The notes beneath the pieces were generated by a model. It had not been told where the DNA came from, searched no databases, and saw only the letters and a list, made by a program, of their open reading frames with translations. From Cymodocea nodosa (Eukaryota; Streptophyta; Magnoliopsida; Alismatales; Cymodoceaceae), in the NCBI GenBank assembly GCA_036874045.1, contig CM072341.1:1004501-1068500 (forward strand): a stretch of DNA of 64,000 nt, read 5' to 3'. A program made the position numbers and the translations under genes. Shown piece by piece: positions 1-64,000 of the stretch. The stretch's first letter is position 1. The number at the start of each line of letters is the position of its first letter.

Positions 1-241
1 ATCTCCCCCTTTTGATAAAATATTATAATATATTATATTATATTGGATAATATTTGTAATTTGAATTTGAATTTGGAAATTTAAATATTTTTGAAAATTG
101 AAATTTTGAAATTTAAATTTGATTTTTGAATTTTGAAATTTGAATTCAAATAGTTTTTCGGGAATTTTTTGAAATTTTAAATTTAATATTTGCATTTTTT
201 TTTTATATAAGGTAATTATTTATTGAAATTAGAAAGTAATT

Positions 242-1081
242 TTGATTGTAGATATAAGTATGGCTTCGAAGATGTTTACAACTGAGTTGGCAAGGATGGA
301 TAAATTAAATGGGGTAAATTATGAGATGTGGTATCGAAAAATATATCAAGCATTAGAATATGAAGATATTGAACATGTAATAGGTTTGCATCCTCCGGAA
401 ATAAGTGAAAACGCTTCTGAAGTGGAAATAAAAAGAGTAAATCAATGGAGGAAAGATGATAAAAAGGCGAAAAATTTAATGTTCATGTTCATGGAAGATT
501 GTCTTGTAAAATGCTATGAAACATATACTAATGCTTATACACTATGGAAGGCTTTGAAAGAAAAATATAATAAAGCAACTGAAATGAACACACAATTGCT
601 CCTTCAGAAATATAACTCTTGCAGGATGCCAGAGGAACAAAGTGTAGTGGAACATGTAAATAATATGATGGTAATGGCTAAAGACTTAGCTATTGCAGGA
701 ACTCCTATACCAGAAAAATTGCAAATAGCAACCATATTGAATAGTTTGCCACACAGTTATGATATGGTTACCACATCTCTTAGGTCTACCCCACTACAAT
801 TATCTGAATTGCCAGCTAGGTTGGGTACTGAACAGGAAATAATAGTCAGTTAGAGGCAACATGAATCTCATTTGGAAGAAGCCAATACCATATTTCAAAA
901 GCAGAGATTTGAAAAAGGCAACAAAAGAAGAAATGGACCAAACAAGAACAACTTCAAACAAAATCAAGCACATGGAAAGAAAGCATGAGGATCTTGCCAT
1001 GCTTGTGGCCAATTTGGTCATTTTAGGGCACATTGTCCCAACAGGGATGGAAATAAAGGTGGAACCTCAAAGTCGAACATA
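242..1081 (+). pseudogene. copia gag (UBN2/Retrotran_gag-like) with zinc knuckle, interrupted by two stops
   Basis: The 203-residue first part starts at the ATG at 242 or 260 and has the copia gag pattern: a W-Y-RK motif near residue 30, a WKALKEKY block near residue 105 and an ILNSLP block near residue 168. A TAG at 851-853 ends it. The same frame continues through a second stop, TGA at 986-988, into a CX2CX4HX4C zinc knuckle at about 995-1036, which would bind nucleic acid in the virus-like particle. The frame then runs into pol. The TGA is preceded by GCA and followed by GGA, consistent with an original CGA codon hit by C-to-T change at a CpG (inference). Confidence 0.9.
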
Positions 1082-1099
1082 AAGAACAAAAGAACCTTC

Positions 1100-4000
1100 G
1101 TGGGAGTTGTGGAATGCAATAATGTTGTAGTCCCTAGTTCAAACGATTGGTGGGTTGATTCTGGTGCCACAAGTCACATTGACAAAACGAAAATGAGACT
1201 TGACTCATTTAAAGAGTTGAGTCCTGAACAACAATGTATCTATATGGGAAACAATACTTATTTAGATGTGGAAGGTATTGGCACATATCGTTTGGACTTG
1301 AGAGACAGCATTATGATCTTGAAAGACGTCCTCTATGCACCTGGCATGAGGCGAAATTTAATATCCGTAGGCACTCTTTTGAAGAATAATTTGGAAGTTC
1401 GATTTTACAATAAACATTCCATAGGAAAAGACAAAAAGATTTTTGCTATGGGAATTTTTATACCTAAACATGATTTGTTTAAACTTTCTGTCATTGCTAA
1501 TGAAATAAATGAAATAGTTTCTGATTATGTTGAGTGTTATTTATCTGATATTGATTTATGGCATTTAAGGTTAGTACATATTAATAAATCTAAAATACAA
1601 CAATTGATAAAATTGAACATGTTGCCTGAAATTAAAGACATGGAATTAAATAAATGTCAACATTGCTTAGTTGGGAAAATGACTAATAAATCTTTTGGTA
1701 AAGGATATAGATCAGATGAATTATTGGGGTTGATTCATTCTGATGTGTGTGGTCCATTAAGTATTAAAACTCATGATGACAAAGAATATTTTGTGACTTT
1801 TATAGATGATTTTTCAAGATATGCTTACATTTATCTAATAAGTCATAAAAGTCAAGTATTGACTTGTTTTAAGAAATACAAGTTGGAAGTAGAAAAACAA
1901 CTTGGAAGAAGGATTAAGATGTTAAGGTCAGATAAGGGAGGGGAATATAATTCTAATGAATTTAAATTATTTTGTGAAATGCATGGAATTAAAAGACAAA
2001 CAACAATGCCTTATACACCACAACAAAATGGTGTGGCGGAAAGAAAGAACAGAACTCTTATGAATTCTGTTAGATGCATGTTTTCACATTCAGGTCTCTC
2101 CAAAGTTTTTTGGGGAGAAGCATTGATCACAACAAATTATGTATTAAATAGAATACCCTCCAAGTCTGTACCTAACATACCTTATGAATTATAGACCGGA
2201 ACTAAGCCAAATTTATATCATTTAAGAAAATGGGGATCTATAGCCCATGTACTTATTCCTGAACAATTAAGGGATAAGTTAAAATCAAAGACTCTTAAAT
2301 GTAGGTTTATAGGCTATTGTGAAAATTCTTTCGGTTATAGGTTCTATAGTAAAGAAAAGGGAATTATTGAATATAGGGATGCCACTTTCCTAGAAAATCT
2401 AAATGAAAAGGAAGAAATAGGAAAGGAACATGAGTCACCATTTGTGGTGAATGATGACTATTTCAATAATATCCTAGAAAATGACCCTAGAGTTGAAAAA
2501 GGAGGAATTGAAGATATAGATGAACCTATGGAAATTGTTGATGAAAACAATCGTGAACCCATGGAAATCATAAGAGAAATCCAAAATGAGCCTATAAATG
2601 GAATTGAAGAGAACAATAGAAATGGAGAAGATAGAGAACCGAACTTACCTATTAGCAACAAAAGGATGAGACATCAGCCAACATGGATGGATGACTACCA
2701 TTTGTATTCCTGTGAGATTTCTTGTTTAATGATAGACATGGAGGAGAATCACATGGAACCCGTGACATATAAGGATGTCGTCGAATCTCATGAAAAAGAT
2801 TTATGGTTGGATGCCATGAATGATGAGATTGATTCCATGAAATGGAATCATGTGTGGGAATTATGTGATCTACCTAAAGGAAGGAAAGCTATAGGGTGCA
2901 AGTGGATATTCCGGAAAAAGTTAAAGGTTGATGGGTCTATTGAAAAATATAAGGCCCGTTTAGTTGCTAAAGGTTATACACAAAAACCGGGAATTGACTT
3001 TCATGAAACATATTCTCTAGTTGCTAAATTCGCATCAATAAGAATTATATTGGCTATAGTTGCACATTTAGATTTGGAATTACATCAAATGGATGTAAAA
3101 ACTGCATTTCTAAATGGAGACCTACAGGAAGAAATCTACATGTTACAACCTGAGGGATTTCAGGTGGAAGGACATGAGGAAAAAGTGTGCAAATTGAAGA
3201 AGTCAATATATGGTTTAAAACAAGCATCTAGACAATGGTATCATAAGTTTCATGATATAATTGTCAAAATGGGATTTGTTTCAAACAGATTAGATTACTA
3301 TGTATATGTCAGGAATAGTGGGAGTAACTTCATTATATTATCCTTGTATGTGGATGACATTTTACTTGCTGGAAATAATGCTGACATGTTGAATGAAACA
3401 AAGGAAGAACTTAGTAGAAAATTTGAAATGAAGGACATGGGGGAAGCATCCTATGTTCTTGGAATTCAGATCTTAAAAGATCGAAAATCAAGAACATTGA
3501 GTATAAATCAGGAAAGATACCTGCAAATGGTATTAAAAAGGTTTGGAATAGAAAATTGTTCCTCAGCTCCCACACCTTATATTTTAGGAAAAAAGTTAAG
3601 GACCAATGTCCTGGGAAAGGGAAGGAACCTTTAAGAGCACCTTATGCCCAAGTGGTTGGAAGTTTGATGTATGCTATGTTGTGTACAAGACCAGATTTGG
3701 CATATGCTGTAAGTATTGTAAGTAGGTATCAAAGTAATCCCGGAACAAAACATTGGGAAGCTGTCAAAAGAATTTTGAAATATATAAAAGGAACTTTGCA
3801 CCATAAATTGACTTATCAAGCAGATGAGCTTGAAGTGCTTGGTTATACAGATGCAGATTTAGGTGGTGACAAAGATGATGGGAAGTCTACTTCAGGACAT
3901 GTATTCATCTTTGGAGGGGCAGCCATATCTTGGGGAAGTAAGAAGCAAGGGTGTGTAGCAAAATACACACAGGAAGCTGAATATGTTGCCTGTAGTACAG

Positions 4001-4341
4001 CCGCATCACATGCAGTTTAGATCAGAAGATTCATAAATGATTTGAATCTAAACTTAATAAATGGTCCAATAGAAATGTATTGTGATAACCAAGCGGCAAT
4101 AAGTCTTGTATATAGTGGTGCAAATACAACAAAAGGACAGCATATAAATATATATTATCACTATACTCGTGATATTGTAGGAAATGGGGAAATAAAATTA
4201 AGTTATATCCCTACAGAAGATATGATTGCTGATCCTTTGACAAAAGGAATATCAGCGGAAAAGTACATTAAGTTTGTAAACTTAATGGGATTAAGGAACA
4301 TTTATATGGATAATGGAAACGGAGAGCATTCTCACGAGTAA
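1100..4341 (+). pseudogene. copia pol: protease, integrase, reverse transcriptase, RNase H
   Basis: Domains in order: aspartic protease with the D-S-G-A motif at about 1157; integrase zinc finger with HX4H and CX2C (1560-1670); integrase core with the SDVCGP, RSDKGGEY and NGVAERKNR blocks that carry the D, D and E residues (1740-2050); reverse transcriptase with a CKWIFRKK block (about 2900) and the catalytic YVDD (about 3350); RNase H with TDAD (about 3850) and a CDNQAA block (about 4080). A TAG at 2192-2194 replaces the Trp normal at the end of the integrase Y-E-L-W motif. A frameshift lies near 3590-3640. A TAG at 4018-4020 again stands where Trp is usual. The order integrase before RT is diagnostic of Ty1/copia. 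Confidence 0.95.
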
Positions 4342-4414
4342 TGGAAAATTGAAATTGTGCTACCTACGAGTAGTGGGAGCGGAATTAAAAAGAATATAGT
4401 TGGTCTTTGTGACC

Positions 4415-4625
4415 AAGTGGGAGATGTTGGAATTGGTCAAATACAACAAAAGACCAAGTTTCAAATTCAAATTCCGGTGGTTACCGAAATTTAAGGAGGA
4501 AGTTGGGGGCGAAGATGGTGGAGGTTGTTAATCCTCCAAATGCTATAAATAGAGGTGAATAACACAAAGTATTAATCACCTAGAATAATCCACCATCGGA
4601 GCCCCCAAAATCGTGCAACACAACA
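4415..4625 (+). repeat. Polypurine tract and 3' LTR of the copia element
   Basis: The purine run AAGTGGGAGA at 4415-4424 precedes the LTR, which starts TGTTGG at 4425 and ends CAACA at 4625, giving a short LTR of about 201 bp with TGTTG/CAACA ends. A TATA box (TATAAATA, 4544-4551) lies inside. GRP homology begins directly at 4626 with ATGCC, which is the likely target-site duplication; the left-hand copy is outside the window. The end could instead be 4620, because CAACA occurs twice. Confidence 0.8.
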
Positions 4626-5440
4626 ATGCCAACACAGAGCGTGACGAGAAGAGCGACACTTAGAACTTTGATGGACCTACCCATTTTGTTGGTTAATTTT
4701 GTGATGAATGGTGTGGATTGATGGAAAGAGCTGATCGAGTTGGGTTGTGTAGAAGGGGTTAATTTTGGGGGGTATTTATAGGAATTTGATGATGTATGGG
4801 TGCTTGCATTTGGTGGTGTGAAAATTTGAATCTATTTGATCAGCATCTGAGAGGTGAAGCATGACTTGGAATTACGTATTTGATACAAGAGTATGATAAG
4901 ATGAAGTGTACGAGAGTGATCAGATAAGACTTTGAAGGGAATAGTAATATATTAAAGTACAAGATGGATGGAAATTAGTTAACAAAATGCTTGGTAATTA
5001 GCTGCTTATTCACGATAAACAAAGATGCGTGCATGGCTCGTCGGGTGCATCCGGTCTTTAGTTTGGAAATACCAGCATGTTTTTCCTGAAGGTCGAAGTT
5101 GGAGGCGACGACGTAGATGTTGAATTGAATAATGCTATTGACTACATGGGTCCCTTGCATCTTCTAGATAAGATGAGCCATGAGGCACTTGGTCAGTTGT
5201 TAGGTATTGACTTGGACTTCTCCTCCTTTTGTTGCGTCATTAATTGTAAGACTGAAACAACTAAAATAGTATTGACAAGGAAGGCTTTGCCACACCTTGC
5301 TTGGACTTGCAATACTGCCGTCTTCTCGCAGGTAAAGTTAATTTCAAGTTGGCGTAGCATTTGGAAGTTCATGGTTTCCCCAGCCGACCATGCTCTAATT
5401 AAACAACTAAAATACATAGTCTAGAAAATATCACATTCCA
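4626..5440 (-). pseudogene. GRP relic A: 5' end and upstream region of a glycine-rich protein gene
   Basis: On the minus strand, 4626-4690 matches the signal-peptide codons of GRP C (12070-12128), and 4690-5440 matches the upstream DNA of GRP C and GRP E. A TATA-like TATAAATACC lies near 4770, where the sibling promoters have it. The glycine-rich body is absent because the copia element is inserted within the signal-peptide codons and the 3' part is not found in the window. The upstream block keeps the sibling pattern around 5080-5330. A 115-residue open frame at 5077-5424 on the other strand has no family resemblance and is not called as a gene. Confidence 0.75.
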
Positions 5441-8400
5441 TGCGTTCGCATTTCTTAGAAAAGGATAATAAATAAAATTAATCTATTGGAATAAAAAAAA
5501 TATTTAATAAATCAAATTGCATTGTATTTTATAAGCAATTTTATAATTTTTATAAGCAAGTGTAATGTCATGCCTACAAAGATGTGATTCCTACTCTAAC
5601 ACTCTCTTTGATGATAATGAGAAGAATATTTAGAATCACCATTTAATCTAAGTAGGAGTAAATTAGAAAAAATCTATGTACAAGTGCAAGTGACTCCTAA
5701 AATGCATAAGGCAATCTATAATCTTGAGTTTAGATAAGTGCTTCAAGTATATAAAGACACTTTACATTCTTAAATTATTCAACCTTTCAATTTTCTTGAA
5801 TAGATTGATTGCTTTTAAAGATCTGGTTGTGTATGTAGAATTAGAATTCTATAGAATTGAAATTTAACAAAATTAGACGAAAATAAAATTTAATATACAT
5901 ATATTTGTGCACATTCAAGAATTAAATAAAAATTAAAATTTTATATTTATGCATAATAATAATGTAATATAATTATCTTTAATTATTTATTTATTTAAAT
6001 AATTTAAGTAATTATAAAAATATAATTAATTAGTAAATTTATTACATTAATTAATTACTATGTCATATAATTATATTATTAAATGTTCATATACCATTTA
6101 TTAATAATTAAGAGATACACAAGAATTTCTATATATGAGAATAAATTTCACACCTCTTTAAATGAGAATTCACATTCTCGTGTCTACATTGTAATTCAAA
6201 ATTTCATTTCTTCCTAGAATTGAAATTCTATACAGACCCCACCCAAGTGTCTTAAGTTGTACCTATGTAATTCTAAAGTTAAGTAGGTGTAAAATAAGAA
6301 GAGATGAGATGAATGAGCTCATGAAACTCACATAAGAGAAATTAAATAAGGGTGAAATAAAGTGACAAGGAGAAATGACCTAAAAGGACTAAGAGGAAGG
6401 AAAAGTTGCATAATAATTTGTCCTTCATGTGTAGGTGTGAAGGTAAATACACTAGATGCTTCTATTGTGACTTAACTTAATTTAAGTTCAAATTTCAAAA
6501 CATATTACATGTGACAAAAATTAAAAAAATAAGAAAGAAAAAAATATATAATAAAGGAAAAAATACATTTTTACAAAAATAAAAGGAAAGATGTGGTTGC
6601 TTCCTCTTAACTTGCTCTAATATTCCTGATTTAAAATCATTTATGCAATCACCATTTTCTTGTTGAGTACAATAGTGAGAAAACTCTCAATCTTTAAGAT
6701 ACATTAAAGTTTTTGAAATATTAGCTTTTAACTTGAATCTTCTCTCATGTACAAATGTTACCATTAATGTTAAAAACGTGTTCACATGCTACTTAAAAAA
6801 TTAGAATAGTTAGTAAATCTCTAGCCATAGAAGATAAAAAAGGAAATTTATAATTTATTTTTTCTACTAATCTATTATATTAAATTTATACATAATAAGA
6901 TATTCATTTCATAGATGTGGATCAATTATAAAATTAAAAGTATTTAATTCTTGTGTAAGTATTAAAAAAGATGATGACTGGATAATCTTCTTCGTCTTTT
7001 ACAAGTTTCCAAATAGCAATTATTGATGATGATGTTAGAGAATAAGAAACTCTTCATGTTTGAATTTCATGTCATGAAGCATATGAGTTAAATATTTTAT
7101 TCAAATTATCTTTTATCATTTGTTGGCTTAAACAAAGCTTTATGCCTAAACATTTTTCTATCCTATTTATTAATTTGCCAAATAATTTTTATTAAAATCT
7201 AAACAAGCACTCAAAGTACACAATAAAAAATATCATATGAATACTTCAAAAAAAATTCTTTCATTTTATCATCTATAGGCCTAAAGAATCCAACATTACA
7301 ATAGTTTTGAAAATTAAAGTAACTTTATTCAAATAATATAGAATATAAATGGAAGCAGAATAATAAATTTTAGATATTTTAGTAGTAGTGTCATAAAACG
7401 TTTTAAAATTTTAATAAAAAAATCACCTTTATTTAACCTTTTATTATTAATAATTTGAAAATCACACATAAAATTAAAAGCTTCTATCTTCTACTAGAAC
7501 TTCTAATCTCAGACAGTGCAAACCAAATATTATTATTTCTTGTTGAGTACAATGACGAGAAAACTCTAAAACTTTTAAGTTAGATCTTCCTTCCTTGATG
7601 TTGACACCTTATTCGATGATGGCTTTTGAACATCTTGGGATTCTGAGTCGAAGTTGTTGATATCATTATCGTTGGAGAATAGTTTGAAGAGATTAAAATA
7701 ATTGAGAATTAAGGAAATAAAAAATTGAAAAAGAGAGTAGACACTTAAAGAGTTTGAAGAAGATTGTATGAATGTACGAAGAAATGAGAAGGGGTGGGGG
7801 TATTTATAATCTTTTAATGCATTTGGGAACATTGGTAGGCGTAAGTGTAATTTTAGAATATTTAAGTCCTTGTCAAAAATTTGAAAATTTGAGGTCCAAG
7901 AAATAATTTCTTAAAATATTTTAAACTTATTTCAAAGAACTAAATCTTTTAAAATAAAAGGTTGGAACTTCCTACAAATTTTTTAGAGAACAAACAAAAG
8001 TCAACCACCGTCGTCAAAGGACAATAATGGACTGATTTTTTTTTAAAACAATTTGGGCTATGCTAGCCCAAGTCATTAAAGGTCGACCCAACGAGCCGAT
8101 CCTTAAAACAACTTTGATGGGCTGTGCTGATATGCATGTTCGAAGCGAGTCGAATCCATACAACCCAATCTTCGTACAATCATCACCCGACACAATCTAG
8201 GAAATGGGTCATGCCCAACACAATTTAGGAAATGGGTCCATCTTTAACAGTACGGTTTCATTGTGCCCGATGTACCGGCCTGAGTTAACTCAACTTAAAT
8301 GATACGTTTACTCTGAAAGAACTGCACCGTCATATCTTCTACTTAGGATGTGTTTAATTACTTAAACTCTAACTTTGGTTACCATGCAGAGTGAAGAGTA

Positions 8401-9560
8401 ACCAAACACATAAGACGTATTTGCTGGGTAAGAAGTAATTAAACACAGGCTTTCAATAGTAACCCGAGTGAAACTGCTGTTTCTGTTATCGTTCATGTAG
8501 TTCGCTTTTGGGAACTGTTCAAAAACAGCTTCCAAAGTGAAATTACTTTTTTATCCTTTCAATTTCTACATTGTTACCAGGTTTTACTAATAAACTTTTC
8601 TTACAATATATTAAAAAATTTAGCTCATTTTTAAAATAGACAAAATTATAATGTTACATTACTCGAAATTTTTAATTTAATACAAAACGTGAAATAGCAC
8701 GATATTATCTAAAATGGTTGATGTGGGGTAAATTAATTTGAAGTTGCAAGTATAAAAATGAATACAACATACTCAAGTTACACATGTGAATGGCATAATT
8801 AAGAATCTAATATTATTTATTTAATATAAAGATTATCCTAAAAAATCTTGGGAAATAGTTTATGGATAGTTATAAGCAAAATACTGTATCATGTAAAATC
8901 ATTTACAATAATAAAATAGTGTCGTCAACCGTAAACAATTAATTAAACGTTAATTAATTTACACTTCATAGATAAAACTTAAAAAGGATAAATTTATAAA
9001 TGTATAAACAATACTGACCTGAAGCTACTTTTCTCCGTAACTAAAACAAATACAACCATAATCACATATCCTTCATGCTACCACCATTTAACATATGCCC
9101 TGCAATTGCACCATCAAGAGTGGATGATTTCTTTAAAACGATAGGTTTGATCAGTGCTTAATTCATCGTAAAACATACGTCAATACCTACAACTTACTTA
9201 TATATAAATATAGACAAATTCATATGTAATCATTAATAAAAACTTATATTTAGAATTAAAGTTTTAATATAAACATATATCCCGATCGATTCAATTTGGT
9301 AAACTTATATTCTAAACAACAAATCCAACCATATTTATCATTTTATAATATTAATCCATACATTCGAACCAACCATAGCATATAATGAATCATAGAAAAG
9401 CCACAAAAATTTATTCAACCTAGTTTAGTTATTTCGTTTGGATTGCATCATATGCACTCCAAAGGTGGTGTGTTTGGTTGGGCACAATTTCAACGAGTAT
9501 GATTAGGGTTTGGTTAGTACACTAACCCCATCAAATTATAATAGTAATTAAATAAAAATT
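5441..9560. other. AT-rich intergenic spacer
   Basis: No credible gene was found. The stretch is strongly AT-rich with short simple repeats. A weakly symmetric pair of TAGAATT-rich ends near 5834 and 6226 could be an old MITE but is too degenerate to call. Around 8040-8280 the composition rises with words such as GGGCTGTGCTG and AAATGGGTC, possibly an eroded transposon end. A small hairpin element at 8350-8446 is listed separately. Confidence 0.5.
8350..8446. repeat. Small hairpin repeat with 14-bp perfect terminal inverted repeats (MITE-like)
   Basis: GTGTTTAATTACTT at 8350-8363 is exactly reversed and complemented at 8433-8446, with a second inner inverted pair GGTTAC/GTAACC. The whole is under 100 bp, as in very short MITEs. 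No clear target-site duplication is seen, so the class is unknown. Confidence 0.4.
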
Positions 9561-9589
9561 AAAACTTAAATAATAAAAAGAATCAATTT

Positions 9590-9856
9590 TACCATCTCCG
9601 TAAGTAGAGCCAAGGACATAGTCACTTCTGTATTCAAAGCCAAAGCTACTTCCGCCATGAGATCCACCGGCATATCCATGTCCCCCACCATGTCCGTAAG
9701 TAGAGCCAAGGCCATAGCCACTTCCGTATCCAAAGCCGGAACCGACTCCTCTACCCTTTCCACCACCAGCTCCTCCACCGTCGCCACCTCCACCGCTAGC
9801 ATATGCCCATTTATTTCGGGAGCCACCATAAGTGTCGCGATCCCTTTCGTTGGTTA
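9590..9856 (-). pseudogene. GRP pseudogene B, lacking its signal peptide
   Basis: The minus strand encodes a short Gly/Tyr/Ser-rich body (YGSGYGLGSTYG-type repeats and a GGSHGG block) in frame with upstream DNA that in the siblings is promoter. DNA matching GRP upstream regions runs from about 9857 to 10130. The usual ATG and hydrophobic signal peptide are missing: the promoter-side homology joins directly to an internal R-D-R-x-x-Y-G-G stretch like the middle of GRP E. The body is far shorter than in the 147-186-residue intact copies. It is probably a deletion pseudogene formed by recombination between internal repeats. Confidence 0.7.
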
Positions 9857-10357
9857 ATGTTGTAATGAATGGAGTGGAGAGATGGAAGCTAGAGCTAAGT
9901 TGGGTTGTGCAAATGGGATTAATTCTCGGGTGTATTAATAGGAATTTAATGATGCCTGGGTGCTTGCACTTGTTGTTGTGAAAGTTTGAATCGTTTCTAG
10001 TATGATAGGTGAAGCTTGATTTGGAATTACATGTTTGAAGCCTGACTAAGATGCAGTATATAAGCGAGATAAGACTTTTTAAGGAATAACATATTAACAA
10101 ACCAACGCTCTGGTCTTTGAAAAAAAATTTGACGGAATGCAACGGCTTACATGACCTAATCGTCTTACATGATCACTGGTATAGTCTACAAAATCGAGTT
10201 GTACTAGTTAGTGATATAATCTAATTGTGTCTAATTGTGAATTTATTAAACCCAAATGACATGTTTACTTGCAAGAACTGCACCTTCATGTTTAAACATC
10301 CAAACTACCTTGATGATTTAGATTTTTTGAACTGATATGTGACGACATCTCATATAT

Positions 10358-10612
10358 ATATCCGGCAGACGTCTTTCCATATTCTACACCTCCACCCCGT
10401 CCCCTTCCTTCACCAAATGCCCCAACGCCTTCACCATACCCATTCCTAGAGCTATATCCAGATCCCTATCCATATTCTCCACTTCCTTCACCCCAACCAT
10501 GGTTCCACCACTAGGCACCAGCATATGCTGTCAAAACCCTAGTGGTAGTGGTGATGCCAAGGGAGAGCATGACTAGGAAGGAAACAACCACACCATTCCT
10601 AGACCTAGCCAT
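10358..10612 (-). pseudogene. GRP pseudogene B2 with two in-frame TAG stops
   Basis: Starting at the ATG whose complement is 10610-10612, the minus strand encodes a signal peptide of the family type (MARSRNGVVVSFLVMLSLG, then an RVLTAYA block). A TAG follows three codons after AYA. The frame then continues through a degenerate Gly/Glu/Tyr-rich stretch with a second TAG. The signal peptide is clearly related to that of GRP C and GRP F, but the body has lost most of the poly-glycine. No product beyond a short peptide is expected. Confidence 0.8.
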
Positions 10613-11482
10613 CTATTCTTTTCTTTCTTATGAAACTGGCCAAAGAGAAGAAGAGATCTATGATCCTGGTGAATTGTGAAGTTAGGTTTCCTCGAAGAGA
10701 TCTATGATCTATGGACCGTGGCACTCCAAAACTTATAAATTTAAAATTAAATAACAAAAAGAATCAATTTTACCATTAAATTAAAGTTCAAATATAGTTA
10801 ACTAAGTGATGTCACAGGGAACATAATTTCTTCTAATCAATTTTAAAATTATAATTATAAAAACACAAATCTTTGATTTGTTAGTGAATTTAATCCAATT
10901 ACAATGCATTATACATGAACTATGCACAATCAAACAACCTCTAAGTTTCAAATGATTTTACACATAATTTCACATGTATAAAATATAATTATTTTCTAAA
11001 CAAGGAATGAAAGGGTAATAATTGAAATATAAATCTCCTGTATTCAATCAGTAAATGATTTATTAGAAAGATATGTCATTACTCTCCATAACAAAATAAT
11101 ATGCATACATATGGACATTACTCTCTGTAAGTTTTTTATATTTTTAATAATATTATATATCTTATACTTGTGGCATATTTTAGGTCATGCAATTATTTCT
11201 TTTATGAACAACGTGGATGCGCATGACATTGAATCCATCAGAATCACTTTCAGTGTAACGCTGAATTCCCAAATTCAAACTTGAGTAAAGTATAAATATA
11301 TTCAAATTCCAATTTGACTCTATGATAAATTGCACCTGTTTGAGCACAAATTTGCTACATACAAGACGAATAAAGAAGAAAAGAAATTGCTAGAGAAGGT
11401 TACTAATTTATAATTTGATAATGACAACTAAAAGTTTTATTTAGAATATTGTGTGAGGGTAAATTACAAACATCCACTTTAT
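10613..11482. other. AT-rich spacer
   Basis: No gene, RNA or transposon is recognised. The stretch lies between GRP B2 and the 3' flank of GRP C and consists of AT-rich, low-complexity sequence. Confidence 0.5.
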
Positions 11483-11573
11483 TTACTCATATAATTGATA
11501 AATACAGGAATTATGCCTCAGAAAAAAAGAAGATGAGTTCTTGTATTGAGTTGTGAAATCATGAAATGAAATT

Positions 11574-12128
11574 TCAAGGATATCCAGCACGACCATATCC
11601 GTGGCCAGAGCCCGAACCAGACCCATATCCAGAGCCACCGTGGCTGCCACCACCACCACCACCTCCTCCAGCGCCGCCACCTCCAGCTTTGGCATAGCCG
11701 CCGTTGCCAACACCATATCCAGAGCCACTACCGGATCCATAGCCGTAGCCACTTCCACCATGAGATCCACCGCCGCCTCCGCCACGTCGACCTCCACCTC
11801 CACCTCCACCCTGTCCGTAACCAGATCTATATCCCCTGCCACCATAATCATTGCGAAGCCTCGGAAACCATCCGCTTCCATATCCGGATCCATAGCCTCT
11901 GCCACTTCCGTCACCACCTCCACCACCTCCACTGCCACCTCCTCCGCCATATACACCGCCACCTTTACCATATCCACTTCCATGGCCAGAGCCGTATCCA
12001 GATCCTCCTCCACGACCACCATCACCACCACCTCTGCCTCCTCCTCCTCCTCCACTAGTGGCAGTGGCCATGCCAACACAGAGCATGACGAGAAGGGCGA
12101 CACTCAGAACTTTGCTGGACCGAGCCAT
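11574..12128 (-). CDS. Glycine-rich secreted protein (GRP C), 184 aa
   Basis: An intact, intronless reading frame. Residues 1-24 (MARSSKVLSVALLVMLCVGM...) form a classic signal peptide with a basic start and hydrophobic core. The rest is dominated by poly-Gly runs separated by YGSGYGSG, SHGGSGYG and GHGYG blocks, typical of plant cell-wall GRPs. One less repetitive stretch, with W-F-P-R-L-R-N-D-Y around residue 90, is shared in position with GRP E. A structural role in the cell wall or apoplast follows from the family and is not shown by the sequence. Upstream (12129-12700) the TATA position is eroded (CTAGTAAT where GRP A has CTATAAAT), so expression may be weak. Long open frames on the opposite strand are by-products of GGN-rich codons. 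Confidence 0.85.
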   Translation of the reverse strand: MARSSKVLSVALLVMLCVGMATATSGGGGGGRGGGDGGRGGGSGYGSGHGSGYGKGGGVYGGGGGSGGGGGGDGSGRGYGSGYGSGWFPRLRNDYGGRGYRSGYGQGGGGGGGRRGGGGGGSHGGSGYGYGSGSGSGYGVGNGGYAKAGGGGAGGGGGGGGSHGGSGYGSGSGSGHGYGRAGYP

Positions 12129-12700
12129 GTTGTTGGTTAGTTAATTTGCTTGTGGCAAAGATGAATGGTGACGGATGAGCTGAGTTGGGTTGTGGAGATG
12201 GGATTCTCGGTGGCATTACTAGGACTTTGATGATTCCTGTGTGCTTCCATTCGTTGGTGTGAACATTTGAATCCTTCCCAGTAGTATGAACGGCGAAGCT
12301 TGACTTGGAATTACGTGTTTCAGGCATGAATGAGATAAGACGGAGTATGCAAGCGATCAGTTAAGACGTTGAAGGAAATAATTATATATATTAAAGTACA
12401 AGTTGCATGGAAATTAATTAACAAAATGTTCGGTACAAAGTCAAGGTAGATAGAGATGCATGGTTTTGCGGGCTGCATCTGGACTTATACATAAGTCGCT
12501 CTCATGTGTAGAAATACCTGGACGTTTCTGCTGAAGGTGGAGATTGGAATGGGCTTGTAGTTGTTGAATATATTACCGGAATAATCATATTGAAATACCA
12601 ACGCGTATCGGGTCCCGTGCATCTGCTACGCGAGATGAGGCACTTGGCCATTTGTTTCGAATCGACCTTGACTTCTTCCACTGCAAGTGATATTTCCGAA
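12129..12700 (-). promoter_or_regulatory. 5' flank of GRP C, shared with GRP A, B and E
   Basis: This block aligns with the DNA upstream of GRP A (4690-5440), B (9857-10130) and E (20824-21370), including a conserved segment with GAAATACCTGGA and TTCTGC(T/C)GAAGGTGGAG near 12510-12540. It therefore marks the duplicated promoter-plus-leader unit of this subfamily. The TATA-equivalent site near 12214 is mutated. Confidence 0.6.
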
Positions 12701-15670
12701 GCTAATCAGAAGACTTTGTGCGCTTTTCCATGCATAGTTTTGAAATACCGTGTAAGCTTCCCCGGATGACTCCCGTCTGACTTGGAGTAAAATAATTAAT
12801 GCCAAACACTATTAGATGTTTAACCTTTACATAAACTATTACATGCTACACATTTCTCAACTTTCAACGATTTTGATTTTAACAAATACTAAGAATTTAT
12901 TTTTAACAGATTTCAAATGTATAAACGAATCTTACAAGAAAAATCTACTTTGTACATGGATTTGAATTTCCATACATAGAAGTATTCATAAGCTTTGACT
13001 CATTTGACAAATGCATTAACACCTAACACTAGTAGTACCTTGGTGCGTAAAATTTCAATTTTGACCTAATCGATTTCAAGTGAAGGTATGTACTTTTATA
13101 TAAGTCTAAGTTTCTTCCCTTTCATATTTAATGTAAGAATTTTCTAAAATTCTACATAACCTATGACTTATTTATATGTCTTTAAGCATCTATAGATAGG
13201 TGTATCTAAACTTTCTTTAATTTAAGATTTTAATTCAAGATCAATTGATTATAAGAATATCTATCATTATATTAGTTTAGGTTGCATCACTCAGATGTGA
13301 GACTTTTCAAATCACATAAATCAATAGATTAGTTATAATTAAGTGGTTGGATTATAAGCTTCTTCGTGATTCTTTAAATTGAAGAATTGTTAATGTAATT
13401 CCATCTATCAAAAGCACTTTTAACCTAAGCTGATCACTAAATGGACTCCACACACGTACAAACATACAGACAATTGAAACAAAACATTATTCATTTAAGA
13501 TAAAATAAATAAATTTTGAGTAATGTTTGGCATAAGACAGATTATATGGGTGGGTAATGATTATGGGTTAATTAAGATTCTATATATACCATAAAGAATT
13601 CAAAATTTGTAGATTATGAGTGTATATATGGATTTGTATTGTTCACAAAATGTTTGGCAAAGGATTTTGGTGGATTAAGTGATTAAGCTGCCCTTAAATT
13701 GTGAACTTATCAATGAATTTTAATAGTAATTGTAATTTACATTGTTCAATAATAAAAATAGTTAATGGCTAACATATAAATATTTTCAATTAAGTAGTAA
13801 CATTATTTAAATTATGGACTAATAAAGTAAAATTTCAAATTAAATACTAATATTATTTTTATCTAAGATAATTACCAATATGAGGTAACCAAAATATCAT
13901 TGACAAATATTGTAACCATTATCATTTAAAAATATTTTTAAATTGCAGAGTTACATTAAAGATCTATTAGCATCAAATAGGGGAAAACCTCATAAAAAGT
14001 GATATTGAGCTTCAGTCTCAATAAGTGATCAAGTAGCTTAATAGAAAAACAAACAACTTGTAAATTAATTAATTAATTAATAAGCCTACCATATATATAT
14101 ATATATATATATTTGTATGCTTGCGTGTTGAATATTGCTTGCTTGCTTGACAACCTTCTTGTTAATAAAAACAAACAACTTCGTACACCGATTTGGATTT
14201 CTATTCATTCACATTTGACTTTGTACGCGCATTTGGCTCACTTGACAAAGGATGAGAGCAGATGAAACTCTTCTTCTTTTTTACGATGATGAATTTTTAC
14301 GTTTTTCTAATATTCGAATCTTAAGAGATTGTTTTAGATATCGTTGTTCTTGTTTTTTTTGAACTATCGTAGTTAATAATTTAAGTTTGTTAATTTACAC
14401 GCATAGATAGATTTGATCTTTCATCCATTTAGACTGGAGAAGCGTATCTCAGCATCGACACAATTGACAAATGCATTGGCTTTTAACGCCGGTGCATAGC
14501 TTAACTCCAAAAATGTTACCAATGCATAAATTTACAATAATTGTTTTTTTTTTAAATTCTTGTTTTCATTTACTTTTATTACACTTAAAGTTTCAAACAT
14601 TCACATAGGAAAAACATCCACATCTCCCATGACACTATACTAATGAGTTAATTAATATAAACTTGCTCTTTCAAAATTTATCAATTATTGATAAATTTCT
14701 GATCTTTTCATGTGGTTCCCTTCTTAGGATTAGCCTTTGCTATCGATACAATGCCCCATTAAGGCACAGAATGATCCCACAGGTTATCACATTTTCTTTC
14801 TTTCATTGATTTTCTAAACATAATTTAGACACTAATAATGAGGGATTTCACGCCTTATTGGTCTATTCACTAGACAATGAATCCATGTGATCAATAGGGT
14901 TGCATCTCTCGATCTAGAAGTGATCTAGGTCCATCAACCCGGACCTCAGTAGCTGAATATATACCCCTCTGTTATAATCCCCGAGGAAAGATTGATAATC
15001 TTATATTTCTTTTACCCCATGATTAATTAACAGCTAGCACGGTGGGTTGCAAGGTTCATTATTAATCATCTCTAGCCCACTTATACATGTCCACTTATAA
15101 ATAAAGAAGTGAAACAGCTTGTTGAAAGTAATCTAAAACCAAAGAATATAGAAATTATAAAAAGAATATAGAAAAACTATAATATAAAAGATCATCAAGA
15201 ATGATGAAAACTACCGTTTGTCTTTGAATTATGATTTGATTATGTGACCTTTCGTGCTTCCAAAGCCACACCCATTGATTCGGTATGCCAGAATCGGTTA
15301 TACCAATAAATAAATGCATAGGAGGGCAATTTACAGAAGACATACATTTACAAAGGATACCGTGCAAAGCGATTAAATTGGTTTGATGTATACCATGTCA
15401 CCTATCAATAATATAATATTTTGTATGATAGAATTAATAATATAATCTCATACACAGGTGTATAAATTGATTATTATTTTTAGATCAATTCATACACCTT
15501 CATTGCCTCATTTCCAATCCATGAAGATACCTTTGACAATGAATGTAAATGATTCAATAACAAAACTAGCATTCGGACGTAAGTATTGACTTTGATGCAT
15601 CCCAATCCAATACAAGACCTTGGCGTTCCTGCAATGTCTTGCATCGGGCGATTCGTAAGTAATGGCGATC
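12701..15670. other. AT-rich spacer with two copies of a dispersed repeat
   Basis: No gene is recognised. Copies of a dispersed repeat (a core like TTTGACAAATGCATT, with a GGATTTGAATTTCCAT-like start) lie at about 12940-13050 and 14180-14500. An (AT)n microsatellite is at 14091-14111. At 14890-15080 the base composition is more balanced, but no reading frame or known element could be assigned. Confidence 0.5.
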
Positions 15671-15678
15671 TGTAAGTA

Positions 15679-16946
15679 ATGGCCCCTAAGTTGGACGGCC
15701 CGGTGATCGGTATCGACCTCGGTACCACCAACTACAGTGTGGGTGCATGGCAACACAATCGTGTAGAGATCGTAGTGAATTACCAAGGAAAGCGGACCAC
15801 GCCGTGCTGTGTGGCCTTCACCAATTCTGACCGCCTTGTCGGCGAGGCCGCCGAGTACCAGTGAAACATTACTCCCATCAACACTATTTTTGCTAAGCAT
15901 GATATGTATGCATGTTGTCCTCATGTATGTATGTATATATATATACATAAACCACGAAAAGAGAGACAAAACAACGATTCAAATAGAATACCATCAATCG
16001 ACCAAGGAACAAGCACACATGATCGACTCATGAATGTTGTCACTTATTCTATCCTAGGTGTGAAGCGTTTGATTGGGAGAAGATTTGAAGATGCCAGTGT
16101 GGAGAATTACATCTCCATGTACCCTGTTAGTGTGATGTACACATGATCGACATCCATGGCCTCGTCATACAGGACGTCATCCCCTTCTCGCTCGGCATCG
16201 AAAGGCTGGGAGGAGATATGAAGGTTTCGATACGAAGGAACACGCCCATCCCTACAAGGAAAGAATGGGCGTGTTCCACTGTGATCGATGATCAAAGTTG
16301 TGTCAGCATCCGACTGTACGAGGGCGAGAGAAAATCAGTCAGGGAAAACAACTTACTTGGAGAGTTTGATCTTGAGGGCATACCTCCGGCACTTGCTGGG
16401 ACCATAAAAATCACTGTGAGCCACGAAATTGATGTTGATGGAGTCTTGACTGTGATGGCGAAGCTCGGAGCCCATGGACCACGAAAGGAGATGACCTTCA
16501 CTGATGGAAATTGTTGGATAGGTACGAATGCCATTGAGCGAAACGTTGCGACAGCGAAACTCTATGAGGTCAAAGATGAAGAAGAACAAAACGTAGCAAT
16601 GTCTAGGTGTAAACTGGAATGTTGCCTTAATAATTTGAAGAGAAGGATCAATGATCAAGAGATGGCACGCAACCTGAGGCCGATCAATAGGAACATGATG
16701 GAGGATGAAATAAAGAGAGCAAGAGATTGGTTGAATTCAACGCAGTCCATCGATGCTTCCCAGTACGATTGCATGATGCTTAAATTGGAGAAACTTTGGA
16801 AGGAAATCATTGTGGTACAAGCTTTGGTAGCCTTAGAATTTGAGTATTCCAATGTGATGTGTGTGACGATGAAACTCGAATCTTTTTTATGTTTGCTATG
16901 GAAGTCAGAAGAGTGTACTTTGTCTATATTGATTGATTGTAAATAA
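15679..16946 (+). pseudogene. HSP70 chaperone pseudogene with most of the ATPase domain deleted
   Basis: The ATG at 15679 opens an HSP70 N-terminus: the ATP-phosphate loop [11 protein letters not shown], then a [10 protein letters not shown] block. An in-frame TGA at 15862-15864 follows E-Y-Q. The frame then reads a P-I-N-T-I-F-like segment, an intron, and at about 16052 G-V-K-R-L-I-G-R-R-F. The intron position within the codon after Phe is that conserved in HSP70/HSC70 genes, but the donor has CT where GT is expected. After a few more residues roughly 300 residues of the ATPase domain are missing. Sequence from 16143 matches the substrate-binding domain: P-F-S-L-G-I-E, R-R-N-T-P-I-P-T, Y-E-G-E-R and N-N-L-L-G-E-F. 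The C-terminus lacks the cytosolic EEVD. It is probably non-functional. Confidence 0.9.
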
Positions 16947-17645
16947 TGGTGTCATCAATCTTCTATGGCTTGAATAAAGGAAATGAGATATAATTGTGGT
17001 TCCTGTGCTTAACTTACAAAGAAAGAAAAAATGTGCAAACTTTGGATTTAGACAAATTTTTCTTTCTTAACATTACTGATTGGCTGTTCGTTTATTTATT
17101 TGTCCATTTGTTTGTGTGATTGTATATTTTCCGTGAGCCTAAATTTAACTAATGATAGATATATTCATTTGTATTGTTTGACAAAGTTAGTTAAAGTGGA
17201 TGAAGAGTATAAGGATACTGTGAAGTTTTTAAATTTAATTTAAAAAAAGCAATTCTATTATGAAAAAGGAAACAAGTAATTCAAAATTATATTTGATGTT
17301 CCAAAACATCTAATGTATTCCAACATTAGGTTTATCACTTGCTACACGTTAAGATTAATAAATAATGAGTTGCAATGTCACATGCTACTAAACAATAAAT
17401 GGACTTCTACCTTTTGGCGAAAGTAATTCGTAATGGTGACGAAGTGGGCGTTTGTGACAATTGGGAATTCGCAGAGATCATTTTATCTGTATTGGACTCA
17501 ACAAAATGTGCAAAGAAGATTCAAGGTAATCATGATGCCAATCATTAATGTTATTGAGATTTTGTCTGAGAGGAGATACAAACATTTATAAAGTAATTAC
17601 TACAAAAAGCCCTGCATACACAAGAAATAGGCTATGATATTTAAT
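16947..17645. other. Spacer between the HSP70 relic and GRP D
   Basis: AT-rich DNA with no recognised gene or repeat. The 3' flank of GRP D probably begins near 17640. Confidence 0.5.
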
Positions 17646-17712
17646 TTATATCAGTGAGGCTTCGCCATTATATTGGTGCGTGCTCATGTATCGAAGAGTG
17701 AGCTCTTGTCTT

Positions 17713-18273
17713 TCACGGGCTTCCTCCATGCGTACCATATCCAGAGCCATAACCGGAGCCGGACCCAAACCCAGACCCACCTGCTTGTCCACCACCTCCA
17801 CCGCCTCCACCGCCACCTCCGCTTCCATATGCACCATTCCCACCACCGGATCCATATCCAGACCCACTTCCCGAACCATATCCCGATCCGTTTCCATTGC
17901 CGCCACCACCACCACCTCCTCCACTCCCGTATCCCACACCACCATTACCAATGCCGGCACCATAACCGGAGCCTGATCCGTACCCGCTACCGTATCCGGA
18001 ACCACCGCCACCTCCTTGCCCACCACCACCGCCTCCGCCTCCACCTTGTCCGTACCCTACACCGTTTCCACCACTCGCTCCATAGCCAGATCCATATCCG
18101 CGACCATAACCATCCCCTCCCCCATTTTGGCCACCACCGAAACCATTGCCTCCACCACCTCCACCACCGCCTCCGCCCCCACTGCCATATGCGGAGAGGA
18201 TTCTAGCAGCCGAGGTCATGCCTAGGAGGAACAAGGCCACGAAAGCCACACCCACAACTTTAGAGCCCACCAT
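17713..18273 (-). CDS. Glycine-rich secreted protein (GRP D), 186 aa
   Basis: An intact frame whose first 23 residues (MVGSKVVGVAFVALFLLGM...) form a signal peptide followed by A-A-R-I-L-S-A-Y-G. The body is poly-Gly with G-Y-G-S-G-Y-G-S-G repeats and Asn/Gln-Gly blocks, and there is no intron. It belongs to a second subfamily, distinct from the MAR-S/F-type signal peptides of C, E, F, G and H; its only partner here is the truncated GRP I at 49216, in mirror orientation. A TATA box (TATAAGTA, complement of 18374-18381) lies 101 bases upstream of the ATG. A cell-wall or apoplastic structural role is inferred from the family. Confidence 0.88.
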   Translation of the reverse strand: MVGSKVVGVAFVALFLLGMTSAARILSAYGSGGGGGGGGGGGNGFGGGQNGGGDGYGRGYGSGYGASGGNGVGYGQGGGGGGGGGQGGGGGSGYGSGYGSGSGYGAGIGNGGVGYGSGGGGGGGGNGNGSGYGSGSGSGYGSGGGNGAYGSGGGGGGGGGGGQAGGSGFGSGSGYGSGYGTHGGSP

Positions 18274-18373
18274 GGGAACGAACGTACGTGAATTATTCGA
18301 TCAGAGAGATGGATGTGTAAGCAAATGGTAAGGAAGAGGTGATGGATATGGAGGAGGAGGAAGAGCGCACGGG

Positions 18374-18381
18374 TACTTATA
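18374..18381 (-). promoter_or_regulatory. TATA box of GRP D
   Basis: TATAAGTA on the minus strand, at the usual distance for a short leader, and exactly conserved in the mirror copy before GRP I (49108-49115). Confidence 0.7.
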
Positions 18382-20220
18382 GGAAGCGATGCATGACATG
18401 AACGCTTGCCTGCTGCATGTGATATATATTAATTATTTGTGTATTTGTATGCTTGCGTGTTGAATATTGCTTCCTTCCTTCACGACAACCTTTTCATTGA
18501 AAGAAAACAAACAACTTTGTTACCGATTTGGATTCCATCCGTTCGCATTTGACTCTGTACGCGCATTTGACTCACTACAAAAGTGATGATAGCGGATGGA
18601 CATACAGCGAAAGCTCCTTGACGTCAGTGCGTAGCTTCCGAGAAACTTCGAATCACAAGTAGTATAGTAGCGTGTGACGATTGGTATGTGTTGATGATAT
18701 ATATCTCCCGTATATATATGGAAATGCAATTGTAAAAAAAATGTAGCATATAATGCAACTTTTTTTGTTATCACGTTGATTTTTTTATTTTTTTTAATAT
18801 TCTAAATTTTAAAGAATTGTTTGGATATCGTACGTGGTTCTTGATTTTTGGAACTACTGTCACTTCTAAGTATAAATTGATTTTCGATTAAAGAAAAAAA
18901 AAATTCTCGTCCATGTTTCTGTTTTAAGTGCAACGAATGCAATCGACAACTATAATAAGAAAGTAATGCAAAATAAAATAAATTACTACAATTGACATTT
19001 GCAATAAATGAATGCAACTAATGGTTTCTTTGTTAGGAGCTTGAAAAAGAAGTTTTTTACAAACCTTTTGTTGATTTCCTTTTAGATGAAAGGTGACTCA
19101 CAGATTAATGATTTTATATAAACCATTTTGCAAAATGTCCATTTACATGAGTTACTTCGAGGGCGAAAGAAAATAAGAGAGACAAGTGAAGAAAGTAATA
19201 CTCTCTTTGGCAGCTATTACCATATCACCTCCTTCACATAGACGACAAAGAAGTTAATTCGTGATCGATTTGAGTTGAAATTTCATTTGCTCATTCACTT
19301 TTTAATTTGAATCGAAGATCAGAATAGAATAAGGTCAATTGTAAAGCAGTTTTCGAAGGATATCTCACGACAATTCTATTTGTGCATACTCTTGGTAGAT
19401 GAATTAGTTTGAGGGCGTAAATGACATTTGTTTCGTTGAAATTTTATCAATACATCAGAGACTCATAAAACTTTATTCTTACCAAGTTTTGTGAATTTTA
19501 ACAACAAAAATGATAGTTGAGGTTGGTTCCGTTTACCCCTTGTTGTGTTTGATATATTTTCCTTGATGATTAAATGTTGATGCATGTCATGATTTCTCTA
19601 GTTCAATACTAGAGAAGTCCCGTTTTATACTTATTTGATTATAGTGAAAGATTTTAAGGTAGACCATTGGATGTTGTGGTTTTTTCATCCTCATACATAT
19701 TGGAGAGATTTTCCATATGAATCTTGATGTTACTGTGCTTGTGGTTTACATTTGTGTTTTTGATCGAATTTATACATTGATTTCACCATTAAGAAGTTGT
19801 CAAAGGACCCATGGTTTTCCCAACAAGAAGTATTTAAAAGACTGATAAATAGATTGTATGGCTACTTAGTAATTGGAGGAGGGACACTGGATTTATCATT
19901 TTTGCAACAGCATTATGAGCAAGGGTGTTTTTGCCGTTACTAACATATTGCATCGAAGATTACTTCTCAAGAAATACTTTATTTAGTTTTTGTCCTCATA
20001 GAAAGCCATTTATCTAATTTCATTCAATGGCATGTCCTGTATTCTCACAATCTGTACGTACAAATATCTTAGAGTGTCTTGAAGCACTGTTTTTAGTTCT
20101 TATTGTTGTTATTTCTTCCTCTATCGTAATAATTACTTCTAGTGGTCTTAAATATATAATAAACAATCAAAAGTCTGCCTCATAAACAAAAAAAGTACTT
20201 AAGTTCATGTATAGATAGCG
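18382..20220. repeat. Left-arm non-coding DNA, inverted relative to 47840-49100
   Basis: Segments at 18400-18780, 18780-19580, 19600-19720 and 19800-19890 reappear in reverse complement and reverse order at about 48740-49107, 48180-48730, 47990-48180 and 47840-47910. A copy of the dispersed repeat is at 18500-18640, with a TGACGTCA palindrome near 18620. No gene is seen. Confidence 0.7.
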
Positions 20221-20298
20221 AAATCATCGTATGAAGTTTCGATTATATCCACCATGGCCATATCCGTAGCCAGAGCCAGAACCAGACCCATGTTGCAT

Positions 20299-20823
20299 TC
20301 ACCGTCCGTGGCTGCCACCACCTTCACTGCCGCCACCTCCGTCTCCAGCATGGCCGCCATTGCCAGCACCATATCCAGAGCCACTACCGGAGCCATAACC
20401 AGAGGGAAGCCCTAACCCACCATAGTTGCCGCGATCCCTTGCCTCCCATCCACTTCCATATCCAGATCCATACCCTCCGCCGCTTCCACCATGAGATCCA
20501 CCACCGCCTCCCCCACCTCCACCTCCTCCCCCGCTAGCGTATCCACTACGTCCTCCACCCTTTCCGTAACCAGAGCTGGAGCCATAGCCGCTTCCTGGTC
20601 CATGACCGGAGCTACCTCCGACACCACCTCCACCGCCACCTTTACTGTATCCACTCCCACGGCCAGAGTCGTATCCATATTCTCCTCCACGGCCACCATC
20701 ACCGCCGCCACCACCACCTCCTCCCCCATTGGCATATGCCGTCAGGACCCTAGTGGCAGTGATCATGCCAACACAGAGCATGATGAGAAGGGCGACGCTT
20801 AGAATTTTGCTGGACCGAGACAT
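20299..20823 (-). CDS. Glycine-rich secreted protein (GRP E), 174 aa, early stop near the C-terminus
   Basis: The likely start is the ATG at 20821-20823 (MSRSSKILSVALLIMLCVGM), because this aligns with the start of GRP C; an in-frame ATG 30 bases further upstream is in the leader of the siblings. Signal peptide, then R-V-L-T-A-Y-A, then poly-Gly with YGSGYG and SHGGSGG blocks. A TGA at 20299-20301 ends the frame after G-S-H-G-R. Beyond it the same frame still reads a family-type tail (GSGSGSGYGYGHGGY) to a TGA at 20224-20226, so one nonsense change removes about 25 residues. The truncated product may still be secreted. The TATA position upstream is degenerate (CTAGAAAT). Confidence 0.75.
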   Translation of the reverse strand: MSRSSKILSVALLIMLCVGMITATRVLTAYANGGGGGGGGGDGGRGGEYGYDSGRGSGYSKGGGGGGVGGSSGHGPGSGYGSSSGYGKGGGRSGYASGGGGGGGGGGGGSHGGSGGGYGSGYGSGWEARDRGNYGGLGLPSGYGSGSGSGYGAGNGGHAGDGGGGSEGGGSHGR

Positions 20824-21480
20824 TTGCTTGGTTAGTTCATTTGCTTGTGGCAAGGATGAATGGTGATGGATGAGCTGAGCTGGGCTGTGGAGATGGCGTT
20901 CTCAGTGGTATTTCTAGGACTTTGATGATTCCTGTGTGCTTGCATTCATTGGTGTGAAAATTTGAATCATTTGCAGTGGTAGGAGCAGTGAAGCTTGACT
21001 TGGAATCACGTGTTTGAGGCTGATTGAGATAAGATGGAATATGTAAGTCAAGGTAGATAGAGATGCATGGTTTTGCGGGCTGCATTTGGACTTTATGGAT
21101 AAGTCACTCTCATGTGTAGAAATACCTGGATGTTTCTGCCGAAGGTGGAGATTGGAATGCGTTGTAGGCATTGAATATATTACCGGAATAATCATATTGA
21201 AATACCCGCACTTATTGCTACACGGGTCCCATGCATCTACTGGATGAGATAAGGCACTTGGTCATTTGTTTGGTATTGACTTGACTTCTTTTAGTGAAAG
21301 GAATATTACCAAAGCTAACCACACAAGACTTTCCCACACCTTGCAATACCGTGTTGTCGTAAGCTTCCCTAGCCAACGTATTATTAGACGCACGTCTAAC
21401 TAAAGAGTTAGATAATGTTTGCATTATCTCTTTTTCTCAACGAAAATTGTTGTTGGTAGGCTTTCATTTTTGATCCATAT
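20824..21480 (-). repeat. 5' flank of GRP E, part mirrored at 47210-47460
   Basis: It matches the GRP C upstream block. The part at 21090-21370 (GAAATACCTGGATG..., ATTACCGGAATAATCAT) is found inverted at 47210-47460, where no GRP gene follows, so the mirror copy of GRP E has been deleted from the right arm. hAT-1 begins immediately after. Confidence 0.7.
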
Positions 21481-22091
21481 ATAGTAGATGTGTCAATTGG
21501 GTCGGGCCATTGTAGGTCGATTTAGTCCAACCTGTTATGGGTTGGTCCAACCCGATACAATTTAAAAAATTAGGTTAGGTTAGGCTATAATATATTAGAA
21601 AATTAACCTATAAGTTGGATTCACCTGGGGACAGATTTGGATCGGGTCGGGCTGACCCATGGGCCAATTTGAGTCGGGTCAGGCTGGCCCATAGGTCGAT
21701 TCGAGCTCAACTTGTATTAGGTTAAAACTTAAAAACGAACGTTACGAACATTGAAAACAACATTCGTAAAAAAAGTAAATGTTGAAACAACAGTAAAAAA
21801 GAAGAAGAAGTCTAAGCATTATTTCAATGTTAGTAAAAAATGAACATTGAAATAATGTTTGTAAAAAATGAACGTTGAAACCAACGGTAAAAAAAGGAAA
21901 AAAAGAAAAAGACAAGAGAAGGAATGAAAGAGAGAGAGGAATGGAGATGAAAAATCTATAAATAGAGAAGAATGTTAGAATTTTTTTCACAATTCATACT
22001 CATTCAATCTTCTCTCTTTCTTTCACAAAATACAAAGATCATATTTTAGGCTTCAACTTTCTTCAACTCTCAAGTTAGATTCTTTGCAAAA

Positions 22092-24106
22092 ATGGCACAC
22101 AACTTCAATGACTTCATCTTCAATAGCATTATCGATGCTGATGATAATTTTGAGTAGGAACAACAATACTCTCAAGTTTAAACTATAGAATAAGGTAGAG
22201 CATCGACTTCAACTAATACTGCTAAAACAAGAAGAAGGTCAAATTTATGGTCAAAGTTTACAATAAAGATGAAAGAGTTGGGAGATGGTACTATGGTGGA
22301 GAGGGCCTACAACAACATTTGCATTGCAGACTTTTCATACAAAGCTTTAGGTAGTACAAGTCATTTATCTAGACATGTAGTTAGTTGTTCGTTCAAAAAT
22401 CTTGAAAAAAATAAAATGATTCAAACACAACTTAATTTTAGCACTGAAGGTAATATAATACAATGACATTATAATCCTAGTAATGCTAGAGAATTACATG
22501 CTAAATTTATTGCTGTTCAAAATTTACCTATTAATTTTGGTGATAATCAACATTTTCAAGAATATATTTCACAAGCTTATTGTCCACGATTTAAAAAAGT
22601 TTCTAGAAATACAACTAGGCAAGATATTATTGAACTTTATAATAAACTTAGAATGGAATTAGTTAGTATAATAGGTTCTATTAACACATCTATAGCATGC
22701 ACATCTAATATTTGGGAGGGTAAAAGTAAAGCAGGATATATTGCTATTACTACACATTTTATTGATGATAATTGAGTTTTACAAAAAAGATTAATAGCAT
22801 TTAGAAGAATAAATCATCCACATAATGCTCAAAATATTTTTTCTACTGTTATGGAAATTTTTGAATTTTATGAAATTGAAGAAAAAGTAGGTAGTATTAC
22901 ATTTGATAATGCAACTATCCCTATGTTTAAAAGTAGATTAACTCCACTAAATGGTTTTGATTTATTTCACCAAAGATGTATATGTCATATAATTAATCTT
23001 ATAGTTCAAGTAGGTGTTGAAGAATTAAAACATTTTCTAGAAAATAATAGAATTGCATTAGGTTATATTTTATCTAGTGGTAGACGATAATAAGAATTTA
23101 ATCATGTATGTGATTCATTTGAATTATCACATAAAACATTTACAATGGATGTCTCTCATAGGTGGAATTCATTATATTTAATGTTAAATAATTGTTTACC
23201 TTATAAAGAAGCTATAAAAACTTATTATAATGGTAGAATAGATAATAGTACAACACCACTAGATGAAAATGATTTTGTAATAACTAATTGTTTATTGAAT
23301 TTTTAAAATCATTTTATAATGCAATAGAACATTTATCAGGAATATATTATTGTACATCTATTTATGCAATCCACCACTTATATAATATTGCAAGAGTTTT
23401 TAATAATTATAGTAATTATCCATTTTTTGCACCTATAGTTTTAAAAATGAAAGAGAAATTTTTAAAATATTGGAATAAAATACCTCTCTTATATACATTA
23501 AGTGCTTGTTTAGATCCTAGGACTAAAGTAAAAGTTGTTAAAAAAATTAATAAATGGAATACAAACTAGTTTAATTGTAGAACTTGATGTAACAATTAAA
23601 AATGTAGAAGAAAGTTTAAATAATATGTTTGATATGTATGTTATAAAATATGGAATACAACAACAAACACAAAATATGCTTTATTTTTCACACCATCGTC
23701 ATCATCATTAATAATTGATTATAGTTGATTTGATGATGAATATAGTGATTTTAATGTAATAAATAGGAAAGAATTAAATAATTTTAATAATACTAATCAT
23801 ACCTATTTAATAAGAGATAATCCTGATTTTCTAAATTTTGATGTAATAAATTGGTAGAAAATACAAAAACGCACATTTCCTATTTTATCATTAATGGCTA
23901 GAGATTTACTAACAATTCCAACTTCTTCTGTAGCATGTGAACAAACATTTAGTATTAGTAGTAATATATTATATAATAGAAGAGTATGATTAAAACATGA
24001 TATTTTAGAAACATTAATGTATGTTAAGGATTGGGAGCTTGCTCGTATTCGTGGACAACAACATAAAGATAACTTCATTGATGAATTTGCAAATTTAAAT
24101 ATTTAA
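22092..24106 (+). pseudogene. hAT transposase (BED-finger / dimerisation-domain type), multiply interrupted
   Basis: From the ATG at 22092 the plus strand carries a BED-zinc-finger remnant near 22240-22400 (ending T-S-H-L-S-R-H-V), a transposase core with conserved blocks around 22700-23080 (T-S-N-I-W-E-G, I-T-F-D-N-A, R-C-I-C-H-I-I-N-L) and the C-terminal hAT dimerisation motif at 23890-23985 (L-L-T-I-P-T-S-S-V-A-C-E-Q-T-F-S). Many in-frame stops (for example after 22464, 22772, 23087 and 23566) and frameshifts show it is inactive. It resembles the RICESLEEPER-like plant hAT group. Confidence 0.9.
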
Positions 24107-24379
24107 ATGTAATTATGTAAATTAAATGTAAATATATTTGATGTAATTACAAAAATAATGTAATTTTTAATTTAAATTTAGAAATAAAAAAATTATTTTA
24201 ACTTTATGACTTGTCTTTGAATGTGTTGATGGATGATGATTGATGAATTATGAATGGTTCGTTGATGATGTCTTGATATTGATATTAATGTGATGAATGA
24301 ATCATGACTTACGTTTGATTTTCATATATTTATAAATAAAATATTGTATTTGAATAATGAATTGATTATCAGATAACAT

Positions 24380-24800
24380 TGTAATTTTTTTATTTTTTAT
24401 TTTAATTTAAAATCAAAATAAATAAAATAAAAAATGGTTAGATCGATGAAAAAATAAAAAAAAATAGAAAATGGTCAGACCAATGAAAAAATAAAAAAAT
24501 CAATTTGATCGAAGGCAAGATATAGTTTGACCAAAAAAAATAAAAAAATAAAAAACTTCAGTTAGTTAGATCAAAGAAAAAAATAAAGAAAATAGTTAAA
24601 GTGTTAGATAGTTAGATCGATGAAAAAATAAAAATAAAAAACATAAAAAAAAGCATCAGTCTAACCAAAGGTGAGACATGATCTGATCGAAGAAAAAAAT
24701 AAAAAAATAAAAAACATCGATCTAACCGAAGGTAAGATACAATCTAACAAAAAAAAAAAAAAAACTTCAACCTAAAAAAAATAAAAGAAAAAAAAGCTTC
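24380..24800. repeat. Degenerate A-rich tandem repeat inside hAT-1
   Basis: Units of about 60-70 bases built from GATC-containing words (TTAGATCGATGAAAAAATAAAAA and variants such as TTTGATCGAAGG) repeat imperfectly 5-6 times between the transposase relic and the right TIR. Confidence 0.6.
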
Positions 24801-25219
24801 TATCGGTCAGATTGAAGCCAAGCTTGGGTGAGACCGACGTAAAAATACAAAATATAAAATTGAGCGAGCTAGCTAGTACCCACCCAATCGAGCTACAAAC
24901 CGGGATAGGTTGTCTCAAAAATATTTTGAACCTAGCTAAGCTATCACAAAAAGATAAAAAAAATTTCAGCTTGACCCAGCCCGACCTATAGCCTAAACAA
25001 GTTGCTATTTTTTGGGTCAGGTTGCCCCGCCCATTGACACCTCTAATTTATAGATGGGTTCTATGGAGGCATAAACAGTAATAATCCAAATTAATTAACA
25101 TAACTTATCCAAAGTTATTTAGATAATTTATATTCATACATAAGACAATTTATAAAATATTATTTAATATCATCGTCTATATATTTTGACATTATCATGC
25201 CCTATTTGTATCAAAATAT

Positions 25220-25700
25220 AAATCTTATTGATAGTTTTTCTTCTTATCTAGGAGTCCTTAATATATTATATATATATATGTAAATAGTTTATACTCTTGC
25301 TTAAGAGTATCAAATATATTATATGTTTATATATATATATAAACATTTTATACTTTTGTTTAAGAATATTTAACATATCTCATATATTTTGACATCTTAT
25401 ATTTTGTTTGAATCAAAATATAAATTTTTACAAATAGTTTATACTCATATTCAGGAGTATTTAATATATATTATTTTTTAATATGTAAATAGTTTATACT
25501 CTTGTTGAGAAGTATTGAATATATTATATATATTTGTTTTTTTATATATAAACAGTTTATACTCTTGTTTAGGAGTATTAAATATATATTATATACTTTT
25601 TTATATGTAAATAGTTTATACTTTTGTTTAGGAGTATTTTATATATTTTTTTATGTAAATAGTTTATACTCTTATTTAGGAGTATTAAATATATTTATCA
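25220..25700. repeat. AT-rich tandem array, about 60-bp unit, about 7 copies
   Basis: Each unit contains GTAAATAGTTTATACTCTTG followed by TTTAGGAGTAT and an AT run. ATACTC...GAGTAT within the unit is a short inverted repeat able to form a hairpin. Copies become more regular towards 25690. It is outside hAT-1 and absent from the mirror arm. Confidence 0.7.
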
Positions 25701-26389
25701 TTTTAATAATTTCCATTTATATTTTGATCTTTTATATACTTATGTTACCTTTTGGGTATCTAAATTTATATTATATATATATGTATTTCCCATAAGAACA
25801 TCATCAATTCAATTCAAATATTTATTTTTAATGTATTTTGATAAAATATGTTCATATATATATATTTACATATTCATTAATTCGTTGTTCCTTGTATTAT
25901 TATTATATTATATATATATATTTTTGTTGGAATATGATCGACCAAGTTTATTTGAGTCAGTTGTTCTTGTTTCATATGTTTTATATTATGTGCCAAAGTA
26001 CCGTATATTATGTATTAATTATCATTCTTTTAAAATACTTATACACATATCTAAAAGATTTAATTTTATTGTTATTATTATTATTTTTAGATATTCACAT
26101 TTAATACCTACCATATATTAATTCTAATTTAAACCTTTGGTCCGACCCTTGGATTGGATCAAAATTTAAGAAAACGAAGGGAGGAGGATGACTCCATCGA
26201 CATCCACCTTCCTTATAATATTTCTTTTAAAAATTATAAAAGATGGTAACTCCATTGATGTTTATCTTCCTTATATTTTATAAAAAAATGGTAAAATATT
26301 AAGAGATAGCAACTCATCGGTGTGCAAACAAACCTAAACCAATGTGGTGATTCATCTTTTATTTGTTACAATTAATTTTACTAATTTCA
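25701..26389. other. AT-rich spacer
   Basis: Low-complexity AT-rich DNA with (AT)n runs. Short open frames here are products of composition. A weak tandem duplication (GATGGTAACTCCATTGATGTT-like) lies near 26190-26320. No gene is seen. Confidence 0.5.
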
Positions 26390-27070
26390 AAGAATAAACA
26401 ACTACGTACATGGCTTTAGATTTCCATCAAATCAGAAGTGTATGTGAGCTTTGAGTCACTTGATAAATGCATTGACACCTAACGCCTGTGCGGGCACTTC
26501 ATTTGCGTGAGCTTTACTCATTCTTGCTTTTCCTTCGATCATCCAATGGTACTGTAAACGAGCCAAATTTGTGTACAGTTGTCCATTATAAGAAATAACA
26601 GTTAATATGTGAAAAGAGATAACCCATTGGTAACCTATGCCATTATCTACACAGTTGCTCAAGTAGCTTTGTAATCGAATTTAGGTTTCCATCAATTCAC
26701 ACTTTAGAAGCGTGTGAGAGATTTTCCTCTCTTGACATTTAATGCATTGGCACCTAACGCAATTTTATATATAGCTAGGGAACTTCATTTGCATGAGCTA
26801 TGGTTAGGTGTCAATTGTATAGCTTTAATCTAGTTGAATTCGAGTACAACGCTCCATTATAAGAAACAACAGTTAATAAGTCAAAAGAGACAACGCATTG
26901 GTACCCCATGCCACACGTAGTTGCTTAAACAACTTCGTACGAGGATTTGAATTTTCATCGATCCATTCACACTTGAGATGTACATGTGATCTTTAACTCA
27001 CTTGAAAAATGCATTGACACCTAACCCTGGTGCGCATAGCTTGAGAACTTCATTTGCATGAGCTTTTACT
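26390..27070 (+). repeat. Three tandem copies of a dispersed non-coding repeat (about 270 bp apart)
   Basis: Copies at 26390-26520, 26670-26800 and 26930-27070 share a start (ACAACTTCGTACATGG-like), GATTT(G)AATTTTCATC, then TTGA...AATGCATTGACACCTAACGC and ACTTCATTTGCATGAGCTTT. The region 26400-26660 is found inverted at 46900-47130. Related single copies lie at about 12940, 14180 and 18500 (plus) and 40030, 44640, 47040 and 48880 (minus). Confidence 0.7.
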
Positions 27071-28845
27071 TATTCTTGTTTTTGGTTCAATCATAATTTG
27101 TGTAACCCTAGAAACATTGTAAAGAGAGAGAAGAGAGATACTATTTTCAACCCTTTGGGGTTCCACTACTATTAGGTGAAAAAATAAGAAATGAAGTCAC
27201 CATTTAGTACAATTCTAAGGATAAAATAGTATATGCAAATGCAAGTGAAGTAAACGACCTTCAAAAATATAAGAGTATGACCTTAAAAACTATAAATTAA
27301 TCTAGGTAAGTACTTCAAGTACGTATAAGCAAGGTGTTGGTCACCTCACAAGCTTAAATTACTTAACCTCTAAAGTTATCTTAGTTAAGTAGGCTAGTCT
27401 TCAGCATCTAAGGTTATGCGTTCTAAATGATTGCAAAGTGAGCTAAAGTATAACATAGAGAAAATAAGAGAAATGGGTCCATGGGTGCCCATATGAGATG
27501 AAATAAATGAGAAATAAGTGAAGATATAAGAATAAAAGATCCTAAGAAGTCTGGAAGAGATGGAGAAGTTGTGTCTTGGTTTTCCTTTCGTGTGTAAGTG
27601 TGATGTGAAAAAAGACAGCCTAAGTGCTTTTGCATGGTAAGCATGAATTCAAAATAAGTATTTCGAGACGGTCATTTTAAAATTAAATGTAGATTTTTAA
27701 TTATCAATGTAAATTATGTAATGTAATTTTTATTCATCATATGTAAATTTCTTGATAAATGATGTATCTTTTCTATAATTCATAAATTCAATAAATGTAA
27801 TTATTATTTCTTATTTAATTTAATGAATGATGATTAATACTTTTTTCAATATCTTTAAATAATAATTTGAATGTATGGTACAATATTGAGATTTCTTAAA
27901 GATTATGAAGTCAAATCTCATCAACTTACTTTAAACAAATAAAATATTTTTGAATCCCATTTGATCGCCCAACCCACACTCGATCGAAGACCTACATAGC
28001 GGCCCATACCGATGGACTTCTCCTGCTCACGTTGACCAACCCATCTGCATCGTGCCGATATGATAAGTAGAGATTGCACGAACAAATTAACGTCGTACAT
28101 GACATAACTAATTAGATTAATATTTACAACTTACTTCTATAAACATATAATATGTGAATAATGTTCATATGTATTCTTAGTAAACAATTCTATTTCAAAA
28201 TTTTAATTTTAATAAACACCTATATCCTCTTCAATTCAATATTGTGATCTTAAATATATATATAGATGTTTTATAATATAAGGAACCAACCCACAACTCA
28301 CTACAAAATTCAATCAGGTCGTTAAAATTCTATCCAAATAGGTGTGGTTATTACATTTGAATCGAATCATGTGTACTCCTAACAAAGTTTCATAAATACA
28401 TTTGTGTGCGATTAGATTTGTATAAAATATTATGATTTTTCACACAAGGAATGAGAGGTGAAGACGAATTATAGATCCCGTGCATTCGATTAACAAAGGA
28501 CTTATTTTCTGGAGAAAAAGGTATTTGCTTCGCATAACAAAATAATATGTGCACAGAATACAGAGATTGCCATATGCTTGTCTTTCACCAAAATTTGAAT
28601 TGATATTTATTATTTCTCACTTGAGACAATCATGTTAGACGTCTAAGTTTGAGTAAGATGCTCAATTCCTCAGTTGAGTTGGACACAAATTAACTAAATT
28701 AGACAGGATTAAACAAATACATAAGAAATAACAAAGAGAAGGTAAATTACTTCGACATGGGCGTCATGCACGCATACATCTCACAACCATTAAGATCTTT
28801 ATTTAATTATCATGTCAATGCATGTCGTAGCACGCAAGCATCTTC
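27071..28845. repeat. Left-arm non-coding DNA, part mirrored at 46200-46900
   Basis: 27380-27680 reads, in reverse complement, as 46560-46900; 28440-28845 reads as 46068-46450. Between them (27690-28430) is AT-rich DNA with a more GC-rich patch at 27960-28060 that could not be assigned. No gene is seen. Confidence 0.65.
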
Positions 28846-28851
28846 TTTATT
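28846..28851 (-). terminator. Polyadenylation signal AATAAA of GRP F
   Basis: AATAAA on the minus strand about 105 bases after the stop codon, conserved after GRP G and GRP H. Confidence 0.7.
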
Positions 28852-28955
28852 TTTTGTGTTACATACATAACATGAGATTGAAATTACGCCCCTGCAATGA
28901 AAATAAAGATCGATACAAGTATTTCCCATATTTGACCATCAAAAGAAGTGGAGTT

Positions 28956-29399
28956 TCAAGGGTAGTATCCACCACGAGCGTATCCGTGGCCGGAGCCCGA
29001 ACCAGACCCATATCCAGACCCACCGTGGCTGCCACCACCACCTCCTCCTCCGCCACCGCCTCCTCCAGCTCTAGCATAGCCGCCGTTGCCAACAGCATAT
29101 CCGGAGCCACTACCGGATCCATAGCCGGAACCACTTCCGCCATGAGATCCACCACCACCTCCACCGCCTCCACCTCCACCACCCGCGCTGGCGTATCCAC
29201 CACGTCCTCCAGCATGTCCGTAACCAGAGCCAGAGCCAGAGCCGTATCCAGATCCTCCTCCACGGCCACCGCCACCACCTCCGCCTCCTCCTCCTCCTCC
29301 TCCACTGGCATATGCCGTCAAGACCCTAGTGGCAGTGGTCATGCCCAAACAGAACATGAGGAGAAGGGCGACACTTACAACTTTTCCGAACCTCGCCAT
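28956..29399 (-). CDS. Glycine-rich secreted protein (GRP F), 147 aa
   Basis: An intact intronless frame. Signal peptide MARFGKVVSVALLLMFCLGM, then T-T-A-T-R-V-L-T-A-Y-A-S. The body has three poly-Gly runs separated by GSGYGSGSGSGYGHAGG, SHGGSGSGYGSGSGSGYAVG and SHGGSGYGSGSGSGHGYARG blocks, ending G-G-Y-Y-P. It differs from GRP G and GRP H at only a few residues, all in or next to the signal peptide and first Gly run. TATA box at 29479-29486 (minus), about 80 bases before the ATG; leader, promoter and 3' end are almost identical to those of G and H but inverted. Secretion is predicted from the signal peptide; wall function is inferred from the family. Confidence 0.92.
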   Translation of the reverse strand: MARFGKVVSVALLLMFCLGMTTATRVLTAYASGGGGGGGGGGGGGRGGGSGYGSGSGSGYGHAGGRGGYASAGGGGGGGGGGGGSHGGSGSGYGSGSGSGYAVGNGGYARAGGGGGGGGGGGGSHGGSGYGSGSGSGHGYARGGYYP

Positions 29400-29478
29400 C
29401 CTTTGTTTCTCTAGTTTTCAGAACGTCTTGAGAGAAAAGTGAGATGGCTGTGATCAGTTTCGGACCACATTGTTGGCT

Positions 29479-29486
29479 ATTTATAG
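29479..29486 (-). promoter_or_regulatory. TATA box of GRP F
   Basis: TATAAATA on the minus strand within CCCTATAAATAGCCA, exactly matching the elements before GRP G and GRP H. Confidence 0.8.
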
Positions 29487-30470
29487 GGTTTTCTTCCGTT
29501 CTTGCACCAATTTTTAACGTTGAAGAAAACCCACAGGAATCTTAGAATACAAACAGACAATAATATATATGTGTCACAACCTGGCCATATCGTCGAGAAA
29601 TAATAAATGAATATCTAATCATTGTGCTAAAGGTCAACACCATACCAACTTGCAAACTTAAGAAGCAATCGTGATGTCCCGTAAGTCAATAGAAATTAGA
29701 AAATAGTCCCGCTCTCTAGAAATCTGAAGGGCCAATCCGAATCTGTGCTGGTGGATTTTGACTGGAATTTGCTGAATAGACCTAATCTTTTCTAATTCGG
29801 AATAATGAGCGGTGAAGCTTGAGTTGGAATTACTTGTTGGAGGTATGAGTAAGATAAGATGGATGGAGTATAAAAGTGATCAAATACAAGACTTTGAAGT
29901 GAATAATAATAAATTAAAGTATTAGGTCGATGGAAATTGATTAACAAAATGTTAGGCAAATAAATTGCAATTGACTGTATATGGAGGTGCATTGTTTGTG
30001 GGTTGCATCTGTTGGATGAGTTTTGGCATTTGGTCATTTGTTTGGTATTCTTTACTTCTTCTATCAGAAGGAATGCCAATCCTCACCAGAAGACTCAGCT
30101 ACACCTTGCAATGCCGTGTTGTCGTCGGTGGATTTTTACTGAAATTTGCGGAATTAAATAATCTTCTCTATGTTCATGCAGCTAATCCCATCTCAACGTA
30201 ATTTTAGTATATCCACCATCCAAGCACAAGCGTTTAATTATATCAAATACGCAAATGAATCATTGAGTGGGATTTGGGCCATCCGGCGCTGGTGGAAGTT
30301 GTTGCTTCCATTACCAAACGGACGAAGTTCCAAAGGAATGACCCGTGCGATCCACTCCAGTTACCGTGTGTGTGACTCTTGAGTAGAGTAGTAGATTTTA
30401 GGGGTGAAATGACCAAGTCTTCTCATGGGATGGAAAAATTACATATCAACTAGTAAATTTTATTCTGTCA
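29487..30470 (-). repeat. GRP F upstream block, inverted copy of the plus-strand blocks at 33-45 kb
   Basis: In reverse complement, 29490-29770 matches 40540-40800 and 45150-45420; 29780-30110 matches 40200-40540 and about 44900-45150; and 30110-30450 matches 34085-34420, 33040-33290 and part of 39390-39500. It holds no gene. It is the inner end of the left arm of the palindrome. Confidence 0.8.
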
Positions 30471-32089
30471 AACTAGACATTAGAGATACCATCATATCTT
30501 GCAAAACGACCTATGAAATCTAGGAAGATTTGAAAGAAAACTATCGACAAACCAGTATATCTCAAATATATCAAATAAAAAAGGAGATTTCTGCGTGCAA
30601 AGAGGCGACGAACATTCATTGTTGCGGTCGGTCGTGCGGTGCCAAAGCCCTTCGTCTTCCCATTGTGTGGTCTATCGGTCGTTGACTGGGCGACGGGCTC
30701 GGACATTTGTTTTCCAACGAAATTGAGGTCGATTTGAAGAAGTTCGACGAGCTCGAGTGTTGGCTTCTTGTTTGGCAGTTGGTGGGTTCGTGAAGAAGAA
30801 AAAGAAGAGGAGAAGAAGAAAAAAAGAAAAGGAAAAAGAAGAAAAAGGAAGATAGAGGTCTCTCTTATGTTGTTACTTCATAAAAATTGTGTTAAGTATA
30901 TCATTGATCATCTTAATGCATGCAATATTAGTATAATTTTTTTCTTGTAATTATTATTACTCGAAGGATGATTAAATTACTTGAAATTGGTTCAATTAGT
31001 AACATTGGAAATTATGAGTTTTACCGCATACTAGTTTTGATGTGATCTTTTGATTCATATATCATTTCATTAATTGGTGTCATGATATGTTTATTGTCTT
31101 GTGTTATTAAATTTGGTTTCGTGTTGATCTAGCCATAGGTAGTTGTATTGTGATATTGTGTACATAATGAGACGTGTTGTTTAACCTCATCTCAAAGTTT
31201 GGGTAGCCAATGGGTCTCGTCATCAGGTTACGAGTGACATATCCTGTTGTAGGGTTAAATACAAACATAGTAAATTTATTAGTGACAATGTTATTTTAAG
31301 ATTGATGACCCTGTTGATGTGCATGCATATGATTCTTGTTGGTTTGATTTTGAAATTGGTAGTTTTAGGCATTCCTTCTTATAAGAGTATCGTATTGAAT
31401 TTACTTGCTGTCATGGTTGTTATATTTAAATTGAACATGCGTTATATTGAGATTTATATAATATATTTATTAAGCTTCGCTCCTAAAAATTCCCTCTTTT
31501 AGGCCTTTAAAAAGACTAACCAATGAACTAGGGCCAAAGGCAAAGCTTCTAACTTCTCTTAGGTTGCAATGGTAACCCTCTTTAAGGACAAAAGTGATAA
31601 GGACTTAGGATTTGGATATCGCCTTATTGGAGATGAGTGTGGTTATAGATAGGGTTTCTTGATTTGTAAATATGAGATGAAATTAAAAACTCATCTTGTA
31701 TATCTTAGAGATTTTTTTTGTGTAATTATTAGACTTGTTGTAAATCATATTTTTTACCAAGTACCAAGCCTTACATGAATTATTCAAAGGAGATTCTGTC
31801 CAACATTTTTGGTGCTTTCCCTTAAACGTTCATGTGATAGTTGTAATGTCCTACGTAAGACATGACACTCAATGTCCTATCTTGATGAACAACCACTAGG
31901 ACGACATATAAAATAATAGTGAGATAAATATATATGACATCCTTGTTATAATCCATATATTATGAATTGTTGCAGTTTCTACATGGTTGGGAGTTAGCCC
32001 ACTTAGAGTAGATCTATATATGCATAAGGCCCTTAACATAATAAATAAGTTTGGTTTTCTGATGATTCAATAGGATTGATCCTAAGAAA
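30471..32089. other. Unassigned DNA at the centre of the palindrome
   Basis: 30590-30780 is GC-richer than its surroundings and followed by a GAA-rich run (30785-30850). 31450-31830 has retroelement-like composition but no recognisable domain. No frame with family resemblance was found. This is the loop between the two arms. Confidence 0.4.
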
Positions 32090-33030
32090 CGTTCAATGAT
32101 ATGATCACCGCTTGAATTTCTAATTCAATGGAACTTGAAATTACTGAGAGCATTATCTATATAAGCCTCGTTAAAGACATTCTGCAAGAACTACATGAAG
32201 TGTTTCTTGATAAGTAATCCTCAATGAAAAATGTTAGTAACGGAAGAAATACCTTTTACTCGAAATATTTTTGCAGAAAACGATAAAGTCATTGCCCCTC
32301 TACACTAGTTACTTAAGAGCAATACAATACAATCAACTTATAAGTCATTTAGATACTTCTGCTTGAAAAACTTATTCCATGTTTAATATGATAGGTTTTA
32401 AATCTAGCTTAACATCAAGGCATCTTGTAAATCCCTTAAAAAATATTTCTGCATATTTTGCCTCAGTCAAAAAACATATTTAAATTATAGGTACAAGTCT
32501 TACTAATCACATGTGTTGTAATTTGAATTTTATTCATAATATTGATAAAATCTATGGTATACAGTATGTCAAACTACCAAAATGAAGACTTAGTGAATAT
32601 TAGTTTAGTTGGAACAACTATTGTTACTGAAGATCTTCAACTTGCAAATGTTTTATATAAACTAACTTTTAACTTCAACCTTATATCAGTGAGTTAATTG
32701 ACTATATAAATGAATTGCAGTATCGATTTCTTTTTTATTATACGCTTTATTCAAGATTTTCAAGTCCTTGCAGTATCAGTGAGAATGATCGAAATTGGCA
32801 GGGAGGTGTGTGCGGTTTATACATTCTCATCACAGACATTTAGAATTTGCAAGTCCTTACAACAAACTCAAAGAATTGGAAAGCTTAAACAACCCTCGGA
32901 TAATAAAGTTCTTCAGAACTTATTAATACATCTTACTAATAAAAGGATTAAAAATTCTTGTTCTATTCGTCCTTTAGCAAAACTCTACTATTTGCCTTTT
33001 CAAACTAGTAGAAATAAAATTTTAACTAGT
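32090..33030 (+). pseudogene. copia pol fragment (protease end to integrase pre-domain), copy 1
   Basis: Broken plus-strand frames resemble the copia stretch that follows the protease: T-I-V-T-E-D-L, a V-L-Y block, F-N-F-N-L-I-S-V-S, then an eroded S-C-x-I-x-F-F segment, and near 32920-33010 the GAG-pre-integrase end C-S-I-R-P-L-A-K-L-x-x-L-P-F. Stops and frame changes are frequent. It is a direct duplicate of 38540-39380, and like it lies just before GRP upstream DNA, so it belongs to the duplicated unit. Confidence 0.75.
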
Positions 33031-33039
33031 TAGATATGT

Positions 33040-33560
33040 AATTTTTTCAACCCATGAGAAGACTTTCGGCTCGCGCCGGTCATTCCTTTCGAACTTCGTT
33101 TGGCAAACGAAGCAACGATTTCCACCGGCCGAATGGCCCAAATCCCGCACAATAATTCATTTGCATGGTCAATATAATTAAACCCTTGGCTGGAAGATAT
33201 ACTAAAATTATGTGCATGAACATAGAGAGGATTAGTCAATACGGCAAATTTCAGTAAAAATCCACCGACAGCAGCATAGAGTTGGAGTTGGACTGGCCTT
33301 TCAGACTTTCAAGAGAGGGAGACTGTTTTCTAGTTTCTATTGACTTATGGGAAGTGACAATTGCTTCTTAAGTAGGCAAGTTTGTACATTGTTGACCTTT
33401 AATTGATATGACACAATGATTAGGTATTCTTTTATTATTCCACGTTAAGATCAGGTTGATATATCTGTTTGTAAGTGGACCTAATTCCACAACCAAGAAA
33501 ATATACTGAGATTTCTGTGGGGCTTCTTCCACTTCAAATATTATGCTAGAACGAACAAAA
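33040..33560 (+). repeat. GRP upstream relic P1 (no gene follows)
   Basis: It matches the inverted block 29500-30450 and the direct blocks 34085-34676 and 39390-39800: ATCCCATGAGAAGACTT-like start, CAAATTTCAGTAAAAATCCACC, then GAGAGGGAGACTGTTTTCT and a CACGTTAA-like end. The GRP reading frame that should follow is missing. 33561-34084 is unassigned AT-rich DNA. Confidence 0.7.
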
Positions 33561-34084
33561 TGGCTCCAAAATACCATAAAATATCTTTGTTTTCTGTATG
33601 GGGCATAATTTCTGATCCATACCATAAACTGTAAGAGTAAATAAAGTAGATGCTTACAATCTGGAGTATGTACGTACGCACACAATATCCTAATTAAACT
33701 CTTGATTGTTGAGATCAAATAAAAAATTACCCGCTCTCTTTATTTTCTTCTTTACTTCTAGTTTAAACACATGTCATTTATTATGTATCATGTTGGAATT
33801 TGAATACATATATGTATTACCCAAGTTAGATGGGATTTCAACGTTTCACTGAAAGTCATTCCCATGTACAACTACATTGTTCATAAAAATAATGATTGTA
33901 CGACCTAAATACATGAAATACTTGTACTTATCTAAAACTCTCACAAGTGTAAGACAGATAAAATAATATTGAGATAGTGGTGTAGTATAAAGTGATATCT
34001 GATTGTAAAAGTATTTTTAAATAGTATTTTACACTTTTAGCCTTTTCCCAATGCATCCAAAAGAAAAAATTAACTAGGCAGTTG

Positions 34085-34676
34085 ATATGTAATTTTTCCA
34101 TCCCATGAGAAGTCTTGGTCATTTCACCCCTAAAATCTGCTACTTTGCTCAGGGTATCAGGAGTGGATCGCACCGGTCATTCCTTTGGAAGGAACTTCGT
34201 CCGTTTGGGAAAGGAAGCAACAACTTCCACCAGCGCCGGATGGCTAAAATCCCACTCAATGATTCATTTGCTTGTTTGATATAATTAAACACTTGTACTT
34301 GGACGGTGGATATACTATAATTACGTTGAGATGGGATCAGCTGCATGAACATAGAGAATATTATTTAATACCGCAAATTTCAGTAAAAATCCACCAACGA
34401 GAACAGCAGCAGCTCAGATTTGAACTTGGACCGGCCTTGCAGACATTCAAGAGAGGGAGACTGTTTTCTCATTTCTATTGACTTGACGGGAGGTGACGAT
34501 TGCTTCTAAAGTTGGCAAGTCCGTATATTGTTGACCTTTATTTATAGGATATAATGGTTAGGCATTATTTTATTATTCCACGTTAAGGCCAGGTTGTAAC
34601 GCATATTATGTATCGATTTGTGTGTGGATCAAGAAAATATATTGACATTTTTGTGGGTCTTCTTTCACGTTAAAAA
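34085..34676 (+). repeat. GRP upstream relic P2, interrupted by hAT-2
   Basis: Same block as P1, ending with CACGTTAAAAA. The last eight bases, GTTAAAAA (34669-34676), are the left target-site duplication of hAT-2. Its natural continuation resumes at 44428, after the transposon, and leads to GRP H. Confidence 0.8.
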
Positions 34677-34756
34677 TAGAGACGTCTAATGGTGTAGGTC
34701 AGTCCGACCCAACCCATGAAATATTGACCTACTCTAGCTCGATCCAAAAATTCAAA

Positions 34757-35180
34757 CGTTTAGTCGAATGTTGTGTCAACGTTCGAATATTCAAACGTTT
34801 TAGTGTATGCAACGTTCAAGAGAGAGAAAGAGAGGGAGACGGAGACGGAGAGAGGAATTAAGAAGGTATGAAAATCTATAAATAAAATAAGATGATTAGA
34901 ATTTTCTTCACACCCTATTTAATTTTCTATTTTTATTTCACAAAATATGTAAAGGTATCAATTTTCTTTCAAATTTTAGTTCTCAAATTTCTTCAGACTC
35001 TCAACTTCTATTTGCGTAAATATCATGCAATTTCAATAAATTCAACTTCAATGACACTAGTAACCATGATTTTTTAACATTTTAGTTAGAACATCATTAC
35101 TTTCAAACTATACAGATTTGAATATCTTCAATTACTGTTACTAAACTTAGAAGAAAATATATTCTATCATCAAAGTTTAC
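34757..35180 (+). repeat. hAT-2 5' segment, repeated at 41756-42170
   Basis: The two segments share TTTAGTCGAATGTTG, CAACGTTCGAATATTC, a GAGAGAGAAAGAGAGGGAGA run and CTTAGAAGAAAATATATTCT-like DNA in the same order and orientation. They flank the 6.6-kb non-hAT segment. Divergence is visible, so the duplication is not very recent. Confidence 0.8.
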
Positions 35181-35352
35181 ATGGAACAAATATGAAGAAC
35201 GTTGCATGCATTAAAAGCCTATGTGATGGTAATGTTGCATCAACAAGAGGAGTAGGAGATGGTGGTGGTTGCAGGTACACTACATGGAGAGCCACAAGCA
35301 CTTACACTGGTGGTGGAGCTGTTTCTAGAGATGTTTGCAGAGCTGCAAGGTT

Positions 35353-37850
35353 TGCCTTCGAGGCGGACCATCAACCATGAGATCCAGTTGATGACGGATG
35401 GTGTTTTACCAAATCTTCCCCTCTACTAGTACTCTGTGTTGGAGAATGAGGAGATTAAAAATCAGATTCAAGAGTTATTGGACAAGGGAGTGCTCCGTCC
35501 AAGTACTTCACCTTGTTCATCTTCCGTGGTGCTCATTCCAAAAAAAGACAGAGGTTGGCGACTTTGTATTGACTATCATGCTCTCAACAAGCTTACAGTC
35601 AAGAATTGTTATCCATTGCCACAAATAGACGATATTCTTGATCAATTGAAGGTGGCTTGGGTCTTCACCAAGATAGATCTACGAAGTGGCTACCATCAAG
35701 TGCGGGTGAAGGAGAAAGATTCATGGAAAACTACCTTCAAGACAAGACAAGGATTGTATGAGTGGAGGGTAATGCCCTTTGGCTTGTGCAATGCCTCGGT
35801 TACGTTTATGCAGTTAATGAACAATGTGTTATGGCCATTTCTAGAGCAGTTTGTACTAGTTTACCTTGATGATATTCTCATTTATAGTGAGAGTATGGAG
35901 GAGCATGTAGAGCATCTTCGATAGGTGTTGGAGGTTCTATAGAGCAACAGGTTACATCTCAATGGGAAGAAATGTGAATGGGGACGTGATTGACTGCTTT
36001 ATCTTGGTTTTATCATTGGCAATGGAGAAATATAGGTAGATCCAACAAAGGTTTCAGTCATCTAGAAGTGGCTAGCCCCTACAAAGACAATCGAGGTATG
36101 AAGTTTCTTGGGAGCATGTTAGTATTTAAGGAAGTTTATCCATAATTTTTTAGTTATAGCAACCCTACTTCATTAGCTAACGAAGTTGCATCAAAAGTTT
36201 GTATGGGATCCACTAAGTCAGCAAGCTTTTGAGGAATTGAAGAGTCATATTTCAACGATGCTAGTATTGGCGTTACCAAGTCTCCAGCAACCATTTGAGA
36301 TAAATGTTGATGCATCAGGCCATGTAATAGGAGCAATTTTACTTCAAGAGGGGCATCCTATTGCATATTACTCGAAGCGGTTACAAGGTGTGCAACTTAT
36401 GTATTCCACATATGATAAGGAGTTTCTTGCATTACACCAGGCTATAAAACATTGGAGGTGTTATATCTTGGGGAAAGAGACAGTCATCCACATCGACCAT
36501 TGTCCACTTTAATATTTGCAATCTCAAAGTTGTTTGCAACAAACTCGTCATATGAAATGGATGGCTTATCTTCAACAATTTAATTTATTGTTAAAGTATA
36601 AGCAAGGGGGACATAATAAGCTTGTCGATTTTCTTTCTCGACCAATAGTAGTCCTTAGTAGTTTGGTTTGGTGGAAAGCCTTGCCAACAGAAGAGGTAGT
36701 GGCGTTGTATAAAGACGATGTTGATTTTTGTTTAGCATGGAAGGAAGGGCAATATCGACGACAAATTGGGCTTCATATTGTAGATGGAGTACTATGGAAG
36801 GGGCATCAATTATGTGTTCCTTATGGAGCTGATAGGCTACATTGGATACGTGAAGCCCATTCCTCAAAAGTGGCAGGACATTTTGGGGTAAACAAGACAG
36901 TTGCTCATCTCAGTCGATATATTCATTGGCCCCATCTAGCAACAGATGTGGCAAGATACATTCGAGGATGTGTCTTATGTAGTCAAGTAAAGCCCAATAA
37001 TAGGAAGATTGGAATGCATCTACCCTTGACGGTGCCAACACGACCATGGGATTTTGTTGGTGGTTTACCATAGACAAGGCGTGGACATGATTATCTATTT
37101 GTTGTTGTAGATCGATTCTTGAAAATGGTAGTGTTGTTGCCATGTAAGAAGTCTATTTCAAGGGCTGATGCAACTAAGTTATTTTTTCAACGTGTGGATG
37201 CATTTTGGACTACCCTCATTGATTGTGTCTGATCGAGATAGTCGATTTCTCATCATATTCTGGTAGTCCTTATGGGAGATGATGGATACCTCATTGAAGC
37301 GTAGTACACCATATCATCCATAGACAGTCCCAATAATCGGACGGTGATTCATCTATTGTGGAGTTATAATATTCGTCATCCAAAGACATGGGATGATAGC
37401 TTGCCCTATGTACAGTTTACATTTAATAGGGCATTTCATGAATCTGTGGGGAGGACACCTTTTGAGGTAACGTTGGGGTTTCTTCCTAATAGTCCACCTG
37501 ATTTTGAGTTACCTGTGGTAGGTGACGTTGTTCCGTCAAAGGCTACTAAGGCTTCCAAGGCTTGCCATTTTATAAAACATATTCAATCAATTCATCGACA
37601 TATTCAACAACAACTTGAGCAAACTCAACAACGATATAAAGACTAGCATGGTAAGCACCGAGTTCCTTCTAGATTCATTGAAGGAGATTTGGTATGGCTT
37701 CATCTAAGGCGGCAAAGATTGAAAGGAGTGGGTCATATGCTCAAACCACTACGGTATGGTCCATTTCGGATTCTACAAATGATAGGAGAAAATGAGTTTA
37801 GATCTACCAAGTTATATGTCAATTTATTCAATTTTTAATATCAATGACTT
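35353..37850 (+). pseudogene. gypsy pol: reverse transcriptase, RNase H, integrase
   Basis: After an R-R-T-I-N-H-E-I-Q-L linker, RT motifs run from 35436: V-L-R-P-S-x-S-P, P-K-K-D-R-G-W-R-L-C-I-D-Y and the catalytic YLDD at about 35861-35875, preceded by M-P-F-G-L-C-N-A. RNase H is at 36290-36640 (D-A-S-G, Y-S-K-R-L, Y-D-K-E-F-L-A). Integrase has its zinc finger near 36850-36990 (H residues and C-V-L-C) and a core remnant with a block W-D-D-S-L-P-Y-V-Q-F-T-F-N-R near 37390. Stops at about 35922, 36510 and 37071 and frameshifts disable it. No chromodomain is recognisable before the PPT. Confidence 0.9.
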
Positions 37851-38132
37851 AAAACTTTTTGAGTCGTCTATGTTCGACGATAAGCTGCAAGTTATCATGT
37901 CGACATTAGAAGATCTTGAGGTGCCTAAAGAGGTATGTTTTGAGGAGGATACCCTCTTGGAGAAGAAGAACATCACACACGACGTGATATTCATATCTTT
38001 TACCACATTGGGCGGAAAGGAGATTCTATGCAGAAGGCTTGCTAGTTTGGCGAAGGAGCATGTGCAACGTTCCCTAACCTTACTCTTTAATTACTTCGCA
38101 GGAGCTTAGTCTCTTCTATTAGGGGAGGGACG

Positions 38133-38450
38133 TGTGATCTAGATTTATAGATGGATCTGGCATGTATGGAGCCATGCATTAAAATAGGAAGCATGCATGA
38201 TGCTTGCATGAAAAGAGGAGACGTGCATGGGAAAGATCAGGTCAATGGACTTTTTCATATGTATGTAAATAGGCACAAACAAGAGAATGTACTTTTTCTT
38301 TTGTGAAAAGTAACATGAGGACCGACGTGTGGTGCCTATGTCCTTACCGATGTATGATTTAAATAGGAAAGAAAGAAAAAGGAGGAGGCATCTTCTTTCC
38401 CTCTTATATCCTTACGTTCTCACTATCGATTGCTAAAATTTGGGTGATGC
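38133..38450 (+). repeat. 3' LTR of the truncated gypsy element (end approximate)
   Basis: It starts with TG directly after the purine run. It contains repeated GCATGCATG-like words and a leader-like CCCTCTTATATCC segment near 38400. The terminal CA could not be identified with certainty. Confidence 0.55.
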
Positions 38451-38539
38451 AAGGGAGTTGTCATAGATCAGAAACTCCTAGAAATAAGTATGTATAACTT
38501 GTGGGAAAATTACTATTAGATAAATAGCTTCATCAAGGA

Positions 38540-39380
38540 CAAAAACTACATAAAATGTTTCTTACGAAGTAGTCTTTAATGCAAAATGTAAGTAACAGCT
38601 AGCAGAAATACATTTCCTCAAATTGTTGTTCCAGATAATGATAAAGTCAATGCCTCTCCTCCAATTACTTAAGGGTAGTACAATCAACTTGTAAGTCTTT
38701 TAAATGCTTCTGCTCTAAAAAATTAGCCCATGTTTAAGATTGTCGGTTTTAAATCTTGCTTAACATCGAGGCATCTTGTAAATCCTGTTAAAATATTTCT
38801 ATATATTTTGCCTCAGTCAAAAAAGATATTTAAATTATAGGTACAAGTCTTACCAATCATATATGTTGTAATTCGAGTTTTATTCATAATATTAATAAAA
38901 TCTATGATATGCGGTATCTCAAAGAAGACTTAGGAAATGTTAGTTCTGTTAGAACAACTATTGTTACTGAAGATCTTTACCTTACTAATGTTTTATATAT
39001 ACTAACGTTTAACTTCAACCTTATATCAATGAGTAAATTGACTGAACGAATTGATAGCAGCATCAATTTCTTTTTTCTTATATGCTTTAATCAAGATTTT
39101 GAATCTTGGACAATGTTTGACATTCGTAAGGAGGTGTGCGATTTCCACATTCTGATCATAAACATTTAGAATCCGAAAATCCTAACAACAATTTTTAAGA
39201 ATCTAAAAGCTTAGACATCCCTTGGATTATAAAGCTCTTCAAAACTTACCAACACATTTTACTAATAAAAGGAATAAAAAGTCTTATTCTATTTGCCCTT
39301 TAGCAAAACTCAACCGTTTACCTGTTCAAATTAGTAGAAATAAAGTTTATAAACCTTTTGACTGTGTCCATGTTGTGATG
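38540..39380 (+). pseudogene. copia pol fragment, copy 2
   Basis: Direct duplicate of 32090-33030. The best part (about 38940-39060) reads T-I-V-T-E-D-L-Y-L-T-N-V-L-Y-I, then F-N-F-N-L-I-S-M-S-K-L-T; near 39290 it reads S-I-C-P-L-A-K-L-N-R-L-P-V-Q, then a K-P-F-D-C-V-H stretch that matches the start of the integrase core. It lies directly before GRP upstream DNA, as copy 1 does. Confidence 0.8.
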
Positions 39381-40797
39381 CATTTTTGTGTTCGATATAA
39401 TTAAACAATTGTACTTGGCTGGTTGATATACTAAAATTACGTTGAGATGGGATTAGCTACATGAACAAAAAGAAGATTATTTAATACGGCAAATTTCAGT
39501 AAAAATCCGCCAAAGACAACTGCAGCAGCACAGATTTGAACTTGGACTGGCCTTTCAGACATTTAAGAGAGGGAGACTGTTTTCTCATTTCTATTGACCT
39601 ATGGAAGATGACGATTGCTTCTTAAGTTGGCAAGTTTGTATATTGTTGACCTTTAACTGGTATGACACAATGGTTAGGCATTCTTTTATTATTCCACGTG
39701 AAGGCCAGGTTGTAACACATATTATGTACCTGTTTGTATGTGGACCAAGAAAATATACTGACATTTCTGTGGGCCTTCTTCCACGTTAAAAATGATGCTA
39801 GAACGAAAGGAGGACGGTCATCAAGGATTGAGGAGTGCGTGTACGTGATACGCGTTGAGTTTTATAAAAGTCTTATAAAAGGGGTGAAAACTTGGATTTA
39901 TATAAAAATACATCCCATTCGAAATCAATTGATTTTGAATATAAATTTCATATACTAGTTATACTCAAATTTGGTTCATTCTATGATTGAAAGGAAAGGT
40001 AAGAAACGAGTCGAAGCTTATGTAATTGGAGTTTCTTAACCATCACTAGTGTAAGAAGCCGATGCATTTGTCAAGTGAATCAAAGCTCATGTATATTTTT
40101 CAAGTGTGAATAGATGAAAATCCAAATCTATGTACAAGTTTGCTTTTTCTTTTAAAGAAAAGATTGACAAATTCATCTCCCCAAGAGAAAAAGAGATGCA
40201 ATGGTGCTTAGTCTTCCGGTTAGCTTTGGCATTCCTTCCGATAAAAGAAGTAAATAATACCAAACAAATGACCAAGTGCCACAACTCATGCAACAGATGC
40301 AACCCACAAACAATGCACCTCCATATACAGTCAATTGCAATTTATTTACCGAACATTTTGTTAATCAATTTCCATCGACATAATACTTTAATTTATTATT
40401 ATTCACTTCAATGTCTTGTATTTGATCACTTTTATACTCCATCCATCTTATCTTACTCACGCCTCCAACAAGTAATTCCAACTCAAGCTTCACCGCTCAT
40501 TATTCCGAATTAGAAAAGATTAGGTCTATACGGCAAATTCCAGTCAGAATCCACCGGCAAAGATTTGGATTGGCCCTACAGATTTCTAGACAAGTGACTT
40601 ATGGTACATGATGATTGCGTCTTAAGTTGGCAGGTTGGTATGGTGTTGACCTTTAGCACAATAATTAGATATTCATTTATTATTTCTCGACGATATGGCC
40701 AGGTTGTGACACATATATATTATTGTCTGTTTGTATTCTAAGATTCCTGTGGGTTTTCTTCCACGTTAAAAATTGGTGCAAGAACGGAAGAAAGCCC
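39381..40797 (+). repeat. GRP G upstream block with the unoccupied hAT-2 target site
   Basis: It contains two successive forms of the GRP upstream unit (39381-39830 and 40540-40800), separated by DNA that mirrors 29780-30110. GTTAAAAA followed by TGATGCTAGAACG at 39785 is the intact counterpart of the site where hAT-2 sits (TGATGCTGGAAAG at 44436). A dispersed repeat copy (minus) is at 40030-40140. Confidence 0.8.
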
Positions 40798-40805
40798 TAT
40801 AAATA
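40798..40805 (+). promoter_or_regulatory. TATA box of GRP G
   Basis: TATAAATA, 86 bases before the ATG, in the context CCCTATAAATAGCCA shared with F and H. Confidence 0.8.
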
Positions 40806-40883
40806 GCCAACAATGTGGTCCGAAACTGATCACAGCCATCTCACTTTTCTCTCAAGACGTTCTGAAAACTAGAGAAACAAAGG

Positions 40884-41327
40884 ATGGCGAGGTTTGGAAA
40901 AGTTGTAAGTGTCACCCTTCTCCTCATGCTCTGCGTGGGCATGACAACTGCCACTAGGGTCTTGACGGCATATGCCAGTGGAGGAGGAGGAGGCGGAGGT
41001 GGTGGCGGTGGCGGTGGCCGTGGAGGAGGATCTGGATACGGCTCTGGCTCTGGCTCTGGTTACGGACATGCTGGAGGACGAGGTGGATACGCCAGCGCGG
41101 GCGGTGGAGGTGGAGGTGGTGGAGGCGGTGGTGGATCACATGGCGGAAGTGGTTCCGGCTATGGATCCGGTAGTGGCTCCGGATATGCTGTTGGCAACGG
41201 CGGCTATGCTAGAGCTGGAGGCGGCGGTGGCGGAGGAGGAGGTGGTGGTGGCAGCCACGGTGGGTCTGGATATGGGTCTGGTTCGGGCTCCGGCCACGGA
41301 TACGCTCGTGGTGGATACTACCCTTGA
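40884..41327 (+). CDS. Glycine-rich secreted protein (GRP G), 147 aa
   Basis: An intact intronless frame starting MARFGKVVSVTLLLMLCVGM (signal peptide, cleavage expected near residues 24-25), then R-V-L-T-A-Y-A-S and three poly-Gly runs with GSGYGSGSGSGYG and SHGGSG spacers, ending A-R-G-G-Y-Y-P. Its protein is almost identical to GRP F (inverted, 28956) and GRP H (direct, 45515). The gene lies inside the split hAT-2 element but with its own TATA box, leader and AATAAA signal, so it should be independently expressed. A cell-wall or apoplast role is inferred from the family and signal peptide. Confidence 0.92.
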   Translation: MARFGKVVSVTLLLMLCVGMTTATRVLTAYASGGGGGGGGGGGGGRGGGSGYGSGSGSGYGHAGGRGGYASAGGGGGGGGGGGGSHGGSGSGYGSGSGSGYAVGNGGYARAGGGGGGGGGGGGSHGGSGYGSGSGSGHGYARGGYYP

Positions 41328-41430
41328 AACTCCACTTCCTTTGATGGTCAAATATGGGAAATACTTGTATCGATCTTTATTTTCATTCCAGGGGCGTAAT
41401 TTCAATCTCTTGTTATGTATGTAACACAAA

Positions 41431-41436
41431 AATAAA
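41431..41436 (+). terminator. Polyadenylation signal AATAAA of GRP G
   Basis: AATAAA 104 bases after the stop codon. The 3' flank up to about 41645 matches that of GRP H and, inverted, that of GRP F. Confidence 0.7.
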
Positions 41437-42015
41437 GAAGATGCTTGCGTGCTACGACATGCATTGACATGATAATTAAATAAGAATCTTAATGGTTGTG
41501 AGATGTATGCGTGCATGACGCCCACGTCAAAGTAATTTACCTTCTCTTTGTTATTTCTTATGAGTTTGTTTAATCCCGTTTTATTTGTGTCCAACTCAAT
41601 TGAGGAATTGTACATCTTACTCAAAGTTAGACGTCCAATGTTTAACATCATATTGGAACTAAAAGTGATTGAAATGGTCGTAGGATCACGTACATAGAAC
41701 ATGTTCATTAAAGAAACAATCGTATGATCTAAAAGCGCAAGCCGAACGTTTCATTGCAATGTTTAGTCGAATGTTGTTTCAACGTTCGAATATTCAAACG
41801 TTTTAGTGTATGCAACGTTCAAGAGAGAGAAAGAGAGGGAGAGGGAGAGGGGAATTAAGAAGGTACGAAAATCTATAAGTAAAAGAAGATGATTAGAGTT
41901 TTCTTCAGAACTTATTTAATTTTCTATTTCTCTTTCACCAAGTATGTAAAGGAATCAATTTTATTTCAAGCTTTAGTTCACAAATTTCTTCAACTCTCAA
42001 CTTCCATTTGCATAA

Positions 42016-44011
42016 ATGACATGTAACTTCCATAAACTCAACTTCAATAACACTAGCAACATTGATTTTTCAACATTTTAATTAGAACATCAATACTCTC
42101 AAACTACAGAGGTTTGAATTATTAAACCTAGAAGAAAATATATTCTATCGTCAAAGTTTACATTAAAAATAAAAGATATGAAATACAACACTATGATAGA
42201 AAAGATCTACTATAATATTTGTAATGTAGACTTGTTTTAAAAAATTTTAATTAGTGCAAGTTATTTAACTAAACATTTAGTTAATTATTCATTTAAAAAT
42301 CTTGAAAAAAATAAAATGATTCAAACAAAGATTAGTTTTAATTCTAAAGGTAATATCATACAATGGCATTATAATGCTAAGAATGTTAGAGAATTACATA
42401 TTAAATTTATTGTTATTCAAAATTTACCTAATAATTTTGGTGATAATCGACATTTTCAAGATTTCATTTTACAAGTCTATTATCCATAATTTTAAAATGT
42501 TTCCAAAAAACAACTAGGTAAGATATTATTAATCTTTATAATAATCTTAGAATAGAATTAATGAATATAATAGGTTCTATAAATACATTTATAGTATATA
42601 CATATGATATTTAGGAGGGTAGAACTAAAATAAGATATATTGCTATTATTGCACATTTTATTGATGATAATTGAGTTTTATAAAAAAGATTAATAGAACT
42701 TAGAAGAATAAATCATCTACATAATGCTTAAAATATATTTTTACTATTAAAAATTTTATAGAATTAAAGAAAAAGTAGGTAGTATTATATTTGACAATGT
42801 ATTTAATAACACAACAACTATTCCCATGTTTAAAAATATATGAACTCTACCAAATGGTTTTGTTTTATTTTATTAAAGATGTATATGTCATATAATTAAT
42901 CTTATAGTTCGAGTTGGTGTTGAAGAAAGAAAACATTTTGTAGAAAATATAATAACTACATTAACTAATATTTTAACTAGTGGTAGATGTCAACAAGAAT
43001 TTAATTATGTATGTGATTCTTTTTATTTAACATATAAGACATTTATAAGAAATGTTTTTCATAGATAGAATTCTTTATATTTAATGGTAAATAATATTTT
43101 ACCTTATAAAGAAGCTATAAAAGTTTATTATAATGGTAGAGTTGATGATAATACAATACTATTAGATGAAAATGATTTAGTAATAATTAACTAATTTACT
43201 AAATTTTTAAAACTATTTTATAATTTAACTAAATATTTATCAGAAATATATTATTCTACCTTTATTTATCTAATACACCATTTATATAATATTGTAAGAG
43301 TTTTTATAATTATGGTAATTATCCATTTTTTACACATATAATTCTAAAAATGAGAGAAATATTTTTAAAATATTGGAATAATATACCTTTCTTATACACA
43401 TTAAATACTTGTCTAGATCCTAAGACTAAAATAAATGTTGTTAGAAAATCAATAATTTTAATACAAAATTGTTTAAATGTTGACTTTAATATAACAATTG
43501 AAAATATAGAAGAAAATTTAAATATTATTGATTTATACACTACAAGGTATGAAATATAACAAACACAACATACATCTTATACACCAGAATAACCATCATC
43601 ATCATCTATTTATGATTTTAATATATTTGTTGATGATTATAATGATTTTAGCTCAACAAATAGGAAATAATTAATTAATTTTAATAATACTAATCATAAC
43701 TACTTGGTGAGAGAAAATCTTAATTTTTTAAATTTTGATGTAATTAATTGGTGGAAAAAAATAAAAAGATACATTTCCTATTTTATCTTTAATAGTTAAA
43801 GATTTACTAACAATTTTAGTTTTTTTATAGCATGTGAAAAAATATTTAGTATTAATGGTATTATGTTAAATAACTGAAGAGTAAAGTTGAAAGATCATAT
43901 TCTAGGAGTTTTAATATAAGTTAAAACTAGGAGCTTATTTGCTTACGTTTGTTGACAACAATAATAAATTGATTTTGTAGATGAATTTGAAAATTTAAAT
44001 ATTTCAATGTA
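42016..44011 (+). pseudogene. hAT-2 transposase, heavily degraded
   Basis: Collinear with the hAT-1 transposase but with more stops. Remnants include the T-x-H-L-V block (about 42270), I-I-F-D-N near 42790, I-C-H-I-I-N-L near 42890, the K-Y-W-N-N-I-P-F-L-Y-T-L-N segment at 43370-43410 and a degraded dimerisation region at 43790-43900. The number of interruptions suggests it is older than, or decayed faster than, hAT-1. Confidence 0.85.
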
Positions 44012-44427
44012 ATTATGTAAATCAAATGTAAAAATATCTAATGTAGTATTTATATCATAACAAATTATAATGTAATTTTAATTTCAATTCATAAATAAAA
44101 TAATTTATTTTAACTTTGTGACTTAGCATTTGAATGTATTGATGAATAATGACATAGATGTTAATGTGTTGATATATTTATAAATGAAATAATTTAATTC
44201 TTTTGTGTTGATAGGTTCATATTATGATTTAATTTAATATATTTACTAAAAATACATAAACTTTTAAAAATTTGCTTACTAACCTATGGGCCCAAGAATA
44301 TGAGCTGAGTCAAGCAGACTCTATAAAATTTTTAACTTTAACGGGCAAGCCCGACTCAACCTGCAGCTTACATGAATTTCTACTTTGTGGGTCGGGCCAG
44401 CCTAACCCCAACTCACTTACATCTCTA

Positions 44428-45428
44428 GTTAAAAATGATGCTGGAAAGAAAGAAGGATGGTCCTCAAGGACTGAGGAATTTTATAAGTCTTATAATAGGA
44501 GTGAAACTTGGATTTATATAAAAATACATCTCATTCAAAATCAATTGATTTTGAATTTAAATTTCATATAATGGTTATACTCAAATTTGGCTCATTCCAA
44601 GCTCAAGAAGCTTATGTAATTGGAGATTCTTAACCATACACTAGTGTAAGATGCCAATGCATTTGTCAAGAGAATCAAAGCTTATGTATAAATTTCTCAA
44701 GTGTGAATGGATGAAAATCCAAATCTATGTACAAGTTTGTTTGTTCTTTGAATGAAAAGATTGACAAGTTCATCTCCCCAAGAGAAAAAGTGATGCAATA
44801 GTGCTGGCATTACCTTACTCCAAGTCAGAGGTGCGTCTAATTAATAATACGTCCACTACGGAAGCTTACGACAACGCGGTATTGCAAGGTGTAGCTGAGT
44901 CTTCCGGTTAGATAGAAGAAGTAAATAATATCAAAGAAATGACCAAGTGCCACAACTCATCCAAACATTTTGTTAATCAATTTCCTTCCACCTAATACTT
45001 TAATTTATTATTATTCACTTCAAAGTCTTGTATGTGATCACTTTTATACTCCATCCATCTTATCTTACTCATACCTCCAACAAGTAATTCCAACTCAAGC
45101 TTCACCGCTCATTATTCCGAATTAGAAAAGATTAGGTCTATACAGCAAATTCCAGTCAAAATCCACCAGCAAAGATTCGGATTGGCCCTTCAGATTTCTA
45201 GAGAGCGGGACTATTTTCTAATTTCTATTGACTTACGGACATCACGATTGCTTCTTAAGTTGGCAAGTTGGTATATGGTTGACCTTCAGCACAATGATTA
45301 CTTATTCAACTATTATTTCTCGACGATATGGCCAAGTTGTGACACATATATTATCGCCTGTTTGTATTCTAAGATTCCTGTGGGTTTTCTTCCACGTTAA
45401 AAATTGGTGCAAGAACGGAAGAAAACCC
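44428..45428 (+). repeat. GRP H upstream block, continuing relic P2 after hAT-2
   Basis: 44428-44600 matches 39785-39960, the DNA after the empty site. 44640-44760 carries a dispersed-repeat copy. About 44900-45150 matches 40240-40530, and 45150-45420 matches 40540-40800. Together with 34085-34676 this forms one GRP upstream unit interrupted by hAT-2. Confidence 0.8.
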
Positions 45429-45436
45429 TATAAATA
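45429..45436 (+). promoter_or_regulatory. TATA box of GRP H
   Basis: TATAAATA, 86 bases before the ATG, in the same context as in F and G. Confidence 0.8.
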
Positions 45437-45514
45437 GCCAACAATGTGCTCCGAAACTGATCACAGCCATCTCACTTTTCTATCAAGACGTTCTGCAAAC
45501 TAGAGAAACAAAGG

Positions 45515-45958
45515 ATGGCGAGGTTCGGAAAAGTTGTAAGTGTCGCCCTTCTCCTCATGCTCTGTGTGGGCATGACCACTGCCACTAGGGTCTTGACGGC
45601 ATATGCTAGTGGAGGAGGAGGAGGCAGAGGTGGTGGCGGTGGCGGTGGCCGTGGAGGAGGATCTGGATACGGCTCTGGCTCTGGCTCTGGTTACGGGCAT
45701 GCTGGAGGACGTGGTGGATACGCCAGCGCGGGTGGTGGAGGTGGAGGTGGTGGAGGCGGTGGTGGATCTCATGGCGGAAGTGGTTCCGGCTACGGATCCG
45801 GTAGTGGCTCCGGATATGCTGTTGGCAACGGCGGCTATGCTAGAGCTGGAGGCGGCGGTGGCGGAGGAGGAGGTGGTGGTGGCAGCCACGGTGGGTCCGG
45901 ATATGGGTCTGGTTCGGGCTCCGGCCACGGATACGCTCGTGGTGGATACTACCCTTGA
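45515..45958 (+). CDS. Glycine-rich secreted protein (GRP H), 147 aa
   Basis: An intact intronless frame with signal peptide MARFGKVVSVALLLMLCVGM and a body identical to GRP G except for one Arg in the first poly-Gly run (GGGGGRGGGG) and a signal-peptide residue (Ala for Thr at residue 11). It has its own TATA box and an AATAAA at 46062-46067. It is the gene that belongs to the promoter unit split by hAT-2: the near promoter (44428-45514) is intact, while anything needed beyond that has been moved almost 10 kb away. Confidence 0.92.
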   Translation: MARFGKVVSVALLLMLCVGMTTATRVLTAYASGGGGGRGGGGGGGRGGGSGYGSGSGSGYGHAGGRGGYASAGGGGGGGGGGGGSHGGSGSGYGSGSGSGYAVGNGGYARAGGGGGGGGGGGGSHGGSGYGSGSGSGHGYARGGYYP

Positions 45959-46061
45959 AACTCCACTTCCTTTGATGGTCAAATATGGGAAATACTTGTA
46001 TCGTTCTTTATTTTCATTGCAGGGGCGTAATTTCAATCTCTTGTTATGTATGTAACACAAA

Positions 46062-46067
46062 AATAAA
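46062..46067 (+). terminator. Polyadenylation signal AATAAA of GRP H
   Basis: AATAAA 104 bases after the stop codon, in a 3' flank conserved with F and G. Confidence 0.7.
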
Positions 46068-49000
46068 GAAGACGCTTGCATGCAACGACATGCATTGACG
46101 TGATAATTAAATAAAGATCTTAATGGTTGTGAGATGTATGCGTGCATGACGCCCATGCCAAAGTAATTTACCTTCTCTTTGTTATTTCTTATGAGTTTGT
46201 TTAATTTGTGTCCAACTCAACTGAGGAATTCAACATCTTACTCAAACTTAGACGTCCAAATTTTAACATGAATGTCTCAAGTGAAAAATAATAAATATCA
46301 ATGCAAATTTTGGTGAAAGACAAGCTTATAGCAATCTCTTCATTCTGTGCACATATTATTTTGTTATGCGAAGCAAATACCTTTTTCTCCAGAAAATAAA
46401 TCATTTGTTAATCGAATGCACGGGATCTATAATTCGTCTTCACCTCTCATTCTTTGCGTGAAATAATAATTACATTTATTGAATTTATGAATTATAGAAA
46501 AGATACATCATTTATTAAAAAATGTACATACGGTGAATAAAAATTATACTACATAATTTATATTTACAATCAAAATTCTACATCTAATTTTGTAATGACC
46601 CTCTTGAAATATTTATTTTGAATTCATGGTTATCACACAAAAGCACTTAGGCTGTTTTTTTCCACTTCACGCTTACACATGAAAGGAAAGCATGGACACA
46701 ACTTCTCCATCTCAGCCAGAATTCTTAGGTTCTTTTATTCTTATCTCTTCACCACTTTCTCATTTATTTCATCTCATATGGGCACCCATGGATCCATTTC
46801 TCTTATCTTCTCTATTTTACACTTTAGCTCACTTTGCAATCATTTAGAAGTCATATCCTTAGATGCTGAAGACTAGCCTACTTAACTAAGATAACTTTAG
46901 AGGTTATCTCTTTTCACATATTAACTGTTATTTCTTGTAATGGACAACTGTACACAAATTTGGCTCGTTTACAATACCATTGGATGATCGAAGGAAAAGC
47001 AAGAATGAGTAAAGCTCACGCAAATGAAGTGCCCGCACTGGCGTTAGGTGTCAATGCATTTATCAAGTGACTCAAAGCTCACATACACTTCTGATTTGAT
47101 GGAAATCTAAAGCCATGTCCGTAATTGTTTATTCTTTTAGCGAAAAGTTTGACAAATCAATGTCCTCGAGAGAAAAAGAGATCATGCAATAGTACTGGCA
47201 TTATCTAACTCCAAGTCAGACGTGTGTGGTTAGCTTTGGCAATACTCCTTCCACTAGAGGAAGTCAAGTCAATACCAAACAAATGACCAAGTGCCTCATC
47301 CCATCCAGTAGATGCATGGGACCCGTGTAGCAATAAGCGCGGGTATTTCAATATGATTATTCCGGTAATATATTCAATGCCTACAGCGCATTCCAATCTC
47401 CACCTTCGGCAGAAACATCCAGGTATTTCTACACATGAGAGTGACTTAAAACCAGGTATTTCAATATATATTATGAAATATGGTTTGACTTGTGCTTTAA
47501 TATATATATATATATATAAGTGGAAGCAAGTTTAATCAATGGCGATATAAGTTCTAAAAGTGTGAATTTTTATATGTGATTTATGTTGACTTGTAATTCT
47601 GGATTTATCATGTGAGTTTCTAAAAGTATTATAATCATGCCTATTAAATTGAAGTATTTAATTCTGGATGGGGGAATTGAAAGGACAATGTTGGAAAGAG
47701 TTGCTAGGTAAGATCAAACAGGCCAAGATTAAGGAATGGGGCATCTAATCAAGTGAGTTTCTGTACATGAATTCCAGCATCGATCTACTCTTTGAGTGGC
47801 AACACTAAAGAGTCATGTATATATAATTTTTTTTTATCGTCCCTCCTCCAATTACTTAGGAGCCATACAATCTATTTATGAGTCCGTTAAATACTTCTTG
47901 TTGGAAAAACATGGATCCTTTGACGACTTCTCATTGGTGAAATTAATGTATAAATTCAATCAAAAACACAAATGTAAACCACTAGCACAATAACATCAAG
48001 ATTTTTATGGAAAATCTCTCCAATATATATGAGGAGGAAAAAACCACAACATCAAATGGTCTACCCTAAAATCTTTCACTATAATCAAATACGCATAAAT
48101 CTTGTCTTCTCTAGTATTGAACTAGAGAAATCATGACATGCATCAACATTCAATCATCAAGGCAAATATATCAAACACAACAAGGGGTAAAGGGAACCAA
48201 CCTCAACTATCAATTTTCTTTTTAAAATTGCTATCACTACGTTGCTCTAAAAATTCACAAAACTTGGTAAGAATAAGGTTTTATGAGTCTCTAATGTATT
48301 GATACAATTTCAACCAAACAAATGTCATTTACCCCCTCAAACTAATCATCTACCAAGAGCGTACACAAATAGAATTTCCGTGAGATACCCTTTGAAGTCT
48401 CCTTTAAAATTGACCTTACTCTATTTTGATCTTCAAGCTCTTCATAAAAACTTCTTTTTCAAGCTCATCATAAAGAAACCATTAGTTACATTCATTTATT
48501 GCAAATGTAATTGTAGTTATTTATTTTATTTTTCATTACTTTCTATTTATGGTTGTTGATTGCATTCGTTGTACTTAAAACTGAAACACAGACGAGAAAT
48601 TTTTTCATTAATTCAGAATCAACTCAAACATAGAAGTGACAGTAGTTCCAAAATTCAAGAACAACGTACGATATCCAAACAATTCTCTTAAATTTCGAAT
48701 ATTAAAAAAAATAAAAAAATCAACGTGACAACAAAAAAGTTGCATCATCGGATTCATATATATTACATTTTCTTTTACAATTGCATTTCCATGTTTATAC
48801 GGGAGTTATATATCATCAACACATACCAATCGACGTACTTGTAATTCGAAGTTTCTCAGACGCTACGCACTGAGGTCAAGGTACTTTCGCTATATGTCCA
48901 TCCGCTATCATCACTTTTGAAGTGAGTCATATGCGCGTACAGAGTCAAATGCGAATGGATGGAATCCAAATCGGTAACAAAGTTGTTTGTTTTATATCAA

Positions 49001-49107
49001 TGAAAAGGTTGTCGTCAAGGAAGGAAGCAATATTCAACACGCAAGCGTACAAATAATTAATATATATCACATGCAGCAGGCAAGCGTTCATGTCATGCAT
49101 CGCTTCC
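46068..49107. repeat. Right-arm non-coding DNA, mirror of 18.4-28.8 kb
   Basis: 46068-46450 mirrors 28440-28845; 46560-46900 mirrors 27380-27680; 46900-47130 mirrors 26400-26660; 47210-47460 mirrors 21090-21370; 47840-48180 mirrors 19600-19890; 48180-49107 mirrors 18382-19580. The mirror equivalents of GRP E, hAT-1 and the 25-kb tandem array are absent. 47460-47840 is unassigned DNA with an (AT)n run. No gene is seen. Confidence 0.75.
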
Positions 49108-49115
49108 TATAAGTA
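49108..49115 (+). promoter_or_regulatory. TATA box of GRP I
   Basis: TATAAGTA at 49108-49115, matching the GRP D promoter in mirror orientation. Confidence 0.65.
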
Positions 49116-49215
49116 CCCGTGCGCTCTTCCTCCTCCTCCATATCCATCACCTCTTCCTTACCATTTGCTTACACATCCATCTCTCTGATCGAATAATTCA
49201 CGTACGTTCGTTCCC

Positions 49216-49467
49216 ATGGTGGGTTCTAAAGTTGTGGGTGTGGCTTTCGTGGCCTTGTTCTTCCTAGGCATGACCTCGGCTGCTAGAATCCTCTCCGCAT
49301 ATGGCAGTGGGGGCGGAGGCGGTGGTGGAGGCAATGGTTTCGGTGGTGGCTCGGGTTATGGCTCGGGAAGTGGTTCTGGGTACGGTGCAGGAGCCTATGG
49401 GAGTGGAGGTGGTGGGGGAGGAGGAGGTGGAGGTGGTGGCCAAAATGGAGGAGTGAGTGGTGAGGGA
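49216..49467 (+). pseudogene. GRP I: mirror copy of GRP D, cut off by retroelement DNA
   Basis: Signal peptide MVGSKVVGVAFVALFFLGM and A-A-R-I-L-S-A-Y-G-S match GRP D. The Gly-rich body is shorter and ends with a G-G-Q-N-G-G block at about 49450. From 49468 the sequence is a gypsy LTR, giving a chimeric end and a stop at 49491. The 3' half of the gene is not found elsewhere in the window. A 91-residue secreted Gly-rich product is possible, but the gene is best seen as truncated. Confidence 0.8.
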
Positions 49468-51134
49468 AGTACATTTATGAACTGTCGTTAAGTTGTAGGC
49501 TGTGAAATTTTTAAGTATCCGAATTTTCTGATATTTCGGATAGTTATGTTTAAATTGCCGAACAATTATGTTCTGATTTACTTAAGTTATAACTCGTTAA
49601 GTTAGCATAACTGTACGTGTTGAGTTGCTATGTTGAACATTAAGGCAACGCGTTAGGTTAGCGTTATAAACTTAAGTTGTTATTTTTTTGCACGTGTTTT
49701 ATAGTTAAATCAATGAAGAAAGTCCGTTGAGTTATTTGTAACTCCACGGACTATATATTTTCTAAAATACCACTGTAGCAGTTGCAGGAACAGACAGTTG
49801 GAAGGAAAAACAACGTTTGCACGTATCACGCAGGAATTCAATCGCATAGGGAGAAAGAAATCATCGCCGTTGATCTGAAGGAAGGAAATTCAACCGACCA
49901 TTCAAGCAGAAGCAGTTACTACGGAAGAAATATAAAAGAAAAGAAGAAAAAAAGAAGTTTGTGTGATTGATGGACGGCCAATGTATACAGAGGAGGAGCA
50001 CCGAGCTTTCTATAGACAGTATCGGCGATTCTCCGAAGTATCACACCAACCATCGTTATCACCACCATAATCACCAATCATCGGAGGTCTGTGAGGATAC
50101 TTACCTGATGTCGGGTCGATTTCGAGCCAAACATAGTGCCTGACAACCACTGTGAGGAGTGATCGCGTCGCGGGAAGGGAAGACATTTTCACCAAGCGCT
50201 GACTCATATTTCAGGAGATCGTAAAGCTTTTAGCCTTGGCTTCGGGTTGATGCTTGTATGCTGAAGAGGAGATCATCTTGCAATTCTGGACTCGCGATTC
50301 TATAGGGAGAGGAGACAGAATTGTAAGTGGTTTAATTTTCAGTGGTGTAATCGCGTTGCAAGTAGTGTAGGAAGTATTTACTGTCAAGTGAGATTACTTT
50401 ACATTTCACCTTTCGCCCATTTCCATGTTCACATCAAAACAAAAATACCAAAAACAATTTATCTTTGTTTGTATGTTGTATTTGAGTGTTGTATTGTTTG
50501 TGTTGTATCATGATTAATGTTATCTATATCAGTTTTATGATTGTTTTATGTTAGTTTTACTTTTACAGTTTACTGAAATTGGTTCGTACAAAACAACTTA
50601 AAGATTTTAATGCTTACTGTTTGAATCATCTGAATGTTAATATTGCTTAATGATAAATCCAATGTTAACTAGCATTAAAAAGCTTAATTGATGTTATTTA
50701 CAATCTGTGGAATCGCCCAATGGTTGGTCGAATTCCTCTGTAAATAGCAGTATTATAAAGAAGAGACAGACTCGTGGAGTTAACTTAAGTCCACGAGGAT
50801 AGTCCGTTGAGTTAGCCATAACTCAACGAACTTAATCCGTTGAGTTAACTGTAACTCAACGGAGTGCTTATTGAATATAAATTTGAATTGTTCACAATCA
50901 AACATTTCTTAAATTCGTCAGCAATTCCCTATGAGATCGACCTGTACTTGCACACTGATACAATAGACACTGTGCACTTGCAGTTAAAGTACAAATTGGA
51001 ATTAATATCTAAATTGTATTAAAGGTTGTTTGTTTACTTCTAAAAGAAAGAATAGGCATAAAGATAAATTAACTAAGTAAAAATAGAAGTAACAAATCCA
51101 TGTTTTTCTAGTGTAGTGTTGGGAAAACCCAAAC
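49468..51134 (+). repeat. Gypsy (Athila-like) LTR, plus orientation, 5' end deleted
   Basis: This is the reverse complement of 59445-61497, the solo LTR on the right, with some internal loss (1.67 kb against 2.05 kb). Shared marks include ACATTTATGAACTGTCG at the start, the GATCGACCTGTACTTGCACA stretch near 50935 and the end GGGAAAACCCAAACA at 51134. The first 160 bases of the LTR are missing where it meets GRP I. It ends directly against a truncated pol in opposite orientation, without a primer-binding site. Confidence 0.85.
50010..50207 (-). other. Small open frame antisense to the LTR, copy 1 (65 codons)
   Basis: It starts MSQRLVKMSSLPATRSLL and includes an I-D-P-T-S-G-K-Y-P-H-R-P-P block and a G-G-D-N-D-G-W tail. 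It is the counterpart of 60365-60640 in the other LTR copy, with mostly conservative differences. No protein family is recognised. It could be chance conservation of LTR DNA. Confidence 0.35.
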
Positions 51135-52309
51135 AGGAACTACATAGATTGGACTAACCCACGAGCTATCAGAAATCGGATAAATTATATCATTATCTAA
51201 CCATTTAACTATTTCCTTCCTGACTACTTCCTTAAAGTTTGGATTTAATCTCCTCTCAGGAATTCTAACAGGTTTAGCATTCTCTTCTAAATATATGTGG
51301 TGACAGCATAAAGTTGAACTTAACCCTTTTATATCAGTCATAGTCCATCCTTTTGCTTCTTTATAACTTTTTACTACATCTTTTAATTTAGCTATTTGAT
51401 CCTCTTTTAAATCTGAAGCAATAATGATTGGACAGGTCCGTTTATCTTCCAGAAATATATAGGTTAATTCAGAAGGTAAATGTTTTAATTCTAAATGCTG
51501 CCCATTAGAAGCTAGAGCTCCTAATTGAACATCATCATTTTTTAAATTAATTTCTTCCTGATCTCCTTCTATATTTATGCTTTCACTTTCTTCTAAAGTT
51601 TCAGAATTAATTTGCCTATTTAATTCTTCTTGAATCACATCATCTAACATATCTCCTTCATCCTCTAAAAAGTCTATGGTATGTAAGGACATTTCTAACT
51701 CCTCAAACCTTTCTGGTTTGAAAATATTTAATTGAGTATCGTCATTACCATATGCTAACTTTATTACTCCAGTTTTACAATTTATAACAGCCACTGATGT
51801 TGCTAAAAATGGCCTTCCCAAAATTAAAGATGTATCACTATTTTTATGCTTAATTCATTGGGAATCCAAAATTACAATATCAATAGGATATATAAAATTC
51901 TTGATTTTAATTAAGGCATCCTCTATTTTTCCTCTAGGGTATCTTATACTTCTATCAGCTAATTAAATAACCGTACTAGTAGGAGTTAAGCCTTCTAATC
52001 CTAAGGATGCAAATATATCACTTGGCATAACATTTATACCTGCACCTAAGTCTATTAAGGTTCTTTCTAGAATGGTATTTCCTATGGTGCATGATATAAC
52101 AGGGATTCCAGGATCAGATAACTTTTAGAAATTTGTGGCAGAAATAGGGAACTACTTTGCTCAGCTAAAAAGACATTTCTAAGAACTTTTCGCTCTCTTT
52201 TCTTAGTACACCAATCCTTTAGAAATTTAGCACAAGGTGGCATATTCTGCAATAGATCTAACAGAGGAATGTTAACTTGTACCTTTTCAAAAATTTCTCT
52301 GATTTTTTC
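51135..52309 (-). pseudogene. Athila-type protease and start of reverse transcriptase
   Basis: Read leftwards: a V-N-I-P-L-L-D-L-L block and L-K-D-W-C-T near 52210-52270, then the retropepsin site as D-L-G-A-G-I-N-V-M-P near 52040, an L-A-D-R-S-I-R-Y-P-R-G block near 51950, and I-L-G-R-P-F-L-A-T-S near 51810. RT begins with G-W-T-M-T-D-I-K-G, R-R-L-N-P-N and S-W-V-S-P-I-Y-V-V-P and then stops. Breaks: a TAG near 52126, a stop near 51965 and another near 51857. These blocks are characteristic of the Athila lineage. Confidence 0.88.
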
Positions 52310-53263
52310 TTATTTTTCAGGAATTGTTTGTTGTAATCTTTCAGGATAGGGTGCTAAAGATTTTGATTTCAAAGACTCTTTTTCTTTCAGTTGATTTGTT
52401 TGATCATTTTTAGCTTCAATTGCAGATTCAGATTGTTCTTCAGTGATTTCTAGATTTTCAACTATTACATTTTCATTATCATTTTGATTTTTACTCTTGT
52501 CCACCTTCATATCATTTTGATTTTGAGTTCTTGGTGGTATATCAGTTCCAGATCTTAATGTTACACATACATCTTCTAGATTTTTGTTACTTTCATGATG
52601 CTTTTGTATATCATTTTCATGATTATGATCTTCAATTATTTTTAGTTTTAAAGTGCATTCTTTAAATTCTCTTACATTAGTGTTTTCTATTTGTTGTATA
52701 TTTTGCAAGTTGTGTAGGTTTATAGCATTATAATTTTCATTGTCCTGTTGTAAAACTTGTATTTTCATTGCATTTTTGTCTAATGCTTTTAATTTTGTTT
52801 CTAAATCATCTAATTTCATTGCATTCAATTTTTGATCAATTTTATTTATGGCTTTTTCAGTTTCGTAAATTATATCCTGTTTAGGTTCTGAATATGCCTC
52901 CTTATAGTTTAACCGGTTGACTTCTTGTTGTCGACACACAAAGTATTCCAGTTTGTCCAGATTTTGCTCTATACTATGCTCTAGTCTGTCATAGCTATCC
53001 CTAACTTCAATGTCTCTCATCATATTACACATTCTATACTGACCATCAGTTGAGTAAACTATAGGATTCTCATACTCGGCTCTATTATATTGAGGATAAT
53101 TCATTTGTTGTTCATGGGATCTAACAATCTGTAAATGTCTCAATTTCAAACAATCAGAAATGTCGTGTCCTTCAGAATTGCAGAATTCACATATGCTAAT
53201 TAAATGTTTCAGAAATCTTTGAGCATAAGCATATGCCATATTCTCAATTACAGAAGAAAACAC
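52310..53263 (-). pseudogene. Athila-type gag, C-terminal part with zinc knuckle
   Basis: A 317-codon frame begins close to the zinc knuckle C-E-F-C-N-S-E-G-H-D-I-S-D-C (CX2CX4HX4C, near residues 25-38) and continues as a charged, Asn/Gln/Lys-rich, probably coiled-coil region (L-E-T-K-L-K-A-L-D-K). In intact Athila elements several hundred gag residues precede the knuckle; here only about 95 bases separate the frame from the primer-binding site, so the capsid part is deleted. CAATT microrepeats near 53310-53355 mark the deletion area. Confidence 0.8.
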
Positions 53264-53358
53264 ACAACTCTAGCTATTAAAACGAAACAGCTCTAACAGT
53301 TGCTTATATCTATTCAATTCAATTCAATTCACTTCGACTCAATTCAATTCAATTCCTT

Positions 53359-53371
53359 GGCAACGGTGCCA
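53359..53371 (-). other. Primer-binding site (tRNA-Asp type)
   Basis: Minus strand TGGCACCGTTGCC, one base from the standard TGGCGCCGTTGCC that pairs with the 3' end of tRNA-Asp, used by Athila-lineage elements. It lies 7 bases inside the LTR end. Confidence 0.8.
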
Positions 53372-53378
53372 TAAAACT

Positions 53379-53985
53379 TGTTTGGGTTTTCCCAGCACTA
53401 CACTAAAAAAACTTGGATTTGTTACTTCTATTTTTACTTAGTTAATTTATCTTTATGCCTATTCTTTCTTTTAGAAGTAAACAAACAACCTTTAATACAA
53501 TTTAGATATTAATTCCAATTTGTACTTTAACTGCAAGTGCACAGTGTCTATTGTATCAGTGTGCAAGTACAGGTCGATCCCACAGGGAATTGTTGACGAA
53601 TTTAAGAAATATTTGATTGTGAACAATTCAAATTTATATTCAATAAGCACTCCATTGAGTTACAGTTAACTCAACGGACTAAGTTCGTTGAGTTATGGCT
53701 AACTCAAGGGACTATCCTCGTGGACTTAAGTTAACTCCACGAGCTTGTCTCTTCTTTATAATACTGCTACTTACAGAGGAATTCGGCCAACCATTGGGCG
53801 ATTTCACAGATTGTAAATAACATCAATTAATCTTTTTAATGCTAGTTAACATTGGATTTATCATTAAGCAATACTAACATTCAGATGATTCAAACATAAT
53901 GGCTTCATTCTCATATGATAAGCTAAATATTATGCAATTAACCATCATTTAACCGTTAATAATATGCACTTTTTCATTCTAAACA
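53379..53985 (-). repeat. Gypsy LTR, short form (607 bp)
   Basis: On the minus strand it begins TGTTTAGAATG and ends GGGAAAACCCAAACA. Both flanks align with the 2215-bp solo LTR at 59445-61659, but a 1615-base central module (59956-61570 there) is absent, with CA microhomology at the junction near 53880. It is the 5' LTR of the element at 51135-53378. Confidence 0.85.
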
Positions 53986-55024
53986 CCTAACATTGGCACA
54001 TGCCAAACATTCTCCAAGACTCTAATCGTCCCATCATGCATCCTGAATCTGATAGATCCAAAACCTGTTCTGTCACAAACATCATTATCTGCTAAAGTGA
54101 CAAGTCCACTATCTACCTCCTCATATGTATGGAAATATTCTCTATTGGGAGTCATATGATGTGATGCACCAGAATCCATAATCCAACTCTGATCGGAGTA
54201 GACACTACAACATATAGTAAGGGAGAAATCACAGTCAGACCCTGAGTCTCCATTTTCAATGACTGTTGCATTTCCCTTAATCTTCAATTTAGGGCAGTTT
54301 ACCTTCCAATGCCCCTTTTCCTTGCAATAATTGCAAGTGTCCTTGAAATTCTACTTCTAGACTTACTTCTGCCTTTGCGCCTGTTGTCTCTTCTACTCTG
54401 CCATCCTCTAGACTCTGAATGATGCACTGTCAAACCTGATCTGCTAGCATCATTACTACCATGTGTAGCCAAATGTCTCAATTCTCGAGAATGAAGACTC
54501 GATCTTACCTCCTCCAAAGTAATAGAAACTTTGCCAACCACAAAAGATTGCACAAAATTCTTAAAGGAGAGAGGGAGAGATACCAATAAGATGAGAGCAG
54601 CGTCCTCATCTTCCATAGTAACACCAATGTTCCTCAACTCCATGAGAATGGTGTTGAGCTGATCCAAATGTTGCTTCAATGGTGTACCTTCCTTCATTCT
54701 TAGAGAGAACAGCCTTTGCTTCAACAACAGCTTATTCGCAAGATACTTAGTCATATACAGAGATTCTAACATATTCCAAAGACCCAAAGCTGTATTTTCA
54801 TCTACTACTTCAACGATTATCTCATCTAATAAACATAGCAGAATAGTCAAATGTGTCTTCTCCTCTTGCTGTTCAAATTCGGCAGACTTCTTATCTAGGG
54901 TTGTCTCTACATTTAAGAGAGTCCAAATACCCTGCTGTTTCAAAAGTGCTTTCATCTTAATCTGCCACAAACTAAAGTTGTTCTTAGCGTTGAACTTTTC
55001 AACTTTCAAGGTTGAAGATGCCAT
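53986..55024 (-). pseudogene. copia gag and start of protease (Tnt1-like)
   Basis: Start chosen at the ATG at 55022-55024 (MASSTLKVEKFNAKNNFSLW), matching copia gag N-termini; an upstream in-frame ATG adds an unlikely 18-residue tail. Typical gag blocks follow: W-Q-I-K-M-K-A-L-L, A-L-G-L-W-N-M-L-E and L-P-L-S-F-K-N-F. A frameshift near 54350 separates the zinc knuckle C-N-Y-C-K-E-K-G-H-W-K-V-N-C. In a second frame the protease active site D-S-G-A-S-H-H-M lies near 54165. The frame ends in W-H-V-P-M-L-G, where the gypsy LTR begins. Confidence 0.88.
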
Positions 55025-55179
55025 GACAGTAGAACAACACAAACACAGCAAGCAAATACCAAATAATTCGGATAACAAATAAGCACAAAATTTGTTATCC
55101 CAAAGTTGTGGATGAATCTTTCATTCAAAATATCCCAACTAACAAATGCAACTACCAAATTCAAAAGATCACTCGCAAA

Positions 55180-55360
55180 GAATCCAAAACAAACAAAGAT
55201 GAGCCAAGATCACACGTATTGTCTCAAAATTCCCAAAGAACTACAAAGAATTCCAAAGAACTGCTAAAGAATTTCAAAGAACTTCAAAGAATTCCAAAGA
55301 ATTACTAAAGAATTCCAAAGAACTGCTAAAGAATTCCAAAGAACTTACCACACTTGATCT
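55180..55360. repeat. AAAGAAT/TTCCAAAGAACT microrepeat in the copia leader
   Basis: About ten imperfect copies of AAGAATTCCAAAGAACTNCT lie between gag and the GC-rich leader. No coding sense is seen. Confidence 0.7.
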
Positions 55361-55559
55361 ACCAAAAAAGGCCGAAAAAGAATTCCGTAAAATCACAACA
55401 ACAAACTTCAAAAGTTATGATAGGAATTCTTACTACTCGTTTCACCAACGTGGAAATGACAGATGACCAAGTGCACGTTGTCAGCTTCAAGATCGCAGGC
55501 GTCGAACAAGAATTCCAACCACGGATGCTTTGTCACGAACATAGGTCACAAACAAAGAT

Positions 55560-56080
55560 CACGTGAACAAACTGCATGCGCTAGTGTCGAACAAAGAACG
55601 CAAGCGTTGATACGTGAATGTTGGTGTCCTGCAGAACGCAAGCAATCACGCACGGGCGTTAGCGCAAGCAATGACACAGACAAATGCACGCAGGTGCTAG
55701 CGTTAGGCGAGGACGCGAGTGGTTGCATGCGGGCGCTGGGGAGGACGAAGACGCGGGCGAATACGCGCAGGTGTAGGCGCGAGCAGAGACACGGACGTTC
55801 GCGTGGGCAAGAATGTAGGCGAATGTGCGCAGACGCTGGCGCAGGCGGAGACGAGGACGATCTCGCGGGCAAGAACACGGGCAAATGCGCGTGGACGCTG
55901 GCGCGGGTAGAGATGCGGACGATCGCACGGGCAAGAACACAGGCGAATGCGCATGTTGGGCGCGAGCGTTGAGTGTCGGGCTCGGGCGTCGGGTGTGGGC
56001 GTTGGGCGCGGGCGTCAGGCGTTCGGCGCGGGCGTTGGGCATGGGCGTCGAGCGTGGGCTTCGGCTCGTGCGTTGGCCAA
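55560..56080. repeat. CpG-rich leader with about 62-bp tandem repeats
   Basis: Units at about 55750-55960 share GGACGATCNCGCGGGCAAGAA, CAGGCGAATGCGC and GACGCTGGCGC words; after them come runs of GGGCGTTGGGCGCGGGCGT-like steps. The CpG density is far above the AT-rich surroundings. Long Arg- and Ala-rich open frames appear on both strands only because stop codons are rare in such DNA. It lies between the primer-binding site and gag of the copia element. Confidence 0.75.
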
Positions 56081-56132
56081 GATCTTTCTTTTCTTCTTTC
56101 AAGCCTAATCCATAGCCAACTCCTCAAGCTTC

Positions 56133-56144
56133 GCTCTGATACCA
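56133..56144 (-). other. Primer-binding site (initiator tRNA-Met type)
   Basis: Minus strand TGGTATCAGAGC, the standard copia primer-binding site, two bases inside the LTR. Confidence 0.85.
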
Positions 56145-56146
56145 CT

Positions 56147-56448
56147 TGTTATGCGAAAAGAAGCGCGGAAAGGGAGAAGCTTGGACTCATGGAGAAGAAA
56201 GAAGACAAATGGGAAAGACGTGTGAAGCAAATGCAAAAACACCAAGGTTTAACGTGGTTCCCCAAATGGGTACGTCCATGGATGGAGCTCAATTGAATGA
56301 TTCTCTAGGTGATCACAAAGGGATACAAGATTCAACTTTATCTCTAAGCACACGTTGGGGGTCTATCTATAACATTTGTGTACCCCCAAGTGGCTAAGGA
56401 CAAAACTACCCCTATATGTAACAAACTAATTCAAGACACATAATAACA
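56147..56448 (-). repeat. 5' LTR of the copia element (302 bp)
   Basis: TGTTATG at 56147 and CATAATAACA at 56448 form terminal inverted repeats. The LTR lies next to the primer-binding site on one side and the minisatellite on the other. Confidence 0.8.
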
Positions 56449-56840
56449 GAGTATTATCTTCGATATATTTTTTTTTTCTTGTGAAATATATGAAAAATGA
56501 GCATTGTCAAAGTGTTATATTCGATATTTTTCTTTTCCTTTTTGAAATATATAGAAGATGGACATTGTTAGAGTATTATCTCTGGTAGTTTACTTTTTCC
56601 TTGTAAAACACATAAAAGATAGGCACTATCATTGTGTTATCTTTGATATTTTACTTTGTTTTTGTGAAATATACAAAAGATGGGCATTATTAGAGTGTTA
56701 TCTTTGATATTTTACTTTATTTCTGTGAGATATATGAAAAATGAAAACTATCAAAGTGTTATCTTTGATATTTTACTTTATTTCTATGAAATATATGGAA
56801 AATGAGAGTATTATCTTCTAAATATTTTATTACCAATGGA
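56449..56840. repeat. Minisatellite, about 61-bp unit, six copies
   Basis: Units of the form AGAGTGTTATCTTTGATATT, then TTACTTTATTTCTGTGAAAT and ATATGAAAGATGGGCATTAT recur with moderate divergence. The copia LTR abuts the first unit. 56841-57392 after it is AT-rich with (AT)n runs (57032-57050, 57240-57258) and a short tandem of TATCCATAACTCTTC; no gene is seen there. Confidence 0.8.
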
Positions 56841-58269
56841 AATAAAAGGAGAAATGTTAATGAAATTTTTTCTTTTAGTATTCTACTATGTAGAAGGAAT
56901 GCTGAAATATTAAAAAGAAAAGAGAGAGGAGAAGTGGAATGTTTTGTTAACATTTAAGTAATAACATTTACAAATGTCAAGTAACACTTGACACAAACCA
57001 ATGAAGTATATGCATTGAAATAGAAAAGGTATATATATATATATATATTTATGAATAATAGAGAAAGTCACCCTACATTTACAAAAATATAGAAAGAAAA
57101 AAACATCACGTGTCATTCTACATAAATGCATAGGAAATGTATATGCCAAGATATAAAAAAAAGGGGAAGAAGTTTGAAGTTGGGAGAAAGGAAAATGAAG
57201 ACAAGTGTAGATCCACAAATTACAAATTTTTTGGTAAATAATATATATATATATATATGTTTAGACTTTGGTTGAAATAAAAAGGTCTTACAAAAAAGTG
57301 TATTCCATTAAAAAAAGAAACAAGTAGTTATCCATAACTTTTCAATAATAAATGGCAAGGTATCCATAACTCTTCAAAAAAAAAATGTTGAGTTATCTAT
57401 TTAGAGTAAAAAAGTGTATAGCTCTTAAAACTTAATTAATTATTAAAGGCATGTTATATGACTAATCAAATAGGAAGTAGGTCATTATGTTACATTTACG
57501 AAAATCTAACGCTTAATTGAAGAATATAGATAATTGAAATGAATTGACGTTAATTAAGTATTATTTTGGAATTATTGCAAATTATCCTATGAAAATTTTA
57601 TTAAATATTGGTTAGAATTGTTTAGTACATGTATCGTTTACCTAAATCATTTTATTACATGTTTATTCTGTTAGGATCGGTAGACTCACCAGAGGGAGGG
57701 TGAATGGTGAATGTGTGTAAATTTTTATATTCTTTTGAATGTTGAAAGTGATTCAAACAGTAATGAAATGAGATGATATTAAACGAATGCAAAGCAATAA
57801 AGAAAGATAACACACAGCAAGTTTTAGGTGGTTCACCAACTTGGCTAGTCCACCCCCAAGATTCACTTAGGCTTCACTAAGTGTTTCAACACTTACACAC
57901 TTGCTTTCAGGTCAAAGCAATAACCAACAACACAGAAGTTTTCAGGTATAAACTTCAGTAAACCAACCTCTAGAGTTTTCAGGTCAAAACTCAAACCAAC
58001 AACTGAATGTAGCTTTCAGGTAGAAGCCATAACCAACAGCTTGAATCTTTCAATCAAGGTTTTGGTGCACAGAGCTTTTTCTGTAGTATTTCTTTAGAAT
58101 ATGCTTCATTGTTTGCAGACTTGAGTGTAATTGGAATTGGAGTGTAGCTCACTGTATGTAGTATATATGTTATCTCATTCTTTTCCTCTCTTAAACTCCT
58201 CATATTTATATCAAAGGTATAACGATCATATTTTTCTTGCAACAGATGTATTCTGTTGTACTTGGCAAA

Positions 58270-59330
58270 TAATCAGACCTAAATATGGTAAGTTACCGTT
58301 CTGTCTGAAGTTCAGTAAGTAACCTTCCGAAAATCTCAGACTTTCGGATGGTTATAAAAATAACTTACCGAAAAGCATCCATAACTTGCCGATTCATCAC
58401 TCATATTCTGTTCTCTAAGTCATGTGACGATTTTAAGTTACTCACGTGTAAAGTCAAGAGTTCGGAGTCTTGTTTTTAACTTACCGAAAAGAGCTACTGA
58501 CTTTCGGATAGTTAACTACTGTAACTTTCTGAACTTTCATTTAAGTCTCCGACAGTTGTCCCTTCAAAATTGCATGTGCATAAAATCATAACTTAAGTTT
58601 CGGATAGTTAAGCCATAACTCATCGAAATTCTCTTGAGATTTCGGATAGTTATCTTTCGGATAGTTATCTTTCTAACTCTCTGAAAACCCATTTGAACAT
58701 CTGTTTGGAATTCTACACGTGGAAAATTCACTAACTTAAGTTTCGGATAGTTAAACCATAACTCACCGAAATTCTCTTGAGATTTCGGATAGTTATCTTT
58801 CTAACTCTCCGAAAACTTAACTGATCTTCTTTCTTGAATTCTACACATGGCAATTTCAATAACTTAAGTTTCGGATAGTTAAACTGTAACTTACCGAAAC
58901 TCTCTTTGAAATTTTGGATAGTTATCTAACTCTCCGATTTTTCCTTTTAAGCTTTCAATTGTCGGCTTCTCTATTTTGCACGTGCGTAATAAGATGACTT
59001 AAGTTTCAGAAAGTTATACCTGTAACTTTCCGAAAAACTCGAATAGTTATCTAACTCTCCGAAAGAAAACTCGGATAGTTATCTAACTCTCCGAAAAGTC
59101 CTTTAAGATTCTGTTTTGTATTTCTGCATGTGGTTAATTGAATGACTTAAGTTTCGGATAGTTAGCCTTTCTAACTTTCCGATTTTCCTTTTTCTTTCAG
59201 ATAGTTAACTCTATAACTCTCCGATCATTCAACCAACTTAACTATCTGATTAAATAACTCTCCGAAGGCTTTGTAAATTAGGATAGTTATCCTTCTAACT
59301 ATCTGATGGACTTGTTGCTATTTTACTCTT
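58270..59330 (+). repeat. Array of TCGGATAGTTA / TAACTCNCCGA dyads with CACGTG boxes
   Basis: About ten TCGGATAGTTA motifs alternate with TAACT(C/T)NCCGA partners, so that each pair can fold as a stem. Several units begin with a CACGTG-like box (for example near 58715 and 58978) and CTTAAG just before TTTCGGATAGTTA. Units are about 100-140 bases long. Confidence 0.8.
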
Positions 59331-60364
59331 TGGACCTGTAACTGTCTGATTTTCCTGTAGCTTTAAAGCAGTATCTTCTGGAACTTTCTTCATCTATTCG
59401 TCTGCTTGGTTTTTGTTCTATCTGCCTTTTGAACTAATGCTGCCTATTTGGGTTTTCCCAGTACTACACTAGAAAAACTTGGATTTGTTACTTCTGTTTT
59501 TAATTTATCTTTATGTATATTCTCTCTTTTAGAAGTAAACAAACAACATTTAATACAATTTAGATATTAATTCCAATTTGTACTTTAACTACAAGTGCAC
59601 AGTGTCTATTGTATCAGTGTGCAAGTACAGGTCGATCCCACAAGGAATTGCTGATGAACTTGAGAACTCTTTGCTTGTTAAAAATCAAATTTATATATTC
59701 AATAAGCTCTCCGTTGACTCATAGTTAACTCAACGGACTAAGTTCGTTGAGTTATGGCTAACTCAACGGACTAACCTCGTGGACTTAAGTTAACTCCGCG
59801 AGTCTGTCTTTTCTTTTTAATACTACTATTTACAGAGGAATTCGGCCAACCATTGGGCAATTCCACAGATTGTAAATAACATCAATTAAGCTCTTTAATC
59901 TTAGTTAACATTGGATTTATCATTAAGCAATACTAACATTCAGATAATTCAAACAGTAACCATTAAAATCTTTAAGTCTTTTGAACGAACCAATTTCAGT
60001 AAACTGTAAAACTAAAATAAACATAAAACAATCACAACACTAACAAAGATAACATTAATCACGATACAACACAAACAATACAACACTCAAATACAACATA
60101 CAAACATAGATAAATTGTTTTTGGTATTTTTGTTTTAATATGAACATGGAAATGGGCGATAGGTGAAATGTAAAGTAATCTCACTTGACAGTAAATACTT
60201 CTGACACTACTTGCAACGCGATTACACCACTGAAAATTAAACCACTTACAATTCTGTCTCCTCTCCCTTTAGAATTGCGAGTCCAGAATTGCAAGATGAT
60301 CTCCTCTTCAGCATACAGGCATCAACTCGAAGCCAAGGCTAAAAGCTTTATGATCTCCTGAAAT

Positions 60365-60640
60365 ATGAGTCGATGCTTGGTGAAAATGGCTTCCCTTCCT
60401 GCGACGCAATCACTCCTCACAGTGGTTGTCAGGCACTGTGTTTGGCTTGGAATCGACCCGACATCAGGCAAGTATCCTCACAAACCTCCGATGGTTGGTG
60501 ATTCTGGTGGTGATGATGGTGATGATGATGGTTGGTGTGGTACTTCAGAGAATTGCGACACCGATCCTCCTCTGCACACACTGTCCGCCCATCGATCAAA
60601 CACCTTCTTTTTTTTCTTCTTTTCTTTTATATTTCTTTAG
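60365..60640 (+). other. Small open frame antisense to the LTR, copy 2 (91 codons)
   Basis: It starts MSRCLVKMASLPATQSLL and shares I-D-P-T-S-G-K-Y-P-H-K-P-P and a Gly/Asp-rich tail with copy 1 at 50010-50207. The end past the Asp-rich tail diverges into a poly-Phe run. No known family. Whether it is translated cannot be judged. Confidence 0.35.
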
Positions 60641-60799
60641 TAGTAACTACTTCTGCTTGAATGGTCGGTTGGATTTCCTTCATTCATATCAACGGTGATG
60701 ATTTCTTTCCCTGCGCGATACATGCAAACGTGATTTTTCTCTTCCAATTGTTTGTTCCTGCAACCGCTACAGTGGCATATTAGAAAATATATAGTCTGT

Positions 60800-61450
60800 G
60801 GAGTTACAAATAACTCAACGGACTTTCTTCGTTGATTTAACTATAAAACACATGCATAAATTTAACTATCCAATGCTCAGGTGCATTTCGGATACTTATA
60901 AACTTAACTATCCGATGCTCAGATGCATTTCGGATAGTTACAAATAACTCACTGATATATAACTTAAGTAAATCTACCAGATCTCAACATGTGTCAGCAG
61001 CAGTTTAATCATAAAATAACATTTCAGAGAGTTACAGGTCTAACTATCCGATGCTCAGATGCATTTCAGATAGTTACAGCTAACTCACCGAAAATCCACT
61101 TAAGTCAATTTCCTAGAACATGACACGTGTCCTCAGCTATTTTATAAAATAAAAAGAGATTTCGGAAAGTTACAAGGATAACTATCCGATGCCTAGTTGC
61201 AATTTCGAATAGTTATAAATAACTCACTGAAATTTCACTTAAGTCATTTATTATGGTTTCGACACGTGTACTTCAGGAAATAATAAAATATTCTCTCTAA
61301 ACATAACTGTTCGGCAATTTAAACATAACTATCTGATACATATTCAATCTGTTAAACATAACTGTCCGAATTTGTTCGGTATGTTAAACATAACTGTCCG
61401 AATTTGTTCGGTATGTTAAACATAACTGTCCGAAATATCAGAAAATTTGG
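60800..61450 (-). repeat. Dyad-motif array in the gypsy LTR, like that of the copia LTR
   Basis: Repeats of about 125 bases carry TTTCGGATAGTTA with TAACTCACCGAAA partners, ACACGTGT boxes (near 61125 and 61263) and CTTAAG, on the LTR sense strand in the same order as in the copia LTR array. A related TCCGTTGAGTTA/TAACTCAACGGA dyad lies nearer the LTR end (59710-59780). Confidence 0.8.
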
Positions 61451-63029
61451 ATACTTAAGAATTTCACAGCCTGCAACTTATCGACAGTTCATAAATGTAC
61501 TAAATTAACATTAATTCCCCTAAATTAAGTAAATTCTTCAATTAAAGCATATAATAGTGCAATTATATCATAATGGCTTAATTCTTATATGATAAGCTAA
61601 AAGTTATGCAATTAACCATCATTTAACCGTTAATAATATGCACTTTTTCATTCTAAACACTGCCTTGACTTATCTGTGAAATACAATATGTTTCCTCACA
61701 GTTTTTGCATTATCAAAATACTCAGGTTCTAACATATTCTACTAAATTGCAGGAACAAACTAACTCCATTGAGTTAGCGTTTAACTTAATGAAATTAGTC
61801 TATTAAGTTACATTAACACTGGAGAGTAGTTATTTTATTTAATGTGCGATTATAAGCAGTTGCAAGAATTGCATTGAAAACCTACATTCCATGATTCATA
61901 CCTATGATCTATATCATGGAATAGAGAAGGGATTACAACCATTGATGCATAGGAAAGAAGAATCTAGCCATTGATTTTTGGCATTAGCAATTATTCTTGA
62001 AAAGAAATATAAAAGGACTAAAAGATATCGAGAAGAATGGAGGAAAGAAGCACTTACTATAAAGAGCGTGAGATGTTTGTTGGGATATCATTTTTTTACT
62101 GTTCATCGATCATTCATTAGAGGTCTATGGAGATATTTCTAAAGTTGGATCGTTCTAATCAAACTTTGGTAACTGACAATTACTACGAAAAAGTGATCAC
62201 ATAAAACGAAGAGAATATTTCTTCACCAAGTACCAAATCATCTCATAGTAGAAAGACTAAAGTTTCTAGCTTTAGTGTTGAGTTGATGTCAACTTACCGA
62301 GAAGAAGATTTCCTTACAAAGGTTTAGGTTTGTAATCCAATAAGGAGAGGAGTGTTTGATAGTAAGTGATTAAATTTTAAGAGGTATAACTACATTACAT
62401 ATAAGGTTAGAGGTTTTTGATTTTCAATAGAGAGCATTGTTAGTCATCTATCATCCACCTTAGGGAACATTTACATTTACATATATATTATGTTTTGTTT
62501 ATGTACTATTTGTGTTTGTATTGTTTATTTGTGATTGTCAATTGTTGTGTATTTATTTCCATTTCAGTATGAATATGTATGTTACTTTATTTTGAAACCA
62601 ATTAGTTGTAATCTTTGAAATCATGTCTTAAATGATTGCTATTTGAGATCATTTAGATGTTAAATCTGTTCATTGTTCAATCAGAGATAAGTTGTAATCA
62701 TAGAGTTTAAAGCAAGTTATTTGCATTCTTTGGGATCGCTGAATAGTTGGTCGAATTTAGGTGCAAACAACTATAATTAGCTTAAGTCCATAGACTTGTA
62801 CGTTGAATTAAATAATAACTTAACGAGGTGAGAGAAATTAATTAGTAAAACACTATCACCAACTAAAAGCAACCTAGAAATTGATTCTAATCACTTTCTA
62901 TGGTTTGATCTATATTTGCGTACTTTTATAACATACATTGTATACTTGTAGTAACGAATGAATTTATTAATTTAAATCTCGTTCAAAAATTACTTTATAT
63001 TTTAAGCAAAATCAAACCCAAGCATTATC

Positions 63030-64000
63030 CATAACTCTTCCATGAAAGACATTAAGTTATTCATCAGACAAGTGAAACTTAAATATTCGTATGACATACA
63101 AAAATTGAAAAAAAAATTAAAAAAAGTAAAGGAGGAAAAAATAATACGACATTTGAAAATATCGGGCCAATATCATTAAACTTTGCAAATGACGGTTAAC
63201 ATCTAAATACATTCATTAAAAAATATATATATATATAATATAAAGATACATATAATAATAATGAAAAGTAAATAATAAAATAATTAATTACCGTCGATGT
63301 TTGCTATATTCTCCAAGATTCTCAAGAATCGTTTTTTTTGGTTTTTTGGGCTTTTCCAAGCATTTCTAGGAGGCTTCTAGTGGGGTGTTGCCGACATTAA
63401 TCCATGATTGTCAGGATTGCCGTCAATTTGGAAGATTTGGGTTGTAATAAGTGTGATTTGCAATCACACAATTTATTTAAATAAAGGCCTTCGTCATCTT
63501 GGACGGCAATCGGAATAGTGAGAACTCCTACAATAGGAACTCACTATATTGATTTATGTTAATGTGTGTTCTACCATCTTCCACCCTCCTTTGTTCCCTT
63601 TCTCTCGATCGTATTCTTCACGATTCAACACTACAATATCAATTACTCGACATCATGCAGTAGAAGGTGCCAAGTCCACAGTCGATTTAAACGCCGAAGA
63701 CAAACTGGTATCAAAGCTTTCCGATCTAGAGAGTGCAATAAAGCCAGAGGAGATGGAAGCGTTCAGAAAATTATTGGAAGACAGGTTGAATATGCTGCAC
63801 ACGGAGATAGACGTGAGCCATCGAGATTTGCAGTAGGAGTGATTAGGCATGACGTAGTATCTAGGAGGAGAAATATCAGAACTCAACGAATAATTGCAGG
63901 CCACGAAGGTACATTGCATCCTAAAATTTTTCGCATGCGTGAGGGAACATTGTCAAAAATAGGAGAGGGTGAGGTATGTTATCCAAAACTCTCTGCTATT
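63030..64000 (+). other. Unassigned DNA, possibly the 5' end of another retroelement
   Basis: A frame at 63549-63836 (95 codons) has a charged, helical C-terminal half (E-D-K-L-V-S-K-L-S-D-L-E-S, then M-E-A-F-R-K-L-L-E-D-R-L) of the kind found at plant gag N-termini. TGGTATCAAAGC at 63706-63717 resembles a tRNA-Met primer-binding site, which would make the frame before it LTR DNA and put gag after it. No LTR boundaries could be shown, so this stays tentative. Confidence 0.3.

Follow-up and report, generated by a model that had tools for sequence, protein, structure and literature searches.

Sex chromosomes offer the best-known examples of large, near-identical palindromes that carry multi-copy genes, and such palindromes have been explained there as substitutes for normal recombination. 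The closest known systems to the locus described here are the palindromes of the willow W chromosome and the soybean CHS I locus. In Salix purpurea, W.P1 and W.P2 are consecutive palindromes (~200 kb) on the W chromosome, with 20-kb stretches that recur inverted across four arms at >99% identity (PMC7023750). At the soybean I locus, two identical 10.91-kb repeats, CHS1-3-4 and CHS4-3-1, are separated by 5.71 kb and associated with siRNA silencing (PMC6710647). A search of one library for glycine-rich protein (GRP) together with cluster or palindrome, covering titles and the beginnings of abstracts, returned no palindromic GRP array.

Here, we examine such an array in Cymodocea nodosa. The window, the whole 64,000-nucleotide stretch under analysis, starts with its base 1 at C13:1,004,501 (positions prefixed w count from there) and was studied within C13:974501-1234000 (259.5 kb, zero Ns). 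The array resembles the willow palindromes in its arm-specific indels, and the evidence of gene conversion reported there may find a counterpart in mosaic tracts here (PMC7023750). The willow palindromes hold candidate genes for sex determination and lie in a non-recombining region (PMC7023750); the family here is GRP, and each repeat unit is already a palindrome of greater age. Similar to the soybean I locus, a plant gene family lies in a mirrored cluster with nearby duplicates, liable to recombine between non-allelic copies and difficult to assemble (PMC6710647), but the arms are larger here (~72-74 kb) and nested. Large near-identical arms, multi-copy genes and possible arm-to-arm conversion also recall the ampliconic palindromes of mammalian sex chromosomes (PMC7023750); sex linkage, age and reproductive expression characterise the mammalian palindromes, and the likeness drawn here is one of DNA sequence.

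An old inverted duplication inside the window

A first-pass annotation had described w17,713-49,467 as an imperfect palindrome of roughly 32 kb built from a cluster of GRP genes. The features of this part of the window are as follows.

w17713-18273, minus strand: GRP D, by eye with a signal-peptide-like hydrophobic N terminus and glycine-rich repeats
w18130-29956: left arm of the old duplication, in six blocks and with GRP D, E and F, 94.2% identical to the right arm
w20299-20823, minus strand: GRP E, whose partner is absent from the right arm
w21326-26388: stretch of 5 kb in the left arm only, probably an insertion
w28956-29399, minus strand: GRP F
w40197-41648: additional F/H segment (40197-41638 matches 28635-30110 in inverted orientation at 93%; 40349-41648 matches 44961-46269 directly at 92.6%)
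w40884-41327, plus strand: GRP G, a tandem copy of H
w44961-49350: right arm of the old duplication, with GRP H and I
w45515-45958, plus strand: GRP H
w47449-47838: gap where the right-arm partner of GRP E is missing
w49216-49491, plus strand: GRP I, cut short at a junction near w49461

The proposed mirror-image blocks are real. By self-BLAST, six blocks of w18130-29956 are found again inverted and in reversed order at w49350-44961, forming a continuous anti-diagonal chain. Its outer part pairs 18130-19057 with 49350-48446, 19314-19885 with 48434-47839 and 21100-21325 with 47448-47223, and its inner part pairs 26389-26624 with 47137-46902, 27364-27810 with 46906-46460 and 28425-29956 with 46477-44961 (window positions). 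These are the blocks of at least 200 bp on the greedy best chain; their order is strictly reversed and 6/6 are inverted. After shuffling of the right arm by 8-mers, a match of at least 100 bp appeared in 0/100 shuffles. Pooled over the chain, the arms show 225 mismatches in 3,881 aligned ungapped columns (94.2% identity), with individual blocks ranging from 89.7 to 97.9% on the same columns.

The label of a 32-kb palindrome holds for the mirror symmetry and does not extend to a resolved single axis at 30.5/33 kb. The chain stops near 30.0/45.0 kb, and no such axis is resolved because w30117-30466 has matches at three different sites (34.1-34.4, 33.07-33.27 and 39.4-39.5 kb); ‘inverted duplication’ is thus the better name. 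The arms are also unequal, 11.8 kb on the left and 4.4 kb on the right with 15 kb between. As had been noted, each has its own differences: the left holds the 5-kb stretch and two smaller extra stretches, and the right lacks the partner of E. Within the 5-kb stretch, w22223-24239 recurs in direct orientation at w42123-44152 (80%).

Among the genes, D mirrors I and F mirrors H, and the extra tandem copy assigned to the right arm is borne out, with G a second copy of H (94.0%). The right end at ~49.46 kb is a junction within GRP I, created by insertion or rearrangement; the relative I', outside the window, continues without the junction and is open for 367 codons. By eye, the GRP sequences are compatible with secreted, cell-wall-type plant GRPs, in which an N-terminal signal peptide precedes (GGX)n-type glycine-rich repeats, and Pfam returned a family for 0/7 of the proteins at E up to 10. 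Pairwise dN/dS values are 0.010/0.11 for F-G, 0.010/0.093 for F-H and 0.006/0.084 for G-H. The coding sequences of F, G and H are open and constrained, as would be expected of expressed protein genes.

A younger palindrome around the window

The structure extends beyond the window, and the old unit is a sub-unit of a palindrome of ~181 kb. The arms of this younger palindrome lie at C13:1,020,925-1,094,962 and C13:1,130,409-1,202,324 (~74 and ~72 kb), around a rearranged 35-kb centre. The window contributes the following part.

w16425-64000: stretch of the young palindrome's left arm; the arm continues to C13:1,094,962, with its mirror image at C13:1,130,409-1,202,324

The young arms differ by 245 mismatches in 64,882 partner columns (99.6% identity). 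Inverted blocks measure 43.7 kb (99.66%), 24.0 kb (99.90%), 6.8 kb (99.1%), 5.3 kb (98.2%) and 2.8 kb (98.3%), and single modules reach 98.9-99.96%; module boundaries were set by us from hits of at least 1 kb (149 rows with overlapping variants). Arms of tens of kb at no less than ~99% identity, as in ampliconic palindromes of the willow W or mammalian Y type, are therefore present, and collinear multi-block homology in reversed order, including non-coding DNA, is found at both the old and the young level. The right arm has lost 9.1 kb and gained an insertion of 6.2 kb. In total, 24 GRP copies occur within ~184 kb, and order and strand are mirrored for 9/10 GRP genes across the young palindrome. 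A single reading of the junction sequences revealed no common motif.

Other GRP clusters of the genome bear on the expectation that plant gene clusters are mostly tandem. This fits C13 poorly, since a second GRP cluster ~0.8 Mb away on the same contig is mirrored where sampled (36 kb); other clusters, elsewhere in the genome, look like direct tandem arrays. The second mirror is seen in six matches of at least ~1 kb among 40 listed for one 1.2-kb query and in two sampled pairs. Its centre lies near 2.134 Mb for 2/3 probe pairs, and the pair 1,923,992+ / 2,120,334- has a coordinate sum of ~4.045 Mb, off that centre. A GRP-like array at C16:14,648,371-14,773,725 is likewise multi-copy and belongs to the same broad family by a weak match (58% over the matched part), but its nine copies share one orientation at a period of ~15.64 kb, and no mirror was seen within that stretch.

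Mosaic identity among the copies

Identity between units of the array is patchy. The unit Ui' (1,112,854-1,146,216) has 4/9,278 mismatches to U' in module W1, where the comparison of U with U' gives 115/9,272, and only 4 mismatches to U over ~1,029,932-1,050,500 (for example, 0/3,281 in W3a). Against Ui'', it shows 0 mismatches across seven 500-bp bins at ~1,049,500-1,053,000. The direct pairs U/U' and Ui'/Ui'' are spaced ~58.6 kb apart, and module W2b exists in five copies with divergence graded from 0 to 1.06%. When concordance at polymorphic sites was tested by permutation, the U'-Ui' run covered 243/293 polymorphic columns (0/2,000 shuffles), and the U-U' and U-Ui' runs of 42 were each reached in 1/2,000 shuffles. 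One tract inside the window stands out.

w25100-30100 (C13:1,029,600-1,034,600): homogenised 5-kb tract around GRP F, near-identical in four array copies

Between U and F*, this tract holds 4/5,000 mismatches inside and 179/3,250 in the collinear flanks (bins summed by hand, edges chosen from the data, and two end bins of 72/190 and 0/1 omitted). The F* tract is sharp at both edges, and its homologous collinear flanks differ by 1-17% per 200-bp bin. The stretch is not intrinsically invariant, because three old-level partner blocks within it differ at 114/2,192 columns, nor are its four copies simply one recent copy, since a 54-bp stretch is present in F* and Ui' and absent from U and U'. The permutation test is uninformative here (U-F* run of 3, reached in 943/2,000 shuffles) because the F* tract contains almost no polymorphic sites. 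A near-identical tract between diverged collinear flanks is suggestive of a recent exchange, by gene conversion or otherwise. Arm-to-arm conversion, which the annotation had anticipated, needs relocating: homogenisation appears in the larger structure as sharp-edged tracts of near-identity, but not across the window's own old arms. These signs, mosaic tracts and the sharp 5-kb tract, are read within this one genome, in which recent copying may look like conversion. Furthermore, partner divergence drops toward the centre (rho -0.66, 67 bins), a gradient that is modest when autocorrelation is taken into account (3/66 circular shifts equally extreme) and only suggestive, and divergence rises again in the innermost bin (13/960).

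Gene conversion may not be the whole explanation. Identical tracts of up to ~20 kb exceed its usual length, so recent duplication or unequal exchange may account for part of them. Taken to its extreme, the near-identity would derive solely from a series of recent duplications or unequal exchanges that differed in size, with zero arm-to-arm conversion; several tracts are long (9-20 kb), and the ~58.6-kb direct spacing of U/U' and Ui'/Ui'' suits unequal crossing over. The F* tract argues otherwise, being just 5 kb and sharp at both edges inside collinear diverged flanks, the usual sign of conversion, and we regard the extreme version as plausible without favoring it. A functional mirror, in which hairpin or antisense transcripts would yield small RNAs that silence GRP genes or their relatives in the manner of the soybean CHS I locus, seems improbable. 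There are several kb of inverted GRP sequence, the larger array has tail-to-tail neighbors (I/F2, F*/I', F2'/I'' and D'''/J), and inverted-repeat silencing has precedents (PMC6710647 and PMC3804491). However, the inner pair of the window, F(-)/G(+), is head-to-head, so transcription is directed away from the window centre; with the tail-to-tail pairs ~4-16 kb apart by their open frames, read-through hairpin RNA is not an obvious product, and the frames of F, G and H are open and constrained.

The mirror itself might be doubted. An assembly in which haplotypes or near-identical repeats were joined or duplicated in inverted orientation would draw a young palindrome that is absent from the chromosome, and an arm identity of 99.6% does fall within the range of allelic divergence. 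The old level, at 94%, seems too diverged for alleles in most plants and counts against such an artefact. GRP regions may resist assembly, since C4, C26 and C28 carry GRP-like matches ≤24 kb from contig starts, and the soybean I locus was wrong in public assemblies (PMC6710647); yet the region is free of Ns over 259.5 kb, and both the 9.1-kb loss and the 6.2-kb insertion are specific to the right arm. A fold-back path would require a near-identical inverted match between the outer flanks, whose 25 longest rows each give only short direct links (67-81%) and one 1.3-kb direct match (70%), and the five copies of W2b, at 0 to 1.06% divergence, are unlike two haplotypes. Because the flanks are unlike and the module has five copies, haplotype fold-back becomes less likely, and we consider an artefact unlikely overall. 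An ordinary tandem family with chance single-gene flips and no block duplication would owe its inverted similarity to the many opposite-strand GRP pairs, but the young level extends over >70 kb, transposons included. We reject such flips, to which we give almost no credence, because the non-coding blocks retain both their reversed order and their particular partners.

Proposed growth of the array and its meaning

Our preferred reading, with a probability of roughly 0.7, is that the GRP array would have grown by recurrent inverted segmental duplication, its copies being homogenised afterwards. A D-E-F block of a minus-strand tandem GRP array may have been copied in inverted orientation, producing the 94% mirror pair D-E-F / H-I; H would then have been copied tandemly to give G, E lost from one arm and transposons inserted. 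Units of the old palindrome, whose nested arrangement is observed directly, were probably duplicated and then copied inverted at larger scale, yielding arms of ~74 and ~72 kb flanking the rearranged 35-kb centre. Ectopic recombination, as gene conversion or copying exchanges between units, could subsequently have homogenised long tracts into the observed mosaic of copies. The outcome would be a raised copy number with F, G and H proteins almost unchanged. This order of events is not unique.

A broader proposal, which we advance tentatively, is that palindrome-on-palindrome growth is normal for the GRP arrays of this plant, an inverted repeat promoting larger ones and exchange keeping the copies alike, especially close to the centre. 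Correct long-read assembly is what reliable gene counts and expression values depend on in arrays of this kind. If the proposal is true, two giant palindromes of one family on a contig not known as a sex chromosome would mean that homogenisation by palindrome is not specific to sex chromosomes. It would also open questions for plants, namely how inverted duplications originate, whether each prepares the way for another and at what rate copies are homogenised.

An inverted duplication within a larger palindrome

Comparison of the window with itself resolves an old inverted duplication, a collinear chain of six blocks linking window positions (w) 18130-29956 to w49350-44961 with the order reversed throughout. 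Its arms share 94.2% identity over 3,881 aligned columns (118 transitions, 107 transversions), single blocks ranging from 89.7% to 97.9%, and when the right arm was put through 100 8-mer shuffles, no match of at least 100 bp arose. The window's glycine-rich protein (GRP) genes are placed as follows:

GRP D, E, F: left arm, minus strand
GRP H, I: right arm, plus strand
GRP G: outside the right arm, extra tandem copy

The self-comparison found no copy of GRP E in the right arm, and only the left arm carries 5 kb of additional sequence and two smaller additional stretches. Inward of w30.0 kb the mirror fragments, one 350-bp segment having matches at three places. The first-pass annotation proposed a single imperfect palindrome of about 32 kb (w17713-49467) with an extra tandem gene copy on the right. 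GRP G is that copy, and the six reversed blocks bear out the mirror order, but the arms are unequal and the centre is fragmented; the structure is better described by an 11.8-kb and a 4.4-kb arm separated by 15 kb. Retroelement remains lie at w233-4020, 35430-37646 and 54302-55120, comprising copia-type sequences (gag, integrase, reverse transcriptase) and another reverse-transcriptase element.

The duplication is itself enclosed in a younger palindrome of about 181 kb. Among 15 listed matches of a 1-kb left-arm probe, the best eight lie on the same contig (C13, CM072341.1) at 1.02-1.21 Mb in both orientations, including the window's own two; two of the six strongest others are 100% identical. 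Self-megablast of C13:974501-1234000 (259.5 kb, no Ns) listed 149 pairs of at least 1 kb, overlapping variants included.

Repeat pairs on C13 from self-megablast
1,045,021-1,088,751 / 1,136,668-1,180,408: inverted, 43.7 kb, 99.66%
1,029,932-1,053,961 / 1,112,854-1,136,883: inverted, 24.0 kb, 99.90%
1,088,487-1,094,962 / 1,130,409-1,136,883: inverted, 6.5 kb, 99.7%
1,032,856-1,045,024 / 1,186,584-1,199,144: inverted, two pieces, 99.1% and 98.2%
1,020,925-1,023,755 / 1,199,480-1,202,324: inverted, 98.3%
1,020,651-1,036,401 / 1,079,209-1,094,959: direct, 99.06%

The young left arm (1,020,925-1,094,962; 74.0 kb) mirrors the right arm (1,130,409-1,202,324; 71.9 kb) across a 35.4-kb centre, with 245 of 64,882 partner columns mismatched. 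Compared with the left, the right arm lacks 9.1 kb, GRP E included, and has 6.2 kb extra at one point. The 6.2-kb stretch at C13:1,180,409-1,186,587, present in the outer right unit only, has short inverted ends and a few repeated border bases; it looks like a transposon inserted later than the young duplication.

Genes and mosaic identity among the units

Gene order was read from N-terminal matches, F* being the centre's additional F copy:

Left young arm: D- E- F- G+ H+ I+ F2- D- E- F-
Centre: F*+ I- H- G-
Right young arm: F+ E+ D+ F2+ I- H- G- F+ D+, followed by J- and K-

For nine of ten genes, the right young arm is the mirror of the left. From D through J there are 24 GRP copies, some not intact: I and I'' are truncated, and the last D is split into shorter frames. 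I' (C13:1,111,996-1,113,126) and J (1,205,006-1,206,121) are long relatives of GRP I whose stop-to-stop frames stay open for 377 and 372 aa, unlike the window I and I'', which stop after one common junction. Differences among F, G and H fall mostly at synonymous sites (dN 0.010, dS 0.11 for F-G; 0.010, 0.093 for F-H; 0.006, 0.084 for G-H), so these proteins look constrained. A Pfam search gave no family match for any of seven GRPs, and the putative GRP label reflects composition and a hydrophobic N-terminal stretch judged by eye.

The following units were compared by alignment modules (W1 to W4a) with boundaries that we set:

U: 1,020,651-1,053,961
U': 1,079,209-1,094,959, partial
Ui': 1,112,854-1,146,216
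Ui'': 1,171,463-1,202,324, broken

The left boundary of the duplicated unit carries an Hsp70 C-terminal fragment (w16131-16946; Pfam HSP70, 3.7e-37); at the corresponding boundary of the second unit (C13:1,079,191-1,080,003) a near copy can be read, and sequence just upstream of that copy also appears Hsp70-like by eye.

Per-module alignments reveal uneven relatedness. Between U and U', W1 holds 115 differences in 9,272 columns but W2 only 3 in 4,812. Ui' is almost the same as U' in W1 (4/9,278), as U from W2 to W4a (3/4,811, 0/1,658, 0/3,281 and 1/5,337, module by module) and as Ui'' at about 1,049,500-1,053,000. Moreover, F* matches U at 99.8% across 4.8 kb (9/4,811). In a longer alignment the two differ at 4 of 5,000 columns inside this tract and 179 of 3,250 in collinear flanks, rising sharply at both ends (edges picked from the data; two end bins, 72/190 and 0/1, omitted). 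Constraint does not explain the tract, since 114 of 2,192 columns are mismatched between old-level partners in three blocks inside it; the alignments point instead to conversion or other recent exchange.

Between partners, divergence averages about 1% in the outermost bins (0.1-2.1%) and is at most 0.1% in most inner bins. This fall toward the centre (rho -0.66, 67 bins) is a trend, not proof, because 3 of 66 circular shifts are as extreme and divergence rises again in the innermost bin (13/960).

Origin of the array and rival readings

Beneath the observed structure at both levels and the observed mosaic pattern, we infer events and an order of which a four-step history is most likely. A tandem GRP array would have given rise to the old inverted duplication; tandem copying and transposon insertions would have followed; the whole unit would then have been duplicated and inversely duplicated; and exchange would have occurred between units. 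Candidate molecular routes include fold-back template switching, break-induced copying and unequal exchange. Mismatch is 5.8% at the old level and 0.38% at the young, which, given a constant clock and ignoring homogenisation, would suggest a roughly 15-fold age ratio as a rough guide only.

The main rival to the young palindrome is misassembly, by which its mirrored arms would be artefactual, and we regard this as rather unlikely. As to function, a silencing role as at the soybean I locus, to which siRNA production is central (PMC6710647), would be possible but is unsupported, and the window's inner genes face away from each other.

Other GRP loci and known palindromes

GRP relatives (at least 129 matches, 150 of 226 candidates scored) also occur in further clusters of the genome. 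At C13:1.92-2.27 Mb, six of 40 listed matches to a 1.2-kb probe are about 1 kb or more, the plus-strand ones (1,923,992; 2,006,400; 2,079,732) preceding the minus-strand ones (2,120,334; 2,185,593; 2,261,751). This second cluster is mirrored in the sampled parts: one pair of partner stretches shows an inverted alignment of 7.7 kb at 96.0%, the other inverted alignments of 7.1 kb at 92.6% and 1.4 kb at 98.6%, and their coordinates sum to about 4.269 and 4.266 Mb. The plus/minus pair 1,923,992 / 2,120,334 sums to near 4.045 Mb and is therefore off the other pairs' centre, perhaps marking a second one. Within the stretch compared, the two clusters are about 70-83% similar.

Nine short minus-strand GRP-like matches recur at a very regular spacing of about 15.64 kb at C16:14,648,371-14,773,725; this cluster (14.65-14.77 Mb) and some others look directly tandem. 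Another mirrored arrangement may lie at C2:26,498,149-26,559,983, where GRP-like matches form three minus/plus pairs with a spacing of about 3.2 kb and one more plus match is interspersed. GRP-like matches near the starts of contigs that may be short and unplaced (C4:4458, C26:18613, C28:23838) hint at incomplete assembly of GRP regions elsewhere.

The closest build is that of the willow W palindromes, alike in size, identity and multi-arm sharing (PMC7023750), where sex linkage is central; with the soybean I locus (PMC6710647) the array has in common a mirrored plant gene family. By this likeness in build, we place the array among large palindromic gene amplicons, its unusual trait being nesting. 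Its effect is an increased GRP copy number.
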